Source: Burkholderia sp. BCC0322 (GTDB taxonomy: Bacteria; Pseudomonadota; Gammaproteobacteria; Burkholderiales; Burkholderiaceae). From it: a stretch of 64,000 nucleotides of DNA. Location of the stretch: positions 62,001 through 126,000 of the forward strand of contig NZ_CADFDU010000009.1 of the NCBI RefSeq assembly GCF_902833045.1, in the 5' to 3' direction. Under the pieces are notes generated by a model. That model was given only the letters and a program-made list of their open reading frames with translations, did no database searches and was not told where the DNA came from. Below, in pieces: positions 1-64,000 of this stretch (positions within the stretch are counted from its first letter, which is position 1; each line of letters begins with the position of its first letter). The position numbers and the translations under genes were made by a program.

Positions 1-17
1 GATACGAGAGAGTTTCA

Positions 18-3000
18 TCAGCATGTCTCCGAGGACGCGACGTCCATTGCGCGCGACTCGCGTTCGTCGCCGTGCACCTTGAAGCAGGTCGCATAGAGGG
101 CCGGCAGGAAGAAGACGGTCAGCACCGTCGCGATCGTGATGCCGCCCATCAGCGCGGTGGCCATCGGGCCGAAGAAGCCGGAACGCAGCAGCGGAATCAG
201 CGCGAGCACGGCGGCCGCGGCGGTCAGCATGATCGGCCGGAAGCGGCGCACCGTCGCGCCGACGATCGCCGTGAAGCGAGGCTGGCCGGCCGCGATGTCC
301 TGGTCGATCTGGTCGACCAGGATCACGGAGTTGCGCATGATGATCCCGAACATCGCGATCACGCCGAGCAGCGCGACGAAGCCGAACGGCTTGCCGAACA
401 GCAGCAGCGCGGCGACCACGCCGATCAGGCCGAGCGGCGCCGTCAGCACGACGATGAAGGTGCGCGAGAAACGCTTGAGCTGGATCATCAGCAGCGTCAG
501 CACCGCGATGATCATGAGCGGCATCTGCGCGTTGATCGACGTCTGGCCCTTCATGCTTTCCTCGGCCGCGCCGCCGATCTCGACCCGGTAACCGGCCGGC
601 AGCGTCGCGCGCACCGTCGCGAGCGCGCTGTCGATGTCGCGCGTCACGCCGATGCTCGGCGCTTCGCCGCGCACGTCGGCCTGCACCGTGACGGTCGGCT
701 GGCGGTCGCGTTCCCAGATCACGCCGTATTCGAGCGTGTCGCGCACGTGGCCGATCGCGCCGAGCGGCACCGGGCCGTGCGGCGTCGGGATCGCGAGACC
801 GGCGAGCCTCGACGGGTCGACGCGTTCGCTTTTCGGCGCGCGCAGGTCGACGTCGATCAGCTTGTCGCGCTCGCGATATTGCGTGACCGTGTAGCCGGAC
901 AGCGTCATCGCGAGGAAGCCCGACACGTCCTCCGACGTCACGCCGAGCTGGCGGGCCTTGAGCTGGTCGATCTCGAACGACACCGACCGTTCGGCCGGCT
1001 CGTCCCAGTCGAACTGCACGTTGCGCGTGCGGGCATCGGCGCGCACCTTGTCCGCCACTTTTTCGGCGATGCCGCGCACGGTCGCGATGTCGTCGCCGCT
1101 GACGCGGAACTTGATCGGGAAACCGACGGGCGGCCCGTTTTCGAGCCGCGCGACGCGCGTGCGCACGGTCGGGAAGCGGCTTGCGAGCGTCGACTCGAGC
1201 CAGTGCGACAGCCGGTCGCGCGTCTCGACGTCCTTGGCCGTGATCACGAACTGCGCGAAGTTCGGCTGCTGAAGCTGCTGGTCGAGCGGCAGATAGAAGC
1301 GCGGCGCACCGGTGCCGACGAAGTCGACGACATGATCGATTTCAGGCCGACCGTCGAGCACCTTCTCGAGCCGCTTCGCCTCGCGCAGCGTCGCGTCGAA
1401 CGACGCGCCTTCCGGCAAGCGCATGTCGACCAGCAGTTCGGGCCGCTCCGAATTCGGGAAAAACTGCTGCGGCACGCGCGTGAATGCCGCCATCGCGATC
1501 GCGAACAGCACCGCCGTCACGCCGAGCACCACCCAGCGGCGCTCGATGCAGGCCGAGATCCACCCGGACAGCCGCCGGTAAAATCCCGTCTCGTACACCT
1601 CCTGTCCATGTGCATGACCGTCGTGATGCTGCCGCTCGGGCAGCATGTGGTAGCCGAGCAGCGGCACCAGCACGACGGCGGCGAACCACGACACGATCAG
1701 CGAGATCGCCGACACCTCGAAAATCGACCGCGTGTATTCGCCGGTGCTCGATTTCGCGAGCGCGATCGGCAGGAAGCCCGATACCGTGACGAGCGTGCCG
1801 GTCAACATCGGGAACGCCGTGCTCGTGTACGCGAATGCCGCGGCGCGCGCCCGGCTCCAGCCTTGCTCGAGCTTCACCGCCATCATTTCGACGGCGATGA
1901 TCGCATCGTCCACCAGCAGCCCGAGCGCGAGCACCAGCGTGCCGAGCGACACCTTGTCCAGGCCGATGCCGAACGCGTGCATGCACAGCGCGGTCACGGC
2001 GAGCACGATCGGGATCGTGATGACGACGACCATGCCGGTGCGCAGGCCGAGCGAGACGAGGCTGACGACGAGCACGATCGCGACGGCTTCGCCGACCGCT
2101 TCGACGAAGTCGTCCACCGAGTGCTTGACGGCATGCGGCATGCTCGACACCGCGCTGAGCTTCAGACCGGCCGGCAGGCCGCCCTGAAGTTCGGCCGCCT
2201 TCGCGTCGAGCGCCTTGCCGAGGTCGATCACGTCGCCGCCTTTTTGCATCGTGACGCCGATGCCGAGCACGGCGTGACCGTTTGCACGCATCTGCGTGAC
2301 GGGCGGATCGTCGTAGCCGCGCGTGACCTTCGCGACGTCGCCGAGCCGGAACGTCCGGCCGTTCACCGTGATCAGCATGTCGGCGAGCGCCTGCGTGTCC
2401 TTGAATGCGCCGCTCGGCCGCACGAACACGCGATCGTCCGCCGTCGTGATCGTGCCGACCGGTGCGACGGCGTTTTGCGCGTCGATCGCCTGTGCGAGCT
2501 GCTGCGGCGAGATGGCCAGCCGCGTCAGCTGCGCATTCGAGATCTCGACGAACACGTGCTGGGCGGGATCGCCGAAGTAGTCGACCTTCGCGACGCCCGG
2601 CACGCGCAACAGCGCCGTGCGCAACTTGTCCGCGTAGTCGTGCAGTTGCGCGGGCGAGTAGCCGTCGCCTTCCAGCGCATAGAGGTTGGTATAGACGTCG
2701 CCGAATTCGTCGTTGAAGAACGGGCCGACGGTACCCTTCGGCAGCGTCGCGCGGATGTCGCCGACCTTCTTGCGCACCTGGTACCAGGTCTCCGGCACCT
2801 GGTCGACCGGCGCCGAATCCTTCATTGCGAAGAAGATCATCGACTCGCCGGGGCGCGAATAGCTCTTGATGTTGTCGACGTACGGCGCGGCCTGGAGCTG
2901 GCGGCCGATCCGGTCGGTGACCTGTTCCTGCACTTCGCGCGCCGTGGCGCCCGGCCAGTAAGTCTGGATCACCATGGTGCGGAACGTGAACGGCGGATCC

Positions 3001-3188
3001 TCCGATTGCGCGAGGCGCGTATAGCCGATCACGCCGAAGATCGTCGCGAGGCCGATCAGGAAGATCACCAGTTGCTGATGCTTCAGCGCCCACGCGGAGA
3101 GGTTGAAACGGTCGTCGTCGCGCGACGCGGCGCCGGCGTGCGCGCCGTGCCCGCCGTCGTCCTGGGGCCGGTGTTCTGGGGCATTCAT
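18..3188 (-). CDS. RND-family multidrug efflux transporter (inner-membrane pump)
   Basis: This 1056-residue protein is a proton-driven resistance-nodulation-division pump of the inner membrane that exports drugs or solutes through a periplasmic adaptor and an outer-membrane channel. The first membrane helix lies near residues 37-58, two large periplasmic loops follow, and the fourth-helix proton-relay pair is visible in the segment LLVDDAIIAVEMM (adjacent aspartates). A histidine-rich stretch (HHDGHAHGQ) sits in the central cytoplasmic linker. The length fits the family. The start ATG overlaps the stop of the upstream adaptor gene by 4 nt, so the two are translated together. No outer-membrane channel gene is visible, so the pump must borrow one or it lies beyond the left edge. 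The substrate cannot be read from sequence; the histidine-rich linker does not by itself prove metal export. Confidence 0.93.
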   Translation of the reverse strand: MNAPEHRPQDDGGHGAHAGAASRDDDRFNLSAWALKHQQLVIFLIGLATIFGVIGYTRLAQSEDPPFTFRTMVIQTYWPGATAREVQEQVTDRIGRQLQAAPYVDNIKSYSRPGESMIFFAMKDSAPVDQVPETWYQVRKKVGDIRATLPKGTVGPFFNDEFGDVYTNLYALEGDGYSPAQLHDYADKLRTALLRVPGVAKVDYFGDPAQHVFVEISNAQLTRLAISPQQLAQAIDAQNAVAPVGTITTADDRVFVRPSGAFKDTQALADMLITVNGRTFRLGDVAKVTRGYDDPPVTQMRANGHAVLGIGVTMQKGGDVIDLGKALDAKAAELQGGLPAGLKLSAVSSMPHAVKHSVDDFVEAVGEAVAIVLVVSLVSLGLRTGMVVVITIPIVLAVTALCMHAFGIGLDKVSLGTLVLALGLLVDDAIIAVEMMAVKLEQGWSRARAAAFAYTSTAFPMLTGTLVTVSGFLPIALAKSSTGEYTRSIFEVSAISLIVSWFAAVVLVPLLGYHMLPERQHHDGHAHGQEVYETGFYRRLSGWISACIERRWVVLGVTAVLFAIAMAAFTRVPQQFFPNSERPELLVDMRLPEGASFDATLREAKRLEKVLDGRPEIDHVVDFVGTGAPRFYLPLDQQLQQPNFAQFVITAKDVETRDRLSHWLESTLASRFPTVRTRVARLENGPPVGFPIKFRVSGDDIATVRGIAEKVADKVRADARTRNVQFDWDEPAERSVSFEIDQLKARQLGVTSEDVSGFLAMTLSGYTVTQYRERDKLIDVDLRAPKSERVDPSRLAGLAIPTPHGPVPLGAIGHVRDTLEYGVIWERDRQPTVTVQADVRGEAPSIGVTRDIDSALATVRATLPAGYRVEIGGAAEESMKGQTSINAQMPLMIIAVLTLLMIQLKRFSRTFIVVLTAPLGLIGVVAALLLFGKPFGFVALLGVIAMFGIIMRNSVILVDQIDQDIAAGQPRFTAIVGATVRRFRPIMLTAAAAVLALIPLLRSGFFGPMATALMGGITIATVLTVFFLPALYATCFKVHGDERESRAMDVASSETC

Positions 3189-4348
3189 GACGCGAAATCC
3201 TCCGCATGCAGCGGCGGCACGACGCGCACGTGCAGGCCGGCGCTGACCGTATGGACGCCTTGCATCACGACGCGTTCGTCGTCCGCGAGGCCCGACGTGA
3301 CGGTGATCGTGCGTTCGTCATAGCGTCCGACCGACACCGGGCGCAGTTCGAGCGTGTCGCTACCCTTGCGGACCACCCAGACGGCCGGCGCGTCGCCGCG
3401 ATGAAAGAGCGCCGTGGCCGGCAGCGTGATCGCATGATTCGCGGCGTCGGCAGCGCCGTCGAACGTCACGCTGGCGGTCATGCCGGAGCGGACGTCCGGG
3501 CCCGGCGCGAGCAGCGTCAGCTTCACGCGCCAGGTGCGGCTCTGCGGATCGGCGGCTGCCGCGACTTCGCGCACGCGCGCGTCGAACACCTTGCCGGGGA
3601 GTGCCGTCAGGCTGACGTGCGCGGTGCGGCCGACCGCGAGATCGCGCAGGTCGCGCTCCGCGACGTCGCAGGCGATATCAAGGTCGCCGCTCCAGTCCAG
3701 ATGAAACACCGCCTGGCCGGGCTGCACGTTCTGCCCGGTATCGGCATCCTCCGACGTGATGACGCCGTCGTGATCCGCGACCAGCGTCGCGTAGCGCAGC
3801 TGATCGCTCGCGAGCGCCATTTGCGCGAGTGAGGAATCGCGTTGCGCGACCGCCGATGCATACGCATCCTGCGTCGTTTCGAGCTGGGCGGGCGCGATCA
3901 GGTTCGCCTGAGCCTGCGCGCGGTCGCGATCCAGTTGCTGTTTCGCATAGGCGACGCGGTGCTCGGCGGCATCGAGCTGCGCACGCGCATTCAGCAACGT
4001 GTTGTGCAGATCGGCCGGATCGAGCATCGCGAGGGCCTGGCCCGCCTTGACGGTGTCGCCGATCCGCACGCGCCGCTCGACGATCTTGCCGCCGACGCGG
4101 AACGACAGCGGCGTCGAATAACGTGCCTGAACCTGCGCGGGCAGCACGCGCTGCTCGGCGCCGTCGTCCGCATGCACCGCCAGCGCGACCACCGGTTGCA
4201 GCTCGGGTGCGGGAGCCTCGTGCGAGTGGCAGGCCGTCAGAAGAATCGCACAGCAGGCGAATGCGATCGGCGCGCGCCGGGCCGGCGGCGCGAAGCGTGT
4301 CAGAAACGGGCGCGGTGAAGTCCGCGCGTCAAGACCGGGTGATTTCAC
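3185..4348 (-). CDS. RND efflux periplasmic adaptor lipoprotein (HlyD/AcrA type)
   Basis: A 387-residue membrane-fusion protein that links the pump downstream to an outer-membrane channel. The N-terminus has a hydrophobic segment ending in the lipobox LLTAC, so Cys40 is the probable lipid anchor. The central part has the usual order: a lipoyl-like half-domain (GGKIVERRVRIGDTVKAGQ), an alpha-helical hairpin rich in A, Q and R (residues about 115-180), the second lipoyl half, then beta-barrel and membrane-proximal domains. The start is a GTG; no ATG lies near the signal sequence. The stop overlaps the pump ATG by 4 nt. It is divergent from a TetR gene 489 nt away, and the predicted promoter would give a leader of about 390 nt. 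Confidence 0.9.
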   Translation of the reverse strand: MKSPGLDARTSPRPFLTRFAPPARRAPIAFACCAILLTACHSHEAPAPELQPVVALAVHADDGAEQRVLPAQVQARYSTPLSFRVGGKIVERRVRIGDTVKAGQALAMLDPADLHNTLLNARAQLDAAEHRVAYAKQQLDRDRAQAQANLIAPAQLETTQDAYASAVAQRDSSLAQMALASDQLRYATLVADHDGVITSEDADTGQNVQPGQAVFHLDWSGDLDIACDVAERDLRDLAVGRTAHVSLTALPGKVFDARVREVAAAADPQSRTWRVKLTLLAPGPDVRSGMTASVTFDGAADAANHAITLPATALFHRGDAPAVWVVRKGSDTLELRPVSVGRYDERTITVTSGLADDERVVMQGVHTVSAGLHVRVVPPLHAEDFAS

Positions 4349-4744
4349 GATGTTTCCAAGACAAGTGAGGGGCCAACTGAAAAAGGTTCGGCGACCACGA
4401 CAGGTCGCCCGGTTGCACAGGCGCGCTCCGGCTTCGCCGTCGCGGACGTTTCTGCTGATAAATCAGGACTCCAGTGTTTGTGTTGCAAATCGTCCGGGTT
4501 GCCGGCATGCCGATGCCCATGCACGGCGAAGGCGGTGGACCTGCGGACGGATCGGCCGCTTAGCCGGGCGGCGACGGAACCGGGCGACGCCGCACATCGC
4601 CGTTGCGCGATGTGCGCGCGCGGCGCACGACGGAATGACGAACCAGCGGCGACGGCGTGCACAGGTCATCGACGCGCTGGCGTTGCCCGCTACCGCGCGT
4701 CGGAGACCGTGTCGGCCCGGGACCCCGGTGCCGACTTTTTCGAG

Positions 4745-4773
4745 ATTAAACTCATAACTGATAATATTGTCAA
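4745..4773 (-). promoter_or_regulatory. Predicted sigma-70 promoter of the RND efflux operon
   Basis: On the minus strand a perfect -35 hexamer TTGACA (4773-4768) is followed after exactly 17 nt by TTTAAT (4750-4745), five of six matches to the -10 consensus. Transcription would start near 4738. It overlaps the tetR promoter and the palindrome at 4751-4780. Confidence 0.65.
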
Positions 4774-4780
4774 GTATGAG
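4751..4780. promoter_or_regulatory. Imperfect 30-bp palindrome, candidate TetR operator
   Basis: The arms CTCATA (4751-4756) and TATGAG (4775-4780) are perfect reverse complements. The centre, TGATAATATTGTCA, is a palindrome with one mismatched pair. The site lies between the -35 and -10 of the efflux promoter and covers the -35 of the tetR promoter. A bound repressor would therefore block both, as expected for an autoregulated local TetR repressor. Confidence 0.6.
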
Positions 4781-4795
4781 TGAGTCATCTAAAAT
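4767..4795 (+). promoter_or_regulatory. Predicted sigma-70 promoter of the tetR gene
   Basis: On the plus strand TTGTCA (4767-4772) is followed after 17 nt by TAAAAT (4790-4795). The predicted start near 4802 leaves a 36-nt leader before the ATG at 4838. It would leave no leader for the upstream ATG at 4802, which supports the downstream start. Confidence 0.6.
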
Positions 4796-4837
4796 TGGGG
4801 CATGCAGAAAAGTCATTCGGATAAGGGAGACGCGCTC

Positions 4838-5563
4838 ATGAACCGAACGGTCGGGCCTCATCGCCCGAAAGTCTCCACCGGGGAAGCGGAGCGGCGCCAA
4901 CCGCGCGGCGTTCGCCGCAAGCAGGCGACGCACCTGCGTCTGCTGCAGGCAGCGTTCAGGCTGATGGCGGAGAAAGGGAGGGATAACGTGGCGATCAGCG
5001 AGATCACCGATGCCGCGGATGTAGGGTTCGGTTCGTTCTACTACCACTTCGAATCCAAGGACGGCATCTTCGCCGCGCTGACGGAGTGGGTGTTCGACGA
5101 TTTCGCGGACGAGCTCGAGCGTCTCGCGGGCGGCTTGTCGGATCCCGCGGAGGTCGTTTCCGTATGCGTGCGGCATACGCTCATGCGCGCGCGCCGCGAG
5201 CGCCTCTGGGGCTGCTTCCTGGTGCGCGAGGCGTTCTCGGTGCGTGCGCTCGACCGCGGGCTGGGTCAGCGGTTGCTACGGGACAGCGAGCGCGGTATCG
5301 CGGCACGCCGCTTCGTCGTGACCGATCCGTTCATGAGCGCCCTGACGATGATGGGTACGGTCCTGGCGGCGATCACGGCGGAACTTCACGCGGCCGGTAC
5401 GGCCCCGGGTAGTCGAAGGGGGCTGGCTGTCGAGAAGGGGGCGCTCTCGGAACGAGCCGCAGCGAGTGTGTTGCAGACGCTCGGCCTGACGCGTGCCGAG
5501 GCGGAGGATGTCGCGAATCGACCGCTACCGCCGGGCGACTTCACGGTGCTGAACGGCAACTGA
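4838..5563 (+). CDS. TetR/AcrR-family repressor of the adjacent efflux pump
   Basis: A 241-residue one-component regulator. The N-terminal helix-turn-helix is clear: RLLQAAFRLMAEKGRDNVAI then ITDAADVGFGSFYYHF, the typical TetR signature ending in F-Y-x-H-F. The C-terminal ligand domain is generic. The ATG at 4838 is preferred because AAGGGAGA (4823-4830) lies 7 nt upstream; an in-frame ATG at 4802 lies on the predicted transcription start. Divergence from the RND genes and the shared palindrome suggest it represses both them and itself until an effector binds. The effector is unknown. Confidence 0.88.
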   Translation: MNRTVGPHRPKVSTGEAERRQPRGVRRKQATHLRLLQAAFRLMAEKGRDNVAISEITDAADVGFGSFYYHFESKDGIFAALTEWVFDDFADELERLAGGLSDPAEVVSVCVRHTLMRARRERLWGCFLVREAFSVRALDRGLGQRLLRDSERGIAARRFVVTDPFMSALTMMGTVLAAITAELHAAGTAPGSRRGLAVEKGALSERAAASVLQTLGLTRAEAEDVANRPLPPGDFTVLNGN

Positions 5564-5591
5564 CTACGGCCTCGCCAATAGAAGCGGTTTC

Positions 5592-5610
5592 AAAAAGCCC
5601 CCGTGGGGCT
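5592..5610 (-). terminator. Short GC hairpin with U-tract on the minus strand
   Basis: AGCCCC (5596-5601) pairs with GGGGCT (5605-5610) around a 3-nt loop, and on the minus strand the stem is followed by five T. It would stop transcription running leftward out of the insertion-sequence remnant and toward tetR. On the plus strand there is no T-run, so it is a weak candidate for terminating tetR. Confidence 0.4.
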
Positions 5611-5640
5611 GTCAACTTTCGCGGCACGCTCTTAGCCTTC

Positions 5641-6130
5641 GCATCGGAATCACCGAGGCCGAGGAGATGGGCAAACCGATCATCGACGACGAACCGGGCG
5701 CGACCCGGTTCCAGGCATCACATCGTTGCCGACGCCAACGGCACGCCGCTCGCCGCGGTCCTGGCCGGCGCGAATGTCGACGACGTCACGCAATCGCCGC
5801 CTTTGATCGGCGCGATGCCGTCGATTCGCGGATTGCGCGGCCACGCATTGTGCGGGCCGCGCGTGGCCCACGCCGAGCGCGGTTACGACTCGGAGCGATA
5901 TCGGCGAGCGTTGCGCAAGCGCGGTTTCGAGCCGGTGATCGCCGGAAGCCGCACCGAACCCGGCAGCGGCCTCGGCAAACATCGCGGGGTCGTTGAACGC
6001 ACGCATGCCAGCCGCATTACTTCCGCCGCCACCGTGTTCGTTTCGAGCGCCGTGCCGAGATTCACGGCGCGTTCCTCAAACCCGGTTGTTGCCTGATCGG
6101 CTGGCATACGCATCGGCGCGCCGAGCAGCC
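5641..6130 (+). pseudogene. Decayed IS5-family (DDE) transposase remnant
   Basis: No intact frame remains, but two frames carry recognisable pieces in family order. From about 5671 the frame reads RARPGSRHHIVADANGTPLA, then LAGANVDDVTQ, then RGYDSERYRRALRKRGFEP, and GSGLGKHRGVVERT. The sequence then shifts by one frame and continues as RRHRVRFERRAEIHGAFL and CCLIGWH. These match the middle and C-terminal catalytic parts of IS5-group transposases, including the Y-(2)-R-(3)-E-like terminal block (RFERRAEIH). The N-terminal half and clear terminal inverted repeats are missing. It marks an old insertion at the boundary between the efflux locus and the stress block. Confidence 0.75.
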
Positions 6131-6146
6131 TTTTCGAAACCCTTCC

Positions 6147-6848
6147 TCATCCTTCTTGCTTGACGGCGGTAGACATGTACTGCTCGCGGACTGCCAGTCC
6201 CCCGTATGGCAAGTGGGATGCGGTCACTGTCGCAACGTAATCCGAATAGGCGTAGCTCACCCGTGCAACCGCCACGGGTTTGCCGATAAGCGATTCCAGC
6301 GTCGTATCTCCAGACACGGATGTTGGCGCGCCGAGCACATCGTGCAGACTCCGGACGGCGATCTGCCAGCTCCTTCGCGTTTCATCGGCGGACATGTCGC
6401 GACGGTACAAATTGATGGCCATCAGCGTGTGATCCGGCGCGAAACTGAACCATATCTCGCTCACGGGTGGGCCATTCGAGCCGAGCACTTCCGCAGGCAC
6501 GCCTCGACAGCGCAGGTAGCGTAAGCCTCGGGACAATTCGACGCACTGCGCCTTGTACCGCGACATTCTTTCCGACACGTCCGCTTCCGTACTGCGATCA
6601 AGCTGCAGGCCGAACGCGGGTCGTTGGGGGGCCGCTGATACACCCTTCGCCAGCAGAATGGCCTTGTTTCGAATCGACAGCACCGTTCGGGAATCGACGG
6701 AATCGACCGGACACTTCACGCCAAGCTCGGTGAGGAGCCGTCGCCCTTGTGAAGTGTGCAACCAGCCGATCCCGGCAACGCTCACGGAGATCGCCACGGC
6801 GAGCCACGCGATCACGTGGGTGCTTCGCACCGCCGTCAGCCCGTGCAT
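6147..6848 (-). CDS. Membrane-anchored hypothetical protein, partner of the globin-like lipoprotein
   Basis: A 233-residue protein I do not recognise. It has one N-terminal hydrophobic segment (about residues 12-28, VIAWLAVAISVSVAGIGWL) followed by a soluble, presumably periplasmic domain with four cysteines (CPVD, QCVEL, LRCRG) that could form disulfides. The start overlaps the end of the upstream globin-like lipoprotein gene by 13 nt. The two are thus one transcription unit, and by the promoter site at 7607-7635 both would belong to the ECF-type regulon of this window. Function is unknown. Confidence 0.7.
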   Translation of the reverse strand: MHGLTAVRSTHVIAWLAVAISVSVAGIGWLHTSQGRRLLTELGVKCPVDSVDSRTVLSIRNKAILLAKGVSAAPQRPAFGLQLDRSTEADVSERMSRYKAQCVELSRGLRYLRCRGVPAEVLGSNGPPVSEIWFSFAPDHTLMAINLYRRDMSADETRRSWQIAVRSLHDVLGAPTSVSGDTTLESLIGKPVAVARVSYAYSDYVATVTASHLPYGGLAVREQYMSTAVKQEG

Positions 6849-7525
6849 GATGTTGCAACCGTCGGCGGAAGATACACCGGGCCGCCGGGTGTGGCGCTGA
6901 TGATGGTGCTGCGCAGGTTGAAGAGGGTGGGTACCGCACTGAACTGGAATTTTGTGCCGACCGGGATGCCGGCCGAGTTTTTCTCGGTGAGCGCGTACGT
7001 TCCATTGGTCGTCGACGTCAGTGCTGCGAAGTCCGCGGCCGGGAGTTTGCTTTGCAGCGTCGCGACGAGGTCCACCATGAACTGGTCGAACACGCAGCCT
7101 GGAACGCCGACGTCGTTATGGGCAGTTGTCATGTCTTGACACATCTCCGGTTGGGAGTCGATGTCTCCGGCGACCTTGACCGGGCCAGGGTAGGTGTACG
7201 GACCGCCGAGCAGCGATTCAAACTGCAGCGTGAGACATGCTTCAAGCCGTGCGGGGGTGTCATGGGCTGCACTGCTGTGGCTGGCATTACCGGTTACGGC
7301 CGCAAAATAGGGCGCTTCGACCGGGTCCGCCAACAGGCCGGCGACCGCGGCATTGACCACGCCGGCCACCACGCCGGGGGCAGCCGAATCACCTCCGAGC
7401 GCGGCCCAGATGGCCTGATTCTCCGGATGTTGCGCGGTCACGGGAGCAATGTCGTCTCCGCCTCCGCAAGCGCTGAGCGCGAGCGGCGCCGCTGCCACAA
7501 CGACGATACCAATGAAACGCTTCAT
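6836..7525 (-). CDS. Lipoprotein with group 1 truncated-hemoglobin-like domain
   Basis: A 229-residue lipoprotein. The signal ends in the lipobox LSAC (Cys20) followed by GGGDD. Residues about 36-160 follow the order of group 1 truncated globins: IWAALGG (helix A/B start), a VV...LADP..YF segment, LTLQFESLLGGPYTY (helix E/F region), then QDMTTAHNDVGV....F..FMVDLVATLQS. The histidine of TTAH (His136) sits where the family has its proximal heme ligand. An insertion of about 20 residues, containing a cysteine, separates GGPYTY from the proximal-His helix, and the usual B10 tyrosine is not evident. The start at 7525 is chosen because AGAGGAGAC lies just upstream; an in-frame start at 7579 would add an unlikely leader. 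Heme binding is inferred from motifs only. Confidence 0.68.
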   Translation of the reverse strand: MKRFIGIVVVAAAPLALSACGGGDDIAPVTAQHPENQAIWAALGGDSAAPGVVAGVVNAAVAGLLADPVEAPYFAAVTGNASHSSAAHDTPARLEACLTLQFESLLGGPYTYPGPVKVAGDIDSQPEMCQDMTTAHNDVGVPGCVFDQFMVDLVATLQSKLPAADFAALTSTTNGTYALTEKNSAGIPVGTKFQFSAVPTLFNLRSTIISATPGGPVYLPPTVATSCTG

Positions 7526-7606
7526 GAGTTGTCTCCTCTGGATGCCATCGCGACGCCATTTCCCGAGGTGGGACGCCAATCACCTTGGCTGGATGACATA
7601 CGCAGA

Positions 7607-7635
7607 TACGGTGGCAGAGCGGGAACGGATGCAGT
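7607..7635 (-). promoter_or_regulatory. ECF-type promoter site, globin-like lipoprotein operon
   Basis: Minus-strand TGCATCCG (7635-7628) and CGTATC (7612-7607) are separated by the same distance as in six other sites of this window (16 nt between GCATCC and CGTA). It lies about 80 nt upstream of the lipoprotein ATG at 7525. It is back to back with the site for the divergent fasciclin gene. Confidence 0.75.
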
Positions 7636-7716
7636 GACGTTCGCGGATGGACGTGGTTTTCGATTCCGTTGCCCGCTCCTGGATCGCGGACCTGTCCGCG
7701 ATGAAGTGTTCAACCG

Positions 7717-7745
7717 TGCATCCGCCGTGCGGTTCGACTCGTATC
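7717..7745 (+). promoter_or_regulatory. ECF-type promoter site, fasciclin gene
   Basis: TGCATCCG (7717-7724) and CGTATC (7740-7745) with the invariant 16-nt spacing. Transcription would begin near 7752, about 40 nt before the ATG at 7791. Confidence 0.75.
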
Positions 7746-7790
7746 TCCGGGTGCTTCCAGCCAACAGCGGAAATCTTCCGGAGAACGAAC

Positions 7791-8375
7791 ATGAAATCTT
7801 TCAGCCAGGCAAAACTGGGTGGCGTGGCGCTCGCCCTCGCATTCGCAACGTGCAATTACGCGCCGGCCGCCGAGGCAGGATCCATGTCGATGGAGCAGAC
7901 GGTCGAGGTGGGCGGCGCTGCGATGTACCCGTCCAAGAACATCGTCGAAAACGCGATGAATTCTCACGATCACACGACACTGGTCGCAGCGGTCAAGGCA
8001 GGGGGGCTGGTCGACACATTGTCGAGCAACGGGCCATTCACGGTATTTGCACCGACCAACGAAGCGTTCGCCGCGTTGCCGGCCGGCACGGTGCAGACCT
8101 TATTGAAGCCGGAGAACAAGGCTGTGCTCGTCAAGGTGCTGACGTATCACGTCGTATCCGGACGACTCACGGCGCTCGACCTCGCCAAGGCGGTCGACCA
8201 AGGTGGCGGCAAGGCGACGCTGAAGACGGTCGAAGGCGATTCCCTGATCGTCAGCCGTGGCGCGAACGGGCTGGCCGTCACCGACGACAAGGGCAATGTC
8301 GCGCATGTCACGATCGGCGATGTCATGCAGTCCAATGGCGTGATTCACGTGGTCGACTCCGTGCTGATGCCCTGA
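7791..8375 (+). CDS. Secreted fasciclin (FAS1) domain protein
   Basis: A 194-residue exported protein: signal peptide at residues 1 to about 29 (hydrophobic core GGVALALAFAT), a short linker, and one FAS1 domain. The two conserved FAS1 blocks are visible: NGPFTVFAPTNEAFAALP and the late VIHVVDSVLMP, with LTYHVVSGRLTA between them (the YH motif). FAS1 proteins mediate adhesion or act as periplasmic/cell-surface ligand-binding modules. The ATG at 7791 has GGAGA 6 nt upstream; the longer open frame from 7647 runs through the promoter. Its promoter places it in the ECF regulon. FAS1 proteins near ECF sigma genes are seen in other proteobacteria, but the precise role here is unknown. Confidence 0.9.
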   Translation: MKSFSQAKLGGVALALAFATCNYAPAAEAGSMSMEQTVEVGGAAMYPSKNIVENAMNSHDHTTLVAAVKAGGLVDTLSSNGPFTVFAPTNEAFAALPAGTVQTLLKPENKAVLVKVLTYHVVSGRLTALDLAKAVDQGGGKATLKTVEGDSLIVSRGANGLAVTDDKGNVAHVTIGDVMQSNGVIHVVDSVLMP

Positions 8376-8401
8376 TACTTCAGCCAGTACCTGGCAGAAG
8401 G

Positions 8402-8465
8402 CGTGATGTGCGGCAGCAGGCCGCGCGTGCTTGCACATCACGTCGCCCCGTGTGTCGTCGGGGCG
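8402..8465. terminator. Two inverted repeats between convergent fasciclin and photolyase genes
   Basis: A perfect 10-bp inverted repeat (CGTGATGTGC at 8402-8411 with its complement at 8433-8442, 21-nt loop) is followed by a 6-bp GC hairpin (8444-8449 with 8460-8465). Neither has a T-run. Their place between two convergent genes suggests transcription termination or mRNA end stabilisation, but this is weak. Confidence 0.35.
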
Positions 8466-8579
8466 CCCCCGTCGCACGGTCGAGCCCGAATGTTCCAAGC
8501 GACGATTCGTGATTCGATCCCGGCGATCGACGCCGCGTTTTGCAGAAGCTGCCCGTACCTTCGCGATAGCGACCGGGCG

Positions 8580-10100
8580 TCACTTCCTTTCGCTCTGCAT
8601 ATTCAGGATCTCTACCGAGCTGAGCGCTCGCGCGCGTGCAAGCTGGTGATCCACAATCGGAAAGGGATAACTTGCGCCGAGTGTGATGGATGCTTGTTGC
8701 AGCTCGTCAGTGGAAGCGGTCCATGGGCTGTGGACGGTTTCGGCGGGAAGTGCGTATAGTTCGGGCACCCACCGCCGCGTGTATGTGCCTCTCGGATCGA
8801 ACTTTTTCCCCTGCAAAACAGGATTGAAGATTCGAAAATACGGGGCTGCGTCGGCGCCGCTTCCCGAAACCCATTGCCACCCGGCGGGATTGCTCGCCTC
8901 GTCCGCGTCAACCAGCGTATCCCAGAACCATGCTTCGCCCTCGCGCCAATCGATCAGCAAGTGCTTGGTGAGAAACGACGCTGTCACCATGCGCACGCGG
9001 TTGTGCATCCAACCGGTGTGCCAAAGCTCGCGCATGCCGGCGTCCACCAGCGGGTATCCCGTTTTCCCCATTTGCCACATGCGAAGCGCCTTTGCGTCGG
9101 TACGCCACGGCATGGCGTCAAACTGGCGCCGAAAATTGAACTGATGAAGGGGTTTGCAGTGATAGAGCAGGTAATACGAGAATTCTCTCCAGCCGAGTTC
9201 GCTAAAGAACTTGTTCAACGACTCGTTTTTAGCATCGTCAATGCGAACAATTCGCCTGCTTCGCATGGTGTCTACCGCTGATAACGTTGCGTACCACACT
9301 TGCCGGGCCGAGATATTTCCAAAGCGAAGATACGGAGAAAGCCGGCTCGTCGCTTGACTGGCCGGAAAATCTCGGGCGCCGGCATAATCGGAAAACGAGT
9401 TTTCAATGAAGGCCTCGAGTTGACGCCCGGCCGCTTCCTCGCCGCATCGCCAGGTCGCACGCAGACCCTCCGCCCAGTCCGGCGTCGAAGGCTGCAGTGC
9501 AAGCTCGGGAAGCGTACAGACGTGTGCGCTGACGCATTCGGAGACGGGAAAGAACGTGACCCGAGAGGGCGCCGGTAGTGGACACGGCGGAAAAAAATTG
9601 TCGCGGCGAGCGGCTCTCCAATACGCGCTGAATACCTGGAACGGCAAGCCTTCGCGCGTGGTGACTGTCCAAGGTTCCCGCAAGAGATGGCCATTGAAGG
9701 TTGACACGTCGATGCCGCGGCCGATCAGGTCTTGCTTGATCGACGCATCCGTTTCCATTTGCGCTTTCGCGTAGCGGCGATTCCAGAAAACCATCGCCGC
9801 CCGGGTCTCGATGGCGAGGCGCCTGATGGCTTCGTGTTCGTTGCCGCGAAGCACGATCAGCGAGCCACCGAGAGCGGAAAGCGACTCATCGAGTTTGCGC
9901 AGGGACTCGTGCAGCCACCACCGTTGCGCGCCCCCCATCGGACGCCCGAGCTTCGGGGCAGGGTCGTATACGTAGACGCAAACAACAGGATGGCCGGTAC
10001 TGACCGCATGAGAAAGTGAGGGATTGTCGCCGAGCCGTTGGTCATCCCGAAACCATACGATGACGGGGCGGGATTGATACGGCAGTTCGGAGCTTGTCAT
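8580..10100 (-). CDS. phrB: Deoxyribodipyrimidine photolyase, class I (CPD photolyase)
   Basis: A 506-residue flavoprotein that uses blue light to split cyclobutane pyrimidine dimers. The N-terminal Rossmann antenna domain begins PVIVWFRDDQRLGDNPSL. The C-terminal FAD domain is complete: TSRLSPYLRFGNIS, NKFFSELGWREFSYYLLYH, WQMGKTGYPLVDAGMRELWHTGWMHNRVRM, and NPAGWQWVSGSGADAAPYFRIFNP. These are the FAD-binding and DNA-lesion motifs of class I enzymes, with the photoreduction tryptophans in place. The ATG at 10100 starts just before the antenna domain; the open frame continues to 10211 and would overlap the upstream gene. It follows DUF2878 in one unit whose promoter site is at 11057-11085. 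Confidence 0.93.
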   Translation of the reverse strand: MTSSELPYQSRPVIVWFRDDQRLGDNPSLSHAVSTGHPVVCVYVYDPAPKLGRPMGGAQRWWLHESLRKLDESLSALGGSLIVLRGNEHEAIRRLAIETRAAMVFWNRRYAKAQMETDASIKQDLIGRGIDVSTFNGHLLREPWTVTTREGLPFQVFSAYWRAARRDNFFPPCPLPAPSRVTFFPVSECVSAHVCTLPELALQPSTPDWAEGLRATWRCGEEAAGRQLEAFIENSFSDYAGARDFPASQATSRLSPYLRFGNISARQVWYATLSAVDTMRSRRIVRIDDAKNESLNKFFSELGWREFSYYLLYHCKPLHQFNFRRQFDAMPWRTDAKALRMWQMGKTGYPLVDAGMRELWHTGWMHNRVRMVTASFLTKHLLIDWREGEAWFWDTLVDADEASNPAGWQWVSGSGADAAPYFRIFNPVLQGKKFDPRGTYTRRWVPELYALPAETVHSPWTASTDELQQASITLGASYPFPIVDHQLARARALSSVEILNMQSERK

Positions 10101-10191
10101 GTGCGTTGCCTGAGAAGGTGCGTTGGCAATTTGAACGGGATCGGAGATGAAGCTGGCCTGTGACGCTCCCGGCTCTATCGAGCCGATGTCA

Positions 10192-10809
10192 CTATCCGGC
10201 GCGGGCGTCATTCGTGCCGTCTTCGCCGATTGGCGGCGGAGATCGGGGTGTTACGCCATCCCAATGGCGCGCAATCGCAAGTGCGGCCGGCAAGACGAAC
10301 GCCCAGCCGGTTGCGACAACGACGAGCGCAGCAGCCGGATCTTTGAAATGAACGGCCCCCAGTGCCGCACCTGCGCGAAAGGACGCCGGGCCTGCGAATG
10401 CGCCGACGAGCGCCGAGATGAGCGGTCGCTCCCGGAGCCAGCGCAGCAAGGTATTGAGTTGAATCGCGAACAGCGCCCACAACCCCGCAAGCCAGTAAGG
10501 CGCCGTGCCTTTGAGCAACACGCCGTTCGGGTACACGAGCAGGCCGGAATGGGCAACGGCGCTGTCCAATAACCATCCGGACACCGTGACCGTGATGACG
10601 ATCCGCGCCTCGGATGAGGGTCGACGCGCGAAGAGAAGATGGCCGAGCGTCGCGATCAGCGCGTAGGCGACGCCCCACGCGGCGTGATGCGATGCGGCAG
10701 TCATCACGCATACCAGCCAGCCAATTTGGGTGGTCGCGAGATATACGCACACGCGAGCGGCGCCCGACTTTTGCATGCTCGACGTCAGCTGATTCGGAGC
10801 GCTTCTCAT
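10192..10809 (-). CDS. DUF2878 integral membrane protein
   Basis: A 205-residue polytopic inner-membrane protein of the DUF2878 family. Five or six hydrophobic segments are seen, with WLLDSAVAHSGLLVYPNG and APYWLAGLWALFAIQLN matching family-conserved stretches. The family is repeatedly found beside photolyase, CFA synthase and amine oxidase genes in light- or singlet-oxygen-response clusters; its biochemical role is not known. The start at 10809 puts the first helix near residue 15; an upstream in-frame ATG at 10992 would add about 60 arginine-rich residues without family similarity. Photolyase follows on the same strand. Confidence 0.78.
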   Translation of the reverse strand: MRSAPNQLTSSMQKSGAARVCVYLATTQIGWLVCVMTAASHHAAWGVAYALIATLGHLLFARRPSSEARIVITVTVSGWLLDSAVAHSGLLVYPNGVLLKGTAPYWLAGLWALFAIQLNTLLRWLRERPLISALVGAFAGPASFRAGAALGAVHFKDPAAALVVVATGWAFVLPAALAIARHWDGVTPRSPPPIGEDGTNDARAG

Positions 10810-11056
10810 GATCGTTCGCACGGGATCGGTAACGGCATGGTCGCGATGCCGCGTGCCTCGGCGGCGCACGTGGGTGCGCCGAGCAAGGCGATACGTCGCC
10901 GTCGACAACGAGCGAAATCGGTCCTGCCGCCACGTCGACGTTGCATCTCGGGGAAAGGGGCAGGTACAACATTCATGGCAGACGGCTCTCACTATCGTCG
11001 ACGAGCGTGCAGGGAGCGATCGTCGGCATTCCGCATCGATTCAACTATCTATTTCA

Positions 11057-11085
11057 CATACGACGCTGCACTGCGGACGGATGCA
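11057..11085 (-). promoter_or_regulatory. ECF-type promoter site, DUF2878-photolyase operon
   Basis: Minus-strand TGCATCCG (11085-11078) and CGTATG (11062-11057), spacing 16 nt as in the other sites. The leader to the preferred DUF2878 start would be about 240 nt, long compared with the other members. An upstream start at 10992 would shorten it to about 60 nt. Confidence 0.7.
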
Positions 11086-11362
11086 CTTGCGAAGGGAAGA
11101 TCTGGATGCCGTTAAGGGGGCGCCGGGTGGCCGGTAGCGCTGTGGATTGCACGGCGGCTTACGATGTCACCGCTGCAACGCGTTTGGACAGCGCGCCTCA
11201 TGCCGCGCAGGGTCGGGGTTCGAACCCGGCCGACGGGTCAACCGGCCGGCATCCGGGCAGTGCGTTCGAACGTGGCGCCGGACAGCCTGAGCGTGCCGGC
11301 GCCCGACCGACGAACATCCGCTCATGGCTCGAAGAGAGGGGGCGCGGCTGCCGTGCGATGCA

Positions 11363-11391
11363 TGCATCCGCTTCCGCGCAAGTTCCGTAAA
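11363..11391 (+). promoter_or_regulatory. ECF-type promoter site, alpha/beta-hydrolase lipoprotein
   Basis: TGCATCCG (11363-11370) and CGTAAA (11386-11391) with 16-nt spacing. It is the only site of the seven with CGTAA instead of CGTAT. The gene starts about 50 nt downstream. Confidence 0.68.
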
Positions 11392-11442
11392 CCCCATACG
11401 AGGCGGCGGATGCGGCCGGAATCGTCAGGTATGGAGAGCTCC

Positions 11443-12402
11443 ATGAACATGAAAGCCGGACTGGTCGTCCTGTCGGTGCTGCTCGCGGCCGGTCTCCTCT
11501 CCGCGTGCAGCCCGGTGCGGCTCCTGAATGCGCTCGCGCCGAGCTACACGTTCAGTCTGTTCGCAGGTATCCCGTACGGATCCGGCGAGCGCCAGGTGCT
11601 CGACGTCTACTTGCCCACGCGTGTCCTGCACCATTGGCCGGCCGATGCGAGTGCGGGCGCCCCGGTGGTCGTGTTCTTCTACGGCGGAAGCTGGCAGTCC
11701 GGCGAGCGCAAGGATTATCTGTTCGTGGGAGAGGCGCTGGCGTCGCGGGGGTTTGTTGCCGTCTTGCCCGACTACAGGACGTACCCGGCGACCACCTTTC
11801 CCGGTTTCGTCGACGATGCAGCGCAGGCGGTGGCGTGGGCACGCGAGCACGCAGCCGCGTTCGGCGGCGATCCGCGTCGCCTGTTTCTGATGGGGCACTC
11901 CGCGGGCGCACAGATTGCCGCCTTGCTTGCGACCGACGGCCGCTATCTGGCCGCACAGGGGGTGCAGAAGAGCGATATCGCCGGCGTGATGGGGCTGGCC
12001 GGGGCTTATGATTTCCTGCCGCTGCGTGATGCCACGCTCGAAAGGATATTCCCGCAGGAAGCGCGTGCCGCGAGCCAGCCGATTCGATTCATTCAGGGTA
12101 CCGAGCCGCCGATGTGGCTGGCCATCGCGGAGAAGGACACGGTGGTCGAGCCCGGCAACACGTACCGCTTCGCGCGCGCGTTGCAAGCCATGGGCGATAG
12201 CGTCGTGGTCATGCGTTACAGGAACGTGAGTCACGCGTCGCTCGTCGGCGTTCTGGGCGCGCCGTTGAGAGGGGTGGCGTCAGTGCTAGACGACCTCTCC
12301 GCGTTCGTGGATCGTGTCGCGAACGCGTCGAATGCCGGAACCACGCGCAGGCAGCCGACATCGCCTGCCGCCGTGGCTCGTTCTTCGGATTGGGTTCAGT
12401 GA
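11443..12402 (+). CDS. Alpha/beta-hydrolase (carboxylesterase-type) lipoprotein
   Basis: A 319-residue lipoprotein: signal with lipobox LLSAC (Cys22), then an alpha/beta-hydrolase fold. VVFFYGGSW is the oxyanion-hole loop (equivalent to HGGxW), MGHSAGAQ is the nucleophile elbow with the catalytic serine, the acid is likely in IAEKDTVV, and the histidine in NVSHASLVG. This arrangement fits small-molecule esterases or lipases of the BD-FAE/HSL group acting in the periplasm or on the outer membrane. The ATG at 11443 has GGAGAG upstream; longer in-frame starts run through the promoter site. As a regulon member it could trim modified or peroxidised acyl chains, but that is inference. Confidence 0.82.
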   Translation: MNMKAGLVVLSVLLAAGLLSACSPVRLLNALAPSYTFSLFAGIPYGSGERQVLDVYLPTRVLHHWPADASAGAPVVVFFYGGSWQSGERKDYLFVGEALASRGFVAVLPDYRTYPATTFPGFVDDAAQAVAWAREHAAAFGGDPRRLFLMGHSAGAQIAALLATDGRYLAAQGVQKSDIAGVMGLAGAYDFLPLRDATLERIFPQEARAASQPIRFIQGTEPPMWLAIAEKDTVVEPGNTYRFARALQAMGDSVVVMRYRNVSHASLVGVLGAPLRGVASVLDDLSAFVDRVANASNAGTTRRQPTSPAAVARSSDWVQ

Positions 12403-12626
12403 GCGGGGCAAGCCCTGCGTGCACGCGAAAGTGTGCCGGTCGGAGGCGACGGCTCGTCGTGCGGTCGGACAGGCCCGCGGCGTGTCCACTCAACGACGAA
12501 CGAGTCGCAACAGGGGGATATTCGTTGCCAGCGCATTGCGTGCGACGAAGCGCATGACGCGTGTACCGCGCAGCATCTCCGCCTGTCGTCACGGGCAGGT
12601 TGGAACAGCCGGCGGCGCTTGCCGCG

Positions 12627-13598
12627 CTACAGCGCCTTCAGCTCCGGCGTCGTTCCGCCCAATCCCTCTTCGCGAAGAATGACGGCGAGCGCCGTCTCGA
12701 GCAATTCGGCTGCGCGGTTCGCCGCGTCTCCAAGGTGGCGATGCAGCAGCGCATCGGCCGGCGATCGCGACACGCATTCGTCGCTGTATCGCTCGAACGC
12801 ACCGAGCTGCATGATCAATTCGGAGAGATGACGCGGACATTCGCATTTGACGGTGGTGGACAGGCCGCTGAGCGACGCGAGCGTCGCTTCGTCGAAGCGT
12901 CGCCGCGTGCGCAGCCAAAGCCCGCGATCCGCGTCATTCGACTGGCGCGACTTGACGACGGCTTGCGCCAGTCTCGAAATGATGGATATCGGATTGGTCT
13001 GGCCTTCCGTCGACCGGAACAGCTCGAACCCCGACAGACGCGCCAGCTCGACCGCCTCTGCCGTGCCGAACGCGTACACGACGGCCACGGCGTGCGCGTT
13101 GAGCTTTTGCGCCACGTCAGCGAGCTGCGACACGACATCCTCATGGAGCGACGTGGTCGTCGCGATGAGGGCGTCGGCTGACGTACCCGCATGCGCGCCC
13201 GCGTCGTCAATCGAGTCGATTCGTGCGGCGACCTGGATGCCCATTCGCTCTATCGCGGATTCCGGAATCGAAAGCGCGCCGATGACCGCGAGGCGCACAC
13301 TTGACTCGGGAAACGCCGGGTCACGCGTGTTCGTCAACGACAACGCCTCGAGTTCCTCGCGGCCCAGGCTGGCGATCGAGCCGATCGCGTGGCCCTGATT
13401 GACGAGCGTTTTCAGCAAACGAATTCGCTGTACGTCGTCGTCCGAGTACAGCCGTTGTCCGGACGGCGTTTTGGGCGGAGCAACCACGCCATAGCGCCTT
13501 TCCCAGATCCTCAGCGTGGCTGCCGGCATGCGCGCCAGGCGCGCGGCCTCGCCGCTGCGATAGCGATGAGGCGTATCGCGATCCTTGCGAGGGGGCAT
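12627..13598 (-). CDS. litR: MerR/LitR-family light-response regulator (class III LitR-like)
   Basis: A 323-residue regulator. The N-terminal MerR helix-turn-helix is complete: YRSGEAARLARMPAATLRIWERRY, then TPSGQRLYSDDDVQRIRLL. The C-terminal half follows the layout of LitR/CarH effector domains, but I do not see the cobalamin-binding DxHxxG motif. It instead has a Cys-rich segment (KCECPRH) plus a later YSDEC. This fits LitR homologues lacking B12 ligands that occur in Burkholderia and Pseudomonas. It is divergent from an iron-sulfur photolyase gene. Its promoter shares a 46-bp element with the second LitR-like gene. It probably controls light-induced transcription of neighbouring genes, perhaps through an ECF sigma. 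Confidence 0.82.
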   Translation of the reverse strand: MPPRKDRDTPHRYRSGEAARLARMPAATLRIWERRYGVVAPPKTPSGQRLYSDDDVQRIRLLKTLVNQGHAIGSIASLGREELEALSLTNTRDPAFPESSVRLAVIGALSIPESAIERMGIQVAARIDSIDDAGAHAGTSADALIATTTSLHEDVVSQLADVAQKLNAHAVAVVYAFGTAEAVELARLSGFELFRSTEGQTNPISIISRLAQAVVKSRQSNDADRGLWLRTRRRFDEATLASLSGLSTTVKCECPRHLSELIMQLGAFERYSDECVSRSPADALLHRHLGDAANRAAELLETALAVILREEGLGGTTPELKAL

Positions 13599-14058
13599 CG
13601 TTGCTCTCCTAAAGTCGACGTACTGTTGTCTCAGGATTGTACGCAGTTTGCCTGAAATATGAAGCAGGAAAGTGATTCAACATGCGGATTTTCGTCCGGA
13701 AAGGTGGTTCGCGAAGCGCGAGCCGGCTAGAATGCTTCGGCGCGGTACCGCCCGGTGTCGCGGGGTCGGTCAGGACGCGCGCGGTGCCGGGCGTCGGGAG
13801 GGGCAAGGTGTTTCGTTCGACGCGTGATGACGCGGGCGTTTCCAGGCAGCGCCGTCGCCGTTGGCGTCGTGCCTCACCTGGGGGCGCGGTCGGCCGGGAG
13901 GGCAGTTGGCTGCGTTGTCATGCTGGCCGCCGGCGCAGCCGACAGACGGGTGAGCGTGGTCGTGGTGCGGCGACCGATTCGAATGCGGGGTGTGCCGCGA
14001 AGTGGCGATGCAGGTGTCTCGACAACCCGGGCGGCGATCATCAACCGCGAAACGTCCC
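13599..14058. promoter_or_regulatory. Divergent intergenic region between litR and the iron-sulfur photolyase
   Basis: No gene is supported in this 460-nt gap; frames here are arginine-rich shadows. The litR end carries the shared promoter element (13634-13679). No ECF-type TGCATCCG site is present, so the photolyase here seems to be under separate, probably LitR, control. Confidence 0.55.
13634..13679 (-). promoter_or_regulatory. Conserved 46-bp litR promoter element (copy A)
   Basis: This stretch aligns without gaps to 18740-18785 with 35 of 46 identical positions. On the minus strand it has a TACAAT -10 (13641-13636), a 17-nt spacer and a poor -35 (CTTCAT). A TGAA-N12-TTCA inverted repeat (13660-13679) overlaps the -35. 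A poor -35 under an inverted repeat is typical of regulator-dependent promoters. The predicted leader is about 30 nt. Confidence 0.65.
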
Positions 14059-15588
14059 ATGAAGACTTTAAGGCTTGTGCTCGGCGACCAGCTGGACCCG
14101 AATCATCATTGGTTTTCCGATGTCCGGGCCGAAACGACCTACGTGCTGATGGAAGTTCGGCAGGAGACCGACTACACGCTCCATCACGCTCAGAAGCTGA
14201 TTGCCATCTTTGCGGCGATGCGTCGCTTCGCGAAGCTGTTGCGCGATGCGGGCCATCGCGTGCACTACATCGAGATCGACGACCCGCTCAATCGTCAGGC
14301 CATTCCCGCCAACCTGGACAGTGCCGCCGAGCTTCACGGCGCAGCGTGCATCGAGTATCTGCTGCCGGACGAATGGCGTGTCGACCAGCAGCTGAGCGCT
14401 TATGCGGCCGCGGCGAGCGTGCCGGTTCGCGCGGTCGATACCGGTCATTTCCACACGACGCGCGATGAGGTCGGGCGTGTGCTCGGAACGGGCCGATCAT
14501 GGATCATGGATCGCTTCTATCGAGCCATGCGCGTGCGGCATCGCGTATTGCTCGACGGGGAAGGGCGGCCGGCAGGCGGGCAGTGGAACTACGATGCCGA
14601 AAACCGCCAGGCGTGGCCCGGCTCGCCCGCGGAACCGGCCGACTGGCGTCCGCATCACGATCATCGCGCGCTGTGGCATCAGATCGTTGCGGCGGGCGTG
14701 CGCAGCTTCGGGGAGCCGTCGGCCGGCGACTTCCGCTGGCCCGTCGATCGAGCCGAAGCGCTCGCCTGCCTCGATGCCTTCATCCGGCACGCACTGCCGT
14801 TTTTCGGGCAGTTCCAGGACGCGATGCACGGGAGTGCGCGGCGCCTGTTCCACTCGATGCTGTCGTTCGCGCTCAATGTGAAAATGCTGAATCCGCGCGA
14901 AGTCGTCGCGCGGGCCGAGCACGCGTATCGCAGCGGCGCGGCGCCGCTTGCCGCGGTCGAAGGGTTCATCCGGCAGATACTGGGCTGGCGCGAGTTCGTG
15001 CGAGGCGTGTACTGGGCACGCATGCCGGGCTATGAAACAAGCAATGCGTTCGGTCATCGCCGCCCGTTGCCGCATTGGTTCTGGGATGGCCGCACGCGAA
15101 TGGCCTGCCTGTCGCATGCGCTGCGGCAGTCGCTCGAAGACGCGCATGCGCACCATATCCTGCGGCTGATGGTGATCGGCAACTTTGCGCTGCTGGCCGG
15201 GCTGGATCCGCACGAGGTGCATGAGTGGTACCTCGGCGTCTATATCGATGCGTTCGAATGGGTCGAGATGCCGAACACGCTCGGCATGAGTCAATACGCC
15301 GACGGCGGCGCAATGGCGACCAAGCCCTACGTTTCCAGCGCCGCGTACATCCATCGGATGAGCAATTACTGCAAGGGCTGCGCGTACGACCGCCATGCCC
15401 GAACCGATGCGCGCGCATGCCCGTTCAACGCGCTGTACTGGGACTTTTTCGACCGGCACCGGGACGCGCTGCAACACAACAATCGGCTCGGGATGGTCTA
15501 TCGGCAGCTCGCGCGCTTCGATGACGAGGCGCTCGAAGCGATTCGCATGCAGGCGGACAGCGTGGTGCGGAATATCGAATCGCTGTAG
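14059..15588 (+). CDS. Iron-sulfur bacterial cryptochrome/(6-4) photolyase (FeS-BCP, PhrB/CryB type)
   Basis: A 509-residue flavoprotein starting LRLVLGDQLDPNHHW, the hallmark N-terminus of FeS-BCP proteins. The four cluster ligands are Cys350, Cys438, Cys441 and Cys454 (the last three in YCKGCAYD and ARACPFN). Their spacing (88, 3, 13) matches the [4Fe-4S] ligands described for Agrobacterium PhrB and Rhodobacter CryB. The FAD pocket region includes ILGWREFVRGVYWARMPGY and the late MSQYADGGAMATKPYVSSAAYIHRMS. Known members repair (6-4) photoproducts or act as light sensors and use a lumazine antenna. The ATG at 14059 fits the family N-terminus; the frame extends upstream without family features. 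It is divergent from litR. Confidence 0.93.
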   Translation: MKTLRLVLGDQLDPNHHWFSDVRAETTYVLMEVRQETDYTLHHAQKLIAIFAAMRRFAKLLRDAGHRVHYIEIDDPLNRQAIPANLDSAAELHGAACIEYLLPDEWRVDQQLSAYAAAASVPVRAVDTGHFHTTRDEVGRVLGTGRSWIMDRFYRAMRVRHRVLLDGEGRPAGGQWNYDAENRQAWPGSPAEPADWRPHHDHRALWHQIVAAGVRSFGEPSAGDFRWPVDRAEALACLDAFIRHALPFFGQFQDAMHGSARRLFHSMLSFALNVKMLNPREVVARAEHAYRSGAAPLAAVEGFIRQILGWREFVRGVYWARMPGYETSNAFGHRRPLPHWFWDGRTRMACLSHALRQSLEDAHAHHILRLMVIGNFALLAGLDPHEVHEWYLGVYIDAFEWVEMPNTLGMSQYADGGAMATKPYVSSAAYIHRMSNYCKGCAYDRHARTDARACPFNALYWDFFDRHRDALQHNNRLGMVYRQLARFDDEALEAIRMQADSVVRNIESL

Positions 15589-16231
15589 GCCGTTCCGTGA
15601 TCGGCGCCGCCGGTCAGTGCGTGATCAGGGTGTCGGCCACCGCGCCGCCGAGGCCGGTGCCGCTGAGCCACGCGCCTTCGATCTTGCCGCCGCCCAGCCA
15701 GTCGCCGCACAGTCCGATGCGCGGGCCTGCCCGCCACGCAAAGCGGCCGGGAGCCGCGACAGACGACGGCGCCGGCTCGGCATAACGCCAGCGATGGGCG
15801 GTTGCCGTGTCGGCGGTGGCGCCCACGATGTCTCGAAAGGCGTCCAGCAGCGTGCGCGTGATCTGCTCGGGCGGTGCGCTGCTGTTCTTGTACCTGCTGT
15901 TCCTTTTCGACCGGAGCCTCACGTCCGAGCTGGGCGTCGCAGTCTTCAAGGCTTTCCTTTCCAGCATCGTCGTCAAGCTGATCGTCCTCGCATTGTCGTG
16001 GGCCTTCGTCCACCTTTTTGTGCGCCGGCAAGTTGCCGTTCGATTGACGATCGTTCGTTATCCGCACGTTCCGGAAAGGGGCGGCATGTCTCGGATGCTC
16101 AAGGGATCGGCGCACTCGCGCGCAATACCCGGCCCCGCCGCTGCAAATGCCGATTCAACGGCCGCGCGGATCACAGCCGTCGCCCGGTCCGACCCGCGCG
16201 GCGCGATCGAACCGCGAAGCGATTTGCGCGC
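15589..16231. other. Rearrangement scar between photolyase and ECF sigma genes
   Basis: This 643-nt stretch has no intact gene. Its left part is the C-terminal fragment of a renalase-like oxidoreductase on the minus strand (separate entry). From about 15870 to 16050 the plus strand reads a two-helix membrane fragment (ALLFLYLLFLF, then KLIVLALSWAFVHLFVRR) with no start or family match. The join lies within about 10 nt of 15875. I see no anti-sigma factor for the downstream sigma gene here. Confidence 0.5.
15614..15877 (-). pseudogene. C-terminal remnant of an FAD-dependent renalase-like oxidoreductase
   Basis: Minus-strand translation gives about 88 residues from APPEQITRTLLDAFRDIVG through HRWRYAEPAPS, GPRIGLCGDWLGGGKIEGAWLSG to the end. 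These are the final FAD-contacting part of renalase-like (COG3380) amine oxidoreductases, which commonly sit beside photolyases. The whole NAD/FAD N-terminal domain is missing; upstream of the fragment the frame runs into unrelated sequence. It is therefore a deletion remnant. Confidence 0.72.
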
Positions 16232-16936
16232 TCATTGCTCGAGATAGATCTTGAGTCGCATCAGGCTGCGGCGGATCCAGCTCTTCATCGTGCCGAGCGG
16301 CACCTGCATGCGTTCGGCCAGATCCGCATACGACGCGCCGCTATGAAACGCTTCCCGCAGCACATACGCCTGCCGTTCGCCCAGGTGCGCGAGCCCGCGC
16401 TCCAGACGCAGGCGCTCCTGGCTCGCCTGCGCGCCGAGATCGGGCGTCGGGTTTTCGTCGGGGATCGACAGCGCCAGTTCGTCGTCGAGCGGAAGCTCGC
16501 GGTGCTGCCTGATCCGGTCGATGGTCCGATTGCGTGCGAGCGTCATCAGCCATGTCATCGCCGTGCCGCGTCGGGCGTCGAATGCATCGGCGCGACGCCA
16601 CGCCGTCGTGAACACGTCCTGAAGCAGGTCCTCCGCTTCGTGGCGGTCGCGGATCATCCGGACGATCGCGCCGTACAGCCGCGCCGCCGTCAATCGATAC
16701 AGCTGCGCGAACGCGGGCTCGTCGCCGGCGGCGACGCGAGACAGCAAGTGGTCGAGTTCCGCATGCGCGTCGGATGCTTCGTCGGGCTGAACGACCGCAT
16801 CGGCGGTGAGTTCGGTTCTGTCGCCCGCGCGCGGCCTCCCGCGCGACGCGCCCCGGCGTGGCTGTCTGCCTGAATGCAGCGTCGTCGATCGACCCTGGCC
16901 GGAAGACGGGCGGAGTGAATCGTGCGAACAGTTCAT
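16232..16936 (-). CDS. ECF RNA polymerase sigma factor, orphan paralogue
   Basis: A 234-residue sigma factor. Region 2 is clear (AFAQLYRLTAARLYGAIVRM, EAEDLLQDVFTTAWRRADAF, AMTWLMTLARNRTIDRIRQH), as is region 4 (REAFHSGASYADLAERMQVP then GTMKSWIRRSLMRLKIYLEQ). It is very similar to the second ECF sigma of this window (26997-27608). Unlike that one, it has no anti-sigma downstream; the space holds a rearrangement scar. The ATG at 16936 has GGAG 8 nt upstream; the open frame continues far upstream inside folE without sigma features. It lies downstream of folE and a LitR-like gene and is probably cotranscribed with them, so transcription rather than an anti-sigma may set its activity. Confidence 0.88.
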   Translation of the reverse strand: MNCSHDSLRPSSGQGRSTTLHSGRQPRRGASRGRPRAGDRTELTADAVVQPDEASDAHAELDHLLSRVAAGDEPAFAQLYRLTAARLYGAIVRMIRDRHEAEDLLQDVFTTAWRRADAFDARRGTAMTWLMTLARNRTIDRIRQHRELPLDDELALSIPDENPTPDLGAQASQERLRLERGLAHLGERQAYVLREAFHSGASYADLAERMQVPLGTMKSWIRRSLMRLKIYLEQ

Positions 16937-17052
16937 CGGGAACTCCGTATGGCTTTGCGCTTCGCGCTGTTGCGCGCCCGCGGCGACGAGCGGGCGCGGC
17001 TCATGGCCGGGCACGGCGCCGGCGCATTCGTCGCGAATGCCTGTCGCGCGCG

Positions 17053-17784
17053 TTATGCATGCTTTCCGGACAACAACGCGAGAAACTCTCGGCGAAGCGA
17101 TGGGTCCGCGAGAAATTTCCCGCGCATCACGCTGTTGGTCATTTTTGCCTGGTCGTCCTTGGTGCCGCGCCAATGCATGCAGAAGTGCTCGGCCTCGAGC
17201 ACGACGGCGAGCCCATCGGGCGAGATGCGCGATTCGAGGAGGTCGGCAATCTGCTTGACCGCTTCTTCCTGGATCTGCGGGCGCGTCATGACCCAGTTCA
17301 CCAGCCTTCCGTACTTCGACAGGCCGATCAGGTTCGACGTGGCGCTGGGCAGCACGCCGATCCAGATGCGGCCCATGATCGGGCAAAGATGATGCGAGCA
17401 GGCGCTGCGCACGCGCAGCGGCCCGACGATCAGCAACTCGTCCAGCCGCTCGACGTTCGGGAATTCGGTGACGGACGGCGCCGCGTCGTAGCGGCCCGCG
17501 AACACTTCCCGGATGAACATCTTCGCGACGCGCCGTGCGGTTTCCCGGGTGTTGTGGTCGTTGTCGACATCGATCACGAGCGAGCGCAGCACGGCTTCCA
17601 TTCCCTGCGCAACTTCGTTCTGCAACGCATCCAGTTCGCCGTCGCGCAGGTGCGCGGCGATGTTGTCGTTTGCATGGAAGCGCGCGCCCGCGTTCTCGAG
17701 CCGACGACGAATGATGTGCGACAGAGGAATGCCCTCGTCGATCGCGGTCAAGGTGTGCTCGGGAGCGTCGATCAGATTTCCCAT
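17053..17784 (-). CDS. folE: GTP cyclohydrolase I
   Basis: A 243-residue enzyme that converts GTP to dihydroneopterin triphosphate, the first step of tetrahydrofolate synthesis. The zinc and catalytic motif CSHHLCPIMGRIWIGVLP (Cys129, His132) and the third ligand cysteine in EHFCMHWRG are present, as is the GLSKYGRLVNW signature. It is one of several folE-type genes one expects in Burkholderia. Its place between a LitR-like gene and an ECF sigma, near two photolyases, suggests a supply of folate antenna for class I photolyase during light stress. The gap to the upstream LitR-like reading frame is about 40 nt. Confidence 0.93.
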   Translation of the reverse strand: MGNLIDAPEHTLTAIDEGIPLSHIIRRRLENAGARFHANDNIAAHLRDGELDALQNEVAQGMEAVLRSLVIDVDNDHNTRETARRVAKMFIREVFAGRYDAAPSVTEFPNVERLDELLIVGPLRVRSACSHHLCPIMGRIWIGVLPSATSNLIGLSKYGRLVNWVMTRPQIQEEAVKQIADLLESRISPDGLAVVLEAEHFCMHWRGTKDDQAKMTNSVMRGKFLADPSLRREFLALLSGKHA

Positions 17785-17823
17785 TTCGGTTCGTTTCTCG
17801 AGGTTAGGGGGTGAGGCGATGGA

Positions 17824-18705
17824 TCACGACTGAGGCGATGCGATGCGTTGCCTGTGTTCCTTGGCTAGGAGTCGGGCGAACGCCGCCGCGATTTCGACGG
17901 CGCGTCGATCGGGTGACGTTCACCTGCGCGCGCGCGGGCGTGCGTGGCGGCCCGGCAGCGTCGCAGGAGACCCGGCCCTGATCGCGCACGACGGACCCGT
18001 CGGCGTTGCCGGAGCCCAGCCGCCGACGTCCCGGCGGAACCGCAATATCGGGTCGTTCGCCGTCGGCTTCGCTGCGAGCGTGACGGCGGCCGATTGTTGC
18101 AACTTGGCCAGGACGAATGCCTGGTCGATGCGGCCGCCGACCGAGCGAAACAGGTGGAACCCGGCAAGGCGAACCAGCGAGAGGGCCTGCACGCTGCCGT
18201 ACTCGTAGATGAGCGCGGCCGCGCGGACACGGCGCGCCAGTGCCAGCGACACGAACTGAATCGCCAGGTCCATCTGCAGCGACGTGACCTCGGCGATCAG
18301 CGCGTCGACCGCCGGGCCTGGCTGCCGCAGCGCCCGCGACACCGATTCGACGCGCTCGCTGACGTGCAGGCCGGCGCGTTCGATCGTTTCGTCGGATGCG
18401 GTCAGGCCGCCCGTGACGAGCAACGTCGGACACGGGCGAGCCGCGACGGTGTTCGATCGCCATTCGTGCAGTGCGCCGTTCAGGGCGGCGCTTGCACACC
18501 GGTCGGTCACCTGCGGCGAACGATGCGGGCAGCGTTGACCGCGCTGCTGCGCGGCGACCCGCAAGCGCGACGCAATCGGCCGGTCGGGCGCCGCACCGGC
18601 GTGGTGTGACGGGCTGCGCGCCGGGGCGACGGACACGCGCGCCATCAATGAAGCCGGACACGCCGGAAACCGGCGCGGCTTGATGTCGTGATTGCGTGTT
18701 GGCAC
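17824..18705 (-). pseudogene. Degenerate LitR-like paralogue lacking the MerR HTH
   Basis: From a GTG at 18705 (GGGAGG just upstream) one frame stays open to 17920. Its middle part matches the effector domain of the window's litR: TLLVTGGLTASDETIERAGL, then DALIAEVTSLQMDLAIQFVSL, AALIYEYGSVQALSLVRLAG and HLFRSVGGRIDQAFVLAKLQ. The first 90 residues show no helix-turn-helix. At the 3' end the family C-terminus reappears in another frame (AVEIAAAFARLLAKEHRQR, ending at 17824), so at least one frameshift and a deletion removed the Cys-rich part. It may still be expressed as a DNA-binding-free effector domain, because its promoter element is intact. Calling it a pseudogene is my judgement. Confidence 0.62.
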
Positions 18706-19308
18706 GGGGCCTCCCTCGGTCGATTCATGCGTCACAGCTGGATTGTATGCAAATTTTCCGGAAAGTGAAGCGGAAAAGTGATTCATGGAATAATTTGTAC
18801 CGGAAGTTTGTGCGTCAAGTGTCGCGACGGCACCGGAAAATCGCGTTTCCAGCACGTGAGTGCTCATTCCTGCAAAGGGGTTGCGTGTTTTGAATGCATA
18901 TGAAACGACTTTTGAGGTCAATGGGCTGGCGGCCAAGCTATGTCAAGGTGGGCCGGGAAGTGCGCCGGAAGAAGCGCGATTTCGATGCATGTATCGAGCG
19001 TGTCGCACATTTGCGTGTCGATGTGGCGGAATCCGGCCCGTGGCCGTTCGCGCCAGCGAACATGACCGGGCTTTCACGCCAGCGTCGTGACGCTGAGACG
19101 GGGTGGAGTGAACCGCCTGGAGGCAACCGGGCATGCTGCGATCCAGACGGCCGCGGGGAAGGGGGAGGGCCGCCCTGACGAGCGCGCCTGCGCGCACCGG
19201 TGCCGATCGATCCCGGTGAACCGAAACAGGGGCGAGCATGCCGTCCCGGCCCGATCGAAGCGCTATCCGGGCCCGCGCGCTGCTCGCGACCGGCTCATCG
19301 ATGCGAAG
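18706..19308. other. Gene-poor stretch upstream of the LitR-like gene
   Basis: Apart from promoter element B at its left end I find nothing convincing in these 603 nt. A 94-codon plus-strand frame (18894-19178) has no ribosome-binding site and no family match. The sequence left of about 18900 is AT-richer than its surroundings. Confidence 0.45.
18740..18785 (-). promoter_or_regulatory. Conserved 46-bp litR promoter element (copy B)
   Basis: Gap-free match to 13634-13679 (35 of 46 identical). It has TACAAT (18747-18742), a 17-nt spacer, a poor -35 (CTTCAC), and the TGAA-N12-TTCA inverted repeat at 18766-18785 (18 of 20 bp identical to copy A). The predicted leader is again about 30 nt to the GTG at 18705. 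It would drive the LitR-like gene, folE and the orphan sigma. Confidence 0.65.
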
Positions 19309-19479
19309 TCAACGACGTGCAGCGTTTGCCTTCATGCGGGAGGGCTGCCGCCGATTCCGACGGCAACGCGCCGAGCAATATCGGACTTCGTCCCAAGCGG
19401 CCTTCCATTTCTTTCTCCAGCTGAAAGGCAAGCCGCAGGTCTCGCAGGTCTTCTCAGGCAAGTGCATCTTGTTGGCCAT
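19309..19479 (-). CDS. Small DUF2256 cysteine-cluster protein
   Basis: A 56-residue protein read on the minus strand, ATG at 19479 and TGA at 19311-19309. It has the complete DUF2256 pattern: [16 protein letters not shown], then [13 protein letters not shown], giving four cysteines as C-x2-C and C-x3-C, probably a zinc-ribbon-like site. A second Met at residue 5 is an alternative start. The family is known as a short companion of cryptochrome/photolyase and light-cluster genes, function unknown. It is the last gene of the amine oxidase-DUF1365-CFA-chalcone-isomerase-like unit, 99 nt after the previous stop. Confidence 0.85.
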
Positions 19480-19578
19480 CGCGTATCACGCGTCGAGAAG
19501 GATCGCTGGCGAACGGTCCGGTCGAACGGCGCTGCCGGCCTCGATACATTGGACCAGTCGCCATCGCTCGCCGTCGAA

Positions 19579-20106
19579 TCAGCGCGCGTCGTCGCCCAGC
19601 AACTGGCGGCGCAGCGATTTTGCCCGCGTGCGCGGGTCGAGCCAGATCGCGAAGAATGCGCGCGCGAACGCCGGGTCGGTCACGTCGGCCGTGAGGCGGC
19701 CGTTGGTGTAGAAGCGTGCGCCGCGCTCGGGGAAATACACGCCGCAAAGCACGTCGCCGCGCGAGACGTCGGTGAACGCCCGTTCGATATCGCGGCGCCA
19801 TGCATCGAGCGTCGCAGCCGGCAACGGCGCGGGGGCGAGGCGCTCGATCTCGTCCATGCCCGTCGCGACGAGCCGCTCGCCTTTCACGTCGTGACGGTAG
19901 GCCAGCGACAACGCAAACGGCGTGTCGAACGCGCCGGGGGGCCGGGGCGCCCACAGCTGGGCGTCGTACAGGCAGATGCCCAGGATGCAGAATCGGCCGG
20001 ATCCGATCAGTCGCGCCGATCCGATATCGTCGACGCAGCTCGCGCCGGCGAACAGCGGCGCAGCCAGCGCCGCGGCCGCGGCGAGCATCGCAAGCCGGCG
20101 CCTCAT
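19579..20106 (-). CDS. Secreted chalcone-isomerase-like protein
   Basis: A 175-residue exported protein with signal peptide (LAMLAAAAALAAPLFAGAS) and a chalcone-isomerase-like fold. Family blocks are LIGSGRFCILGICLYDAQLW, FALSLAYRHDVKGERL, and GDVLCGVYFPERGARFYTNG. Bacterial members are periplasmic and thought to bind fatty acids rather than isomerise flavonoids. The start is 1 nt after the stop of the CFA synthase gene, so translation is coupled. In this operon it may carry or sense modified fatty acids; that is inferred from context. Confidence 0.85.
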   Translation of the reverse strand: MRRRLAMLAAAAALAAPLFAGASCVDDIGSARLIGSGRFCILGICLYDAQLWAPRPPGAFDTPFALSLAYRHDVKGERLVATGMDEIERLAPAPLPAATLDAWRRDIERAFTDVSRGDVLCGVYFPERGARFYTNGRLTADVTDPAFARAFFAIWLDPRTRAKSLRRQLLGDDAR

Positions 20107-20107
20107 G

Positions 20108-21325
20108 TCAGCCGCCCGACGACACGATGAAATGCATCACGTCGGTCCGCCGCTCGGCGAATCCCGCTTCGCAATAGGCGAGATAGAGGCGCCAGGTGCG
20201 AATGAACGTCTCGTCGAACCGTTGCGCGCGCACCGAGTCGATGCGTGCCTCGAACGTGGCCCGCCACGTGCGCAGCGTGCGCGCGTAGTCGTCGCCAAAC
20301 GCGAGCACCGGTTCGGCGGCCAGGCCGGCCCGCCGCGCGGCATCGACGAAGCGCTCCGGGCTCGGCAGCATCCCGCCGGGAAAGATGAACTCGCGAATGA
20401 AGTCGCTTGACGTGCGGTACGCGTCGAACAGCGACTCGATGATCGTGATCGATTGAACCAGCGCGCGAGCCCCGGGCTTCAGGCGCTGCCTGAGCGTGTC
20501 GAAGTACACCGGCCAGTATGTTTCGCCCACGGCCTCGAACATCTCGATCGACACGATCGCGTCGTATTGGCCGTCGACGTCGCGATAGTCGCGCAATTCG
20601 AGCGTGACGCGATCGGACAGCCCGTCGCGCGCAACGCGCTCGCGAGCCAGCGCGTATTGCGCCTGCGAGAGGGTGACGCCATGCACGCGGATGCCTTGCC
20701 GTGCGGCATGCAACGCGAACCCGCCCCAGCCGCAGCCGATCTCGAGCACGCGCATGCCGGCGCGCAGGCCGAGCGAATCGACGATGCGCTGATACTTTGC
20801 CGTTTGCGCGTCGGCGAGCGAACGCTGCGCGTCGCCGTCGAAGCATGCGCTCGAATACGTCCACGTGTCGTCGAGCCACAACCCGTAAAAGTCGTTGCCG
20901 AGATCGTAGTGCGCGTGGATGTTGCGGCGGCTGCCGGCCCGCGTATTCATCCTCAGCCGGTGACGCAGCGCGTACCAGACGCGTGCCAGGCGGCCGCCGG
21001 TAACCGTCTTCGCGATCACCGGCTGGTTGCGGATCGCGAGGCGCAGCAGCGCGACGAGCTCGGGCGTGTCGATCCAGCCGGCGCGATACGCTTCCGCGAA
21101 GCCGATGTCGCCCGCGCGCAGGATCGCACGGCACGCCCGCCAGTCGCGGACCTGCAGCGTCGCGGCCGGCTGGCAGTGCGGATCGCCGAACACATGCTGC
21201 GCGCCTTCGGGCGTCACGAGCGTCAGGTGACCGTCGTGGATTTGCCGTAGCAACGCGATGAACCACCGGGCCGAGAGCGGCATCGCCGGTTGCGATGCGG
21301 GAGACAGCAGGCGCAGCAAGGTCAT
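20108..21325 (-). CDS. Cyclopropane-fatty-acyl-phospholipid synthase (CFA synthase 1)
   Basis: A 405-residue SAM-dependent methyltransferase acting on unsaturated acyl chains of membrane phospholipids. NIHAHYDLGNDFYGLWLDDT, the SAM site MRVLEIGCGWGGFALHAA, SIEMFEAVGETYWPVYF and FIREFIFPGGMLPSPERF are the diagnostic CFA synthase blocks. The N-terminal 100 residues form the lipid-binding part. The ATG at 21325 overlaps the DUF1365 stop by 4 nt. With the second CFA-type enzyme nearby it suggests either distinct substrates or successive steps. Confidence 0.92.
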   Translation of the reverse strand: MTLLRLLSPASQPAMPLSARWFIALLRQIHDGHLTLVTPEGAQHVFGDPHCQPAATLQVRDWRACRAILRAGDIGFAEAYRAGWIDTPELVALLRLAIRNQPVIAKTVTGGRLARVWYALRHRLRMNTRAGSRRNIHAHYDLGNDFYGLWLDDTWTYSSACFDGDAQRSLADAQTAKYQRIVDSLGLRAGMRVLEIGCGWGGFALHAARQGIRVHGVTLSQAQYALARERVARDGLSDRVTLELRDYRDVDGQYDAIVSIEMFEAVGETYWPVYFDTLRQRLKPGARALVQSITIIESLFDAYRTSSDFIREFIFPGGMLPSPERFVDAARRAGLAAEPVLAFGDDYARTLRTWRATFEARIDSVRAQRFDETFIRTWRLYLAYCEAGFAERRTDVMHFIVSSGG

Positions 21326-22176
21326 GGACGAGCCTCGTGATCGGACATCGCCGAGCGGCCGCGTGGCGACGCGCCCGGCGAACGGGACAATGGCGAATCG
21401 GCAGCGGCAGCTCGGCCGGGGGGCGTCTTGCCGTGGAACGGCACGCGCGCGAGCCACAGCCGCAGCGCTTGCCAATGAATGCGAATGACGACGTTGACCG
21501 CGTTCAGCGGCTGCCGGGCCAGCGCGCGCCACGCGCGTGCCGCTGTCAGCGGCGCGGACCGCATGCCGATGGCCGTGCGCAGCAGCAGGCCTTCGTCGTC
21601 GCGATAGTCGATCGCCACGCTCAGATGATCGCCGCGCTGACGCACGCGAAACGCGTATTCCCCGACGATGTCGCAAAACGGCGAGATATGAAACGTCTTG
21701 CGGCAGACGAGCACGGTGTCGGCGTCGATCGGCGCATGGCGCATCGCGCTCAGCAGGTAGCCGTGGTGCGCACCGAACGTGTTGCGCACCTCGGCGTACA
21801 GCGCGCGCAGCCGGCCCGCGCGGTCGTAGCAGTACCAGAAGCTCACCGGGTTGAACGCGTAGCCGAAGATGCGCGGGATCGTTTGCAGCCAGATCGGGCC
21901 GTCGGCGGGAATGCCGGCGTGCGCGAGGACATCGCGCATCCACGGGCCGAGCGCGCGGCCGTCGCGCGGGCCGTAGTCGCGGCAAGCGAGCGCGAGCGGG
22001 GCCCGGCGATCGATGCCGAACCAGCCGGCGTCGATCTCGTCCAGCCGCTCGACGTCGCAGCACACCTGGAATAGCGGGTACGCGAACGCATGGCGCACCG
22101 GCCGCAGCCGTTCGTGCATCACGGTGCCGACGAGCAGCCGGGCGGCCGTGCCGTCGCGGGCGAAGGGCGCGTTCAT
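21322..22176 (-). CDS. DUF1365 family protein
   Basis: A 284-residue soluble protein of DUF1365. Family motifs are LLVGTVMHERLRPVRHAFAYP at the start, IPRIFGYAFNPVSFWYCYD, and KTFHISPFCDIVGEYAFRVR. Its activity is unknown; it nearly always sits between the FAD amine oxidase and the CFA synthase. Both junctions here overlap by 4 nt (ATGA type), so the three products are probably made in equal amounts and may form a complex. The C-terminal 30 residues are Pro/Ser/Arg-rich and probably disordered. Confidence 0.9.
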   Translation of the reverse strand: MNAPFARDGTAARLLVGTVMHERLRPVRHAFAYPLFQVCCDVERLDEIDAGWFGIDRRAPLALACRDYGPRDGRALGPWMRDVLAHAGIPADGPIWLQTIPRIFGYAFNPVSFWYCYDRAGRLRALYAEVRNTFGAHHGYLLSAMRHAPIDADTVLVCRKTFHISPFCDIVGEYAFRVRQRGDHLSVAIDYRDDEGLLLRTAIGMRSAPLTAARAWRALARQPLNAVNVVIRIHWQALRLWLARVPFHGKTPPGRAAAADSPLSRSPGASPRGRSAMSDHEARP

Positions 22177-23477
22177 GGGCGAGCCCAGGCCGGCGCGACG
22201 CCGAAGCTGCTGGCGACGCGCAACGCCGATTTCAGTCCATCCTCATGGAACCCGTAGCCCGTCCACGCGCCCGCAAACCACGTATTGCGCCGCCCTTGCA
22301 GCATCGGCAGGCGATGCTGCGCATCCACGGCCGCGAGGTCGAGCAGCGGGTGCTCGTAATCGTAGCGGCCGAGCTGGGTGTCGGGCGCGGGCGCGTCGAC
22401 CGGATTCAACGTGACGACGACCGGCGAGCGGAACGGCAGCGGCTGCAACTGGTTGAGCAGGTAGCTCACGCACACGGGCGATTCGCCGCCGTTGCGCCTC
22501 GGCCGCCCGCCCAGGTAGTTCCACGCCGACCACACGCGCCGCCGACGCGGCAGCAACGCCGTATCGGTATGAAGCACCGCGACGTTGTGCTGGTAGCGCA
22601 CGGCGCCGAGCACGTCGCGCTCGGCGTTGCTGGCATCCGCGAGCAGCCGCAGGCTGGTCGGCGCATGGCACGCGAGCACGACCGCGTCGAAGCGCTCTTG
22701 ACCGGCCGTGTCGGTCGCCACCGTCACGCCCGCGTCGTCGCGCCGTATCGCGCGGACCGGCGTATTCACGCGCACGTCGTCGAGCGTCGCGGCGATGCGC
22801 TCGACGTACTGCCGCGCGCCGCCCGCGACGGTGCGCCAGGTCGGCCGGTTGTTGACCTGCAACAACGCGTGATTCAGGCAGAAGCGCAGGAACGTCGCCG
22901 CCGGAAACCGCAGGATGTCGTTGGCCGCGCTCGACCAGATCGCGGCCGCCATCGGCAGCAGGTAGTGATGCTGGAACGATGCGCCGTAGCCGCCGGCCGT
23001 GAGCAGTTCCCCGACCGAAAGACGCTCCCGGCTCGCCGATTCGAGGTGATCTTGCGCGGACGCGTTGAAGCGCAGGATGTCGCGCAACATCCCGAGGAAG
23101 GTCGGCGAGAACAGGTTGCGGCGTTGCGCGAACACTGTGTTCAGGTTGCTGCCGGCCCATTCGAGCCGGCCGCCGTCGACCGACACCGAAAACGACATGT
23201 CGGTCGAATGGGCGGCCACGCCCAGTTCGTCGAACAATGCGATCAGGTTCGGATAGGTCCGGTCGTTGAACACGAGGAAGCCCGTGTCGACGGGGTGGCG
23301 TGCGCCGTCGAGCTCGACGTCGACCGTGTGCGTGTGGCCGCCGAGATAGTCGGCGGCCTCGAACAGCGTCACGCGGTGACGGCGGGCCAGCAAGTACGCA
23401 CTGGCCAGGCCCGCGATGCCGGCGCCGACGACGGCGATCCGCCGGCCGGGCAGCGACATGGAAAGTTCCGGGTGCAT
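22173..23477 (-). CDS. FAD-dependent amine oxidase-family oxidoreductase, light/singlet-oxygen cluster type
   Basis: A 434-residue flavoprotein. The dinucleotide site IAVVGAGIAGLASAYLLARR is at residues about 13-33, with the family signature GHTHTVD and VDTGFLVFNDRTYPNL after it. The C-terminal FAD motif is NTWFAGAWTGYGFHEDGLKSA. This subfamily is always next to DUF1365 and CFA synthase genes. In Rhodobacter a related flavoprotein acts as a fatty-acid desaturase in furan fatty acid synthesis, so the substrate here may be an acyl chain rather than an amine. It is the first gene of its unit, about 50 nt behind an ECF-type promoter. Confidence 0.88.
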   Translation of the reverse strand: MHPELSMSLPGRRIAVVGAGIAGLASAYLLARRHRVTLFEAADYLGGHTHTVDVELDGARHPVDTGFLVFNDRTYPNLIALFDELGVAAHSTDMSFSVSVDGGRLEWAGSNLNTVFAQRRNLFSPTFLGMLRDILRFNASAQDHLESASRERLSVGELLTAGGYGASFQHHYLLPMAAAIWSSAANDILRFPAATFLRFCLNHALLQVNNRPTWRTVAGGARQYVERIAATLDDVRVNTPVRAIRRDDAGVTVATDTAGQERFDAVVLACHAPTSLRLLADASNAERDVLGAVRYQHNVAVLHTDTALLPRRRRVWSAWNYLGGRPRRNGGESPVCVSYLLNQLQPLPFRSPVVVTLNPVDAPAPDTQLGRYDYEHPLLDLAAVDAQHRLPMLQGRRNTWFAGAWTGYGFHEDGLKSALRVASSFGVAPAWARP

Positions 23478-23530
23478 CGCGAAGGGTCTCCGTCAATCAC
23501 AAGAGCAGGTTCGGGAATCACATGTGCTCA

Positions 23531-23559
23531 TATACGACGCACCGCGCGCGGCGGATGCA
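23531..23559 (-). promoter_or_regulatory. ECF-type promoter site, amine oxidase-DUF1365-CFA operon
   Basis: Minus-strand TGCATCCG (23559-23552) and CGTATA (23536-23531) with 16-nt spacing. The ATG at 23477 follows after about 50 nt of leader. It lies in the 92-nt gap after the lipocalin gene, so this operon can be transcribed independently of the upstream one. Confidence 0.78.
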
Positions 23560-23569
23560 GGTGCGGCCG

Positions 23570-24190
23570 TCATTCGCGATCGCCGGGCGACGCGAAGCCC
23601 GGCTTGCCGATCTGGTCCGGTGTTTGCGGCACCCGCCTGAAGCGCGACGTGTCGTAACCCATCGCATCGAGCCGGGCGAGCAGCGAGCGATAGGTGGCCT
23701 CGTCCATCGTCGGCTCGCGCGAGAAGATCCAGCCGAGCGTCTTGCCCGGGTAGCCGAGGATCGTGTACCGGTAGTCGGGGTCGACGTAGAGCGTCAGTTG
23801 CGTGACATACACCGGCCAGAACAGCCGCACGCGCCATTCGCCCCCGCCGCTGCCGGGCTTGACGGAGTCGACGAACCGATAGTGCTGCTCGGGCTGGTCG
23901 AAGCCGCCCTTGCGGCCGGCGAAGGCGTCGTCGATCCGGCCGTCGTCGCGCAGGCGCCATTCGGCCCGGCTGCCGACGAAGTTGCGTTCCGCGAAATACG
24001 GGATATTGGCGATCACGTACCAGCGGCCCATGTAGCGCGGCAAGTCGACGGGGACGGTCGACAGCGGAACGGCGGCGCGCGGATTCGGGTTCGGCGGGCT
24101 GCCCGAGCACCCGGCGGCCCCGATCGCGAGCGCCGTCACGACCGTGACGGCGACGCGGCGGACGACCCGGTACGGGATCGCGGCCCTCAT
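23570..24190 (-). CDS. Lipocalin family lipoprotein (Blc-like)
   Basis: A 206-residue lipoprotein. The signal ends in a lipobox-like GAAGC (Cys28). The lipocalin pattern is complete: [20 protein letters not shown] (first strand GxW), [11 protein letters not shown], and [20 protein letters not shown]. Bacterial lipocalins bind fatty acids or lysophospholipids at the outer membrane and are induced by envelope stress. The start overlaps the stop of the CFA-type methyltransferase by 4 nt. A second lipocalin gene lies at 27833-28402. Confidence 0.9.
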
Positions 24191-25287
24191 GCGAGACCCC
24201 GGCGCTTGTCGAACAGATAGTGGGCGACGCCCCATTCCTGCCCGTCGGCATGGCCGAACAGCTCGGCGACCGCCATGTAGAACATCCGCCAGCGCTGGAA
24301 CCAGATGCGGGCGTCGGCGCCGTAGACCGTCTCGAAGATCGGCATGATCCGGTGACGCGCCGCGTCGAGCGACGCGAGCCACTGATTGGCCGTGCGGGCG
24401 TAGTGAGTGCCGTCGAGCCACCATTGGCGGGTGACGCGCAGGTCGTCCTGGAACCGCAGCAGCAGGTCGGCCGACGGCATCGTCCCGCCCGTGAAGAAAT
24501 GGCGCGACATCCAGTCGGTGTCGTCGCGCACCGCGAAGTGATAGGCGAGCAGCTTGTGCGCGAAGATGTGCACGAAGAGCTTGCCGTCGTCGTGCATCCA
24601 GCGCGCGATTTTCGCGAGCAGTTGCCCGTAGTTCTTCATGTGCTCGAACATCTCGATCGAGAGCACGCGGTCGAAACCGGCGTCCGCGGGATCGAAGTCG
24701 AACTCCACCACGTTGCCGGTCACGATGCGCAGGTTCGTCAGCCCGCGCTGCGCCGCGCGTTGCTCGATGAAGTGGCGTTGACCGTGCGAATTCGACAGGC
24801 CGACGATCTGCGCCGCCGGATACCGCTCGGCGAGCCAGAGCGACAGCGAACCCCAGCCGCACCCGAGGTCGAGCATGCGCTGGCCGTCCGCCAGCCTGGC
24901 GCGCTGCGCGTACAGCGCCAGCATGGCCTCCTCTGCCTGCGACAGCGTTTCGTCGCCGCGCGGGTAATAGCCGCACGAGTATTTGAGCCGCGGGCCGAGA
25001 TGGGCCTCGAAGAAGCTGCCGGGCACCTCGTAATGCTGCGTGTTCGCCGCGAGCGTCTCGATGGCGATCGGGCTCGCGCCCAGCTCGCGCACCACCGTGT
25101 CGTGGGCCGCCGCGCGCTGTTCGGCGTCATACGCGTGTTCGGCGCGCAGGCGTTGCCGCATGAGCGAGCGCATGCCGGCCCGGATCAGCCGGTCCGGCAG
25201 CCAGCCGCGCTCGCAGCAGCGAATCAGCCAGGAGTCGTTGGGTGCCGCCACCGAGGCCGGCGACGGTTGCGAGGTGGTAGCGGTCAT
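24187..25287 (-). CDS. CFA-synthase-like SAM methyltransferase (second copy)
   Basis: A 366-residue class I methyltransferase of the CFA family but divergent from the first copy. The SAM site is [40 protein letters not shown] replaces the usual CFA N-terminal block, and [19 protein letters not shown] follows. The C-terminus has [17 protein letters not shown], typical of the subgroup found in ECF/light clusters. It could methylate a diene fatty acid intermediate as UfaM does in Rhodobacter, but that is a hypothesis. Start and stop overlap both neighbours by 4 nt. Confidence 0.88.
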
Positions 25288-26117
25288 GATCGCGTGCTCC
25301 GGTCTTCAGGGTGATCGGATCGAGTGGGGGAAGGGCTGGGCGTCGGCCTCGGCGGCCACGGAACGATGGCGCTGGTCGTGCGCAGGTACTCGCGGTAGCC
25401 CGGCCGGGTTTGCACCAGACGCGCTTCGAGCAGCGGCAAGCCGGATACCTTGAGCAGCAGCCATGCCATCAGGAAGGGCGGTATCAGCGTCAGCCAGCCC
25501 CACGGCATGCCGATCGCCAGGGCCGTGTAGGCGAGCCAGTGCACGCACTCGAAAAAATAGTTGGGGTGCCGCGAATAGCGCCACCAGCCGGCGCGACAGA
25601 CCTGGCCGGCGTGGCCGGGATCCGCGAGAAACCGCTTGAGTTGCCGGTCGGCGGCGGTCTCTCCGGCGACGGCGGCGATCCAGATCGCGACTGCCGCCGC
25701 AATCGCGAACCGGGACGGGGCTGCCGTGCTGTATGCGGGGATGAAGAACGCGAGCGAAAGCAGCATCGAGATCAGCGCTTGCAACTGGAACAGCCAGAAC
25801 ATGTTGCGCGGCGCGGCGTCGCCCCACTGCAGGCGGAACTGTCGATAGCGCGGGTCCTCCGGCTGCCCGCGATTGCGCCGCCACAGGTGCCGCGCGAGTC
25901 GCAGCCCCCAGATGCCGCCGCCGGCGGCGACGAGCGCACGGTTCAATTCCGGGCCGGTAGCCAGCACGGCGACGAACACGGCGACGCCGCCGAGCGTCGC
26001 GGCCCAGACCGGATCGATCATCCCGGCGTTCCGGGAACGCAACTGGGCAATCCACACGGCCGTGAAGGACACGATCAGTCCGACGAAGGCGAGGAGGGCA
26101 ACGACGACGGCGGGCAT
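25284..26117 (-). CDS. DUF1295 family integral membrane protein
   Basis: A 277-residue protein with about seven hydrophobic helices, related to steroid 5-alpha-reductase/isoprenylcysteine methyltransferase-type membrane enzymes. Family motifs are [40 protein letters not shown], and [13 protein letters not shown]-like [20 protein letters not shown]. The last resembles the cofactor region of these reductases. The ATG at 26117 starts the first helix directly. The frame extends 85 codons upstream, through the promoter, with no family features. Substrate unknown; a lipid is likely from context. Confidence 0.85.
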
Positions 26118-26144
26118 ACGGGCTCCGGGGACGCGATATCCCCT

Positions 26145-26173
26145 TATACGGAGCCGGCGACCGACCGGATGCA
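26145..26173 (-). promoter_or_regulatory. ECF-type promoter site, DUF1295-CFA2-lipocalin operon
   Basis: Minus-strand TGCATCCG (26173-26166) and CGTATA (26150-26145), spacing 16 nt. The start codon at 26117 follows after about 20 nt. The site separates this operon from the sigma/anti-sigma pair. Confidence 0.78.
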
Positions 26174-26268
26174 ACCGGATGCGGCGAAATGCGGCGTGAT
26201 CCCGTCGAGAGAGCCAGCAACGGGCGGCACGCCGCCGCGTTTCGTGCGTGGAGCGCGCGTTGCGCGCG

Positions 26269-27000
26269 TCAAGCGGTGTGCATCGCGCCGGTGGCGAGCA
26301 CTGGCCCGGTGGGTTGGCCGCTCGGCGAGCCGCCGCGAGGCTCGAGCGATACGGCGAGCACCGCGCGCGCATCGAGTCGCGCGACGATCGCTTGCGGCAG
26401 CGTCATCGACGCCGGTGCGTTCGACGCGAATACGCCGAGCGAGATCGGCTTCGCGTTCGGCGGAATCAGCCAGAGCTCCGTCGAGCGATCCGCGGCGATC
26501 GGTGGCGTGTTCGCGGGCACCACGACCATCCGGGCACGCCGCAAGTCGACCGTCGCGGTCCACCGTGCGACGCCATCCGCTTGTGCGAGCGTGGCCGCCA
26601 TGTAGCGGCTGTCCTCGGCAGCGGGGCGCGGCGGCGCTTCGTCCACCCGGATCACGTTGACCGTGAGCAGCCCCAGCGCCGCCGCGCTCGCGCCGATGCC
26701 GACCCAGCGCCACAGTCGCAGGCTGTTCCACCATCCGGCGGATGGCGCAGCGCTGCTTGCGCGCGGCGGGATGAAGCCCAACTGGTGCTGGATCCTCGTC
26801 CAGGTTCGCGCGGGCGGGTCGACGGGCGTGATGTCGTCCGCGAGCGCGGCGAGGCGGCGCTGCCAGCGCTCGAGCGTGGCTTGCAACGCCGGGTCGCGAG
26901 CGGCGGACTGCTCCAGCTCGCGGCGCGCGTCAGCGTCGAGCACGCCGAGCGCGTATTCTGCGCAGCGCAATTCGGGATTGTGATCGGCCGGCGTATTCAT
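26269..27000 (-). CDS. Anti-sigma factor, RskA-like membrane protein
   Basis: A 243-residue single-pass membrane protein. The N-terminal cytoplasmic part reads LRCAEYALGVLDADARRELE, the usual RskA-type sigma-binding start, without a zinc H-x3-C-x2-C motif. A membrane helix lies near residues 100-120 (WVGIGASAAALGLLTVNVI). The periplasmic domain has TVDLRRARMVVVPANTPP and STELWLIPPNAKPISLG, the RskA C-terminal pattern. The ATG at 27000 overlaps the sigma stop by 4 nt. It should hold the sigma factor inactive until an envelope or oxidative signal triggers release. It differs from the zinc-cupin ChrR protein of Rhodobacter, so the sensing step may differ. Confidence 0.87.
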   Translation of the reverse strand: MNTPADHNPELRCAEYALGVLDADARRELEQSAARDPALQATLERWQRRLAALADDITPVDPPARTWTRIQHQLGFIPPRASSAAPSAGWWNSLRLWRWVGIGASAAALGLLTVNVIRVDEAPPRPAAEDSRYMAATLAQADGVARWTATVDLRRARMVVVPANTPPIAADRSTELWLIPPNAKPISLGVFASNAPASMTLPQAIVARLDARAVLAVSLEPRGGSPSGQPTGPVLATGAMHTA

Positions 27001-27608
27001 TGCTCCAGGCACACCTTCAGCTGCATCAGGCTGCGCCGGATCCAGCTCTTCATGGTTCCGAGCGGCACACGCAGTCGCGCTGCCAGCTCACTGTAGGTCG
27101 CGCCGCTGAAGAAGGCCTCGCGCACCGCGCGGCCCTGCTGCGGATCGAGTTGCGCGAGGCAGTGCTCGAGGCGCAGGCGCTCCTGCGAGGCCTCCGCCAG
27201 CGCGGCGGGCGTCGGATCTTCGGCGGGAAGCGCCAGCGCCTGTTCGTCGTCGAGTTGCGCGTCGCGATGCTGCCGCAAGCGGTCGATCGTCTTGTTGCGC
27301 GCCAGCGTGATCAGCCACGTCATCGCGCCGCCGCGTGCCGGGTCGAACGCGTCGATGCGTCGCCATGCGGTCGTGTAGACCTCCTGGAGGAGATCCTCGG
27401 CTTCCCCGTGATCGTGAAGCATGCGCACGATTGTCCCGAACACCCGCGACGCGGTCAGCCGGTACAACTCCGCGAAAGCAGCCTGATCGCCGGCTGCCGC
27501 CTGAAGCATCACCCGATTCAGATGTTCGCGGCGCGCGACATCCGCTTCGGCATCGCGCGAAGGGGCCGACTGATCGAAGCCGCTGGCACCGCTTGGCGTG
27601 TCGCTCAT
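26997..27608 (-). CDS. ECF RNA polymerase sigma factor, autoregulated master of the cluster
   Basis: A 203-residue sigma factor with region 2 (AFAELYRLTASRVFGTIVRM, EAEDLLQEVYTTAWRRIDAF, AMTWLITLARNKTIDRLRQH) and region 4 (REAFFSGATYSELAARLRVP, GTMKSWIRRSLMQLKVCLEQ). It is encoded directly before its anti-sigma. The ATG at 27608 starts just before a 30-residue lead; the longer open frame upstream is arginine-rich and crosses the promoter. A TGCATCCG-N15-CGTA site lies upstream of this gene, as it does before six other units in the window. The simplest reading is that this sigma recognises that sequence and drives its own gene. Confidence 0.92.
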   Translation of the reverse strand: MSDTPSGASGFDQSAPSRDAEADVARREHLNRVMLQAAAGDQAAFAELYRLTASRVFGTIVRMLHDHGEAEDLLQEVYTTAWRRIDAFDPARGGAMTWLITLARNKTIDRLRQHRDAQLDDEQALALPAEDPTPAALAEASQERLRLEHCLAQLDPQQGRAVREAFFSGATYSELAARLRVPLGTMKSWIRRSLMQLKVCLEQ

Positions 27609-27719
27609 GCGAAGTGGATGGCGCGGATCGCCATGATGTGGATGTCGAGCGAAATATAGCACTCTCGGATGCATCTGATTGAGCGATCGACGGCGCGCCC
27701 GCTGTGAAATCTTCAACCA

Positions 27720-27748
27720 GATACGAGCGACTCGTCCGCGCGGATGCA
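27720..27748 (-). promoter_or_regulatory. ECF-type promoter site, sigma/anti-sigma operon
   Basis: Minus-strand TGCATCCG (27748-27741) and CGTATC (27725-27720), spacing 16 nt, about 105 nt upstream of the sigma ATG. Positive autoregulation is the expected arrangement for ECF systems. Confidence 0.78.
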
Positions 27749-27832
27749 GGCAGCCGCAACGTGCGGCGCATGCGGCAGACCCCCGTCGGTTGAGTGCACA
27801 ATGACCGGGTTTTGTGTCTGGAGAGCTATTCG

Positions 27833-28402
27833 ATGAAGCGAAGTATCGTTGGCCGACCGCTGTGGGCGGCGGGCGTGATCGCGGCGGGCGCCGCACTGGT
27901 GCTGGCGGGATGTGCAGGCCTCGCCGGCGGGCCCAGCGGGAATGCACACGTTCCGCAACCCGCGAAATCCGTCGATCTCGATCGCTACGTCGGCAGATGG
28001 TACGAATTCGCGCGGTATGAAAACCGCTTCGAGCGCGGATGCGACGGCGTGACGGCCGAGTATGCGAAGCGGGAAGACGGTCTCATCGACGTGCGCAATA
28101 CTTGCCGCGAAGGCGGGCCGGACGGCCGCGCGCGCACCGCCGACGGGCGCGCGAAGATCGTGGCCGACAGCGGCAACGCAAAGCTGAAAGTGTCGTTCTT
28201 CGGGCCGTTCTTCTTCGGCGATTACTGGGTGCTCGATCGCGCCGACGACTACTCATGGTCGATCGTCGGTGAACCGTCGGGTCGGTTCCTGTGGATCCTG
28301 ACGCGCGACGCGAAGCCCTCCGCCGAACAGGCCGCGGCGCTTGTCGAACGGGTTCGGGCGCTCGGTTACGACACGGCGATGTTGCGGCGCACTGCGCATT
28401 AG
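27833..28402 (+). CDS. Second lipocalin family lipoprotein (Blc-like)
   Basis: A 189-residue lipoprotein: hydrophobic signal with lipobox LAGC (Cys26), then a full lipocalin domain (VDLDRYVGRWYEFARYENRF, EREDGLIDVRNTC-like KREDGLIDVRNTC, GDYWVLDRADDYSWSIVGEP, LWILTRDAKPS). GGAG lies 8 nt before the ATG at 27833; an in-frame ATG at 27794 would add 13 unneeded residues. It is divergent from the ECF sigma operon. No TGCATCCG site faces it, so it may lie outside the regulon despite its position. Confidence 0.88.
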   Translation: MKRSIVGRPLWAAGVIAAGAALVLAGCAGLAGGPSGNAHVPQPAKSVDLDRYVGRWYEFARYENRFERGCDGVTAEYAKREDGLIDVRNTCREGGPDGRARTADGRAKIVADSGNAKLKVSFFGPFFFGDYWVLDRADDYSWSIVGEPSGRFLWILTRDAKPSAEQAAALVERVRALGYDTAMLRRTAH

Positions 28403-28693
28403 GGCGACCGCACGCAACGCGCGTGCACGGCGCCATTGGGCCGGGAGTGACGCCGAGCCCCGCGTAGGCGCGCAACCGTGGCCGATGGCGACGGCGAAAG
28501 GCGGGATGACGCCGATGGAGCCGGCGTGATGGTGTCGATGCCCGTCAACGTGGTGCGGCGTCCGCATGGACGCCGCGAGACTCGCGCGTGGGGTGGGGCG
28601 ATACGAAGCGGCGCGCGCGTTGCCGCGCTCGCTCCGTTCGGCGGATCGTCGTGCACGCCCGATGCCGGGCATCGGGCGCGAACGGTCGGTAGG

Positions 28694-29353
28694 CTAGATC
28701 TGGGCGCGGTCGCGCGAATTCACGGCGACCACCGCGGGCGATTCGGCCAGCGGGACGAATCGTCGGGTGGTGCCGTCCAGCGCGTCGATGCCGCCCGTCT
28801 CGATGTCGTAGACCCAGCCGTGCAGGTTCAGGCGTCCTTGCTCCAGGGCAAGCGCGACTGACGGGTGGGTGCGCAGGTTCGCCAGCTGCGCGATCACGTT
28901 TTCGCGCACGAGCCCGTCGAGTTTCGCGCGCGGCGTGTCGTATTCATGCGCGGCGTTGATGACGCGCGCGGAATCGGCGTGACGCAGCCAGTTCGCGACG
29001 GCCGGCAGATGATCGAGGCAGGTGCAGCGCGAAATCGCGCCCATCGCGCCGCAATCGGAGTGGCCGCAGATCACGATATCCCGAACGCCGAGAACGGCGA
29101 CCGCGTATTCCACGGTGGCGGACACGCCGCCCGGTTCCGGGCCGTACGACGGCACGATATTGCCCGCATTGCGGATCACGAACAGTTCGCCCGGCTCGCG
29201 CTGCGTGAGCAGCTCAGGGACGACACGGCTGTCGGAGCACGTGACGAACAGCGCCTTGGGGTTTTGTGACGTGGCGAGTTGCTTGAAAAGCGCCTCACGT
29301 TGCGGGTAGATGTCGCGTTGAAAACGCAAAAAACCATCGATGATATCTCGCAT
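28694..29353 (-). CDS. Beta-class carbonic anhydrase
   Basis: A 219-residue zinc enzyme that interconverts CO2 and bicarbonate. Zinc ligands Cys39 (VTCSDSRV), His98 and Cys101 (CGHSDCGAM) are present, together with the Asp41-Arg43 catalytic dyad and the [10 protein letters not shown] loop. The length is typical. No close partner gene is visible; both sides are gaps of about 300 nt. Confidence 0.94.
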
Positions 29354-29679
29354 GCTCGCTCCAGAACTTCAGACGTATGATCAGCGCAGCAGTAGCAGGT
29401 ACGCCTGCGCGGCGAGCATCATAATGCAGATATCCGCCGTGCGCAGGAATGGCGAGCGGCATCGCCCGGGACCCGCCCCAGGATGCCGCGACGAATGTCG
29501 ATTCGTTTTTTGCATAAGTATCGCTAACCATTTCGGAGAATGGGGGGCTGCATTTCCATGCCGTTTTCCGGTGAGGGCGATCCTGGACGTATCGGATCCA
29601 GCGGAATGTCCCCAATAACTATCCCCGTCGAATCAGGTGGCTGCTGTCTGGCTGGTCAGTCAGGGATGCCGAGAACGAT
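29354..29679. other. Gap between carbonic anhydrase and the ParB-like gene
   Basis: These 326 nt hold no supported gene. The stretch 29505-29540 is AT-rich on both strands and could carry the carbonic anhydrase promoter, but I find no pair of hexamers with good spacing. Confidence 0.4.
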
Positions 29680-30021
29680 TCAGGTGCGACCCGTGGCGTC
29701 GGCCTTCCGGCCCGGCACGATCTCGCAGAAGAATTCCTGGTGACGCGCACCGAGCCGGCGGGCCGCCTCGTAGCGATGAAAGTGACTGGCGAGCCAGAAC
29801 CTGCAGCCGTCGAAGAACACTTTCATGGCCGGCCGTGCCGCGCGCATCGAATTCGAGCGGATGGACGCGATGGCGTCGTCCAGCGCATCGATGTCGAACG
29901 AAGTGTCGAGCAGCATCGCCTCATCGACCGAAAGCTGTAAAAACTTGAGGTAATCGATTCCGAGCACGCCGACCGGCAGCCGGGTCGGAGCGGGAACCGG
30001 CGAACGAAAATTGCCGGGCAT
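29680..30021 (-). CDS. ParB-like nuclease-fold small protein
   Basis: A 113-residue protein whose second half, KVFFDGCRFWLASHFHRYEAARR and then EFFCEIVPGRKADA, matches the N-terminal fold of ParB/Srx-like proteins ("fill in the value, look at the residue, adjust the rest" pattern D-G-x-R-x-W-L-x-x-x-x-H-R). Such single-domain proteins are common on plasmids and genomic islands. No helix-turn-helix is present, so it is not a partition protein by itself. The start MPGNFRS at 30021 is chosen over the longer arginine-rich extension. It lies next to another small gene and the second groEL on the same strand. Confidence 0.6.
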   Translation of the reverse strand: MPGNFRSPVPAPTRLPVGVLGIDYLKFLQLSVDEAMLLDTSFDIDALDDAIASIRSNSMRAARPAMKVFFDGCRFWLASHFHRYEAARRLGARHQEFFCEIVPGRKADATGRT

Positions 30022-30117
30022 GGTGACAGGGGATTGCGCAGCGCGGTGAGCCGTTTCGAGGTCGCGTCGACGCAGGCGCCGCCGCCGCCGGGCGACGAAC
30101 GCCACGGCGATGCAGCG

Positions 30118-30372
30118 TCAATCGTTTGCCATGAGATGACTGATGATCAGCGCCGGATCCGCGATGTCCAGGATCAGCCGACGGAAGATGCGCTTTCGCA
30201 TATGGTCTTCGTCGAGCATCCAGGGCTCGCCCTTTTTGCCGAGGTACTGGGCGAGCGCATCCTTGTTGGCGGCGCCGCCAGGAAGCTCGAGGCGGGCGGC
30301 CAGCAACCCTGCCAGGACATCGTCGATTTCGATGTCAAGCGGTTTCGAATCAATGTGAAGCACGAGTTTCAT
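30118..30372 (-). CDS. Small hypothetical protein downstream of groEL
   Basis: An 84-residue acidic protein with good coding character (KLVLHIDSKPLDIEIDDVL, then GKKGEPWMLDEDHMRKRIF). I do not recognise a family. It starts with ATG at 30372, downstream of the predicted groEL terminator, and ends about 100 nt before the ParB-like gene. The two small genes may form a unit. Confidence 0.6.
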   Translation of the reverse strand: MKLVLHIDSKPLDIEIDDVLAGLLAARLELPGGAANKDALAQYLGKKGEPWMLDEDHMRKRIFRRLILDIADPALIISHLMAND

Positions 30373-30385
30373 GTCGATTCCGGGC

Positions 30386-30423
30386 AAAAAGCGGCGCCGC
30401 GGCCCGCATCGCGCGTGCGGCGC
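30386..30423 (-). terminator. Predicted intrinsic terminator after groEL
   Basis: On the minus strand a 7-bp GC stem (30423-30417 with 30400-30394) is followed within 3 nt by five T (30390-30386). The loop is 16 nt. It lies about 60 nt after the groEL stop. Confidence 0.55.
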
Positions 30424-30481
30424 CCAACGCGTTGCGCCGGCCGCGACTGTTCAGCCGGCGCAGACACGAACCGCTACCGGG

Positions 30482-32173
<1,692 letters not shown>

Positions 32174-32181
32174 TCAGGTTT

Positions 32182-32499
32182 TCAGGCGGCCTTGCGGGCG
32201 GTGCCGGCGTCGGCCTCGAGGACACCCATGACGTCCTCCTCGCGCATGACGAGGAGTTCCTCGCCATCGACCTTGACGGTCTGGCCCGCGTATTTGCCGA
32301 AGAGCACCTGATCACCGACTTTCAACTGGAGCGCACGCAGCGTTCCATCCTGGAGCAGCCGGCCGCCGCCGACCGCGATGACTTCGCCTTGTTCGGGCTT
32401 TTCCGCGGCCGAGTCGGGAATCACGATGCCCGACGCCGTCGTCCGCTGCGTCTCGATTCGCTTGACGATAACCCGGTCGTAGAGGGGGCGAATCTGCAT
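32182..32499 (-). CDS. groES: 10-kDa co-chaperonin GroES
   Basis: A 105-residue cap protein for Gro[24 protein letters not shown], then [21 protein letters not shown], and [13 protein letters not shown] follow the family closely. Two starts are possible; AGGAG lies 7 nt before the ATG at 32499 but abuts the one at 32505, so 32499 is used. The last dozen residues extend past the usual end. It is the first gene of the groES-groEL unit. Confidence 0.95.
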
Positions 32500-33009
32500 T
32501 CTCATCTCCTGAGCGATTGAACGTTCACGAAAAAGGGAATCCGGCTGCCGGCCGTCGCGACTCGTGCGTCGCCGCCGGGCAGCCGCGCCACTGTCTGGCG
32601 GGAACCGAAATAGAGGCGCCAGCCGCACGCTTCAAGAGGGCGCCCAAACGCCTGTTTGTAACAATTTGTTTCAGCCGGGCATCGGGGGGCGACGGCTCTT
32701 TCCGAGGCGACGAGGCGTGCGGCGTATTGCCTGCGCAGCGGCCGTGACCGTGCCGGGAAGGCGGCATGCGCACACGCTCGGCCGGTTCCCGAAGCCTGTC
32801 GGCGAGGCCCGTGAAGCGTCGCGGGACGGGATGTTGGACAGCCTCTTGAAATTTCCGCTTCTTGCGCTATGTTACGGATCGCCAAGGCAGTCGCGCTAAG
32901 CGCTGCGTGTTTCGATTTGTTTGTCTGCGGGGTTTCCCACGGGCAGGCGAACTGGAGCGCGTGGTTCCGTTCGCCTCTCGTGAAGGGCCCCCGATTCAAG
33001 GAGCCAGTC
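32500..33009. promoter_or_regulatory. Divergent intergenic region between groES and hsp20
   Basis: This 510-nt gap contains no supported gene. A promoter for the hsp20 side is described separately. The groES promoter is probably in the AT-rich patch around 32655-32680 (CTGAAACA on the minus strand), but no convincing pair of hexamers is seen and no CIRCE inverted repeat was found. Confidence 0.5.
32843..32873 (+). promoter_or_regulatory. Predicted heat-shock-like promoter of the hsp20 genes
   Basis: CTCTTGAAA (32843-32851) resembles the sigma-32 -35 box. It is followed by CTATGTTA about 15 nt later, or read as sigma-70, TTGAAA-N16-TATGTT. The -10 is not a strong sigma-32 match (CCCCAT expected). 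The leader to the first hsp20 start is about 130 nt. Confidence 0.45.
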
Positions 33010-33450
33010 ATGAGCGATCTTCTCTTCGGCACCGATCTGCTGGGCGAATTCGACCGCCTGCAACGGCAGATGGCCAGCCTCTTCGCGGGGTATCCCGCCA
33101 GCCTGCGCGCCACGCGCAGCGAAACCTTCCCTGCGGTGAACATCGGCAGCACCGACGACAGCATCGAGATCGTCGCATTCGCGCCGGGGCTCGATCCGGC
33201 CGCGATCGACGTCTCGATCGACAAGGGGCTGCTGACGATCAGCGGCGAGCGCAAGCCGCCCGAGTCGAATGAGGACGCCGAAACGCGCGTCTATGCGCGG
33301 GAGCGTTTCATGGGCGCGTTCCGGCGGGTCATCGAGTTGCCGCAGCACGCCGATCCGGACAAGGTCGATGCGCGCTATGTGAACGGTTGCCTGACCATCA
33401 GCGTCGGGCGCTCCGAGGCTTCGAAGCCGCGCGCCATTGCCGTCCAGTGA
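33010..33450 (+). CDS. Small heat-shock protein Hsp20 (alpha-crystallin domain), copy 1
   Basis: A 146-residue holdase chaperone. The alpha-crystallin domain spans about residues 35-135, with IEIVAFAPGLDPAAIDVSID, LLTISGERKPP and the conserved GAFRRVIELPQHADPDKV, then YVNGCLTISVGR (the A-x-x-x-G-x-L motif equivalent). AAGGAG precedes the ATG at 33010; the longer frame from 32869 crosses the promoter. A second hsp20 gene follows after 35 nt. Confidence 0.93.
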   Translation: MSDLLFGTDLLGEFDRLQRQMASLFAGYPASLRATRSETFPAVNIGSTDDSIEIVAFAPGLDPAAIDVSIDKGLLTISGERKPPESNEDAETRVYARERFMGAFRRVIELPQHADPDKVDARYVNGCLTISVGRSEASKPRAIAVQ

Positions 33451-33485
33451 CGGTTGATCCAGATACCTAACGAACGGAGGACATC

Positions 33486-33899
33486 ATGAACGACAGCAAC
33501 GAACTGACGACGCGCGGGGCCGGCACCGACGTTGCCGGCCCGGCCGGCGAGGCGCCGGCGAAGCCGCTCACCCGTGTCGCGCCCGCCGTCGACGTCTTCG
33601 AGGACAACCGCGGCATCACGCTGTACGCGGACTTGCCGGGCGTGCCCCGCGAAAAGCTCGACGTGCAGGTGCGGGACGGCAACCTGACCGTCGAGGCCGA
33701 AGCCGTCATCCCGACGCCGGCCGGACTGCGGCTGCAGCACGGTGAAGTGCGTCATCCGCGCTTCTGGCGGGCGTTCACCATCAGCCCGGACTTCGACGTC
33801 TCGCGCATCGATGCGCAACTTCGCGACGGGGTGCTCAAGCTGACCATTCCGCGCCGCGAGGAGGCGAAACCGCGACGCATCCAGGTGAGCGTCGGATAG
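33486..33899 (+). CDS. Small heat-shock protein Hsp20, copy 2
   Basis: A 137-residue Hsp20. VDVFEDNRGITLYADLPGVP, KLDVQVRDGNLTVEAEA, and FWRAFTISPDFDVSRIDAQL then DGVLKLTIPRREEAKPR match the C-terminal alpha-crystallin pattern with the terminal L-x-I-P-type anchor. CGGAGGA lies directly upstream of the ATG. The pair of dissimilar Hsp20 proteins probably co-assembles. Confidence 0.93.
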   Translation: MNDSNELTTRGAGTDVAGPAGEAPAKPLTRVAPAVDVFEDNRGITLYADLPGVPREKLDVQVRDGNLTVEAEAVIPTPAGLRLQHGEVRHPRFWRAFTISPDFDVSRIDAQLRDGVLKLTIPRREEAKPRRIQVSVG

Positions 33900-34071
33900 G
33901 CCGGCGCACCGGCACCGCACGGACCGGCGCAGCACCGCGCACCGGGCTGCGCCGGCGGGCACGGCCGACCGCCGGTGGTCGGCCGTGCGATGCCGCGGGC
34001 GGGGGCAGGCCTGCACCCCGCGGTTGGCTTTCGCGCCCCGCCGCGACTCGCGATTCCCTCGTTGACAGGAA

Positions 34072-34338
34072 ATGGACATGCTCAGCCCACACGAATTTGC
34101 GACCCTGATGCTGGTCCGCGAGGCGCCGGACCAGATCGACCTGCACCGAACCGAGCTCGACGCGCTGCTCGAGCGCCAGCTGGTCATGCTGGAGCATGGC
34201 GCCGCGGGCAGGCGCCATGCTTACCTGACGCACAAGGGGCGCCGGTTTCTCGACGCGCTTCACCCGGGCAGCACGCCGGGGCCCGCGCATGCCGGCATCG
34301 TCGGGCCGCCGGTTTCCGGCATGCATCCCGACGCATGA
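34072..34338 (+). CDS. Small hypothetical protein after the hsp20 pair
   Basis: An 88-residue protein with a plausible winged-helix-like core (ATLMLVREAPDQIDLHRTEL, DALLERQLVML, YLTHKGRRFLDAL). AGGAAATG context precedes the ATG; Met3 is an alternative start. I assign no function. It follows the hsp20 genes by 170 nt on the same strand and may be cotranscribed. Confidence 0.6.
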   Translation: MDMLSPHEFATLMLVREAPDQIDLHRTELDALLERQLVMLEHGAAGRRHAYLTHKGRRFLDALHPGSTPGPAHAGIVGPPVSGMHPDA

Positions 34339-34430
34339 CGATGCCGGCCTGACGCGCGCCGAGCCGGCGTGGCAACCGGCCGAAGCCGGCGCGGACGCGG
34401 ACGGGGTGCCGGCGACGCTGCCCGCGCACA

Positions 34431-35519
34431 CTATGCATGAACGGCTACGCGATACCGGGTGGTCTGTCGATAGACGGCGCCCGGATAAAGGATCACGTCG
34501 TCGCGCAGGCCCGCCATGTTGACCTGATCCGGAAAGCCGCCCGCCTCCACGCACAGCGCCGCGTGTCGCGCGCAAAGCGTGCCGCCGCTCACGCGCACGC
34601 CATCGAGATAGTTTCCGGTATAGAGCTGCAGGCCGCGCTGGTCGGTCGACACGATCAGTTCGCGGCCGCTTTCCGGATCGTAGATGCGCGCGACGGGCCG
34701 GACCTCGTGCGCGCCGCCGCCCAGTACGAAGCAGTGGTCGAAGCCGCGCGCGCGAGCCAGTTGCGCATGCGGCCAGTCGAGGCGCGCACCGATCGGCGCG
34801 CTTTGACGGAAATCGAACGCGGTGCCCGTCACGTCGGCCGTGCCGGTCGGGATCAGCGCGTCGTCCACCTCGAGGAACGCGTCGGCGTCGATGTGCAGCA
34901 AATGGCCGCGCACATCGCTGCCCGGGCGCCCGCTCAGGTTGAAGTAGCTGTGATTCGTCAGGTTCAGCGGCGTCGGTGCATCGGTCCGCCCCACATAGTC
35001 GATCGTCAGCGTGCCGTCGTCGTCGAGCGTGTAGCGGACCTGCACGCTCACGTTGCCGGGGAATCCCGCATCGCCTTCCGGCGAATCGAGCCGCAACGTC
35101 AGCCCGCCGCAGTCGTCGATCACGTCCCAGCGCGCACGATGAAAGCCGTTCGCACCGCCGTGCAGCAGGTTGCCGTTCTCGTTGCGGTCGAGCAGGTAGT
35201 CGACACCGTCGAGCTCGAAGCGCGCACCGGCGATCCGGTTCGCCCATCGGCCGATCGTCGCGCCGAGGTAGGCGCCGGATTCGAGGTACTCGGCCGGCGT
35301 GTCGTGTGCGAGCACGATGTCGGCGAGACGCCCCGTGCGGTCGGGGGCGAGCCACGACACGACGGTCGCGCCGAGATCGCTGACGCCGACGCGCATCCCG
35401 TGCGCGTTGCGCAGCGTGTAGCGTCGCACGGGTTCGCCGTCGGGCAACGTGCCCCACGGCTCGGACTGCACGCGGGCCACGCCGGGCGTCAGGTGTGAAG
35501 AAGCGGTATCGATATGCAT
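34431..35519 (-). CDS. galM: Aldose 1-epimerase (mutarotase)
   Basis: A 362-residue enzyme that interconverts alpha and beta anomers of sugars. LGATVVSWLAPDRTGRLADI, YLGATIGRWANRIAGARFEL, NLLHGGANGFHRARWDV, NLTNHSYFNLSG (catalytic His) and the C-terminal CVEAGGFPDQVNM (catalytic Glu) are all seen. An in-frame ATG at 35552 overlaps the end of xylR by 7 nt and is an alternative start; neither has a clear ribosome-binding site. It is in the xylR unit and should feed alpha-D-xylose to xylose isomerase. Confidence 0.9.
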   Translation of the reverse strand: MHIDTASSHLTPGVARVQSEPWGTLPDGEPVRRYTLRNAHGMRVGVSDLGATVVSWLAPDRTGRLADIVLAHDTPAEYLESGAYLGATIGRWANRIAGARFELDGVDYLLDRNENGNLLHGGANGFHRARWDVIDDCGGLTLRLDSPEGDAGFPGNVSVQVRYTLDDDGTLTIDYVGRTDAPTPLNLTNHSYFNLSGRPGSDVRGHLLHIDADAFLEVDDALIPTGTADVTGTAFDFRQSAPIGARLDWPHAQLARARGFDHCFVLGGGAHEVRPVARIYDPESGRELIVSTDQRGLQLYTGNYLDGVRVSGGTLCARHAALCVEAGGFPDQVNMAGLRDDVILYPGAVYRQTTRYRVAVHA

Positions 35520-35545
35520 GGGTGGAGTCAGAGTGGCGGCGGGCG

Positions 35546-36739
35546 TCAGCATGGGGCGGCCGCGCGTTCCTGGAATTCGCGCGGCGTGCAGCCCAGCTCG
35601 CGCCTGAACACTGCGTACATGTACTGAAGCGACGTGAACCCGCAACGGATCGCCACTTCCGCGCTCGACGCCTGCCGGCCGGCGAGCAGCGCCTGCGCGG
35701 CCTCGAGCTTGTGACGCAGGATCTCCTGGTGCACGGTGCGCTGCAGTTCGCGCCGAAAATGCTCTTCGAGCAGCGAGCGCGATACGCCGACATAGTCGGC
35801 GACCTGTTCGGTCTTGATCCCCTGGCACGCGTACTGGCGAATGAAATGCCGTGCACGCATCACGTGCGGGCTCGCCAGCGGCTGGTGGCGGGTCGACTCG
35901 AGCACGTTGATGCCGACCGGCGGCACGAGAATGCGCTGCCCCGGAAAGCGCGCGCCGCGCAGCATCCGGTGCAGCAGGTGCGCGGCGGTACGGCCCATTT
36001 CCTCGGTGCCCTGGATCACCGACGACAACGGAATGCGCGTCAGCGTGCGCGTGAGCGGATCGTTGTCGATGCCGATGATCGCGACCTGTTCCGGCACCGC
36101 GATGCCCGCGATCAGGCACGCTTGCAGCAGGTGCCGCGCGCGCGCATCGGTGACCGCGATCACGCCGACGGGTTTCGGCAGCGCATGCAGCCAGCCGATC
36201 AGCTGCTCGATGGCGTGATTCCAGCCCGAGGCGCTCGTCGACAGCCCGCGGTAGATCGGGGCGTCCAGCCCGTCGGCGCGCGCGAGCCGGTCGAACGCGA
36301 GCTCGCGCTGTTGCGCCCAGCGGTTCTCCTGCGCGACCGGCAGGCTGTACATCGCGAAATGCGCGAGCCCCGCGCCGATCAGGTGCGTGTAGGCGAGCGA
36401 CACGAGCTTCGGGTTGTCGGTCGCGATATAGGGGACATCGTCCGGATACTGCGCGAGATCCTCGTACGACGAGCCGACCGCGACGATCGGCAGCGGCGAG
36501 CCGGCGAGTGCGTCGGCGACGGCGGGATCGTCGAAGTCCGCGATGATGCCGTCGCCGTCGAAGCGCTCGATGCCGGTGAGCCGGCAGCGGAAGTCGTCTT
36601 CGAGAAACAGGTCCCACACGACGCGCGTCGTGTGCAGGTACTGGCCGATGCCGCTGATGATCTCGCGGTCGTAGACCTTGTTCGCGTTGAACAGCAGCGC
36701 GATGCGATGCGGTGTCTGGGCGGAAGGGGCGCGTGTCAT
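35546..36739 (-). CDS. xylR: Xylose operon regulator XylR, AraC family with sugar-binding domain
   Basis: A 397-residue activator. The N-terminal two thirds form a periplasmic-binding-protein-like sugar domain (IALLFNANKVYDREIISGIG, YIATDNPKLVSLAYTHLI, VAIIGIDNDPLTRTL). The C-terminus has two AraC helix-turn-helix units (QVADYVGVSRSLLEEHFRRE, AEVAIRCGFTSLQYMYAVFR). This is the E. coli XylR architecture. The ATG at 36739 is the first in the family-like part; upstream residues are arginine-rich. It is divergent from xylA with 267 nt between, and galM is behind it. Confidence 0.92.
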   Translation of the reverse strand: MTRAPSAQTPHRIALLFNANKVYDREIISGIGQYLHTTRVVWDLFLEDDFRCRLTGIERFDGDGIIADFDDPAVADALAGSPLPIVAVGSSYEDLAQYPDDVPYIATDNPKLVSLAYTHLIGAGLAHFAMYSLPVAQENRWAQQRELAFDRLARADGLDAPIYRGLSTSASGWNHAIEQLIGWLHALPKPVGVIAVTDARARHLLQACLIAGIAVPEQVAIIGIDNDPLTRTLTRIPLSSVIQGTEEMGRTAAHLLHRMLRGARFPGQRILVPPVGINVLESTRHQPLASPHVMRARHFIRQYACQGIKTEQVADYVGVSRSLLEEHFRRELQRTVHQEILRHKLEAAQALLAGRQASSAEVAIRCGFTSLQYMYAVFRRELGCTPREFQERAAAPC

Positions 36740-37006
36740 CTCGATCTCGGGGGCGCGCGTCGGGGCGACGCCGCGCCGTTGTCTCCGGGGCGCGCCCGGG
36801 GCGGCGGCGCGCGATGGTCTGGTGTTCGGCGATTGTAGGACGGAACGTGCGCCGCACGCAGCGGCTGGCAAGAAACATTAAGCGTGCTGCGCAATTTCGC
36901 AATTGCCGGCCGGCAGGCGCACAGGCACGATCCAGCCAACCGAATTCGGCCGCGTGCGTCGCCGCGACGCGCGTTGCGCTGCAACAAGACCATGCACGGA
37001 GACGCC

Positions 37007-38329
37007 ATGTCGCATTTCGAACACATTCCCGCGATTCGCTACGAAGGCCCGCAGTCGGACAATCCGCTGGCCTATCGCCATTACGACCCCGAGAAGCGCG
37101 TGCTGGGCAAGACGCTCGCCGAGCATCTGCGGATCGCGGTGTGCTACTGGCACACGTTCGTATGGCCGGGGAACGACATGTTCGGGCAAGGCACGTTCCG
37201 GCGGCCGTGGCAGCAGCCGGGCGACGCGCTCGAGCGGGCGCGGCAGAAGGCGGACGCGGCGTTCGAATTCTTCACGAAGCTCGGCACGCCGTTCTATACG
37301 TTCCATGACACCGACGTCGCACCGGAAGGCGACAGCCTGCGGGAATATGCGGCCAATTTCGCGCGGATGGCCGACTATCTCGGCGAGCGTCAGGAGGCAA
37401 GCGGCGTGCGGCTGCTGTGGGGCACCGCGAACCTGTTCTCGCACCCGCGCTTCGCGGCCGGCGCCGCGACGAACCCGAACCCGGACGTGTTCGCGTGGGC
37501 CGCGACCCAGGTGTGCCACGCGCTCGACGCGACCCACCGGCTCGGCGGCGAGAACTATGTGCTGTGGGGCGGGCGGGAAGGGTACGAGACGCTGCTCAAT
37601 ACCGACCTGAAGCGCGAACGCGAGCAGTTTGCCCGCTTCCTGTCGATGGTCGTCGAGCACAAGCACCGGATCGGCTTCAAGGGCGCGCTGCTGATCGAGC
37701 CGAAGCCGCAGGAGCCGACCAAGCACCAGTACGACTACGATGTCGCGACAGTGCACGGCTTCCTCGTGCAGTACGGATTGCAGAACGAGATTCGCGTGAA
37801 CATCGAGGCGAACCACGCCACGCTTGCCGGGCATTCGTTCCATCACGAGATCGCGAATGCGTTCGCGCTCGGCGTGTTCGGCAGCGTCGACGCGAACCGG
37901 GGCGATCCGCAGAACGGCTGGGATACCGACCAGTTCCCGAACAGCGTCGAGGAGCTGACGCTCGCGTTCTACGAAATCCTGCGCCACGGCGGCTTCACGA
38001 CCGGCGGGATGAACTTCGATGCGAAGGTGCGGCGCCAGAGTGTCGATCCGGAAGACCTGTTCCACGGCCATGTCGGCGCGATCGACGTGCTTGCGCTCGC
38101 GCTCGAACGCGCGGCCGTGCTGGTCGAGAACGACCGGCTCGAGGCGCTGCGCCGGCAGCGCTACGCGCAGTGGGACGACGCGTTCGGCCGCAAGATCCTG
38201 TCGGGCGGCTATACGCTCGAGTCGCTCGCGGCCGATGCGCTGGCGCGCGGCGTGGCCCCGCGGCACGCGAGCGGCGCGCAGGAACGGCTCGAGAACATCG
38301 TGAACCAGGCGATCTACGGGCTGCGCTGA
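37007..38329 (+). CDS. xylA: D-xylose isomerase
   Basis: A 440-residue metal-dependent enzyme that converts D-xylose to D-xylulose. Catalytic histidine and metal-binding sites are visible: [96 protein letters not shown] and [20 protein letters not shown] precedes the ATG at 37007; the frame extends upstream without similarity. It is the first gene of the plus-strand xyl unit. Confidence 0.96.
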
Positions 38330-38333
38330 CGCC

Positions 38334-39812
38334 ATGTTCATCGGACTCGATCTCGGCACGTCGGGCGTGAAGGCGGTGCTGCTCGACCGCGACGGCGCGG
38401 TGCGCGCGAGCGCGAGCCGCCCGCTCGCGGTGAACCGGCCGCGGCCGCGCTGGTCCGAGCAGGCGCCGCTCGACTGGTGGGACGCCGCCTGCGGCGCGCT
38501 CGCCGCGCTCGTCGCGGATGCGCGCGCCGCGGGCATCGATTCGCGCGACATCGCCGCGCTCGGATTGACCGGCCAGATGCACGGCGCGACGCTGCTCGAT
38601 GCGCATGGCGCCGTGCTGCGCCCCGCGATCCTGTGGAATGACGGCCGCGCGGACGCCGAGTGCGCGGAACTCGAACGGCTCGCGCCCGCACTGCGCGCGG
38701 TGGCCGGCAACGTCGCGATGCCGGGCTTTACCGCGCCGAAGCTGCTGTGGGTACGTCGTCACGAACCCGGCGTGTTCGCACGCATCGCCCAGGTGCTGCT
38801 GCCGAAGGACTATCTGCGCTACCGGTTGACCGGCGCATTCGCGACCGATCCGTCGGATGCCGCCGGCACGCTGTGGCTCGACGTCGCGAAGCGCGACTAC
38901 GACGACACGCTGCTTGCCGCATGCGGGCTGTCGCGCGCACAGATGCCGGCCGTGTTCGAAGGCAATCGTGTCACCGGCACCCTGCTGCCGGCCGTCGCGC
39001 GCGCGCTTGGGCTGCGCGAGATCCCGGTGGTGGCCGGCGGTGGCGACAACGCGGCCGGCGCGGTGGGGGTCGGCATCGTGCGGCCCGGCGATGCGCTGCT
39101 GTCGCTCGGCACGTCGGGTGTCTATTTCGCGGTGTCCGACGGGTTTCGCGCGAATCCCGAATCGGCCGTGCACAGCTTCTGTCATGCGCTGCCGGATACC
39201 TGGCACCTGATGTCCGTGATGCTGAACGCGGCAGGCTGCGTCGACTTCACCGCGCAACTGGCCGGTTACGACGGCGTGGCGGCGCTGCTCGACGATGCGC
39301 AGGCGAATGCTCGTGCGACCCGGCCGTGGTTCCTGCCTTACCTGAGCGGCGAGCGTACGCCGCACAACGACGTGAATGCGAAGGGCGTGTTCTATGGGCT
39401 CGTGCCCGACACGCAGCGGGCGGATCTCGCGAACGCGACGCTCGAAGGCGTCGGATTCGCGCTGCTCGACGGAATCGACGCGTTGCATGCGGCGGGGCTC
39501 GCGCCCGACAGCATCACGGTGATCGGCGGCGGCTCGCGCAGCGCGTACTGGACGCAGATGCTCGCCGATCTCGGCGGCCGCGCGCTGACCTTGCGCGCGG
39601 GCGGCGAGGTGGGACCCGCGCTGGGCGCCGCGCGCCTTGCGCATCTCGCGCTCGAACCGGATGCGCCGCGCGGCGACGTGTGTCCGCAGCCGCCGGTCGT
39701 CGCGGTGCGCGAACCGGACAGGGCGCGCCACGCGTGGTATCGCGACGTGCGGCGGCCGACGTTTCGCGCGTTGTATCGCGCGCTCGAACCGGTGTTTGCC
39801 ACAGGCGCTTGA
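38334..39812 (+). CDS. xylB: Xylulokinase
   Basis: A 492-residue FGGY-family kinase that phosphorylates D-xylulose to xylulose 5-phosphate. FIGLDLGTSGVKAVLLDRDG (ATP-binding start), GLTGQMHGATLLD, ILWNDGRADAECAEL, and the late VIGGGSRSAYWTQMLADLGG are the signature segments. It starts 4 nt after the xylA stop. The length is at the usual value. Confidence 0.96.
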   Translation: MFIGLDLGTSGVKAVLLDRDGAVRASASRPLAVNRPRPRWSEQAPLDWWDAACGALAALVADARAAGIDSRDIAALGLTGQMHGATLLDAHGAVLRPAILWNDGRADAECAELERLAPALRAVAGNVAMPGFTAPKLLWVRRHEPGVFARIAQVLLPKDYLRYRLTGAFATDPSDAAGTLWLDVAKRDYDDTLLAACGLSRAQMPAVFEGNRVTGTLLPAVARALGLREIPVVAGGGDNAAGAVGVGIVRPGDALLSLGTSGVYFAVSDGFRANPESAVHSFCHALPDTWHLMSVMLNAAGCVDFTAQLAGYDGVAALLDDAQANARATRPWFLPYLSGERTPHNDVNAKGVFYGLVPDTQRADLANATLEGVGFALLDGIDALHAAGLAPDSITVIGGGSRSAYWTQMLADLGGRALTLRAGGEVGPALGAARLAHLALEPDAPRGDVCPQPPVVAVREPDRARHAWYRDVRRPTFRALYRALEPVFATGA

Positions 39813-39935
39813 CGTGCGGATCGCCGACGCGATTCCCGTCGCGCGATGCCGTGTTGTGCAGTGACGCGATGCGGGCGGCGCAGTTCCGCTGCCGCCCGGC
39901 GTTCGTGAGGTTGTCCGATAACAAGGAGTGGAGAC

Positions 39936-40964
39936 ATGAGATCCGTGACGCGTCGTACCGTATTGAGTTCGCTTGCCGGCGCCGCTGCGCTGGCGATCCT
40001 CGCGCTGGGCACGCCGCTCGCGCACGCGAGCAAGGACAAGCCGGAAATCGGCTTCTGCATCGACGACCTGCGCGTCGAGCGCTGGTCGCGCGATCGCGAC
40101 TATTTCGTCGCGGCCGCGACGAAGCTCGGCGCGAAGGTGTCGGTGCAGTCGGCCGACGCGAGCGAGGAGCGGCAGATTTCCCAGATCGAGAACCTGATTT
40201 CGCGCGGCGTCGACGTGATCGTGATCGTGCCGTTCAATTCGAAGACGCTCGGCAACGTCGTCGCCGAAGCGAAGAAGGCCGGCATCAAGGTCGTGTCGTA
40301 CGACCGGCTGATCCTCGACGCGGACGTCGACGCGTACATCTCGTTCGACAACGAGAAGGTCGGCGAGCTGCAGGCGCAGGGCGTGTTCGATGCGAAGCCG
40401 AAGGGCAACTACTTCCTGCTCGGCGGCGCGCCGACCGACAACAACGCGAAGATGCTGCGCGAAGGCCAGCTGAAGGTGCTGAAGCCCGCGATCGATCGTG
40501 GCGACATCAAGGTCGTCGGCCAGCAATGGGTGCCCGAATGGAGCGCGTCGACCGCGCTGCGGATCGTCGAGGATGCGCTGACCGCGAACAACAACCGGAT
40601 CGATGCGATCGTCGCGTCGAATGACGGCACGGCCGGCGGCGCGATCCAGGCGCTCGCCGCGCAGCATCTGGCCGGCAAGGTGCCGGTGTCCGGGCAGGAC
40701 GCGGATCTCGCGGCGGTCAAGCGCGTGATCGCGGGCACGCAGACGATGACTGTCTACAAGCCGCTCAAGCTGATCGCGAGCGAAGCGGCCAGGCTGGCGG
40801 TCGATCTCGCGAAGGGTGCGAAGCCTGCGTTCAATGCGCAATACGACAACGGCAGGAAGAAGGTCGATACGGTGCTGCTGCAGCCGACGCTGCTGACCAG
40901 GCGCAACGTCGACGTCGTCGTGAAGGACGGCTTCTATACCCAGGCGCAACTGGCGAGCCAGTAA
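39936..40964 (+). CDS. xylF: D-xylose ABC transporter substrate-binding protein
   Basis: A 342-residue periplasmic binding protein with signal peptide (VLSSLAGAAALAILALGTPLAHA). IGFCIDDLRVERWSRDRDYF, LISRGVDVIVIVPFNSKTL, VVSYDRLILDADVDAYISFD and IVASNDGTAGGAIQALAAQ match XylF-type proteins. AAGGAG precedes the ATG. The gap from xylB is 123 nt. It delivers xylose to XylGH. Confidence 0.95.
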   Translation: MRSVTRRTVLSSLAGAAALAILALGTPLAHASKDKPEIGFCIDDLRVERWSRDRDYFVAAATKLGAKVSVQSADASEERQISQIENLISRGVDVIVIVPFNSKTLGNVVAEAKKAGIKVVSYDRLILDADVDAYISFDNEKVGELQAQGVFDAKPKGNYFLLGGAPTDNNAKMLREGQLKVLKPAIDRGDIKVVGQQWVPEWSASTALRIVEDALTANNNRIDAIVASNDGTAGGAIQALAAQHLAGKVPVSGQDADLAAVKRVIAGTQTMTVYKPLKLIASEAARLAVDLAKGAKPAFNAQYDNGRKKVDTVLLQPTLLTRRNVDVVVKDGFYTQAQLASQ

Positions 40965-41024
40965 CGGCGCGACGCGCGGGCCATCCACCGGTGCGCCCGC
41001 GCGCATCCTGCGAGGCATGAACGA

Positions 41025-42584
41025 ATGACGGAACCCTTGCTGACGATGCGCGGCATCGTCAAGGCGTTCGACGGCGTGAAAGCGCTCGACGGCATCGACC
41101 TCACCGTGCGGCCCGGCGAATGCGTCGGACTGTGCGGCGAGAACGGCGCGGGCAAATCGACGCTGATGAAGGTGCTGTCGGGCGTCTATCCGCACGGCAC
41201 GTGGGACGGCGAAATCCGCTGGGAAGGCGCACCGCTCGCAGCATCCGGCGTGCGCGACACGGAGCGGGCGGGCATCGCGATCATCCACCAGGAGTTGATG
41301 CTCGTCCCCGAACTGTCGGTTGCCGAGAACATCTTCCTCGGCAACGAGATCACGCTGCCGGGCGGGCGCATGCACTTCGCGGCGATGGTCCGGCAGGCCG
41401 AGTCGCTGCTGCGCGAGTTGCGGATCGACACGATCAACGTCGCGCAGCCGGTGATGAACTACGGCGGCGGCCACCAGCAGCTGATCGAGATCGCGAAGGC
41501 GCTGAACAAGCATGCGAAGCTGCTGATCCTCGACGAACCGTCGTCGTCGCTGAGCGCCGCCGAGACGCGGATCCTGCTCGACATCGTGCGTGACCTGAAG
41601 CGGCGCGGCGTCGCGTGCGTGTACATCTCGCACAAGCTCGACGAGGTCGCGGCCGTGTGCGACACGGTCACCGTGATCCGCGACGGCCGTCACGTCGCGA
41701 CCGAGCCGATGCGCGCGCTGACGACCGACTGCATCATCGCGATGATGGTTGGCCGCGAGATCCGCGACCTGTATCCGCGTGAGCCGCACGAGATCGGCGA
41801 TGTCGTGCTGGAAGCGCGGAACGTGATCTGTCACGACGTGACGAACACGCGCCGCAAGCGCGTCGACGACGTGTCGTTCAGCGTGCGGCGCGGCGAGATC
41901 CTCGGCGTCGCCGGGCTCGTCGGCGCGGGCCGCACCGAGCTGATGCAGGCGATCTTCGGCGCGTATCCGGGCGCGTGCACGGCGACCGTGCGGATGAACG
42001 GCCGGGTGCTGTCGATCCGTTCGCCGGCCGACGCGATCCGCGCCGGGATCGCGATGGTGCCCGAGGACCGCAAGCGCCATGGCATCGTGCCGCAACTCGG
42101 CGTGGGCCACAACATCACGCTGGCGGTGCTGCAGCGCTTCGCGGCGCGCGGGCGCATCGACGCGGCCGCCGAACTCGATGCGATCCGCACCGAGATGCAG
42201 CGGCTGTCGGTACGTGCCGCGCATCCGTTCCTGCCGATCGCGAGCCTGTCCGGCGGCAACCAGCAGAAGGCGGTGCTTGCCAGGATGCTGCTGGCCGAGC
42301 CGCAGGTGCTGATCCTCGACGAACCGACGCGCGGCGTCGACGTGGGCGCGAAGGCGGAGATCTACCGGCTGATCTTCGCGCTGGCAAAGCGCGGCGTCGC
42401 GCTGGTCGTCGTGTCGTCGGAGCTGCCCGAGGTGCTCGGGCTGGCCGATCGCGTGCTGGTGATCGGCGAAGGCGAGCTGCGCGGCGATTTCATCAACCAG
42501 GGCCTCACGCAGGAACAGATTCTCGGCGCCGCGCTGAAACCCGCGCGGCGGCCGACCGACCCCACCGCAGCGAGTGCGACATGA
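41025..42584 (+). CDS. xylG: D-xylose ABC transporter ATP-binding protein (tandem ATPase)
   Basis: A 519-residue protein with two fused ATPase domains. The first has the Walker A motif [12 protein letters not shown], signature [16 protein letters not shown] and Walker B LLILDEP. The second has a degenerate first loop ([12 protein letters not shown]), [15 protein letters not shown] and [20 protein letters not shown]. This tandem layout is typical for sugar transporters of the CUT2 type. The stop overlaps the xylH ATG by 4 nt. Confidence 0.95.
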
Positions 42585-43792
42585 ATTCCGACCTTTCTTC
42601 CTCGACTCCCGCGACGCCGGATGCACAAGCGCGTCGACCCGCCGGCCGCGCAGCGGGGCTTCCGTTGCGCCAGGTCTTCGTGCGCTACAAGGTGCTCGCG
42701 CTGCTGTTCGCGGTGGTCGCGATCTGGGTGTTCTTCTCGGTGTTGACGGACGGCGCGTTCGTCACGCCGCGCAACGTATCGAACCTGTTGCGGCAGATGT
42801 CGATCACCGGGATGCTCGCGTGCGGGATGGTGTTCGTCATCATCGCGGGCGAGATCGACCTGTCGGTCGGCTCGCTGCTCGGGCTGCTCGGCGGCGTCGC
42901 CGCGATCCTCGACGTCAATCGCCACTGGCCGGTCGCGGTGACGGTGCCGGTCGTGCTCGCGCTCGGCGTGCTGATCGGGCTCTTCAACGGCTGGTGGTCG
43001 ACCTATCGGCGCGTGCCGTCGTTCATCGTCGGGCTGGGCGGGATGCTCGCATTTCGCGGAATCCTGCTCGGCGTGACGGGCGGCTCGACGATCGCACCGG
43101 TGTCGGACGGCTTCGTGTTCATCGGGCAGGGCTATCTGCCGCGCATGGCCGGCGACGGCCTCGCGGTTCTGCTGTTCGTGCTCGTGACGCTGCTGGTGGT
43201 GCGGCAGCGCGGCACGCGGCGGCGCTACCGGCTCGCGGTCGCGCCGCCGTGGCAGGACGGCGTGAAGATCGCGGGTGCGGGCGCGGTGCTGTTTGCGTTC
43301 GTCGCGACGCTCGACCGCTATGGCGGCATTCCGGTGCCGGTGCTGTTGCTGCTCGCGTTGCTCGGCGTGTTCTCATGGATCGCGACGCAAACTGTATTCG
43401 GCCGGCGCGTTTATGCGGTCGGCTCGAACCTCGAGGCGACGCGCTTGTCCGGCGTCGATACCGATCGCGTGAAGCTCGCGATATTCGCGCTGATGGGCTT
43501 GATGTGCGCGTTTGCCGGCCTCGTGAACACGGCGCGGCTGGCGGCGGGTTCACCGTCCGCCGGCACGATGGGCGAGCTCGATGCGATCGCGGCGTGCTTC
43601 ATCGGCGGCACGTCGATGCGCGGCGGATCGGGCACGGTCTACGGCGCGTTGATCGGCGCGCTCGTGATGGCGAGCCTCGACAACGGCATGTCGATGCTCG
43701 ACGTCGACGCGTACTGGCAGATGATCGTCAAGGGCGCGGTGCTGGTGCTGGCCGTGTGGATCGACGTGGTATCGCGATCGAACCGGCGCTGA
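42581..43792 (+). CDS. xylH: D-xylose ABC transporter permease
   Basis: A 403-residue CUT2 permease with about ten to twelve membrane helices. [20 protein letters not shown] and [20 protein letters not shown] (near the end) are highly conserved in Xyl[20 protein letters not shown] is the cytoplasmic loop contacting the ATPase. The N-terminal 25 residues are Ser/Pro/Arg-rich and cytoplasmic. Confidence 0.95.
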
Positions 43793-43828
43793 CGAACCTG
43801 TCGGCCGCGAGACGACGAGAAGACGACC

Positions 43829-44146
43829 ATGGAAAGAAACACGATGCGCGTGCCGGACGCTTTCACGCCGGCGCAGGCAACGCACGGGGAACCGCATGCC
43901 GGTTCCGTGCTGGGCCTCGGTGATCCACGCGACCGGCGGGTCATCGCGGATGCGCTGCGGGCGCTGCTGCGCGAGCGTTCCGAAGCGCTTGCATTCGCGA
44001 TGCGTGTCGCCGACGAGTGCGGTCGCGGCCGGCCCGATGCGGCCGATTTCGCGCTGAGCGACATCATTCGGCTCGCGCGTGCCGTCGAGCGGATCGAGCG
44101 GGAAGGGGCGTCGACGCACGATGGCGTACCCGCCAGGGCGCGCTGA
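43829..44146 (+). CDS. Small hypothetical protein at the end of the xyl operon
   Basis: A 105-residue helical protein (DRRVIADALRALLRERSEAL, FALSDIIRLARAVERIEREG) of unknown function, with no membrane segment. A purine-rich GACGAGAAGACGA precedes the ATG. It is 36 nt after xylH on the same strand, so it may be expressed with xylose genes. Burkholderia-specific small proteins at operon ends are common; no domain is recognised. Confidence 0.55.
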   Translation: MERNTMRVPDAFTPAQATHGEPHAGSVLGLGDPRDRRVIADALRALLRERSEALAFAMRVADECGRGRPDAADFALSDIIRLARAVERIEREGASTHDGVPARAR

Positions 44147-44382
44147 AAGTCGACGCTTGCGACCCGCGAGCCGGGCGGTGCACGGGGCCGGCAGCGGACT
44201 TCGCATGCCGTGCATTCAACCGCGCGACTTGGCCCGTTTGAGCGCTCGGGCGACGAATCCCGCGCATCCCCGGCGAAACCGCACGGTTTCTTGCGCCGCC
44301 GCGCGAGCGACCCGGCCCGGCCCCGAGGTCGCTGCCGAAGCCGCCCGTCGGCGCCGCCGCACCGATCGATGGCCGATGCCGG

Positions 44383-46341
44383 CTACGCCGCCGACAGCGT
44401 GATCGACACGCCCGTCGCGGTATAAACGGGCGTTGCCTTGAACCCGTCGACCGTCACCGTCGAGAACTTCGCGGCAGCCGCCGCGCCGTCGATCAGCGCG
44501 ATGGTGTCACCGGCCTTCGGCGCGTAGCCGTTCACGAACTTCACGTGCAGCGTGCCGCCCGCGACGGTGAGCGGGCCGCCCACGCGCAGGCGTCCGCCGC
44601 CGTTGCCGTCGATGTCGAGTTCGAGCGTCGTGCCGTCGAGCTGCGTGTAGCGGGTCGCGATCGTCACCGGCGCGCCGGCCGCGATCCTCACGCTGCCGCC
44701 CGAGCCGACGTACACGTCGCCTGCTCCGAACGCCGTCGTCGACGCGGCCGCCAGCGTGCCGCCGCTGACCTGCGTGCCGCCCGTGTAGCGGTTGTTGCCC
44801 GCCAGCGTCAGCGTACCGCTGCCTTGCAGCGTCAGCTTGCCGGCGCCTGCGATGTCGTTGCGCCACAGGTCGGCCGCATTGAGCCCGCCCTGCGACGCAT
44901 CCATCGACACGATCACGTTGCCGTTGAACGCGCCGTAGCCGTCGGCTGCCGCGAACAGGTTCAGGCGCCCCCAGCCTTCCGCGTCGTCCATGACCGGATA
45001 GCCGGACGGCAACTCGGTGGTCTTCAGCACGACGCGCCGCTGGTCGGCGTTCAGGTACGGGAAGCGCGTCTGCAGCAGGATCTCGGCGCCCTTCGGCACG
45101 ACCGGCGGCGCGTCCGTCGATTCGATCGCGCCGAAACCGAACGTCAGGCGGCGCAGGAAGGCGGCCTTGTTCGTCGCGTAGTCGGCGAACCGGTCGGTTG
45201 CCGCCGTGCCGGTGTGCGCGAATGCGGAGAACGTCGTGGCGGTCGTCCCCGTCAGTTGCTGCAGCGTCTGGTGGGCTTGCGTGAAGGCGGCCTGCGCGTC
45301 GCCGGCGTACGCGGTCAGGTTCGCCGCGCTGACGGCCAGCGCGAGCATGCGGCCGCCGATCACGTCGAGCGGCGAGTGCATGCCGGCGAGGATCCGGTTC
45401 TCGCCGAGTTCGAGGCCGCGGCTGACCATTTCCTGGAAACGTTCCGGCACGAGCCACGCCATCGTCGTCGCGTCACGCATCGCTTCCGCCTCGTGGCCGC
45501 TGATGAAGCCGCCGTCGGTCGCGGGCGTCGTGCTTTCCGCCGGAACGAGCGTCGGCGCGACCACCACGCTCGTGCTCCAGCGGTACGGGCGCGCATATTT
45601 GAAGAAGCGCTTGGCGGGTTCGGTCGACGCGTTGTTGCCCATTTCGTTGAGCAGGTCGACGACTTTCCCGAAGCTCGCGTTCGTGCTGCTGCCCACGCCG
45701 ACGTTGTTGCCCGAGTCGTTGTAGAGCACCGACGTCGCGTCCGCCGGAATGCTGGTGATGCTGGTCGTCTGCTGGGCCGCGGTGCGCCACGCCGCCGTGA
45801 GCGGGCCCATGCCGTCGGTCACGCTGAAGCCCTTGCCGCGCCGGTCGTCGTAGTACGCGGCATCGGCCTGCTGCTGCGTGCGGGCGGTCGTCGCGTTGAT
45901 CACGTACTGCACGTTGGCGGACAGCACAGTGTCGTTCAGGATCGTGCCGCACGGTGCGCCGCTGCCGGGCAGCCCGGAGCAGGTGGACGGCGAGATGGCC
46001 GGAAACGCGCCGTTCGCCGGCGCGCTCACGCCCGCGTCGACCAGCATCGTCGACGGCTGCCAGAGATCGAGAAAACGGCTCACCACGCGCACCGCGGCGT
46101 TGGTCGACAGCGTCGCATAGCGCGCATCGCTACGCTGGTTGGTCGCGATGTTGTCGACGAACGCGGGCACGCTCGGCACCGGGGCGTTGTCGACGAAGCC
46201 GGGGTCGGCGGGCGGCGCGGGAACGGCTGCGGCCATCGTGCCGGTCGACACGACATCGTCGCCGCCGCCGCAGGCGGCCAGGACGATCGCACTCGACAAC
46301 GCTGCAACGTGCAGCGGGAAACGGCTTCGTGATGCAAACAT
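44383..46341 (-). CDS. PAP2-type acid phosphatase lipoprotein with autotransporter-like beta repeats
   Basis: A 652-residue lipoprotein (LAACGGGDD lipobox near residue 24). Residues about 60-400 contain the class A acid phosphatase/PAP2 pattern: KRFFKYARPYRW, then DGGFISGHEAEAM and GENRILAGMHSPLDVIGGRM, the KX6RP, PSGH-like (SGH) and SRX5HX3D-like motifs. After a divider, residues about 470-610 hold beta-helix repeats of the autotransporter-associated type (LTLQGSGTLTLAGNNRYTGG, TQVSGGTLAAASTTAFGAGD, and GGPLTVAGGTLHVKF). No outer-membrane barrel follows, so secretion is by another route. GGAG precedes the ATG at 46341. It may release phosphate from organic esters at the cell surface. Confidence 0.85.
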   Translation of the reverse strand: MFASRSRFPLHVAALSSAIVLAACGGGDDVVSTGTMAAAVPAPPADPGFVDNAPVPSVPAFVDNIATNQRSDARYATLSTNAAVRVVSRFLDLWQPSTMLVDAGVSAPANGAFPAISPSTCSGLPGSGAPCGTILNDTVLSANVQYVINATTARTQQQADAAYYDDRRGKGFSVTDGMGPLTAAWRTAAQQTTSITSIPADATSVLYNDSGNNVGVGSSTNASFGKVVDLLNEMGNNASTEPAKRFFKYARPYRWSTSVVVAPTLVPAESTTPATDGGFISGHEAEAMRDATTMAWLVPERFQEMVSRGLELGENRILAGMHSPLDVIGGRMLALAVSAANLTAYAGDAQAAFTQAHQTLQQLTGTTATTFSAFAHTGTAATDRFADYATNKAAFLRRLTFGFGAIESTDAPPVVPKGAEILLQTRFPYLNADQRRVVLKTTELPSGYPVMDDAEGWGRLNLFAAADGYGAFNGNVIVSMDASQGGLNAADLWRNDIAGAGKLTLQGSGTLTLAGNNRYTGGTQVSGGTLAAASTTAFGAGDVYVGSGGSVRIAAGAPVTIATRYTQLDGTTLELDIDGNGGGRLRVGGPLTVAGGTLHVKFVNGYAPKAGDTIALIDGAAAAAKFSTVTVDGFKATPVYTATGVSITLSAA

Positions 46342-46527
46342 GCAAGACTCCATCCTGATGATTGAAGATGGCGAATTGTGGTGTTGGATCGTTACGTGGC
46401 CGTTACGAATTTGTTTCGCATCGAATGTAATGCGCGCGAATTCCCACTATCTGGTTAATTCCCGGTGCTGAACATGTCGGGTGCCGGATTCGATGCACCC
46501 ATTGAGGGCACGCGCGCGGGCGGAGAG

Positions 46528-48114
46528 CTATGCGCCGGACGCTCGCGTGTCCAGCCGGAACAGCGATACCGCCTCGGCAAGCCGGCCGCCCTGTTCTTCG
46601 AGCGACTGCGATGCGGCGGCTGCCTGTTCGACGAGTGCCGCGTTCTGGTGGGTGACTTCGTCCATTTGTGTAATCGCCAGATTCACCTGTTCGATGCCGC
46701 GGCTCTGCTCGTTCGACGCGGCAGCGATCTCGCCCATGATGTCGGTCACGCGCGCGATCGCATGCGTGACCTGGTTCATCGTCTCGCCTGCGTTGTTCGC
46801 GATATGCGAGCCGTCCTGGATTTTCCGGACCGATTGCGAGATCAGCTCGCGAATGTCCTTCGCGGCGCCCGATGAGCGCTGTGCAAGGCTTCGGACTTCG
46901 CTGGCCACCACGGCAAAGCCGCGGCCCTGTTCGCCGGCGCGGGCGGCCTCCACGGCCGCGTTGAGCGCGAGGATGTTGGTCTGGAACGCGATCCCTTCGA
47001 TGATCCCGGTGATCTCGGCGATCCGGGTGGAACTGGCGCTGATGTCCGTCATCGTGTCGACCATCAGGCCGACTGCCGTGCTGCCGCGCTGGGCGACCTC
47101 CGATGCGTTGGTGGCCAACCCGCTCGCCTGCTGCGCATTGTCGGCGTTCAGGCGCACCGTGGACGTCAGCTGCTCCATGCTCGATGCGGTTTCCTGCAGC
47201 GAGGCGGCTTGCTGTTCCGTGCGGGAGGAGAGGTCCTGATTGCCGGACGCGATTTCGCCGGCGCCTGTCGCGACATTGCCGGATGCGGTACGGACTTCCG
47301 AGATCAGGCGGGTCAGGTTCGCCCGCATGTCCCGCATGGAAGCCAGTACGCTGCCGACCGGCGCGGCACCGGCCGATGATTCGGTACCGAGATCGCCGGC
47401 GGCGATACGGCGCGCGATGTCGCTGAGCGTGGCAGGCTCCGTGCCGAGCGAGCGCAGCAGGCCGCGCGTGATGACGACGCCCGAGATCGCGGCCGCGGCT
47501 GCCGCTGCGATACACATGACGATCAGCATCAGTCGTCGCGATGCATAGCGGTCGCCCGATTCCGTCACGCGTTGCGCGCCCTGCGTGCGGGCGTACGTCG
47601 CATAGGCGTCGGTGGCGGCGACAAGCCTGGCCAGCAGCGGCCGACACTGTTCGTTGATCATCGTGATGGCCTGATCGCGGCGATTGTTCGCCGCCGCGTC
47701 GACGATGGCACGCGCCACGGGGCCGTACTGCGCCTCGACCGCGCCGATTTGCCGGACCAGGTCGCGGGACTCGTCGGATGCGCCGCTCCCCTCGCGGACC
47801 GCATTCGTCAGTTCGCCGAGCAGCGCGCCGACCTCGCGGTCGGCCTGCAGCGCCGCTTCCTTCTCGATGTCCGCGTCGCGCGGCGCGGTCGCAAGCACCT
47901 GGTTGCGGGCGGCGATCGCGCGCCGGTCGACCGCGACGCGGACCTTGTCCGCCAGGGTGGCGCGGGCGTTGGTGCCATTGACGAAAGTTTCGAATGCCGC
48001 GTTCGCGTTGCCGAGCGATACGATGCCGAGCATGGAGACGAGCAGAACCAAGCAGGTCAGGAGGCAGAAAGCCAGGGTCAGCTTCGTGCGAACCGTTAAT
48101 CGTCGATCATTCAT
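46528..48114 (-). CDS. Methyl-accepting chemotaxis protein
   Basis: A 528-residue chemoreceptor. Membrane helix 1 is near residues 11-33 and helix 2 near residues 193-213 ([20 protein letters not shown]). The periplasmic part is a four-helix bundle. The cytoplasmic signalling tip is [25 protein letters not shown], with [20 protein letters not shown] after it; [20 protein letters not shown] is the C-terminal helix. There is no CheR pentapeptide at the end. The ligand is unknown; the neighbour is a diguanylate cyclase on the same strand. Confidence 0.94.
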
Positions 48115-48252
48115 AGGTGAGGTCCGGTTTTATTGACATCGAATAGTTTTCCTGATTATCAGAACGGCGTATGAACAATTGAGGACTGGCGTATGACACT
48201 ATCGTTTGAGGGTCGTCAACCGCCGAAGGAAGCAGACCCGATCCGTGGCCGG

Positions 48253-49773
48253 TCAAGCCAGGCGAGCGAGTTGCTCCGGTTCCGCGCAACACACCCGATT
48301 CCTGCCTTCGCGCTTCGCGCGATACAGTGCCATGTCGGCCTGACGCGACAGCGCATGCACGGACGTGGGGCGCGCGCGATGGCCGGTCGCGCAGCCGATG
48401 CTGACAGTGAAGGCTGGAACAGGTTGCGCAAACCCGTCGAGCCGGTTGCGTTCGACTTCCTGGCGAATCGCCTCCGCGACCCGCGCGGCGCCGTGTTCGT
48501 CCGTATCCGGCAATACCGCGACGAACTCCTCGCCGCCATACCGGGCGGCGAGATCGCCGCGCCGGCGCGTATGCGTGCGGATGCAGTCAGCGAGAAAGCG
48601 CAGCGCCGTATCGCCTTCCGCATGCCCATACCGGTCGTTGTACTGCTTGAAGTGGTCGGCGTCGATGAACAGGATCGACAGGCTGCCGTTGCTGCCCCGC
48701 TGCAGCCGTTCCCATTCGTCGGCCAGCGCGATATCGAGCGCGCGGCGGTTGCACAGGCCGGTCAGCGGATCGGTCCGCGTGAGATCCGTGAGCAGCGTCT
48801 GTTTGCGCAGGTTGCCCTGCAGCGCAAACGCAAGCAGCCATACCACCGTGCAAAACAGCGCACTGATCACGGTCGCCAATACGCCGGCCGTCCACGACAG
48901 GCGCGTAATGCCCGCCAGCACGTCGCGCTCGGCCGGCGCGACGACGGCGATCAGCGGCGTGCCCGGCACCCGCTGGTAGGTATACAGCCGCACGATGCCG
49001 TCGATGCTCGAGCGCGCGGGATAGAAGCCCGATTCACTGTTCACCATCCGCTCGAATGCTTTCGAGCGCCGCAGGTTGTTCATCTGGTTGTCGTTCAACG
49101 ACGGATTTCTCGACAGGATCGTGCCGTCCGCGCGCAGGATCGCGCTGACCCCGTTCGGCCCGACATCGAGGCGGGACAGCAGCTGATCGAAATAGGCGAG
49201 GTCGATGGCGACCACCGCGATCCCGTTGAACGTGTGGTCGGGCCGCTCGATGCGCCGCGACAGCGCGATGGATTCCTTGCCGGCGCGCGAGCGCGCGCGA
49301 TAGACCTCGGACACGTAGAGGCCGACGTTGTCCGCATCGCGATGGACCTTGAAGTAGTCGCGATCGCTGAAATCCCAACGGTGGGTCGTGCCGCAGCATC
49401 CGTCGATCAACTGGCCGCGCCTGTCGGTCACGCCCATGCCGGTGACATATTGGGCCGCGGTGCGCTCGAACAGCAGGTCGTGTCGCAGCCCGGCATCCAT
49501 GCGCCGCACCGCGGGATTGCCGAGATCGGATGCCAGTGCGACCAGTGCGTTGTTCGACGTTTCGACGGTGCGTGCGATCTGGCTCACCAGCACGGCTGCC
49601 ACGTTGCGCGACGTTTCATGCGCGTGCTCGACGGCTTCGTTTCGCCCGGCCCACAGTGTCGCCACGCTGATCCCGAGTGCGGCAAGCGACATCAGCGTGC
49701 CCGCCGCCCCGACGGCAAGCGGGTGACGTCCGGCCCAGTCGGCAATTTTCTCGATCGAGGTGAATGCGGGCAT
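48253..49773 (-). CDS. Membrane-bound diguanylate cyclase with dCache sensor
   Basis: A 506-residue enzyme that makes cyclic di-GMP. Helix 1 is near residues 20-40; the periplasmic domain (residues about 50-300) is a dCache-type sensor (YVTGMGVTDRRGQLIDG, RWDFSDRDYFKVHRDADN). Helix 2 is near 305-330. The GGDEF domain has RTDPLTGLCNRRALD and the active site ARYGGEEFVAVLPDT. The inhibitory site RRGD lies at the right distance before it, so product feedback is expected. Starts at 49773 and 49839 are both possible; neither has a good ribosome-binding site. Confidence 0.93.
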   Translation of the reverse strand: MPAFTSIEKIADWAGRHPLAVGAAGTLMSLAALGISVATLWAGRNEAVEHAHETSRNVAAVLVSQIARTVETSNNALVALASDLGNPAVRRMDAGLRHDLLFERTAAQYVTGMGVTDRRGQLIDGCCGTTHRWDFSDRDYFKVHRDADNVGLYVSEVYRARSRAGKESIALSRRIERPDHTFNGIAVVAIDLAYFDQLLSRLDVGPNGVSAILRADGTILSRNPSLNDNQMNNLRRSKAFERMVNSESGFYPARSSIDGIVRLYTYQRVPGTPLIAVVAPAERDVLAGITRLSWTAGVLATVISALFCTVVWLLAFALQGNLRKQTLLTDLTRTDPLTGLCNRRALDIALADEWERLQRGSNGSLSILFIDADHFKQYNDRYGHAEGDTALRFLADCIRTHTRRRGDLAARYGGEEFVAVLPDTDEHGAARVAEAIRQEVERNRLDGFAQPVPAFTVSIGCATGHRARPTSVHALSRQADMALYRAKREGRNRVCCAEPEQLARLA

Positions 49774-49839
49774 GCTCGCGCTCGTAAGGGAAGCCGGCTG
49801 CAATGACGCCGGCCCGGTCCAAATCCCGGTTAACGGCAC

Positions 49840-50467
49840 GGTTAACTGAAAATCAAGGCCCGTATGGCGGCCGGCCGCGTGCGTCCGATCGCGTTTCGGA
49901 GCGCAAACGTGTGCGACCGAACCCCGGGGCGATCGAGCAAGGCCATCCGGCGGCCCGACGGGTGTGGCGGCCGCTCACGCATGGCTACCCCCCGACAGCA
50001 CGCCCCTGGCACGAGCAGGCTGCCAGCGCGGGCCGCCTGCTCGTGACGGCACTCCAGCGGGATACGACGAGCGGTAACCCGGCTGTTGCGGATAGGGCCT
50101 GAGATAAATCCAAGGGGATCGATGCGATAAAACCGCGATTCCGCCGGCTGCGGCGTTGCTTTCCCGTTCGGCGAGTACGCGCAGACGACTGCCACCCTGC
50201 GCACCTGCGCCAGCAAGATCATGGTCGGCATTGACGATCATCCGAACATTCGGCGGGCGTTCGACGGATTCGACATGGAAGAGGTCAGCCATGTCGTACA
50301 TGGCTGGTAAAGGTGGCCGCGATACCGCACGCGGCGAGCGGACCGCGTAGAGCAGGGACCGCGCAGCAGCACCGGCCAGGCCGTTCCAGGCGATGCGGTA
50401 AAGTGTCGCCTTCGCAGGGGGTACCCGCTGGGAGAGCAGCGCCCTTGCTGGATCAGGAGAAAAATGA
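49840..50467. other. Gap between diguanylate cyclase and the STM2901-type gene
   Basis: This 628-nt stretch contains a methylase remnant (50137-50310, separate entry) and otherwise no supported gene. The region from 50400 to 50467 should hold the promoter of the STM2901-DUF1493 pair. Confidence 0.5.
50137..50310 (+). pseudogene. C-terminal fragment of a phage-type DNA adenine methylase
   Basis: One frame of 57 codons ends at TAA 50308-50310 and reads GCGVAFPFGEYAQTTATLRT, then SKIMVGIDDHPNIRRAFDGF and DMEEVSHVVHGW. This is the C-terminal part of D12-class (Dam-like) N6-adenine methyltransferases carried by prophages; the SIND/GIDDHP block is characteristic. The catalytic DPPY part and everything upstream are lost; an in-frame stop lies at 50128. 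It marks a decayed prophage or island next to the STM2901-DUF1493 pair. Confidence 0.72.
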
Positions 50468-50899
50468 ATGAATGAAAACAGGTACACCTACGGCACCTGG
50501 CAGGATTTGCGACCCGTCGATGTTTTTGCGTTGGTCGCGTTCGACGAGACACGCAAGCAACTCGGCCTGGACAATCTCGCCGCTGCGTCGGCGATGCTTC
50601 TCGGTCAGGCTGACGTCCCAGTCCCCGGCAACTTCGCCGGCGCTACGCCGGGCACGTCCGGCGCCTCCCATGCCGCTCGGAAGTTGTTCCCTCAAACGTT
50701 GCCGTTTCGCCTGCCGACGATCACGGGTGGCGGGTTGTCGGGTATTCGGATCGCCTTCACTCGCCGCCTCGGTGCGTGGGTCGGTCGGGCGATCCCCGTG
50801 GTGGGCGAGGTATTCCTGGCGCTCGACGCCTACCTGATCACGCACAACACCGTGTCGACCTACAATCGAATCGTGAAGCCCGAGGACCGGGTGCTCTGA
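50468..50899 (+). CDS. STM2901 family protein
   Basis: A 143-residue protein of the family named after Salmonella STM2901. The order TWQDLRPVDVFALVAFDETR, then GNFAGATPGTSGASHAARKL, FRLPTITGGGLSG and VGRAIPVVGEVFLALDAYLI, ending NTVSTYNRIVKPEDRV, is typical. Its function is not established. It is immediately upstream of a DUF1493 gene (3 nt gap), the usual pairing, and both end before a strong terminator. Confidence 0.8.
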   Translation: MNENRYTYGTWQDLRPVDVFALVAFDETRKQLGLDNLAAASAMLLGQADVPVPGNFAGATPGTSGASHAARKLFPQTLPFRLPTITGGGLSGIRIAFTRRLGAWVGRAIPVVGEVFLALDAYLITHNTVSTYNRIVKPEDRVL

Positions 50900-50902
50900 G
50901 CC

Positions 50903-51268
50903 ATGAACGACGATACCTGGGAACGCCTGGAAGCCTTCACACGCGAGGAACTCGGGCGGCCGGTGTTCGGCAGCAGGCTGAGCTTGCAACCGGAATCGCG
51001 GCTCGAGCAGGATCTCGGCATCACGGGCCTCGATGGGGTGGAGTTCATCGACCGGTGGGCAGCGACATTCGGCGTTGACGCCCGAGGATTCCCGTACCGG
51101 CGCTATTTTGGCCCCGAAGGCCAGGCACTGCTGTCGTCACTCATCGGGCTGTTCGTGAAGCGCCTCCGGCACCCGGAGCGACGGCCGCTGACCTTGGGGA
51201 TGCTGGCCGAGGCAACGCGACGCGGGAAGTGGGACACGGACGCGATCGAGGCGGCTGCGGGGCAGTGA
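50903..51268 (+). CDS. DUF1493 family acyl-carrier-like protein
   Basis: A 121-residue protein with LSLQPESRLEQDLGITGLDG at residues about 30-50, resembling acyl-carrier proteins but without an obvious serine attachment motif (DGVEF in place of DSL). FGVDARGFPYRRYFGPEGQA is the DUF1493 signature. The family is scattered in enterobacteria and Burkholderia, mostly on accessory DNA. Its pairing with STM2901-type proteins suggests a two-protein module, function unknown. Confidence 0.8.
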   Translation: MNDDTWERLEAFTREELGRPVFGSRLSLQPESRLEQDLGITGLDGVEFIDRWAATFGVDARGFPYRRYFGPEGQALLSSLIGLFVKRLRHPERRPLTLGMLAEATRRGKWDTDAIEAAAGQ

Positions 51269-51290
51269 TCGTCAGTGATCGTAGATGGCA

Positions 51291-51321
51291 GGGCCGGTCG
51301 ATGTACTGACCGGCCCTTTTT
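51291..51321 (+). terminator. Strong intrinsic terminator after the STM2901-DUF1493 pair
   Basis: A perfect 9-bp stem (GGGCCGGTC at 51291-51299 with its complement at 51308-51316, 8-nt loop) is followed directly by five T. It lies 23 nt after the DUF1493 stop. Confidence 0.85.
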
Positions 51322-51503
51322 AATTGGCTGTCGTCCGGAACCCTGTCCCGCCACGTGCGCCGCCGACCCGCCGATTGATAACCATTCAACATCAATCCTT
51401 CCAAAAATTGCACTTATCGTTTGCCTGACGCCAGGGGAACATGGCGGAAAACGACAATCGTCCGCCCCTCCCGCGTATTTCTGGATTTTCAGGAGACACC
51501 CCG

Positions 51504-52799
51504 ATGCACCCCTCGTCCAGCCTTCCGACCGAACGTTCGAAGGCCGCTGCGGTCTTCCGCGTCACAGCCGGGAATTTTCTCGAGCAGTTCGACTTCTTCC
51601 TGTTCGGCTTCTACGCCACGCAGATCGCCAACGTCTTCTTTCCCGCGCAAAGCGAGTTCGCATCGCTGATGATGACCTTCGCCGTGTTCGGCGCCGGCTT
51701 CCTGATGCGGCCGCTGGGTGCCATCGTGCTGGGCGCGTACATCGACGACGTCGGCCGCCGCAAGGGCCTGATCGTCACGCTGTCCATCATGGCGAGCGGC
51801 ACCATCCTGATCGCGTTCGTGCCGGGCTACGCGACGATCGGCCTGCTCGCACCCGCGCTCGTGCTGCTCGGCCGGCTGCTGCAGGGCTTCTCCGCCGGCG
51901 CCGAGCTGGGTGGGGTATCGGTGTATCTCGCCGAGCTGGCGACGCCCGGCCGCAAGGGCTTCTTCACGAGCTGGCAGTCCGCCAGCCAGCAGGTCGCGAT
52001 CGTCGTCGCGGCGGGCCTGGGCTTTGCACTGAATCAATGGCTGAGCGCGTCGGCCATCGCCGCATGGGGATGGCGCGTGCCGTTCTTCGTCGGCTGCATG
52101 ATCGTGCCGTTCATCTTCATGCTGCGCCGCAACCTGGAGGAAACCCAGGCGTTCAAGGCGCGCACGCATCGTCCGGGCATGAAGGAAGTGTTCGGTACGC
52201 TGGTCCAGAATTGGGGCGTCGTGGTGGCCGGCATGATGCTGGTCGCGATGACCACCACGAGCTTCTATCTGATCACGGTCTACGCGCCGACCTTCGGCAA
52301 GACGGTGCTGCATCTGAGCACCGCCGACAGCCTGCTCGTGACGCTGTGCGTCGGCGTGTCGAACTTCGTGTGGCTGCCGATCGGCGGTGCGCTGTCCGAC
52401 CGGATCGGCCGCCGGCCGCTTCTGGTCGCCATGACGGTGCTCGCCGTCGTGACCGCCTACCCGGCGCTCTCGTTGCTCGCGCACGCGCCGTCGTTCGTCA
52501 ACATGCTGCTCGTGCTCCTCTGGCTCTCGTTCATGTATGGGATCTACAACGGCGCGATGGTCGTCGCGCTCACGGAAGTGATGCCGGTGCAGGTGCGCGT
52601 CGCGGGCTTCTCGCTCGCGTACAGCCTCGCGACGGCCGTGTTCGGCGGCTTCACGCCGGCCATCTCGACCGCGCTCATTCACATGACGGGCGACAAGGCC
52701 GCACCGGGATACTGGATGAGCTTCGCCGCGGTGTGCGCGCTGCTTGCGACGTTCGCGCTCTATCGCCCCCGTGCCGCGACGCTGACGCCGGCGCATTGA
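51504..52799 (+). CDS. MFS metabolite:H+ symporter (citrate/tricarballylate type)
   Basis: A 431-residue secondary transporter with 12 predicted helices. [40 protein letters not shown] and [15 protein letters not shown] are the metabolite:H+ symporter loop motifs. [20 protein letters not shown] is the second-half repeat. AGGAGA lies upstream of the ATG at 51504; the frame opens at 51441. It resembles citrate or tricarballylate proton symporters, so an organic polyanion is the likely substrate. A periplasmic binding protein gene follows after 66 nt. Confidence 0.88.
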
Positions 52800-52865
52800 T
52801 GCGCTGACCCATCCGGCATGCTCGGCAAACCCCACGAACCCACGCGAATCCCTACGACCACGACC

Positions 52866-53648
52866 ATGAAAAACCTGTTCCTGAAATGTTGCGCGACCGC
52901 GCTTGTCGCCGCTACCGCGGTGGCGGCCAACGTGCAGGCCGCCGAACTGCACGTGATGAGCTCGGGCGGCTTCACCGCCGCCTACAAGCTGCTCGGCCCC
53001 CGGTTCGAGTCGACGACGGGCAATACGCTCGATACCGCGCTCGGTCCGTCGATGGGCAAGTCGCCCGAAGCGATTCCGAACCGGCTCGCGCGCGGCGAGC
53101 CCGCCGACGCGGTGATCATGGTCGGCTACGCACTCGACGAACTGATCAAGCAAGGCAAGGTCGTCCCCGGATCCCGGGTCGAACTGGCCGATTCGCGCAT
53201 CGGCATGGTCGTGCGCGACGGCGCGGCAAAGCCCGACATCAGCTCCGCCGAAGGGCTTAAGCAGGCGCTGCTGCACGCCAGGTCGATCGCCTATTCGGAC
53301 AGCGCGAGCGGCGTGTATATCGAACGCGAGCTGTTCAGGAAGCTCGGCATCGAGGATCAGGTGAAGTCGAAGGCGAAGATGATTCCGCGGATTCCGGTGG
53401 CGTCGGTCGTGGCGAACGGCGACTACGAAATCGGCTTCCAGCAGGTGAGCGAGTTGCTGCCGGTCAAGGGCGCGACCTTCGTCGGCAAGATTCCCGAATC
53501 GTTGCAGTCGGTCACGCGCTTCGCCGCCGGCATCCCCGTCGGCGCGCAGCATCCGAAGGAAGCGAAGGCGCTGCTCGACTATCTTGCGTCGCCCGAGGTG
53601 CAGGCGGACGTGAAGTCGACCGGACTCGATTCCGTTTCCGCTCGCTGA
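52866..53648 (+). CDS. ModA-like periplasmic substrate-binding protein
   Basis: A 260-residue exported protein (signal CCATALVAATAVAANVQA). LHVMSSGGFTAAYKLLGPRF, PAEIRAL-like SPEAIPNRLARGEPADAVIM, and GYALDELIKQGKVVPGSRVE match the ModA/molybdate-binding-like superfamily subgroup often encoded beside tricarboxylate or organic-acid transport genes. IAYSDSASGVYIERELFRKL is the ligand-contact part. No ABC permease or ATPase is next to it, so it is either an orphan or serves with the neighbouring symporter in an unusual way. Confidence 0.82.
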   Translation: MKNLFLKCCATALVAATAVAANVQAAELHVMSSGGFTAAYKLLGPRFESTTGNTLDTALGPSMGKSPEAIPNRLARGEPADAVIMVGYALDELIKQGKVVPGSRVELADSRIGMVVRDGAAKPDISSAEGLKQALLHARSIAYSDSASGVYIERELFRKLGIEDQVKSKAKMIPRIPVASVVANGDYEIGFQQVSELLPVKGATFVGKIPESLQSVTRFAAGIPVGAQHPKEAKALLDYLASPEVQADVKSTGLDSVSAR

Positions 53649-53672
53649 ATCCGGTCGACGGGAAGGCGTGCG

Positions 53673-55052
53673 TCAGGCGGCCTTCCCGTTACCGTCGGCA
53701 TCGGCCGCGACACGGCCTTCATCGGCCCCGTTCGGGAAGGCTGAACCGGCCACGGCGAGCCGCTGCGCAAGAAGCGTGCGATCGCACGCGCGTTCCCACA
53801 TCGACACGAAGATGACCGCGCAGGCGTTGCTGATCACGCTCGTCAGCGCGCGCGCCTCGGACATGAAGCGATCGATGCCGACCAGCAGGGCGACCCCGGC
53901 AACGGGCAGGTCGGGCATGACGGCGAGCGTGGCGACCAGCGCCACCAGCCCGCTGCCGGAAACACCGGCCGCGCCCTTGGACGTGAGCAGCATGACGGCG
54001 AGCATCATCGCGATCTGCGACGCGGAAAGCGGCACGTCGCACGCCTGCGCGATAAACAACGCGGCAAGCGTCAGGTAGATCGCGGTGCCGTCCAGGTTGA
54101 ACGAATAGCCCGCCGGCAGCACGAGCCCGACGACGCCCCGGTCGCAACCGAGCGACGTCAGCTTGACGATCAGGCGCGGCAGAACGGGCTCCGACGAGGA
54201 CGTCGCGAGGACGATGAGCAGCTCTTCGCGCAGGTAGCGCAACAGCCGCCACAGCGCGAAGCCGTGCAGGCGCGCGAGCGGTGCGAGCACCAACGCGACG
54301 AACAGCGCGCATGCCGCGTAGAAGGACAGCATCAGCTTCGCCAGCGAGCCGACCGAGCCGATACCGAAGCGGCCCACCGTGAACGCCATCGCGCCGAATG
54401 CGCCGAGCGGCGCGAGCCGCATGATCATCGCAAGCACGCGGAAGACGACCTGGGCGACCCCGTCGATCAGCGCAAGAACGGGCCGGCCGGCCGTCCGGTG
54501 CGCGTTCAGCGAGAAGCCGAACAGCAGCGACAGCAGCAGTACCGGCAACACCTCGCCCTTCTCGAACGCGCCGAGCATCGTATCGGGGATCACGCTCAAC
54601 CCGAACGCCACGAGCCCGCGTGGCTGCGCGTCCTTCGCGTACTGCGCGAGGATGCTCGAATCGAGATGGTGCACGTCGATGTGCAGGCCGGCGCCCGGTC
54701 GCAGCACGAACGCGGTGACGAGCCCGATCGCGAGTGCGACGGCGGTCAGCGAATAGAAGAGCGCCATGGCCCGAACGATCGTGCGGCCGATGGCCTTCCC
54801 GTCCGCGAGTGATGTGATGCCCGAGACGATCGTGCAAAAGACGATCGGCGCGATGGTCATCCGCACCAGGCCGACGAACGCATCGCTGAGGGGCTTGAGC
54901 ATGGCGCACGCGTCCGGCCATGCGTGACCGACGCTCACGCCGAGCAGCATCGCAAGCAGCACCTGCACATAGAGCGATTTGAGCAGCCTGGCCAGCCTCA
55001 CGGGACGATCTTCCTTCGGGTCTTTCCGGTCGTTGTCATGCCGCTGCACCAC
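53673..55052 (-). CDS. C4-dicarboxylate:cation symporter (DAACS, DctA-like)
   Basis: A 459-residue sodium- or proton-coupled carrier. VGLVRMTIAPIVFCTIVSGI, the hairpin serine region TSSSEPVLPRLIVKL and VLPAGYSFNLDGTAIYLTLA (the conserved NxDGT motif) are diagnostic for the glutamate/dicarboxylate family. MLLTSKGAAGVSGSGLVALV is the second hairpin. It is convergent with the binding-protein gene (24 nt apart) and overlaps the LysR gene by 17 nt, so LysR probably controls it. Confidence 0.9.
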   Translation of the reverse strand: MVQRHDNDRKDPKEDRPVRLARLLKSLYVQVLLAMLLGVSVGHAWPDACAMLKPLSDAFVGLVRMTIAPIVFCTIVSGITSLADGKAIGRTIVRAMALFYSLTAVALAIGLVTAFVLRPGAGLHIDVHHLDSSILAQYAKDAQPRGLVAFGLSVIPDTMLGAFEKGEVLPVLLLSLLFGFSLNAHRTAGRPVLALIDGVAQVVFRVLAMIMRLAPLGAFGAMAFTVGRFGIGSVGSLAKLMLSFYAACALFVALVLAPLARLHGFALWRLLRYLREELLIVLATSSSEPVLPRLIVKLTSLGCDRGVVGLVLPAGYSFNLDGTAIYLTLAALFIAQACDVPLSASQIAMMLAVMLLTSKGAAGVSGSGLVALVATLAVMPDLPVAGVALLVGIDRFMSEARALTSVISNACAVIFVSMWERACDRTLLAQRLAVAGSAFPNGADEGRVAADADGNGKAA

Positions 55053-55959
55053 GGCTCGCGAACCCGCCGCGCTTCGCGTCGACGATCATCCGATGAAACG
55101 CTTCGGCGGCCGGCGTGAGCGGACGTCCGCGCCGCTTGACGATGCCCACGCGCCGTTTCACGACCGGCTCGACGAGCGGCACGCTCGTGAGAACGGGATG
55201 GTCATGCCCGGGCATCGCCATCGAGGGCACCGCGGCGACGCCGAGCCCCGCCTCGATCAATCCGAGCAGGGTCGTCACGTGGCGCGCTTCGCACACGCTC
55301 GGCCCGCGCGGCGCCACGGCGGCCAGCGCCTGGTCGAGCAGCAGACGGTTACCGGACGTCTTGTCCACCGCCACGTAATCGTGCTCGTAGAGTTCGTTCC
55401 AGGTCACGCGCTTCTTGCGCGCGAGCGGATGGTCGCGACGGCACGCCGCGACGAAGCGCTCCTGGAGCAACACCTTGAACTCGATCTCGGCTTCCTGGCT
55501 GCCGATGAAGCTCACGCCGAAATCGGCCTCGCCGCTGATGACGGCGCCCAGCACCTCGTTCGCGCTCGCGTCCAGCAGCTTGACCCGGATGCGCGGAAAG
55601 CGCTGATGATAGCGCGCGATGATCGCGGGCAGAAAGTAGTAGGCCACCGAGGGCACGCACGCGATGGTCACATGGCCCAGGCGGCTCGATGACACGTCGC
55701 GAATGCCGAGCAGCGCGGCGTCGAGATCGTCGAGCAGTTGTTCGGCACTCTGGGCGAACACGCGGCCGACCGTGGTGAGCGTGACGCGACGCGTGGTGCG
55801 CTCGAACAGGCGCACGCCGAGCGCTTCCTCGAGCTTGTCGATCCGACGACTCAACGCCGGCTGGGAAATGCTCACCGTCTCCGCGGCCTTGCGGAAACTG
55901 CCCGTTTCCACGACCGCGCGAAACGCCTGCAAGTCGTTCAAATCGAAGTTGATTCCCAC
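55036..55959 (-). CDS. LysR-family transcriptional regulator
   Basis: A 307-residue regulator. The HTH is FDLNDLQAFRAVVETGSFRK and AAETVSISQPALSRRIDKLE. The C-terminal effector domain has IRVKLLDASANEVLGAVISG and EADFGVSFIGS. The start is a GTG at 55959 with GGAGG about 7 nt upstream; no ATG is close. The stop overlaps the dicarboxylate carrier gene downstream. It likely senses an organic acid and activates transport genes. Confidence 0.9.
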   Translation of the reverse strand: MGINFDLNDLQAFRAVVETGSFRKAAETVSISQPALSRRIDKLEEALGVRLFERTTRRVTLTTVGRVFAQSAEQLLDDLDAALLGIRDVSSSRLGHVTIACVPSVAYYFLPAIIARYHQRFPRIRVKLLDASANEVLGAVISGEADFGVSFIGSQEAEIEFKVLLQERFVAACRRDHPLARKKRVTWNELYEHDYVAVDKTSGNRLLLDQALAAVAPRGPSVCEARHVTTLLGLIEAGLGVAAVPSMAMPGHDHPVLTSVPLVEPVVKRRVGIVKRRGRPLTPAAEAFHRMIVDAKRGGFASRGAAA

Positions 55960-56045
55960 GGGCAAGCCTCCGCATCTCAGATGCGCAGTATTGTCCACGA
56001 TTCCCGCGATCCTGCCTTGCCGGCGCTGCACGCATCCGTGCAATG

Positions 56046-57518
56046 TCAGTCGAGCCCGCCCTGGCACAGGTACTTGATCGACAGGTAGTCGTCGAGGCCG
56101 TAGCGCGAACCTTCGCGGCCATAGCCCGATTCCTTCACGCCGCCGAACGGCGCGGCCTCGCTCGCGAGCGCGCCTTCGTTGATCCCGACGATGCCCGTTT
56201 CGAGCCGCGCCGACACGCGCGCGATGCGTCGCACGTCCTGCGTGTAGAAATACGCGGCGAGCCCGAACGGCGTGTCGTTCGCGGCGGCGACGGCCTCGTC
56301 CTCGGTATCGAAGCGAAACAGCGCGGCGATCGGGCCGAACGTTTCCTCGCAGTTCAGTTGCATCGCGGCGGTGGCGTCGGCGAGCACCGTCGGTGCGTAG
56401 AAGTTCGGGCCGAGTTCGGGCAGGCGCTTGCCGCCGGCCAGGACGCGCGCGCCGTGCTCGATGGCGTCGCCGACGTGGCGCGCGATCTTGTCGACCGCAC
56501 GTGCGTTGATCATCGGGCCGATCTGCGCGGCCGGGTCGGTCGCCGGCGCGACCTTCAACGCGGCGACGCGCGCCGCGAGCTTCGCGGCGAATGCGTCGTA
56601 GACGCCGGCCTGCACGTACACGCGATTCGGCGACACGCACGTCTGGCCGCCGTTGCGGAACTTGGCCGCCATCAGCCCGTCGACTGCCGCGTCGAGCTCG
56701 GCATCGTCGAACACGATGAACGGCGCGTTGCCGCCGAGCTCCAGCGACAGCTTCTTCAGCGTGGCGGCCGATTCGCGTGCGAGCAGCTTGCCGACGGGCG
56801 TCGATCCGGTGAACGTGATCTTGCGCACGCGGCCGTCGGCGAGCCAGTCGGCCACGGCATCGATGCCGCGCTCGCGCGACGCGGCAATCATGTTCAGCAC
56901 GCCGGCCGGCACGCCCGCTTCCTGCGCGAGGAAGGCGAGCGCGAGCGCGGTGAGCGGCGTGTCCTCCGCCGGTTTCGCGACCACCGTGCAGCCGGCCGCG
57001 AGGGCGGGCGCGATCTTGCGCGCGATCATCGCGAGCGGAAAATTCCACGGGGTGATCGCGGCGACGATGCCGATCGGCTCCTTGACCGCGGCGAGGCGTT
57101 TGCCGCGCTGCTGCTGCGGAATCAGGTCGCCGTACGTGCGCGTCGCTTCCTCGGCGAACCACAGCACGTACGACGCGCCGTAGGCGACTTCGCCGCGCGC
57201 TTCGGCGAGCGGCTTGCCCTGCTCGCGAGACATCAGCTTCGCGAGATCCTCGGTATGCGCGACGATCGCCGCATGCCATGCACGCAGGATCGCCGCCCGT
57301 TCGCGAGCGGGCGTCGCGCGCCAGGCAGGCAGCGCGCGCGCGGCCGCGTCGGTGGCCGCGCGGGCGTCGGCCGCGCCGCTGTCGGGGGCTTCGGCGGCGG
57401 TGTCGAGGGTGGCCGGATCGGTGACGGCGAAGCGGCGGCCGTCGAGCGCATCGCGCCAGGTGCCGTCGATCAGGTTGGCGGTGCGCAGGAGTTCGGAGCG
57501 GGACAGCGTGAGCGGCAT
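56046..57518 (-). CDS. NAD(P)-dependent succinate-semialdehyde dehydrogenase (GabD-like)
   Basis: A 490-residue aldehyde dehydrogenase. EPIGIVAAITPWNFPLAMIA, TFTGSTPVGKLLARESA, the catalytic Glu in LELGGNAPFIVFDD, and the catalytic Cys in GGQTCVSPNRVYVQ are present; EETFGPIAALFRFD and FGLAAYFYTQD follow. This is the SSADH/GabD subgroup. AAGGA lies before the ATG at 57518; the frame opens at 57584. With the class III aminotransferase and Lrp regulator nearby, a pathway from an omega-amino acid to succinate or a related acid is plausible. Confidence 0.9.
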   Translation of the reverse strand: MPLTLSRSELLRTANLIDGTWRDALDGRRFAVTDPATLDTAAEAPDSGAADARAATDAAARALPAWRATPARERAAILRAWHAAIVAHTEDLAKLMSREQGKPLAEARGEVAYGASYVLWFAEEATRTYGDLIPQQQRGKRLAAVKEPIGIVAAITPWNFPLAMIARKIAPALAAGCTVVAKPAEDTPLTALALAFLAQEAGVPAGVLNMIAASRERGIDAVADWLADGRVRKITFTGSTPVGKLLARESAATLKKLSLELGGNAPFIVFDDAELDAAVDGLMAAKFRNGGQTCVSPNRVYVQAGVYDAFAAKLAARVAALKVAPATDPAAQIGPMINARAVDKIARHVGDAIEHGARVLAGGKRLPELGPNFYAPTVLADATAAMQLNCEETFGPIAALFRFDTEDEAVAAANDTPFGLAAYFYTQDVRRIARVSARLETGIVGINEGALASEAAPFGGVKESGYGREGSRYGLDDYLSIKYLCQGGLD

Positions 57519-57618
57519 GACAGGTCCTTGGATGGGGCGGTTCGGCGGCGGCGCGGGCGCGCGACGACTCCACGCGGACGGCATGGCTGCCGCGTTCGTG
57601 GATGCCGCGCGCTGTCCG

Positions 57619-58110
57619 TCAATGCCGTTCGCCGAACAGCGATTCGAGCGGGTAGTGCCGTTTGACGAACGGCGACTTGATGATCACGTAACTGAAATAC
57701 TTCTCGATGCCGATGTTCTGCTCGAGCAGGCCCTCGATGATCGTCTGGTAATGGCTGACGCTGCGCGTGATGAACTTCAGCAGATAGTCGTAGCCGCCGC
57801 TTGCGAGATGGCACTCGACGATCTCGTCGACGTTGCGGATCGCCGCGACGAAACGGTCGAAATCCTCGCGCCGATGGTCGGCCAGCGTGACCTCGGTAAA
57901 TACGACCTGCACGTCGCCGAGCTTCTCGAGCTGGATGTGCGCGCCGTAACCGCCGATGTAGCCGGCCTTCTCGAGCCGCTTGACGCGGATCAGGCAGGGA
58001 CTGGGCGACAGCCCGACCGCATCGGCCAGTTCGACGTTGGTCATGCGGCCGCGCTTTTGCAACTGGGAGAGGATGCGCAGGTCGATGCGATCCAGCTTGC
58101 TGTCCGTCAT
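57619..58110 (-). CDS. Lrp/AsnC-family regulator
   Basis: A 163-residue regulator: HTH DRIDLRILSQLQKRGRMTNV then ELADAVGLSPSPCLIRVKRL, followed by the RAM ligand domain (EFHLASGGYDYLLKFITR-like HLASGGYDYLLKF). It lies between the dehydrogenase and aminotransferase genes, all on one strand, and is the probable local regulator of both, sensing an amino acid. Confidence 0.93.
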   Translation of the reverse strand: MTDSKLDRIDLRILSQLQKRGRMTNVELADAVGLSPSPCLIRVKRLEKAGYIGGYGAHIQLEKLGDVQVVFTEVTLADHRREDFDRFVAAIRNVDEIVECHLASGGYDYLLKFITRSVSHYQTIIEGLLEQNIGIEKYFSYVIIKSPFVKRHYPLESLFGERH

Positions 58111-58195
58111 GGTCCGGGAGAGGGAAAAAATGGAATGTCCGGTTACTTTAGAGTCGAACGGGGGCCGTCACAAGCCCCGCTTTCCCTTGTCGCGC

Positions 58196-59596
58196 TCACG
58201 CCGGCTGCGCGTGTGCGGCGTCGAGCGCGCGCTGCACGCCCGGTTCGGCCAGCACGTCGTCGAGCGTCTTGCGCACGCGCTCGAACAGCAGGTCGAACTC
58301 GCCCGCGGTGAAGCTCAGCGCCGGCGCGAAACCGAGCACGCCGTCGCCGAACGCGCGGAACACCACGCCGTTTGCATACGCGGCGGCGGCAATCCTGTCC
58401 GGCACGTTCAGTGCCGGGTCGAAGCGCGTCTTGCGTGCCTTGTCGGCCACCAGCTCGAGCGCGCCGAGCAGGCCGACCGAGCGCGCGTCGCCGACGAGCG
58501 GATGCGCACGCAGCGCGTCGAGGCCGGCGGCAAAGCGGGGCGCCATCGCCCGGCCGTTCGCGAGCAGCCCGCCTTCGTGATAGAGCTTGAGCACTTCGAG
58601 GCCGATCGCCGCGCTGACCGGATGCGCGGAATACGTGTAGCCGTGGCCGACCACGGCCGATTCGGCGCGGCTGCCCGCGATCCCCTCGTAGATTTCGTCG
58701 GACATCAGCACCGCGCCCATCGGCGCATAACCGGCGGTCAAGCCTTTCGCGACGGTCATCAGGTCGGGTTCGACGCGCTCGGTTTCGCACGCGAACAGCG
58801 GGCCCGTCCGGCCGAAGCCGGTGATCACCTCGTCGGCGACGAACAGGATGCCGAGGCGCCGGCATGCGTCGCGCATCGCCTTCAGCCAGCCGGCCGGCGG
58901 CACGATCACGCCGCCGGAGCCTTGCACGGGCTCGCAGAAGAATGCCGCGACGTTGTCCGCGCCCAGTTCGGCCACCTTCGCGTCGAGCGCGGCGACCGAC
59001 GCGGCGATCAGCGCCTGCGGATCGTCGCCGAGCGGATGGCGGTACGGGTAGGGCGACGGGATGTGGTGCTGGTCGGCGCGCGGCAGGTCGAAATGGCGAT
59101 GGAACGCGGGCAGTGCGGTAAGGCCGGCGCCGATCGACGACGAACCGTGATAGCCGCGTTCGAGCGCGATCATCTGCTTTTTCGACGGCCGGCCGGTCGC
59201 GTTGAAATAGTGCGTGATGAAGCGCACCGCGGAGTCGATCGCGTCCGAACCGCCGAGCGTGAAGTACACACGGTTCAGCGACGGCGGCGCGAGCGCCGCG
59301 AGCCGTTCGGCGAGCTCGATCGCCGGCTGCGACCCGAAATGGAAATAGCCGGTCGCGTAGGGCAGCTTCGCCATCTGCTCGGCGGCGGCTTTCACGATGC
59401 TGGCGCGGCCGTAGCCGACGTTGACGCACCACAGGCCCGAGAACGCGTCGAGCAGCGTATGGCCGCCGGCGTCGCGCAGGAACACGCCGTCGGCGGATTC
59501 GAGCACGGTGACGCCGCGCGCCTCGTGCGCACGATAGTTGACGACGGGGTGGATCAGGTGTTGACGATCGGCTTCGATCAGCGCGGCGTGGTTCAT
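58196..59596 (-). CDS. Class III PLP-dependent aminotransferase (omega-amino acid type)
   Basis: A 466-residue enzyme. FSGLWCVNVGYGRASIVKAA is typical of omega-amino acid:pyruvate aminotransferases. FVADEVITGFGRTGPLFACE and the Schiff-base lysine in MTVAKGLTAGYAPMGAVL are present. The substrate is probably beta-alanine, 4-aminobutyrate or a polyamine product, whose semialdehyde the neighbouring dehydrogenase would oxidise. Confidence 0.92.
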   Translation of the reverse strand: MNHAALIEADRQHLIHPVVNYRAHEARGVTVLESADGVFLRDAGGHTLLDAFSGLWCVNVGYGRASIVKAAAEQMAKLPYATGYFHFGSQPAIELAERLAALAPPSLNRVYFTLGGSDAIDSAVRFITHYFNATGRPSKKQMIALERGYHGSSSIGAGLTALPAFHRHFDLPRADQHHIPSPYPYRHPLGDDPQALIAASVAALDAKVAELGADNVAAFFCEPVQGSGGVIVPPAGWLKAMRDACRRLGILFVADEVITGFGRTGPLFACETERVEPDLMTVAKGLTAGYAPMGAVLMSDEIYEGIAGSRAESAVVGHGYTYSAHPVSAAIGLEVLKLYHEGGLLANGRAMAPRFAAGLDALRAHPLVGDARSVGLLGALELVADKARKTRFDPALNVPDRIAAAAYANGVVFRAFGDGVLGFAPALSFTAGEFDLLFERVRKTLDDVLAEPGVQRALDAAHAQPA

Positions 59597-59757
59597 GGGA
59601 GGGCGGGACTCTCGTCGGGTGTCAGCGGTGAGTTCATGCTACCGGGCGAGCCATTCGCCTGTGCCTTCAATTCGCTGCCCGAAACGTATGGATACGGCGT
59701 TTGCACGGGGTGCTTCGGCATTTTCTGCTGCGTACCCCGCCGCACCGGAGGCGCGCG

Positions 59758-60684
59758 TCAGTAGCCGCGCGCGCGATCGACGACGCCGATCATCGGCTGC
59801 CCCGCGCGATGCCGCGCGAGGTTCGCGAGCACGGCGTCCACCGCGGTATCGGGCCGAGTTGCGCTCGCGATGTGCGGCGTGATCCGGATCCGCGGATGCG
59901 CCCAGAACGGATGGCCGGCGGGCAACGGTTCGGGGTCCGTCACGTCGAGGATCGCGCTGTCGAGCCGGCCGCTGTCGAGCGCGGCGAGCAGGGCGGCCGC
60001 ATCGAGCTGCGGCCCGCGCCCGGCCTGCACGAGCGACGCGCCGGCCGGCAGCGCATCGAACACGCGCGTGCCCAGCAGGCCGCGGGTGCTGTCGGTGAGC
60101 GGCAGCAGGCAGATCAGGACGTCGGTGCGGGCCAGGAACGCGTCGAGCGCCGCGTCGCCCGCGTAGCAGTCGACGCCGTCGAGCGTGCGCGGCGTGCGGC
60201 TCCAGCCGGCACACGGGAACCCGAAGCGCCGCAGCGTATCGAGCACGGCCTGGCCGAGCGTGCCGAGGCCGAGCACGCCGACGCGCCGCGACGCGGCCGC
60301 GCGCACCGGCTTCTCGCGCCACACCTGCGCGCGTTGTTGCGCCGCATAGTCGAACAGGTCGCGGTGAATCGTCAGCACGGCCTGCGTCACATACTCGACC
60401 ATGCCTTCGACGATGCCGGGCTCGATCATCCGCACGACCGGGATGTGAGCCGGCACGCGCGACAGGTCGAACTGGTCGATGCCGGCGCCGACCGAGAACA
60501 CGACCTCGAGGTTCGGCAGCAGCGCGGCCGGATCGTCCGGCGGTTGCCATGCGGCGAGGTAGCGGACGTCGTGCGGATCGCCGATGTCCGGCCAGATCCG
60601 GAACGCGAGGTCGGGCGCCTGTTGCGCAAAGCGCTGCGCCCATTGCGTGCCGCGCACCGGGTCGGCCTTGTAGAGGAAGCTCAT
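59758..60684 (-). CDS. 2-hydroxyacid dehydrogenase (glyoxylate/hydroxypyruvate reductase, GhrA-like)
   Basis: A 308-residue NAD(P)H enzyme. VFSVGAGIDQFDLSRVPAHI, the Rossmann loop RVGVLGLGTLGQAVLDTLRR, LLPLTDSTRGLLG and the catalytic HPFWAHPRIRITPHIAS (His) are seen. This matches GhrA, which reduces glyoxylate and hydroxypyruvate. The acetyltransferase gene lies 12 nt upstream on the same strand. Confidence 0.9.
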   Translation of the reverse strand: MSFLYKADPVRGTQWAQRFAQQAPDLAFRIWPDIGDPHDVRYLAAWQPPDDPAALLPNLEVVFSVGAGIDQFDLSRVPAHIPVVRMIEPGIVEGMVEYVTQAVLTIHRDLFDYAAQQRAQVWREKPVRAAASRRVGVLGLGTLGQAVLDTLRRFGFPCAGWSRTPRTLDGVDCYAGDAALDAFLARTDVLICLLPLTDSTRGLLGTRVFDALPAGASLVQAGRGPQLDAAALLAALDSGRLDSAILDVTDPEPLPAGHPFWAHPRIRITPHIASATRPDTAVDAVLANLARHRAGQPMIGVVDRARGY

Positions 60685-60696
60685 CGGGCGTGCCGC

Positions 60697-61557
60697 TCAG
60701 CCGAGCGCCTGGTTGACGATCGCGAACGCGCGCAGCGCGGGGTCGCGCGCGGGCGTCGCACCGCGCGCCATCGCGACGACGGTATCGACGCGCGGCAGCC
60801 CGAGCCCTTGCAGCCAGTCGGACAGCCCGCTGTCGCCCGGCACGTCGAGGCGCACGAACATGCCTTCATGCAGCGCGAGCCAGTGGCTGATCAGCGCCTG
60901 TGCGCGCAGCGTGTCCGGTGCGACCACCGGGCCGATCACGTGGCCGCGGCCGAAACGGCGAAACAACGCGAAGCCGAGCAGTTCGCCGTCACGGTCGAGT
61001 GCGATGCCGTTCGCGACGCCGAGCAGCGCCTCGATCACCGCGTCACGTCGATAGCCCGCGGCCCGCGATGCGAGCGCGGCAAGCCGCGGGCCGTCGTTTG
61101 CGCCGATGGGCCGCAGGCGCTCGCCGGGCGGCAACGATATCAGCGGCGGCTGGAACGCGGCGCCCTGGTGCTGATCGATCGTGTCGATCGCTTCGAATCC
61201 GAATTTCGCGTACAGCGGTTCGCCCGCCGGCGTCGCATGCAGAAAAATGGTTCGCGAGCCGAGGCTGTCGAGCACGCGGGAAAACAGTTCGCGCCCGATG
61301 CCGCGGCCCTGGCGCTCGGGCGACACGATGACCATGCCGAGCGACGCGTGCGCTTCGCCGAAGCGCCAGCCCAGTGCGGTACCGACGATGCCGGTTTCGT
61401 CCTCGGCGACGAAGCCGCCGCCGAGCTGGAACACGAAGCGCCAGTCGTCGAGCCGGTGCGGCCACTTGACGGCCTCCGACAGCCGATGCGCGGCGGGCAG
61501 GTCGGTTTCGGCGAACGGGCGATAGGTAAGCGTGCTGGAAGGATTGAGGTCGGACAC
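60697..61557 (-). CDS. GNAT-family N-acetyltransferase, tandem-domain type
   Basis: A 286-residue protein. The N-terminal GNAT domain has the acetyl-CoA loop VSPERQGRGIGRELFSRVLD. The second half (LGFALFRRFGRGHVIGPVVA) is a GNAT-like fold seen in the same proteins. The start is a GTG at 61557 with GGAG 7 nt upstream; the frame extends about 120 codons further without similarity. The substrate is unknown. Confidence 0.85.
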   Translation of the reverse strand: MSDLNPSSTLTYRPFAETDLPAAHRLSEAVKWPHRLDDWRFVFQLGGGFVAEDETGIVGTALGWRFGEAHASLGMVIVSPERQGRGIGRELFSRVLDSLGSRTIFLHATPAGEPLYAKFGFEAIDTIDQHQGAAFQPPLISLPPGERLRPIGANDGPRLAALASRAAGYRRDAVIEALLGVANGIALDRDGELLGFALFRRFGRGHVIGPVVAPDTLRAQALISHWLALHEGMFVRLDVPGDSGLSDWLQGLGLPRVDTVVAMARGATPARDPALRAFAIVNQALG

Positions 61558-61977
61558 GCCGGACTCCGGATGGGTGGGAATGATGCGCCCACTGTGCCAG
61601 CGCCACGGCGGTGCGGATAGGACGATTCGCCTGTTTTCCGGTGCACGCGGCCGGTCCGGCGGGTTCGACGCAAACCGGCCTGATCGGCGCGCGGGAACGC
61701 GCGGTTCGTGCCGGCCCGACCCGTCATTGCGGCAGCTTCTGCTGATCGGACGCAATACGATTGAAGCAAGGCGCCGAAGCGGCCACGCATCCCGCCTCCG
61801 CTCGTGCGCCCCATGAAGGCCGCCGCAGATCGTGCCGTGCGAGGCGCGCAACACGCGGCGATTCTGCGCTTTGGGCGGCATCGAACGACGCGCGGCGGAT
61901 TTTTTGCCCTGATTCAATTTCGTACAACCCAGCCCGTCCCCGGCCCTGCCGGGGCTTCACACCGACAGGACGTCACC
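61558..61977. other. Divergent gap between the acetyltransferase and HAD genes
   Basis: These 420 nt hold no supported gene. A CCCCGG-N5-CCGGGG hairpin lies near 61940, about 25 nt before the HAD ATG, without a T-run. I cannot define promoters. Confidence 0.4.
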
Positions 61978-62646
61978 ATGATCCAATTTGAACCGAAGTT
62001 CATCACGTTCGACTGCTACGGCACGCTCACCCGCTTCCGGATGGCGGAAATGGCGCGCGAGGTTTACGCGGACCGGCTGTCGCCGGTCGCGCTCGAGGCG
62101 TTCGTGCGCGCGTTCGCCGCCTATCGCCTCGACGAGGTGCTCGGTGCATGGAAGCCGTACCGGGATGTCGTCGTCAACGCGATCCGCCGCACCTGCAACA
62201 AGCTCGGCGTGACGTTCGACGAAGCCGAGGCCGAAAGCTTCTATCTGGCGGTGCCGACCTGGGGCCCGCATCCGGACGTGCCCGCGGGCCTGTCGCGACT
62301 GGCCCAAAAATACAAGCTGGTGATCCTGTCGAACGCATCGGACGACCAGATCATGAGCAACGTCGACAAGCTCGGCGCGCCGTTCCATGCGGTGTTCACC
62401 GCGCAACAGGCGCAGTCGTACAAGCCGCGGATGCAGGGCTTCGAATACATGTTCGGCCAGCTCGGCTGCCAGCCGGAGGATGTGCTGCACGTGTCGTCGA
62501 GCCTGCGCTACGACCTGATGACGGCGGAGGATCTCGGGATCAAGCACAAGGCGTTCGTCAACCGCGGCCACGAGCCGGGCACGCCGTTCTACAACTACTA
62601 CGAAGTGTCGGACATCGGCCATCTCGCGACGCAGCTCGGACTGTAG
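61978..62646 (+). CDS. Haloacid dehalogenase type II family hydrolase
   Basis: A 222-residue HAD-superfamily protein. The nucleophile is in KFITFDCYGTLTRFR (Asp12). LVILSNASDDQIMSN holds motif II (Ser), and AQSYKPRMQGFEYMF the motif III lysine; the family's VSSSLRYDLMTAEDLGIKHK follows. It is of the L-2-haloacid dehalogenase subgroup, but many members are phosphatases. The ATG at 61978 starts just before the motif. Confidence 0.88.
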   Translation: MIQFEPKFITFDCYGTLTRFRMAEMAREVYADRLSPVALEAFVRAFAAYRLDEVLGAWKPYRDVVVNAIRRTCNKLGVTFDEAEAESFYLAVPTWGPHPDVPAGLSRLAQKYKLVILSNASDDQIMSNVDKLGAPFHAVFTAQQAQSYKPRMQGFEYMFGQLGCQPEDVLHVSSSLRYDLMTAEDLGIKHKAFVNRGHEPGTPFYNYYEVSDIGHLATQLGL

Positions 62647-63133
62647 GCGGCGTATCGGCCGCGCAGCGCGCCTTCGAACCGGCCGGGATCGCATGCGTCG
62701 CCGCCCGGCGGTCTATACGCGCGGGCGCGGTGCCGGGCAAGCCGCCCGCACCGCGGTCGGCGCCCGGATCGGTCGCGCCGGGCGCCGACTATCGTCTGAA
62801 CTTTCATGCGGGGCCGGCGCGCGGCGCGGGGGCATCGCGGGTCGGCGCGGCCGTCGCGGCACGGTGTCGGCCAAACGGTGCGACGCGGTGTGACGCGGCG
62901 TGACGTGACGCGCAGTGACGTATAGACACGCAGCAATTCATGCTGCGCAGGCTACCCAAAACGGTTGATTCGTGTCGTGCGGCCGCCCCGAATCGAGACA
63001 ACCCGCATTTTGGCGATGCTTAAATGAACTTCATGTGCAAGACGTTGCGCCCGCCACCAGCAGGCGGGCGCAACGGGATGATCGAACCACGCTGGACCCC
63101 AGGACCCACTTTCCACAGTCAGGAGCAGTTCGG
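62647..63133. other. Leader/intergenic stretch before the ABC binding-protein gene
   Basis: This 487-nt gap has no supported gene. It has four TGACG repeats (62891-62920) and, close to the downstream gene, a perfect 12-bp inverted repeat (63044-63055 with 63063-63074, 7-nt loop). The latter is 59 nt before the ATG and has no T-run; it may be an mRNA hairpin in the leader. Confidence 0.5.
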
Positions 63134-64000
63134 ATGAACGACGATATCGACAAGGGCGGTTTCACGCGCCGCGACATGATGCGGGTCATGGCGGCGAGCG
63201 GCATGATGGCCGTCGGCGGCGGCGGGCTGCTGATGAATGCGCAGTCGGCGTTCGCCGCGCCGGCGCCGAAGCGCGGCGGCAAGATCCGGGTCGCGAACGA
63301 ATCCAGTTCGACGGCCGATACGCTCGATCCGGCCAAGGGCTCGACCGGCGCGGACTACATTCGCTTCTTCATGTTCTACAGCGGCCTCACGCAGCTCGAT
63401 GCGAGCCTGACGCCGCAGATGAATCTCGCCGAGTCGCTGCAGACGACCGACGCGAAGACGTGGATCGTCAAGCTGCGCAAGGGCGTCACGTTTCACGACG
63501 GGAAGCCGGTCGGGCCGGCCGACGTCGTGTTCTCGCTGATGCGCCACAAGAACCCGGCCACCGCATCGAAGGTCAAGACGCTCGCCGACCAGTTCGCCGA
63601 CGTGAAGGCGAGCGGTCCGGACGAGGTCACGCTCACGCTCGCCAGCGCGAACGCCGACCTGCCGGTGATCCTCGCGACGCCGCAGCTCGTGATCGTCAAG
63701 GACGGCACGACCGACTTCTCGACCGGCATCGGCTGCGGGCCGTACAAGCTCAAGTCGTTCAAGCCGGGGGTATCGACCGTCGGCGTGCGCAACGACAGCT
63801 ACTTCAAGCCCGGGATGCCGTACCTCGACGAGATCGAGCTGATCGGCATCAGCGACAGCGCCGCGCGCCTGAACGCGCTGCTGTCGGGCGACGTGCACCT
63901 GATCAACTCGATCGACCCGCGCTCGACGCAGCGGGTCGCGTCGACGCCCGGCTACGCGCTGAAGGAGACCAAGTCGGGGCTCTATACCGATCTGATCATG
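63134..64000 (+). CDS. Peptide/solute ABC transporter substrate-binding protein (cut by window edge)
   Basis: The first 289 codons of a solute-binding protein family 5 (DppA/OppA type). A twin-arginine-like signal (FTRRDMMRVMAASGMMAVGG, cleavage near FAA) suggests Tat export. GGKIRVANESSSTADTLDPA, then LAESLQTTDAKTWIVKLRKG and VTFHDGKPVGPADVVFSLMR are family motifs. AGGAG precedes the ATG. The rest, and presumably the permease genes, lie beyond the right edge. Confidence 0.9.
   Translation, partial: MNDDIDKGGFTRRDMMRVMAASGMMAVGGGGLLMNAQSAFAAPAPKRGGKIRVANESSSTADTLDPAKGSTGADYIRFFMFYSGLTQLDASLTPQMNLAESLQTTDAKTWIVKLRKGVTFHDGKPVGPADVVFSLMRHKNPATASKVKTLADQFADVKASGPDEVTLTLASANADLPVILATPQLVIVKDGTTDFSTGIGCGPYKLKSFKPGVSTVGVRNDSYFKPGMPYLDEIELIGISDSAARLNALLSGDVHLINSIDPRSTQRVASTPGYALKETKSGLYTDLIM

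Follow-up and report, generated by a model that had tools for sequence, protein, structure and literature searches.

Which sigma factor reads a set of seven promoter-like sites clustered in the genome of Burkholderia sp. BCC0322, and in response to which signal, is the question raised by this locus. In the 64,000-nucleotide stretch of DNA analyzed here (the window), the pattern TGCATCCG-N15-CGTA has seven exact matches, where 0.02 are expected and 100 dinucleotide shuffles gave a maximum of one. All seven share the same spacing and the same orientation relative to genes, as the first-pass annotation of this DNA had reported; it was also right that the base after CGTA is T or A (T in six sites, A in the site at 11363) and that each site precedes a gene start in the sense direction. 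The gaps, counted on gene positions from the 28-base site to the start codon, are 28-112 nt:

7606..7633 (-): promoter site (27-mer 7607-7633), ending in CGTAT, 80 nt before the start of the lipoprotein gene 6836-7525
7717..7744 (+): promoter site (27-mer 7717-7743), 46 nt before the fasciclin start
11058..11085 (-): promoter site (27-mer 11059-11085), upstream of the DUF2878-photolyase unit
11363..11390 (+): promoter site (27-mer 11363-11389), ending in CGTAA, 52 nt before the esterase start
23532..23559 (-): promoter site (27-mer 23533-23559), 54 nt before the amine oxidase gene (amine oxidase-DUF1365-CMAS unit)
26146..26173 (-): promoter site (27-mer 26147-26173), 28 nt before the DUF1295 gene (DUF1295-CMAS-lipocalin unit)
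27721..27748 (-): promoter site (27-mer 27722-27748), 112 nt before sig1 (sig1-rskA unit, autoregulation)

The 29-base coordinates first assigned to the sites hold for six of them; in the first, TGCATCCG ends at 7633 and not at 7635. The distance to DUF2878 is 65 nt if the GTG at 10992 is the start codon, and longer with the later start assumed previously. For TGCATCC by itself the window has 16 copies (10.75 expected), and the one at 42619 (-) lacks a partner element, in agreement with the earlier description. An ECF-type promoter class is strongly supported. The genes of the putative regulon, together with a photolyase-related neighbour, are:

6836..7525 (-): lipoprotein-like protein, head of a unit continued by 6147-6848
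6147..6848 (-): hypothetical protein, second gene of the lipoprotein unit
7791..8375 (+): fasciclin (FAS1) domain protein of the MPT70/MPT83 family, PF02469
8580..10211 (-): DNA photolyase, PF00875 and PF03441
10192..10992 (-): DUF2878 protein, PF11086, start codon uncertain
11443..12402 (+): alpha/beta-hydrolase esterase, PF20434/PF07859
14059..15588 (+): photolyase-related protein (DPRP), PF04244 (match on 13990-15588)
20108..21241 (-): CMAS-type fatty-acid methyltransferase, UfaM-like by family, PF02353
21322..22176 (-): DUF1365 protein, domain family of UfaO, PF07103
22173..23477 (-): FAD-dependent amine oxidase/desaturase-like protein, UfaD-like by family, PF01593
23570..24190 (-): lipocalin, PF08212
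24187..25287 (-): second CMAS-type methyltransferase, PF02353
25284..26117 (-): DUF1295 protein, PF06966

The label "globin-like", once attached to the lipoprotein 6836-7525, is not upheld, as neither Pfam nor NCBIfam gave a match for this protein at E 0.001; its homologues in P. bannensis have the motif upstream. The PDB matches of the fasciclin protein include 1w7d and 1nyo (MPT70). The photolyase-related gene has no SigK-type site upstream and served as a control gene in the nine-genome test described below. A CMAS methylase, an NAD/FAD-binding desaturase and a DUF1365 protein, the combination sought as a mark of the furan fatty acid pathway, are encoded together in 20108-23477; the roles of UfaM, UfaD and UfaO in that pathway are described in PMC7380195, and the likeness of the Burkholderia set to them is by protein family only.

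Sites upstream of orthologous genes in relatives had been suggested as a check, and they are found. In nine relatives, where upstream regions were chosen without reference to the motif, 50 of the 51 regions preceding unit heads match within one mismatch of 13, and none of 100 control-gene upstream regions from the same nine genomes matches within two. Conservation reaches 0.98 in both the -35 and the -10 box, with 0.71 in the spacer and 0.60-0.62 in the flanks, but these values are biased because the sites were found with the motif, and the upstream-region test was used instead. A 12-base version of the motif has 43 matches in the nine whole genomes, 40 of them in the cluster by hand tally, and its reversed control has none. 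Across 65 genomes of the genus, 142 exact sites were counted (8 for the reversed pattern), and 64 of these lie no more than 30 kb, the distance limit of the survey, from a SigK-type sigma gene, where about 0.25 would be expected. At least one site is near the sigma gene in 21 of 23 sigma-bearing genomes, and two genomes (G038 and G039) have the sigma and no strict site within 30 kb; sites elsewhere number 1.22 per sigma genome versus 1.19 per sigma-less genome. The earlier view, of ECF-type promoters that cluster in this neighbourhood and stand also before the sigma gene itself, is supported. On contigs other than that of the sigma gene, sites precede orthologous regulon genes in Pandoraea (three of three in G004, three of three in G005) and in P. 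bannensis (four of six); for two of the eight strict sites of P. bannensis, the surrounding 6.5-7 kb contain no regulon homologue.

In a wider survey of 79 loci, the motif was sought within 300 nt upstream of homologues and was present at 15/19 fasciclin, 12/26 DUF1295, 11/34 amine oxidase and 13/78 sigma genes; over the same 300 nt it was absent at 65/78 sigma, 23/34 amine oxidase, 28/33 CMAS1 and 6/6 photolyase homologues, and the reversed motif did not occur. TGATCC-N16-CGTA, with its N16 spacing, occurs once in each of three of the 79 loci. A chance origin or a repeat artefact is refuted by the conservation of the sites across genomes, the shuffles, the 30-kb clustering, the upstream test and the 12-base whole-genome counts all standing against it; nothing was found in its favour, and its probability is negligible.

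Motif conservation alone cannot distinguish a sigma promoter from the operator of a transcription factor. The operator reading is nevertheless very improbable: the motif is made of two short blocks, asymmetric and at a constant distance from each other, placed in the window always 28-112 nt before starts in the sense direction; it co-occurs with an ECF sigma gene and stands at that gene's own promoter; and it is similar to the V. cholerae sigmaE motif given in PMC5241685, TGATC-N16-18-CGTAW. Two sigma genes of the window could provide the reader:

26997..27608 (-): Sig1, SigK-like ECF sigma in which the two conserved cysteines are present (C150, C200)
26269..27000 (-): RskA-type anti-sigma, overlapping the sig1 stop codon, PF10099 and NF052375
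16232..16936 (-): Sig2, SigK-like ECF sigma with no adjacent anti-sigma and with the cysteines replaced (Gly, Tyr)

Judged by its protein matches, the sigma/anti-sigma pair 26269-27608 is of the SigK-RskA type. The best PDB match of Sig1 is SigK, 4nqw (E 1e-33), and C150 and C200 align with the cysteines of SigK in that structure, which in the M. tuberculosis protein are residues 133 and 183. Among the NCBIfam models matched by Sig1, that of SigK ranks third, with 161 bits, short of its cut-off of 226. In Pfam the anti-sigma has RskA_C as its sole match (PF10099, 84.2 bits, cut-off 29.4), and a PDB search with it returned nothing at E 0.1. Membership in the ECF11 RpoE-ChrR group was rejected because both the anti-sigma type and the -35 element differ: the anti-sigma is RskA_C and not the zinc/cupin ChrR, and all seven -35 elements are TGCATCC, not TGATC.

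The first-pass annotation had named the sigma 26997-27608 as the likely reader, which is probably right but incomplete, as it missed Sig2 (16232-16936, -) and the link to LitR, whose MerR-type gene (12627-13598, -) and paralogue without helix-turn-helix (HTH; 17920-18705, -) were not in it. Sig2 also has 4nqw as best PDB match (E 2e-28). When all 31 sigma copies of the SigK type were classified, 22 had both cysteines and an RskA neighbour, and 9, the Sig2 type, had Gly and Tyr in their place and no RskA-like neighbour; an iterated profile search in the window and the nine genomes found no RskA-like same-strand frame of at least 120 residues within 1.3 kb downstream of sig2. In the tree Sig2 forms a single clade with support 100/100. 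An intact SigK-RskA pair accompanies Sig2 in eight of nine genomes, and the gap from sig2 to the next regulon gene is about 170-230 nt in G002 and G054. B. pseudomultivorans (G009) has Sig2 only, without Sig1, and keeps sites at DUF1295 (altered at position 8), amine oxidase, esterase and DUF2878. With two SigK-like sigmas in the window and these sites kept in G009, Sig1 as reader is therefore not the whole story: both sigmas may read the motif, and the similarity of Sig2 to Sig1, together with G009, suggests that Sig2 would read the seven-site promoters.

A regulon with one input, in which the seven sites are read by Sig1-RskA alone, Sig2 serves different promoters or is in decay and LitR acts on a set of its own, would fit the long stem branch of the Sig2 clade (0.35), the motif at the sigma promoter in some Sig1-type loci of other genera and its presence at the sig1 promoter of the window, with no SigK-type site found upstream of sig2. 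We regard it as unlikely, in view of the sites that G009 retains without Sig1, of the region 4 segment VPLGTMKSWIRRSLM, which Sig1, Sig2 and a Rhodanobacter sigma share without a difference, and of the sig2 frame, which lies between regulon units and is open and stop-free in all nine genomes carrying it. Further genes and boxes of this neighbourhood are:

12627..13598 (-): LitR, MerR/CarH-type regulator, class III LitR-like, PF13411
13636..13679 (-): box TGAATCACTTTCCTGCTTCATATTTCAGGCAAACTGCGTACAAT at the litR promoter, a candidate LitR operator that overlaps a sigma70-like promoter
17053..17784 (-): FolE, GTP cyclohydrolase I, PF01227
17920..18705 (-): LitR2, LitR paralogue without recognisable MerR helix-turn-helix
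18742..18785 (-): putative box TGAATCACTTTTCCGCTTCACTTTCCGGAAAATTTGCATACAAT at the litR2-folE-sig2 promoter

LitR has only MerR-type Pfam matches and no recognised B12-binding domain, as in class III, and its HTH matches that of CarH (E 6e-8). CarH is also the best Foldseek match (E 2e-4, TM 0.2) of a low-confidence fold model (mean pLDDT 61.6), which lends weak support to this identity. The order of the genes is litR2-folE and then sig2. In the nine Sig2 genomes there are 17 copies of the LitR-type box, each at a litR or litR2 promoter, and one more stands at litR in G039; its position at these promoters is by construction, because the pattern was written from those sequences, and only its absence elsewhere is informative. 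LitR at 86-95% identity is found in exactly the nine Sig2 genomes, and at 66-72% in three further genomes without Sig2. Since the promoter of litR2-folE-sig2 has its box in common with litR, LitR would control sig2, presumably by binding the box, with litR2-folE-sig2 as one transcript.

The reading that we consider likely is that of a local regulon against photooxidative damage, with SigK-type (ECF18/ECF19) promoters and two inputs. The seven sites would be the -35/-10 promoters of a SigK-type sigma, and the genes under them would be those of the photolyase, the UfaD/UfaO/UfaM-like (furan or methyl fatty acid) set, the lipocalin, the fasciclin protein, the lipoprotein and the esterase. Two inputs would work on them: (i) Sig1, autoregulated and held by the membrane protein RskA, would answer a redox or envelope signal; (ii) Sig2, free of an adjacent anti-sigma and of the cysteine pair, would answer light through LitR, which would silence sig2 in darkness and let it be expressed on illumination. 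Light and singlet oxygen would be the signals by analogy with other organisms. Chances appear even for a more specific form, in which two SigK gates open onto one promoter set, a redox-sensitive RskA complex and a gate worked by class III LitR through transcription only; going by the box, LitR would directly target litR itself and the operon of the sigma gene and nothing else in these genomes, and the HTH-less LitR2, a product of the same operon, would adjust the switch.

The signal could instead be any envelope or lipid damage and not light, with a general SigK-RskA envelope response and the photolyase as a passenger. A membrane anti-sigma, lipocalin, lipoproteins and fatty-acid enzymes do predominate in the set, none of the six photolyase homologues in the 79 wider loci has the motif, and the stimuli of mycobacterial SigK-RskA are called obscure in PMC9861118. 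We find this doubtful, although less so than a single sigma input, as photolyase, FolE, LitR and the photolyase-related protein are clustered in the window and similar target sets elsewhere are described as responding to singlet oxygen or blue light (PMC7074977, PMC5241685).

A literature search, mostly at the level of titles and the beginnings of abstracts, recognised no published description of this Burkholderia regulon; 2018 work on class III LitR of B. multivorans may cover part of the proposal. The locus would give SigK-RskA a compact, testable regulon in Gram-negative bacteria and points to photooxidative stress for a system whose stimulus has been called obscure in mycobacteria, and an anti-sigma-free sigma paralogue is proposed as the route of class III LitR to its targets. 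If true, one gene set has two separate triggers, and its shared promoters let the two inputs be measured on the same genes. Sig2, which has lost the cysteines and the anti-sigma in nature, moreover offers a ready-made experiment on the role of the SigK cysteine pair.

SigK-RskA systems are known in Mycobacterium tuberculosis (ECF18) and Yersinia enterocolitica (ECF19) (PMC7509140). The Burkholderia system resembles them in that Sig1 is nearest to SigK in the PDB, with the two cysteines aligned, the anti-sigma is of the RskA type, the locus appears autoregulated and a fasciclin gene has a sigma promoter; it differs by the photolyase and lipocalin in the set and by the second SigK paralogue behind a box shared with litR. 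The M. tuberculosis sigK locus also holds DUF1295, CMAS, DUF1365 and amine-oxidase genes. A Nocardia SigK without the two cysteines, with a truncated RskA, is reported to be active without RskA activation (PMC7509140). Sig2 likewise lacks the two cysteines, but it has no adjacent RskA, whereas a remnant of about 81 residues is left in the Nocardia species described.

In R. sphaeroides, RpoE-ChrR (ECF11) governs the singlet-oxygen response, with targets including photolyase, CfaS, RSP_1090/1091 (UfaO/UfaD), fasciclin and folE2, and RpoE-ChrR of R. capsulatus is described as SigK/RskA-like (PMC7074977, PMC6852236). The Burkholderia targets resemble these published singlet-oxygen regulons; the anti-sigma, however, is the zinc protein ChrR in the R. 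sphaeroides accounts and of the RskA type in Burkholderia, and the -35 element is TGCATCC, unlike the TGATC of the related V. cholerae motif. In V. cholerae the blue-light response is carried jointly by an ECF sigma pair and by a MerR regulator whose gene adjoins that of a photolyase (PMC5241685). The window shares this arrangement of sigma pair and MerR regulator near a photolyase; in the V. cholerae account, in contrast, the MerR regulator is not tied to a second sigma and the anti-sigma is ChrR. An ECF sigma reportedly also directs light-dependent transcription in Streptomyces coelicolor, where the system goes by the name LitR-LitS. Finally, a class III LitR has been described in Burkholderia multivorans (PMC9758184, PMC6739363), and the LitR of the window is like it in having a MerR/CarH-like HTH without a B12 domain, within Burkholderia.

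The pattern TGCATCCG-N15-CGTA, which we read as the promoter of a SigK-type (ECF18/ECF19) sigma factor, occurs seven times in the window against 0.02 expected from 100 dinucleotide shuffles, and all seven sites point at gene starts, which by hand measurement lie 28-112 nt away, the start of DUF2878 being uncertain; the seven sites and their direction towards gene starts had been reported by the first-pass annotation, and both are confirmed. The base after CGTA is T in six of the seven sites and A in that of the esterase. By itself the half-site TGCATCC is not unusual, 16 copies being present in the window against 10.75 expected, so the information resides in the paired elements at fixed spacing. 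The site-headed units and the genes lying among them are the following:

26997-27608 (-), Sig1, SigK-like ECF sigma factor, in the site-headed unit sig1-rskA
26269-27000, RskA_C anti-sigma factor, overlapped by Sig1
26117 to 23570, site-headed unit DUF1295-CMAS-lipocalin
23477 to 20108, site-headed unit amine oxidase-DUF1365-CMAS, with a chalcone-isomerase-like protein downstream
18705 to 16232, litR2-folE-sig2, among the units (LitR2, 17920-18705 (-); Sig2, the second SigK-like sigma factor, 16232-16936 (-))
12627-13598 (-), litR, MerR/CarH-type regulator, among the units
photolyase-related gene (PF04244), among the units
DUF2878-photolyase, fasciclin, lipoprotein pair and esterase, four further site-headed units

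The nearest named locus is that of Burkholderia ambifaria RZ2MS16, whose Sig1 is 96% identical to that of the window. Upstream of sig1, at 27640-27673, there is a second TGCATCCG that lacks CGTA at the usual spacing and is followed by TGCTATATT, similar to the extended -10 of a sigma70 promoter; this element, also found in genomes G001 and G054, is a candidate housekeeping promoter for sig1. By eye, 15590-16231 holds the end piece of an FAD-dependent oxidoreductase and then a fragment similar to a membrane subunit of succinate dehydrogenase, and looks like a deletion scar; at this place G001 has a long oxidoreductase open frame and other genes, and G009 (B. pseudomultivorans) has what look like sdh genes. 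The cluster edge at 5600-6140 resembles, again by eye, the remains of a transposase gene.

Conservation was analyzed without conditioning on the motif, by scoring the best match to its 13 fixed bases in up to 350 nt upstream of the seven unit heads and of twelve other cluster genes (operon-internal genes and litR, litR2, folE, sig2, dprp and blc) in nine related genomes. Some heads are missing from some of these genomes, fasciclin being present in three of nine, the lipoprotein in five and DUF2878 in seven. At most one mismatch was found in 50 of 51 head regions, and none of 100 control regions reached even two mismatches or fewer, so the sites are kept before the same orthologous genes, as the first-pass annotation had proposed to check. 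The lone exception is the "sig1" entry of G009, which is actually Sig2 because this genome has no Sig1. Two head sites (sig1 of G054 and fasciclin of G022) are each one base off the looser pattern TGCATC[CT]-N16-CGTA. No SigK-type site was found within 350 nt upstream of litR, litR2 or sig2 in the nine genomes. The fetched region of G054 retains only a small piece of the photolyase (L120:18358-18507) and a lipoprotein gene that still has its site; fasciclin was not found in it.

The whole-genome motif search that had also been proposed, here run on related genomes, shows the strict sites to be concentrated around the sigma genes. In B. ambifaria RZ2MS16 (8.1 Mb) the strict pattern occurs seven times, always inside 21.6 kb, and the reversed pattern never; in a search of 12 genomes it was present in every one, with 3-8 copies each (51 in total, against five for the reversed pattern). 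Among 65 Burkholderia genomes, 23 carry the sigma factor (threshold E 1e-40) and 55 contain the strict pattern, with 142 occurrences against eight for the reversed one. Sixty-four of the 142 are no more than 30 kb from a sigma gene, where 0.25 would be expected from the density elsewhere; such sites occur in 21 of the 23 sigma genomes, all but G038 and G039. The more distant sites of sigma genomes number 28 (1.22 per genome), and the 42 sigma-less genomes hold 50 (1.19 per genome); this background is slightly overstated, since two of the 28 (G039 C2:2302917 and G026 C3:2073245) lie upstream of lipocalin, among regulon homologues adjoining litR. With the cut TGCATCC-N16-CGTAT, nine whole genomes gave 43 matches, 40 of them in the cluster (a hand tally from coordinates) and one outside it in each of G022, G023 and G054; the reversed control gave none.

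An independent test is offered by sites found by pattern alone, off the sigma contig, which precede the same families as in the regulon: in the two Pandoraea genomes G005 and G004 the distant sites (3/3 in each) precede fasciclin, esterase and lipocalin. Of the eight strict sites of P. bannensis, two belong to the sigma locus and four are arranged as tandem pairs, upstream of two lipoprotein homologues (83-86%); no regulon homologue was found in the 6.5-7 kb fetched around the remaining two (C56 and C81). Its lipoprotein locus exists in two copies (L141:6863-7237 and L142:6890-7267), and in both of them a spacing of about 350 nt separates two tandem sites. Across 79 loci, the motif with TGCATC[CT] was found within 300 nt upstream of homologues of fasciclin (15/19), DUF1295 (12/26), amine oxidase (11/34), the sigma factor (13/78), CMAS1 (5/33), CMAS2 (1/26), esterase (1/2) and lipocalin (1/17), and not of photolyase (0/6), DUF2878 (0/2), the anti-sigma factor (0/71) or DUF1365 (0/34); the reversed motif preceded none. 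The many negatives in distant genera indicate a site set that is not universal, or sites that are more degenerate there.

Over 174 residues, Sig2 and Sig1 share 66% identity. In 101 extracted sigma sequences (three genomes, L001/G001, L002/G002 and L033/G009, being counted twice), ten rows from the window and eight genomes are of the Sig2 type: all have Gly and Tyr where Sig1 has C150 and C200, and none has an RskA-like same-strand frame within 1.3 kb downstream. Once a 24-residue fragment (L060) and a divergent sigma (L022_7675) are set aside, both cysteines are present in each of the remaining 89 rows, and an RskA-like neighbour in 88 of them, all but L057, which lies at a contig end. All 31 copies of the 23 sigma genomes fall into 22 of the Sig1 type (both cysteines, RskA neighbour) and nine of the Sig2 type (Gly/Tyr, none); eight genomes have both, 14 only Sig1, and G009 only Sig2. 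A tree of 97 rows, made without the short and duplicate ones, puts Sig2 in a single clade (100/100; stem 0.35) nested among Burkholderiaceae sigmas, where it groups with one Burkholderiales and two Pandoraea rows (98/92). Sig1, Sig2 and a Rhodanobacter sigma have an identical region 4 segment, VPLGTMKSWIRRSLM, and G009, with Sig2 only, retains the sites of DUF1295, amine oxidase, esterase and DUF2878; we infer that Sig1 and Sig2 would both read these promoters.

Of the 65 genomes, the nine with Sig2 and no others carry LitR at 86-95% identity; G039, G026 and G071 have it at 66-72%, without Sig2, and the other 53 gave no match at E 1e-30. The litR and litR2-folE-sig2 promoters have in common a 44-base block, TGAATCrCttTyCyGCTTCa...TACAAT, with an identity between the two of 0.70 inside the block and of 0.31 and 0.34 in the flanks (window and eight genomes). 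In the nine genomes the box pattern TGANTCRYNTTYYYGCTTCNNNTT has 17 matches, all at one or the other of these promoters by a hand comparison of positions with those of genes, and no reversed match; as it was drawn from these very boxes, what carries information is its absence from the rest of these genomes. G054 has one match only, its litR2 box being off by a base; a further match precedes litR of G039, and G026 and G071 have none. LitR2, in which no HTH is recognisable, diverges faster than LitR (across eight genomes its identity to the window is 47-90%, against 87-95% for LitR), and may possibly be a partner or decoy of LitR. G009 carries two more LitR-like pieces (84% and 70% identity) at C12:63106-63703, about 12 kb from litR.

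The most likely mechanism employs two sigma factors, Sig1 responding to oxidants or envelope damage and Sig2 to light. Oxidants or envelope damage would free Sig1 from RskA; light would lift repression by LitR, so that Sig2 is made without an anti-sigma factor; holoenzyme with either sigma would initiate at TGCATCC...CGTAT. The regulon products would then provide DNA repair by photolyase and a change of membrane lipids, and FolE would presumably give pterin for folate cofactors.

SigK-RskA is already known in Actinobacteria and Yersinia, as is a cysteine-less SigK with altered RskA, whose Nocardia version is active without RskA activation (PMC7509140). As far as the literature searched shows, a SigK-type promoter set in Burkholderia is new, and so is the proposed pairing, on one promoter set, of a SigK guarded by an anti-sigma factor with one that is not, the latter tied to LitR; published work on B. 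multivorans LitR (Sumi 2018) may contain part of this. The window LitR has an HTH of the MerR/CarH type, and no B12-binding domain is recognised in it; the class III LitR of Burkholderia is described in this way in PMC9758184. CMAS, DUF1365 and an FAD/NAD-binding desaturase-like protein here are the protein kinds of UfaM, UfaO and UfaD, by which R. sphaeroides produces furan fatty acids (PMC7380195). The singlet-oxygen RpoE regulon of the same species includes photolyase, CfaS, RSP_1090/1091, fasciclin and folE2, and the R. capsulatus pair is closer to SigK-RskA than to R. sphaeroides RpoE-ChrR (PMC7074977). In Mycobacterium kansasii, light raises two fasciclin genes with putative SigK sites, mpk83 and mpk70 (PMC9861118), and in V. 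cholerae a MerR regulator takes part in the blue-light response together with an ECF pair (PMC5241685).
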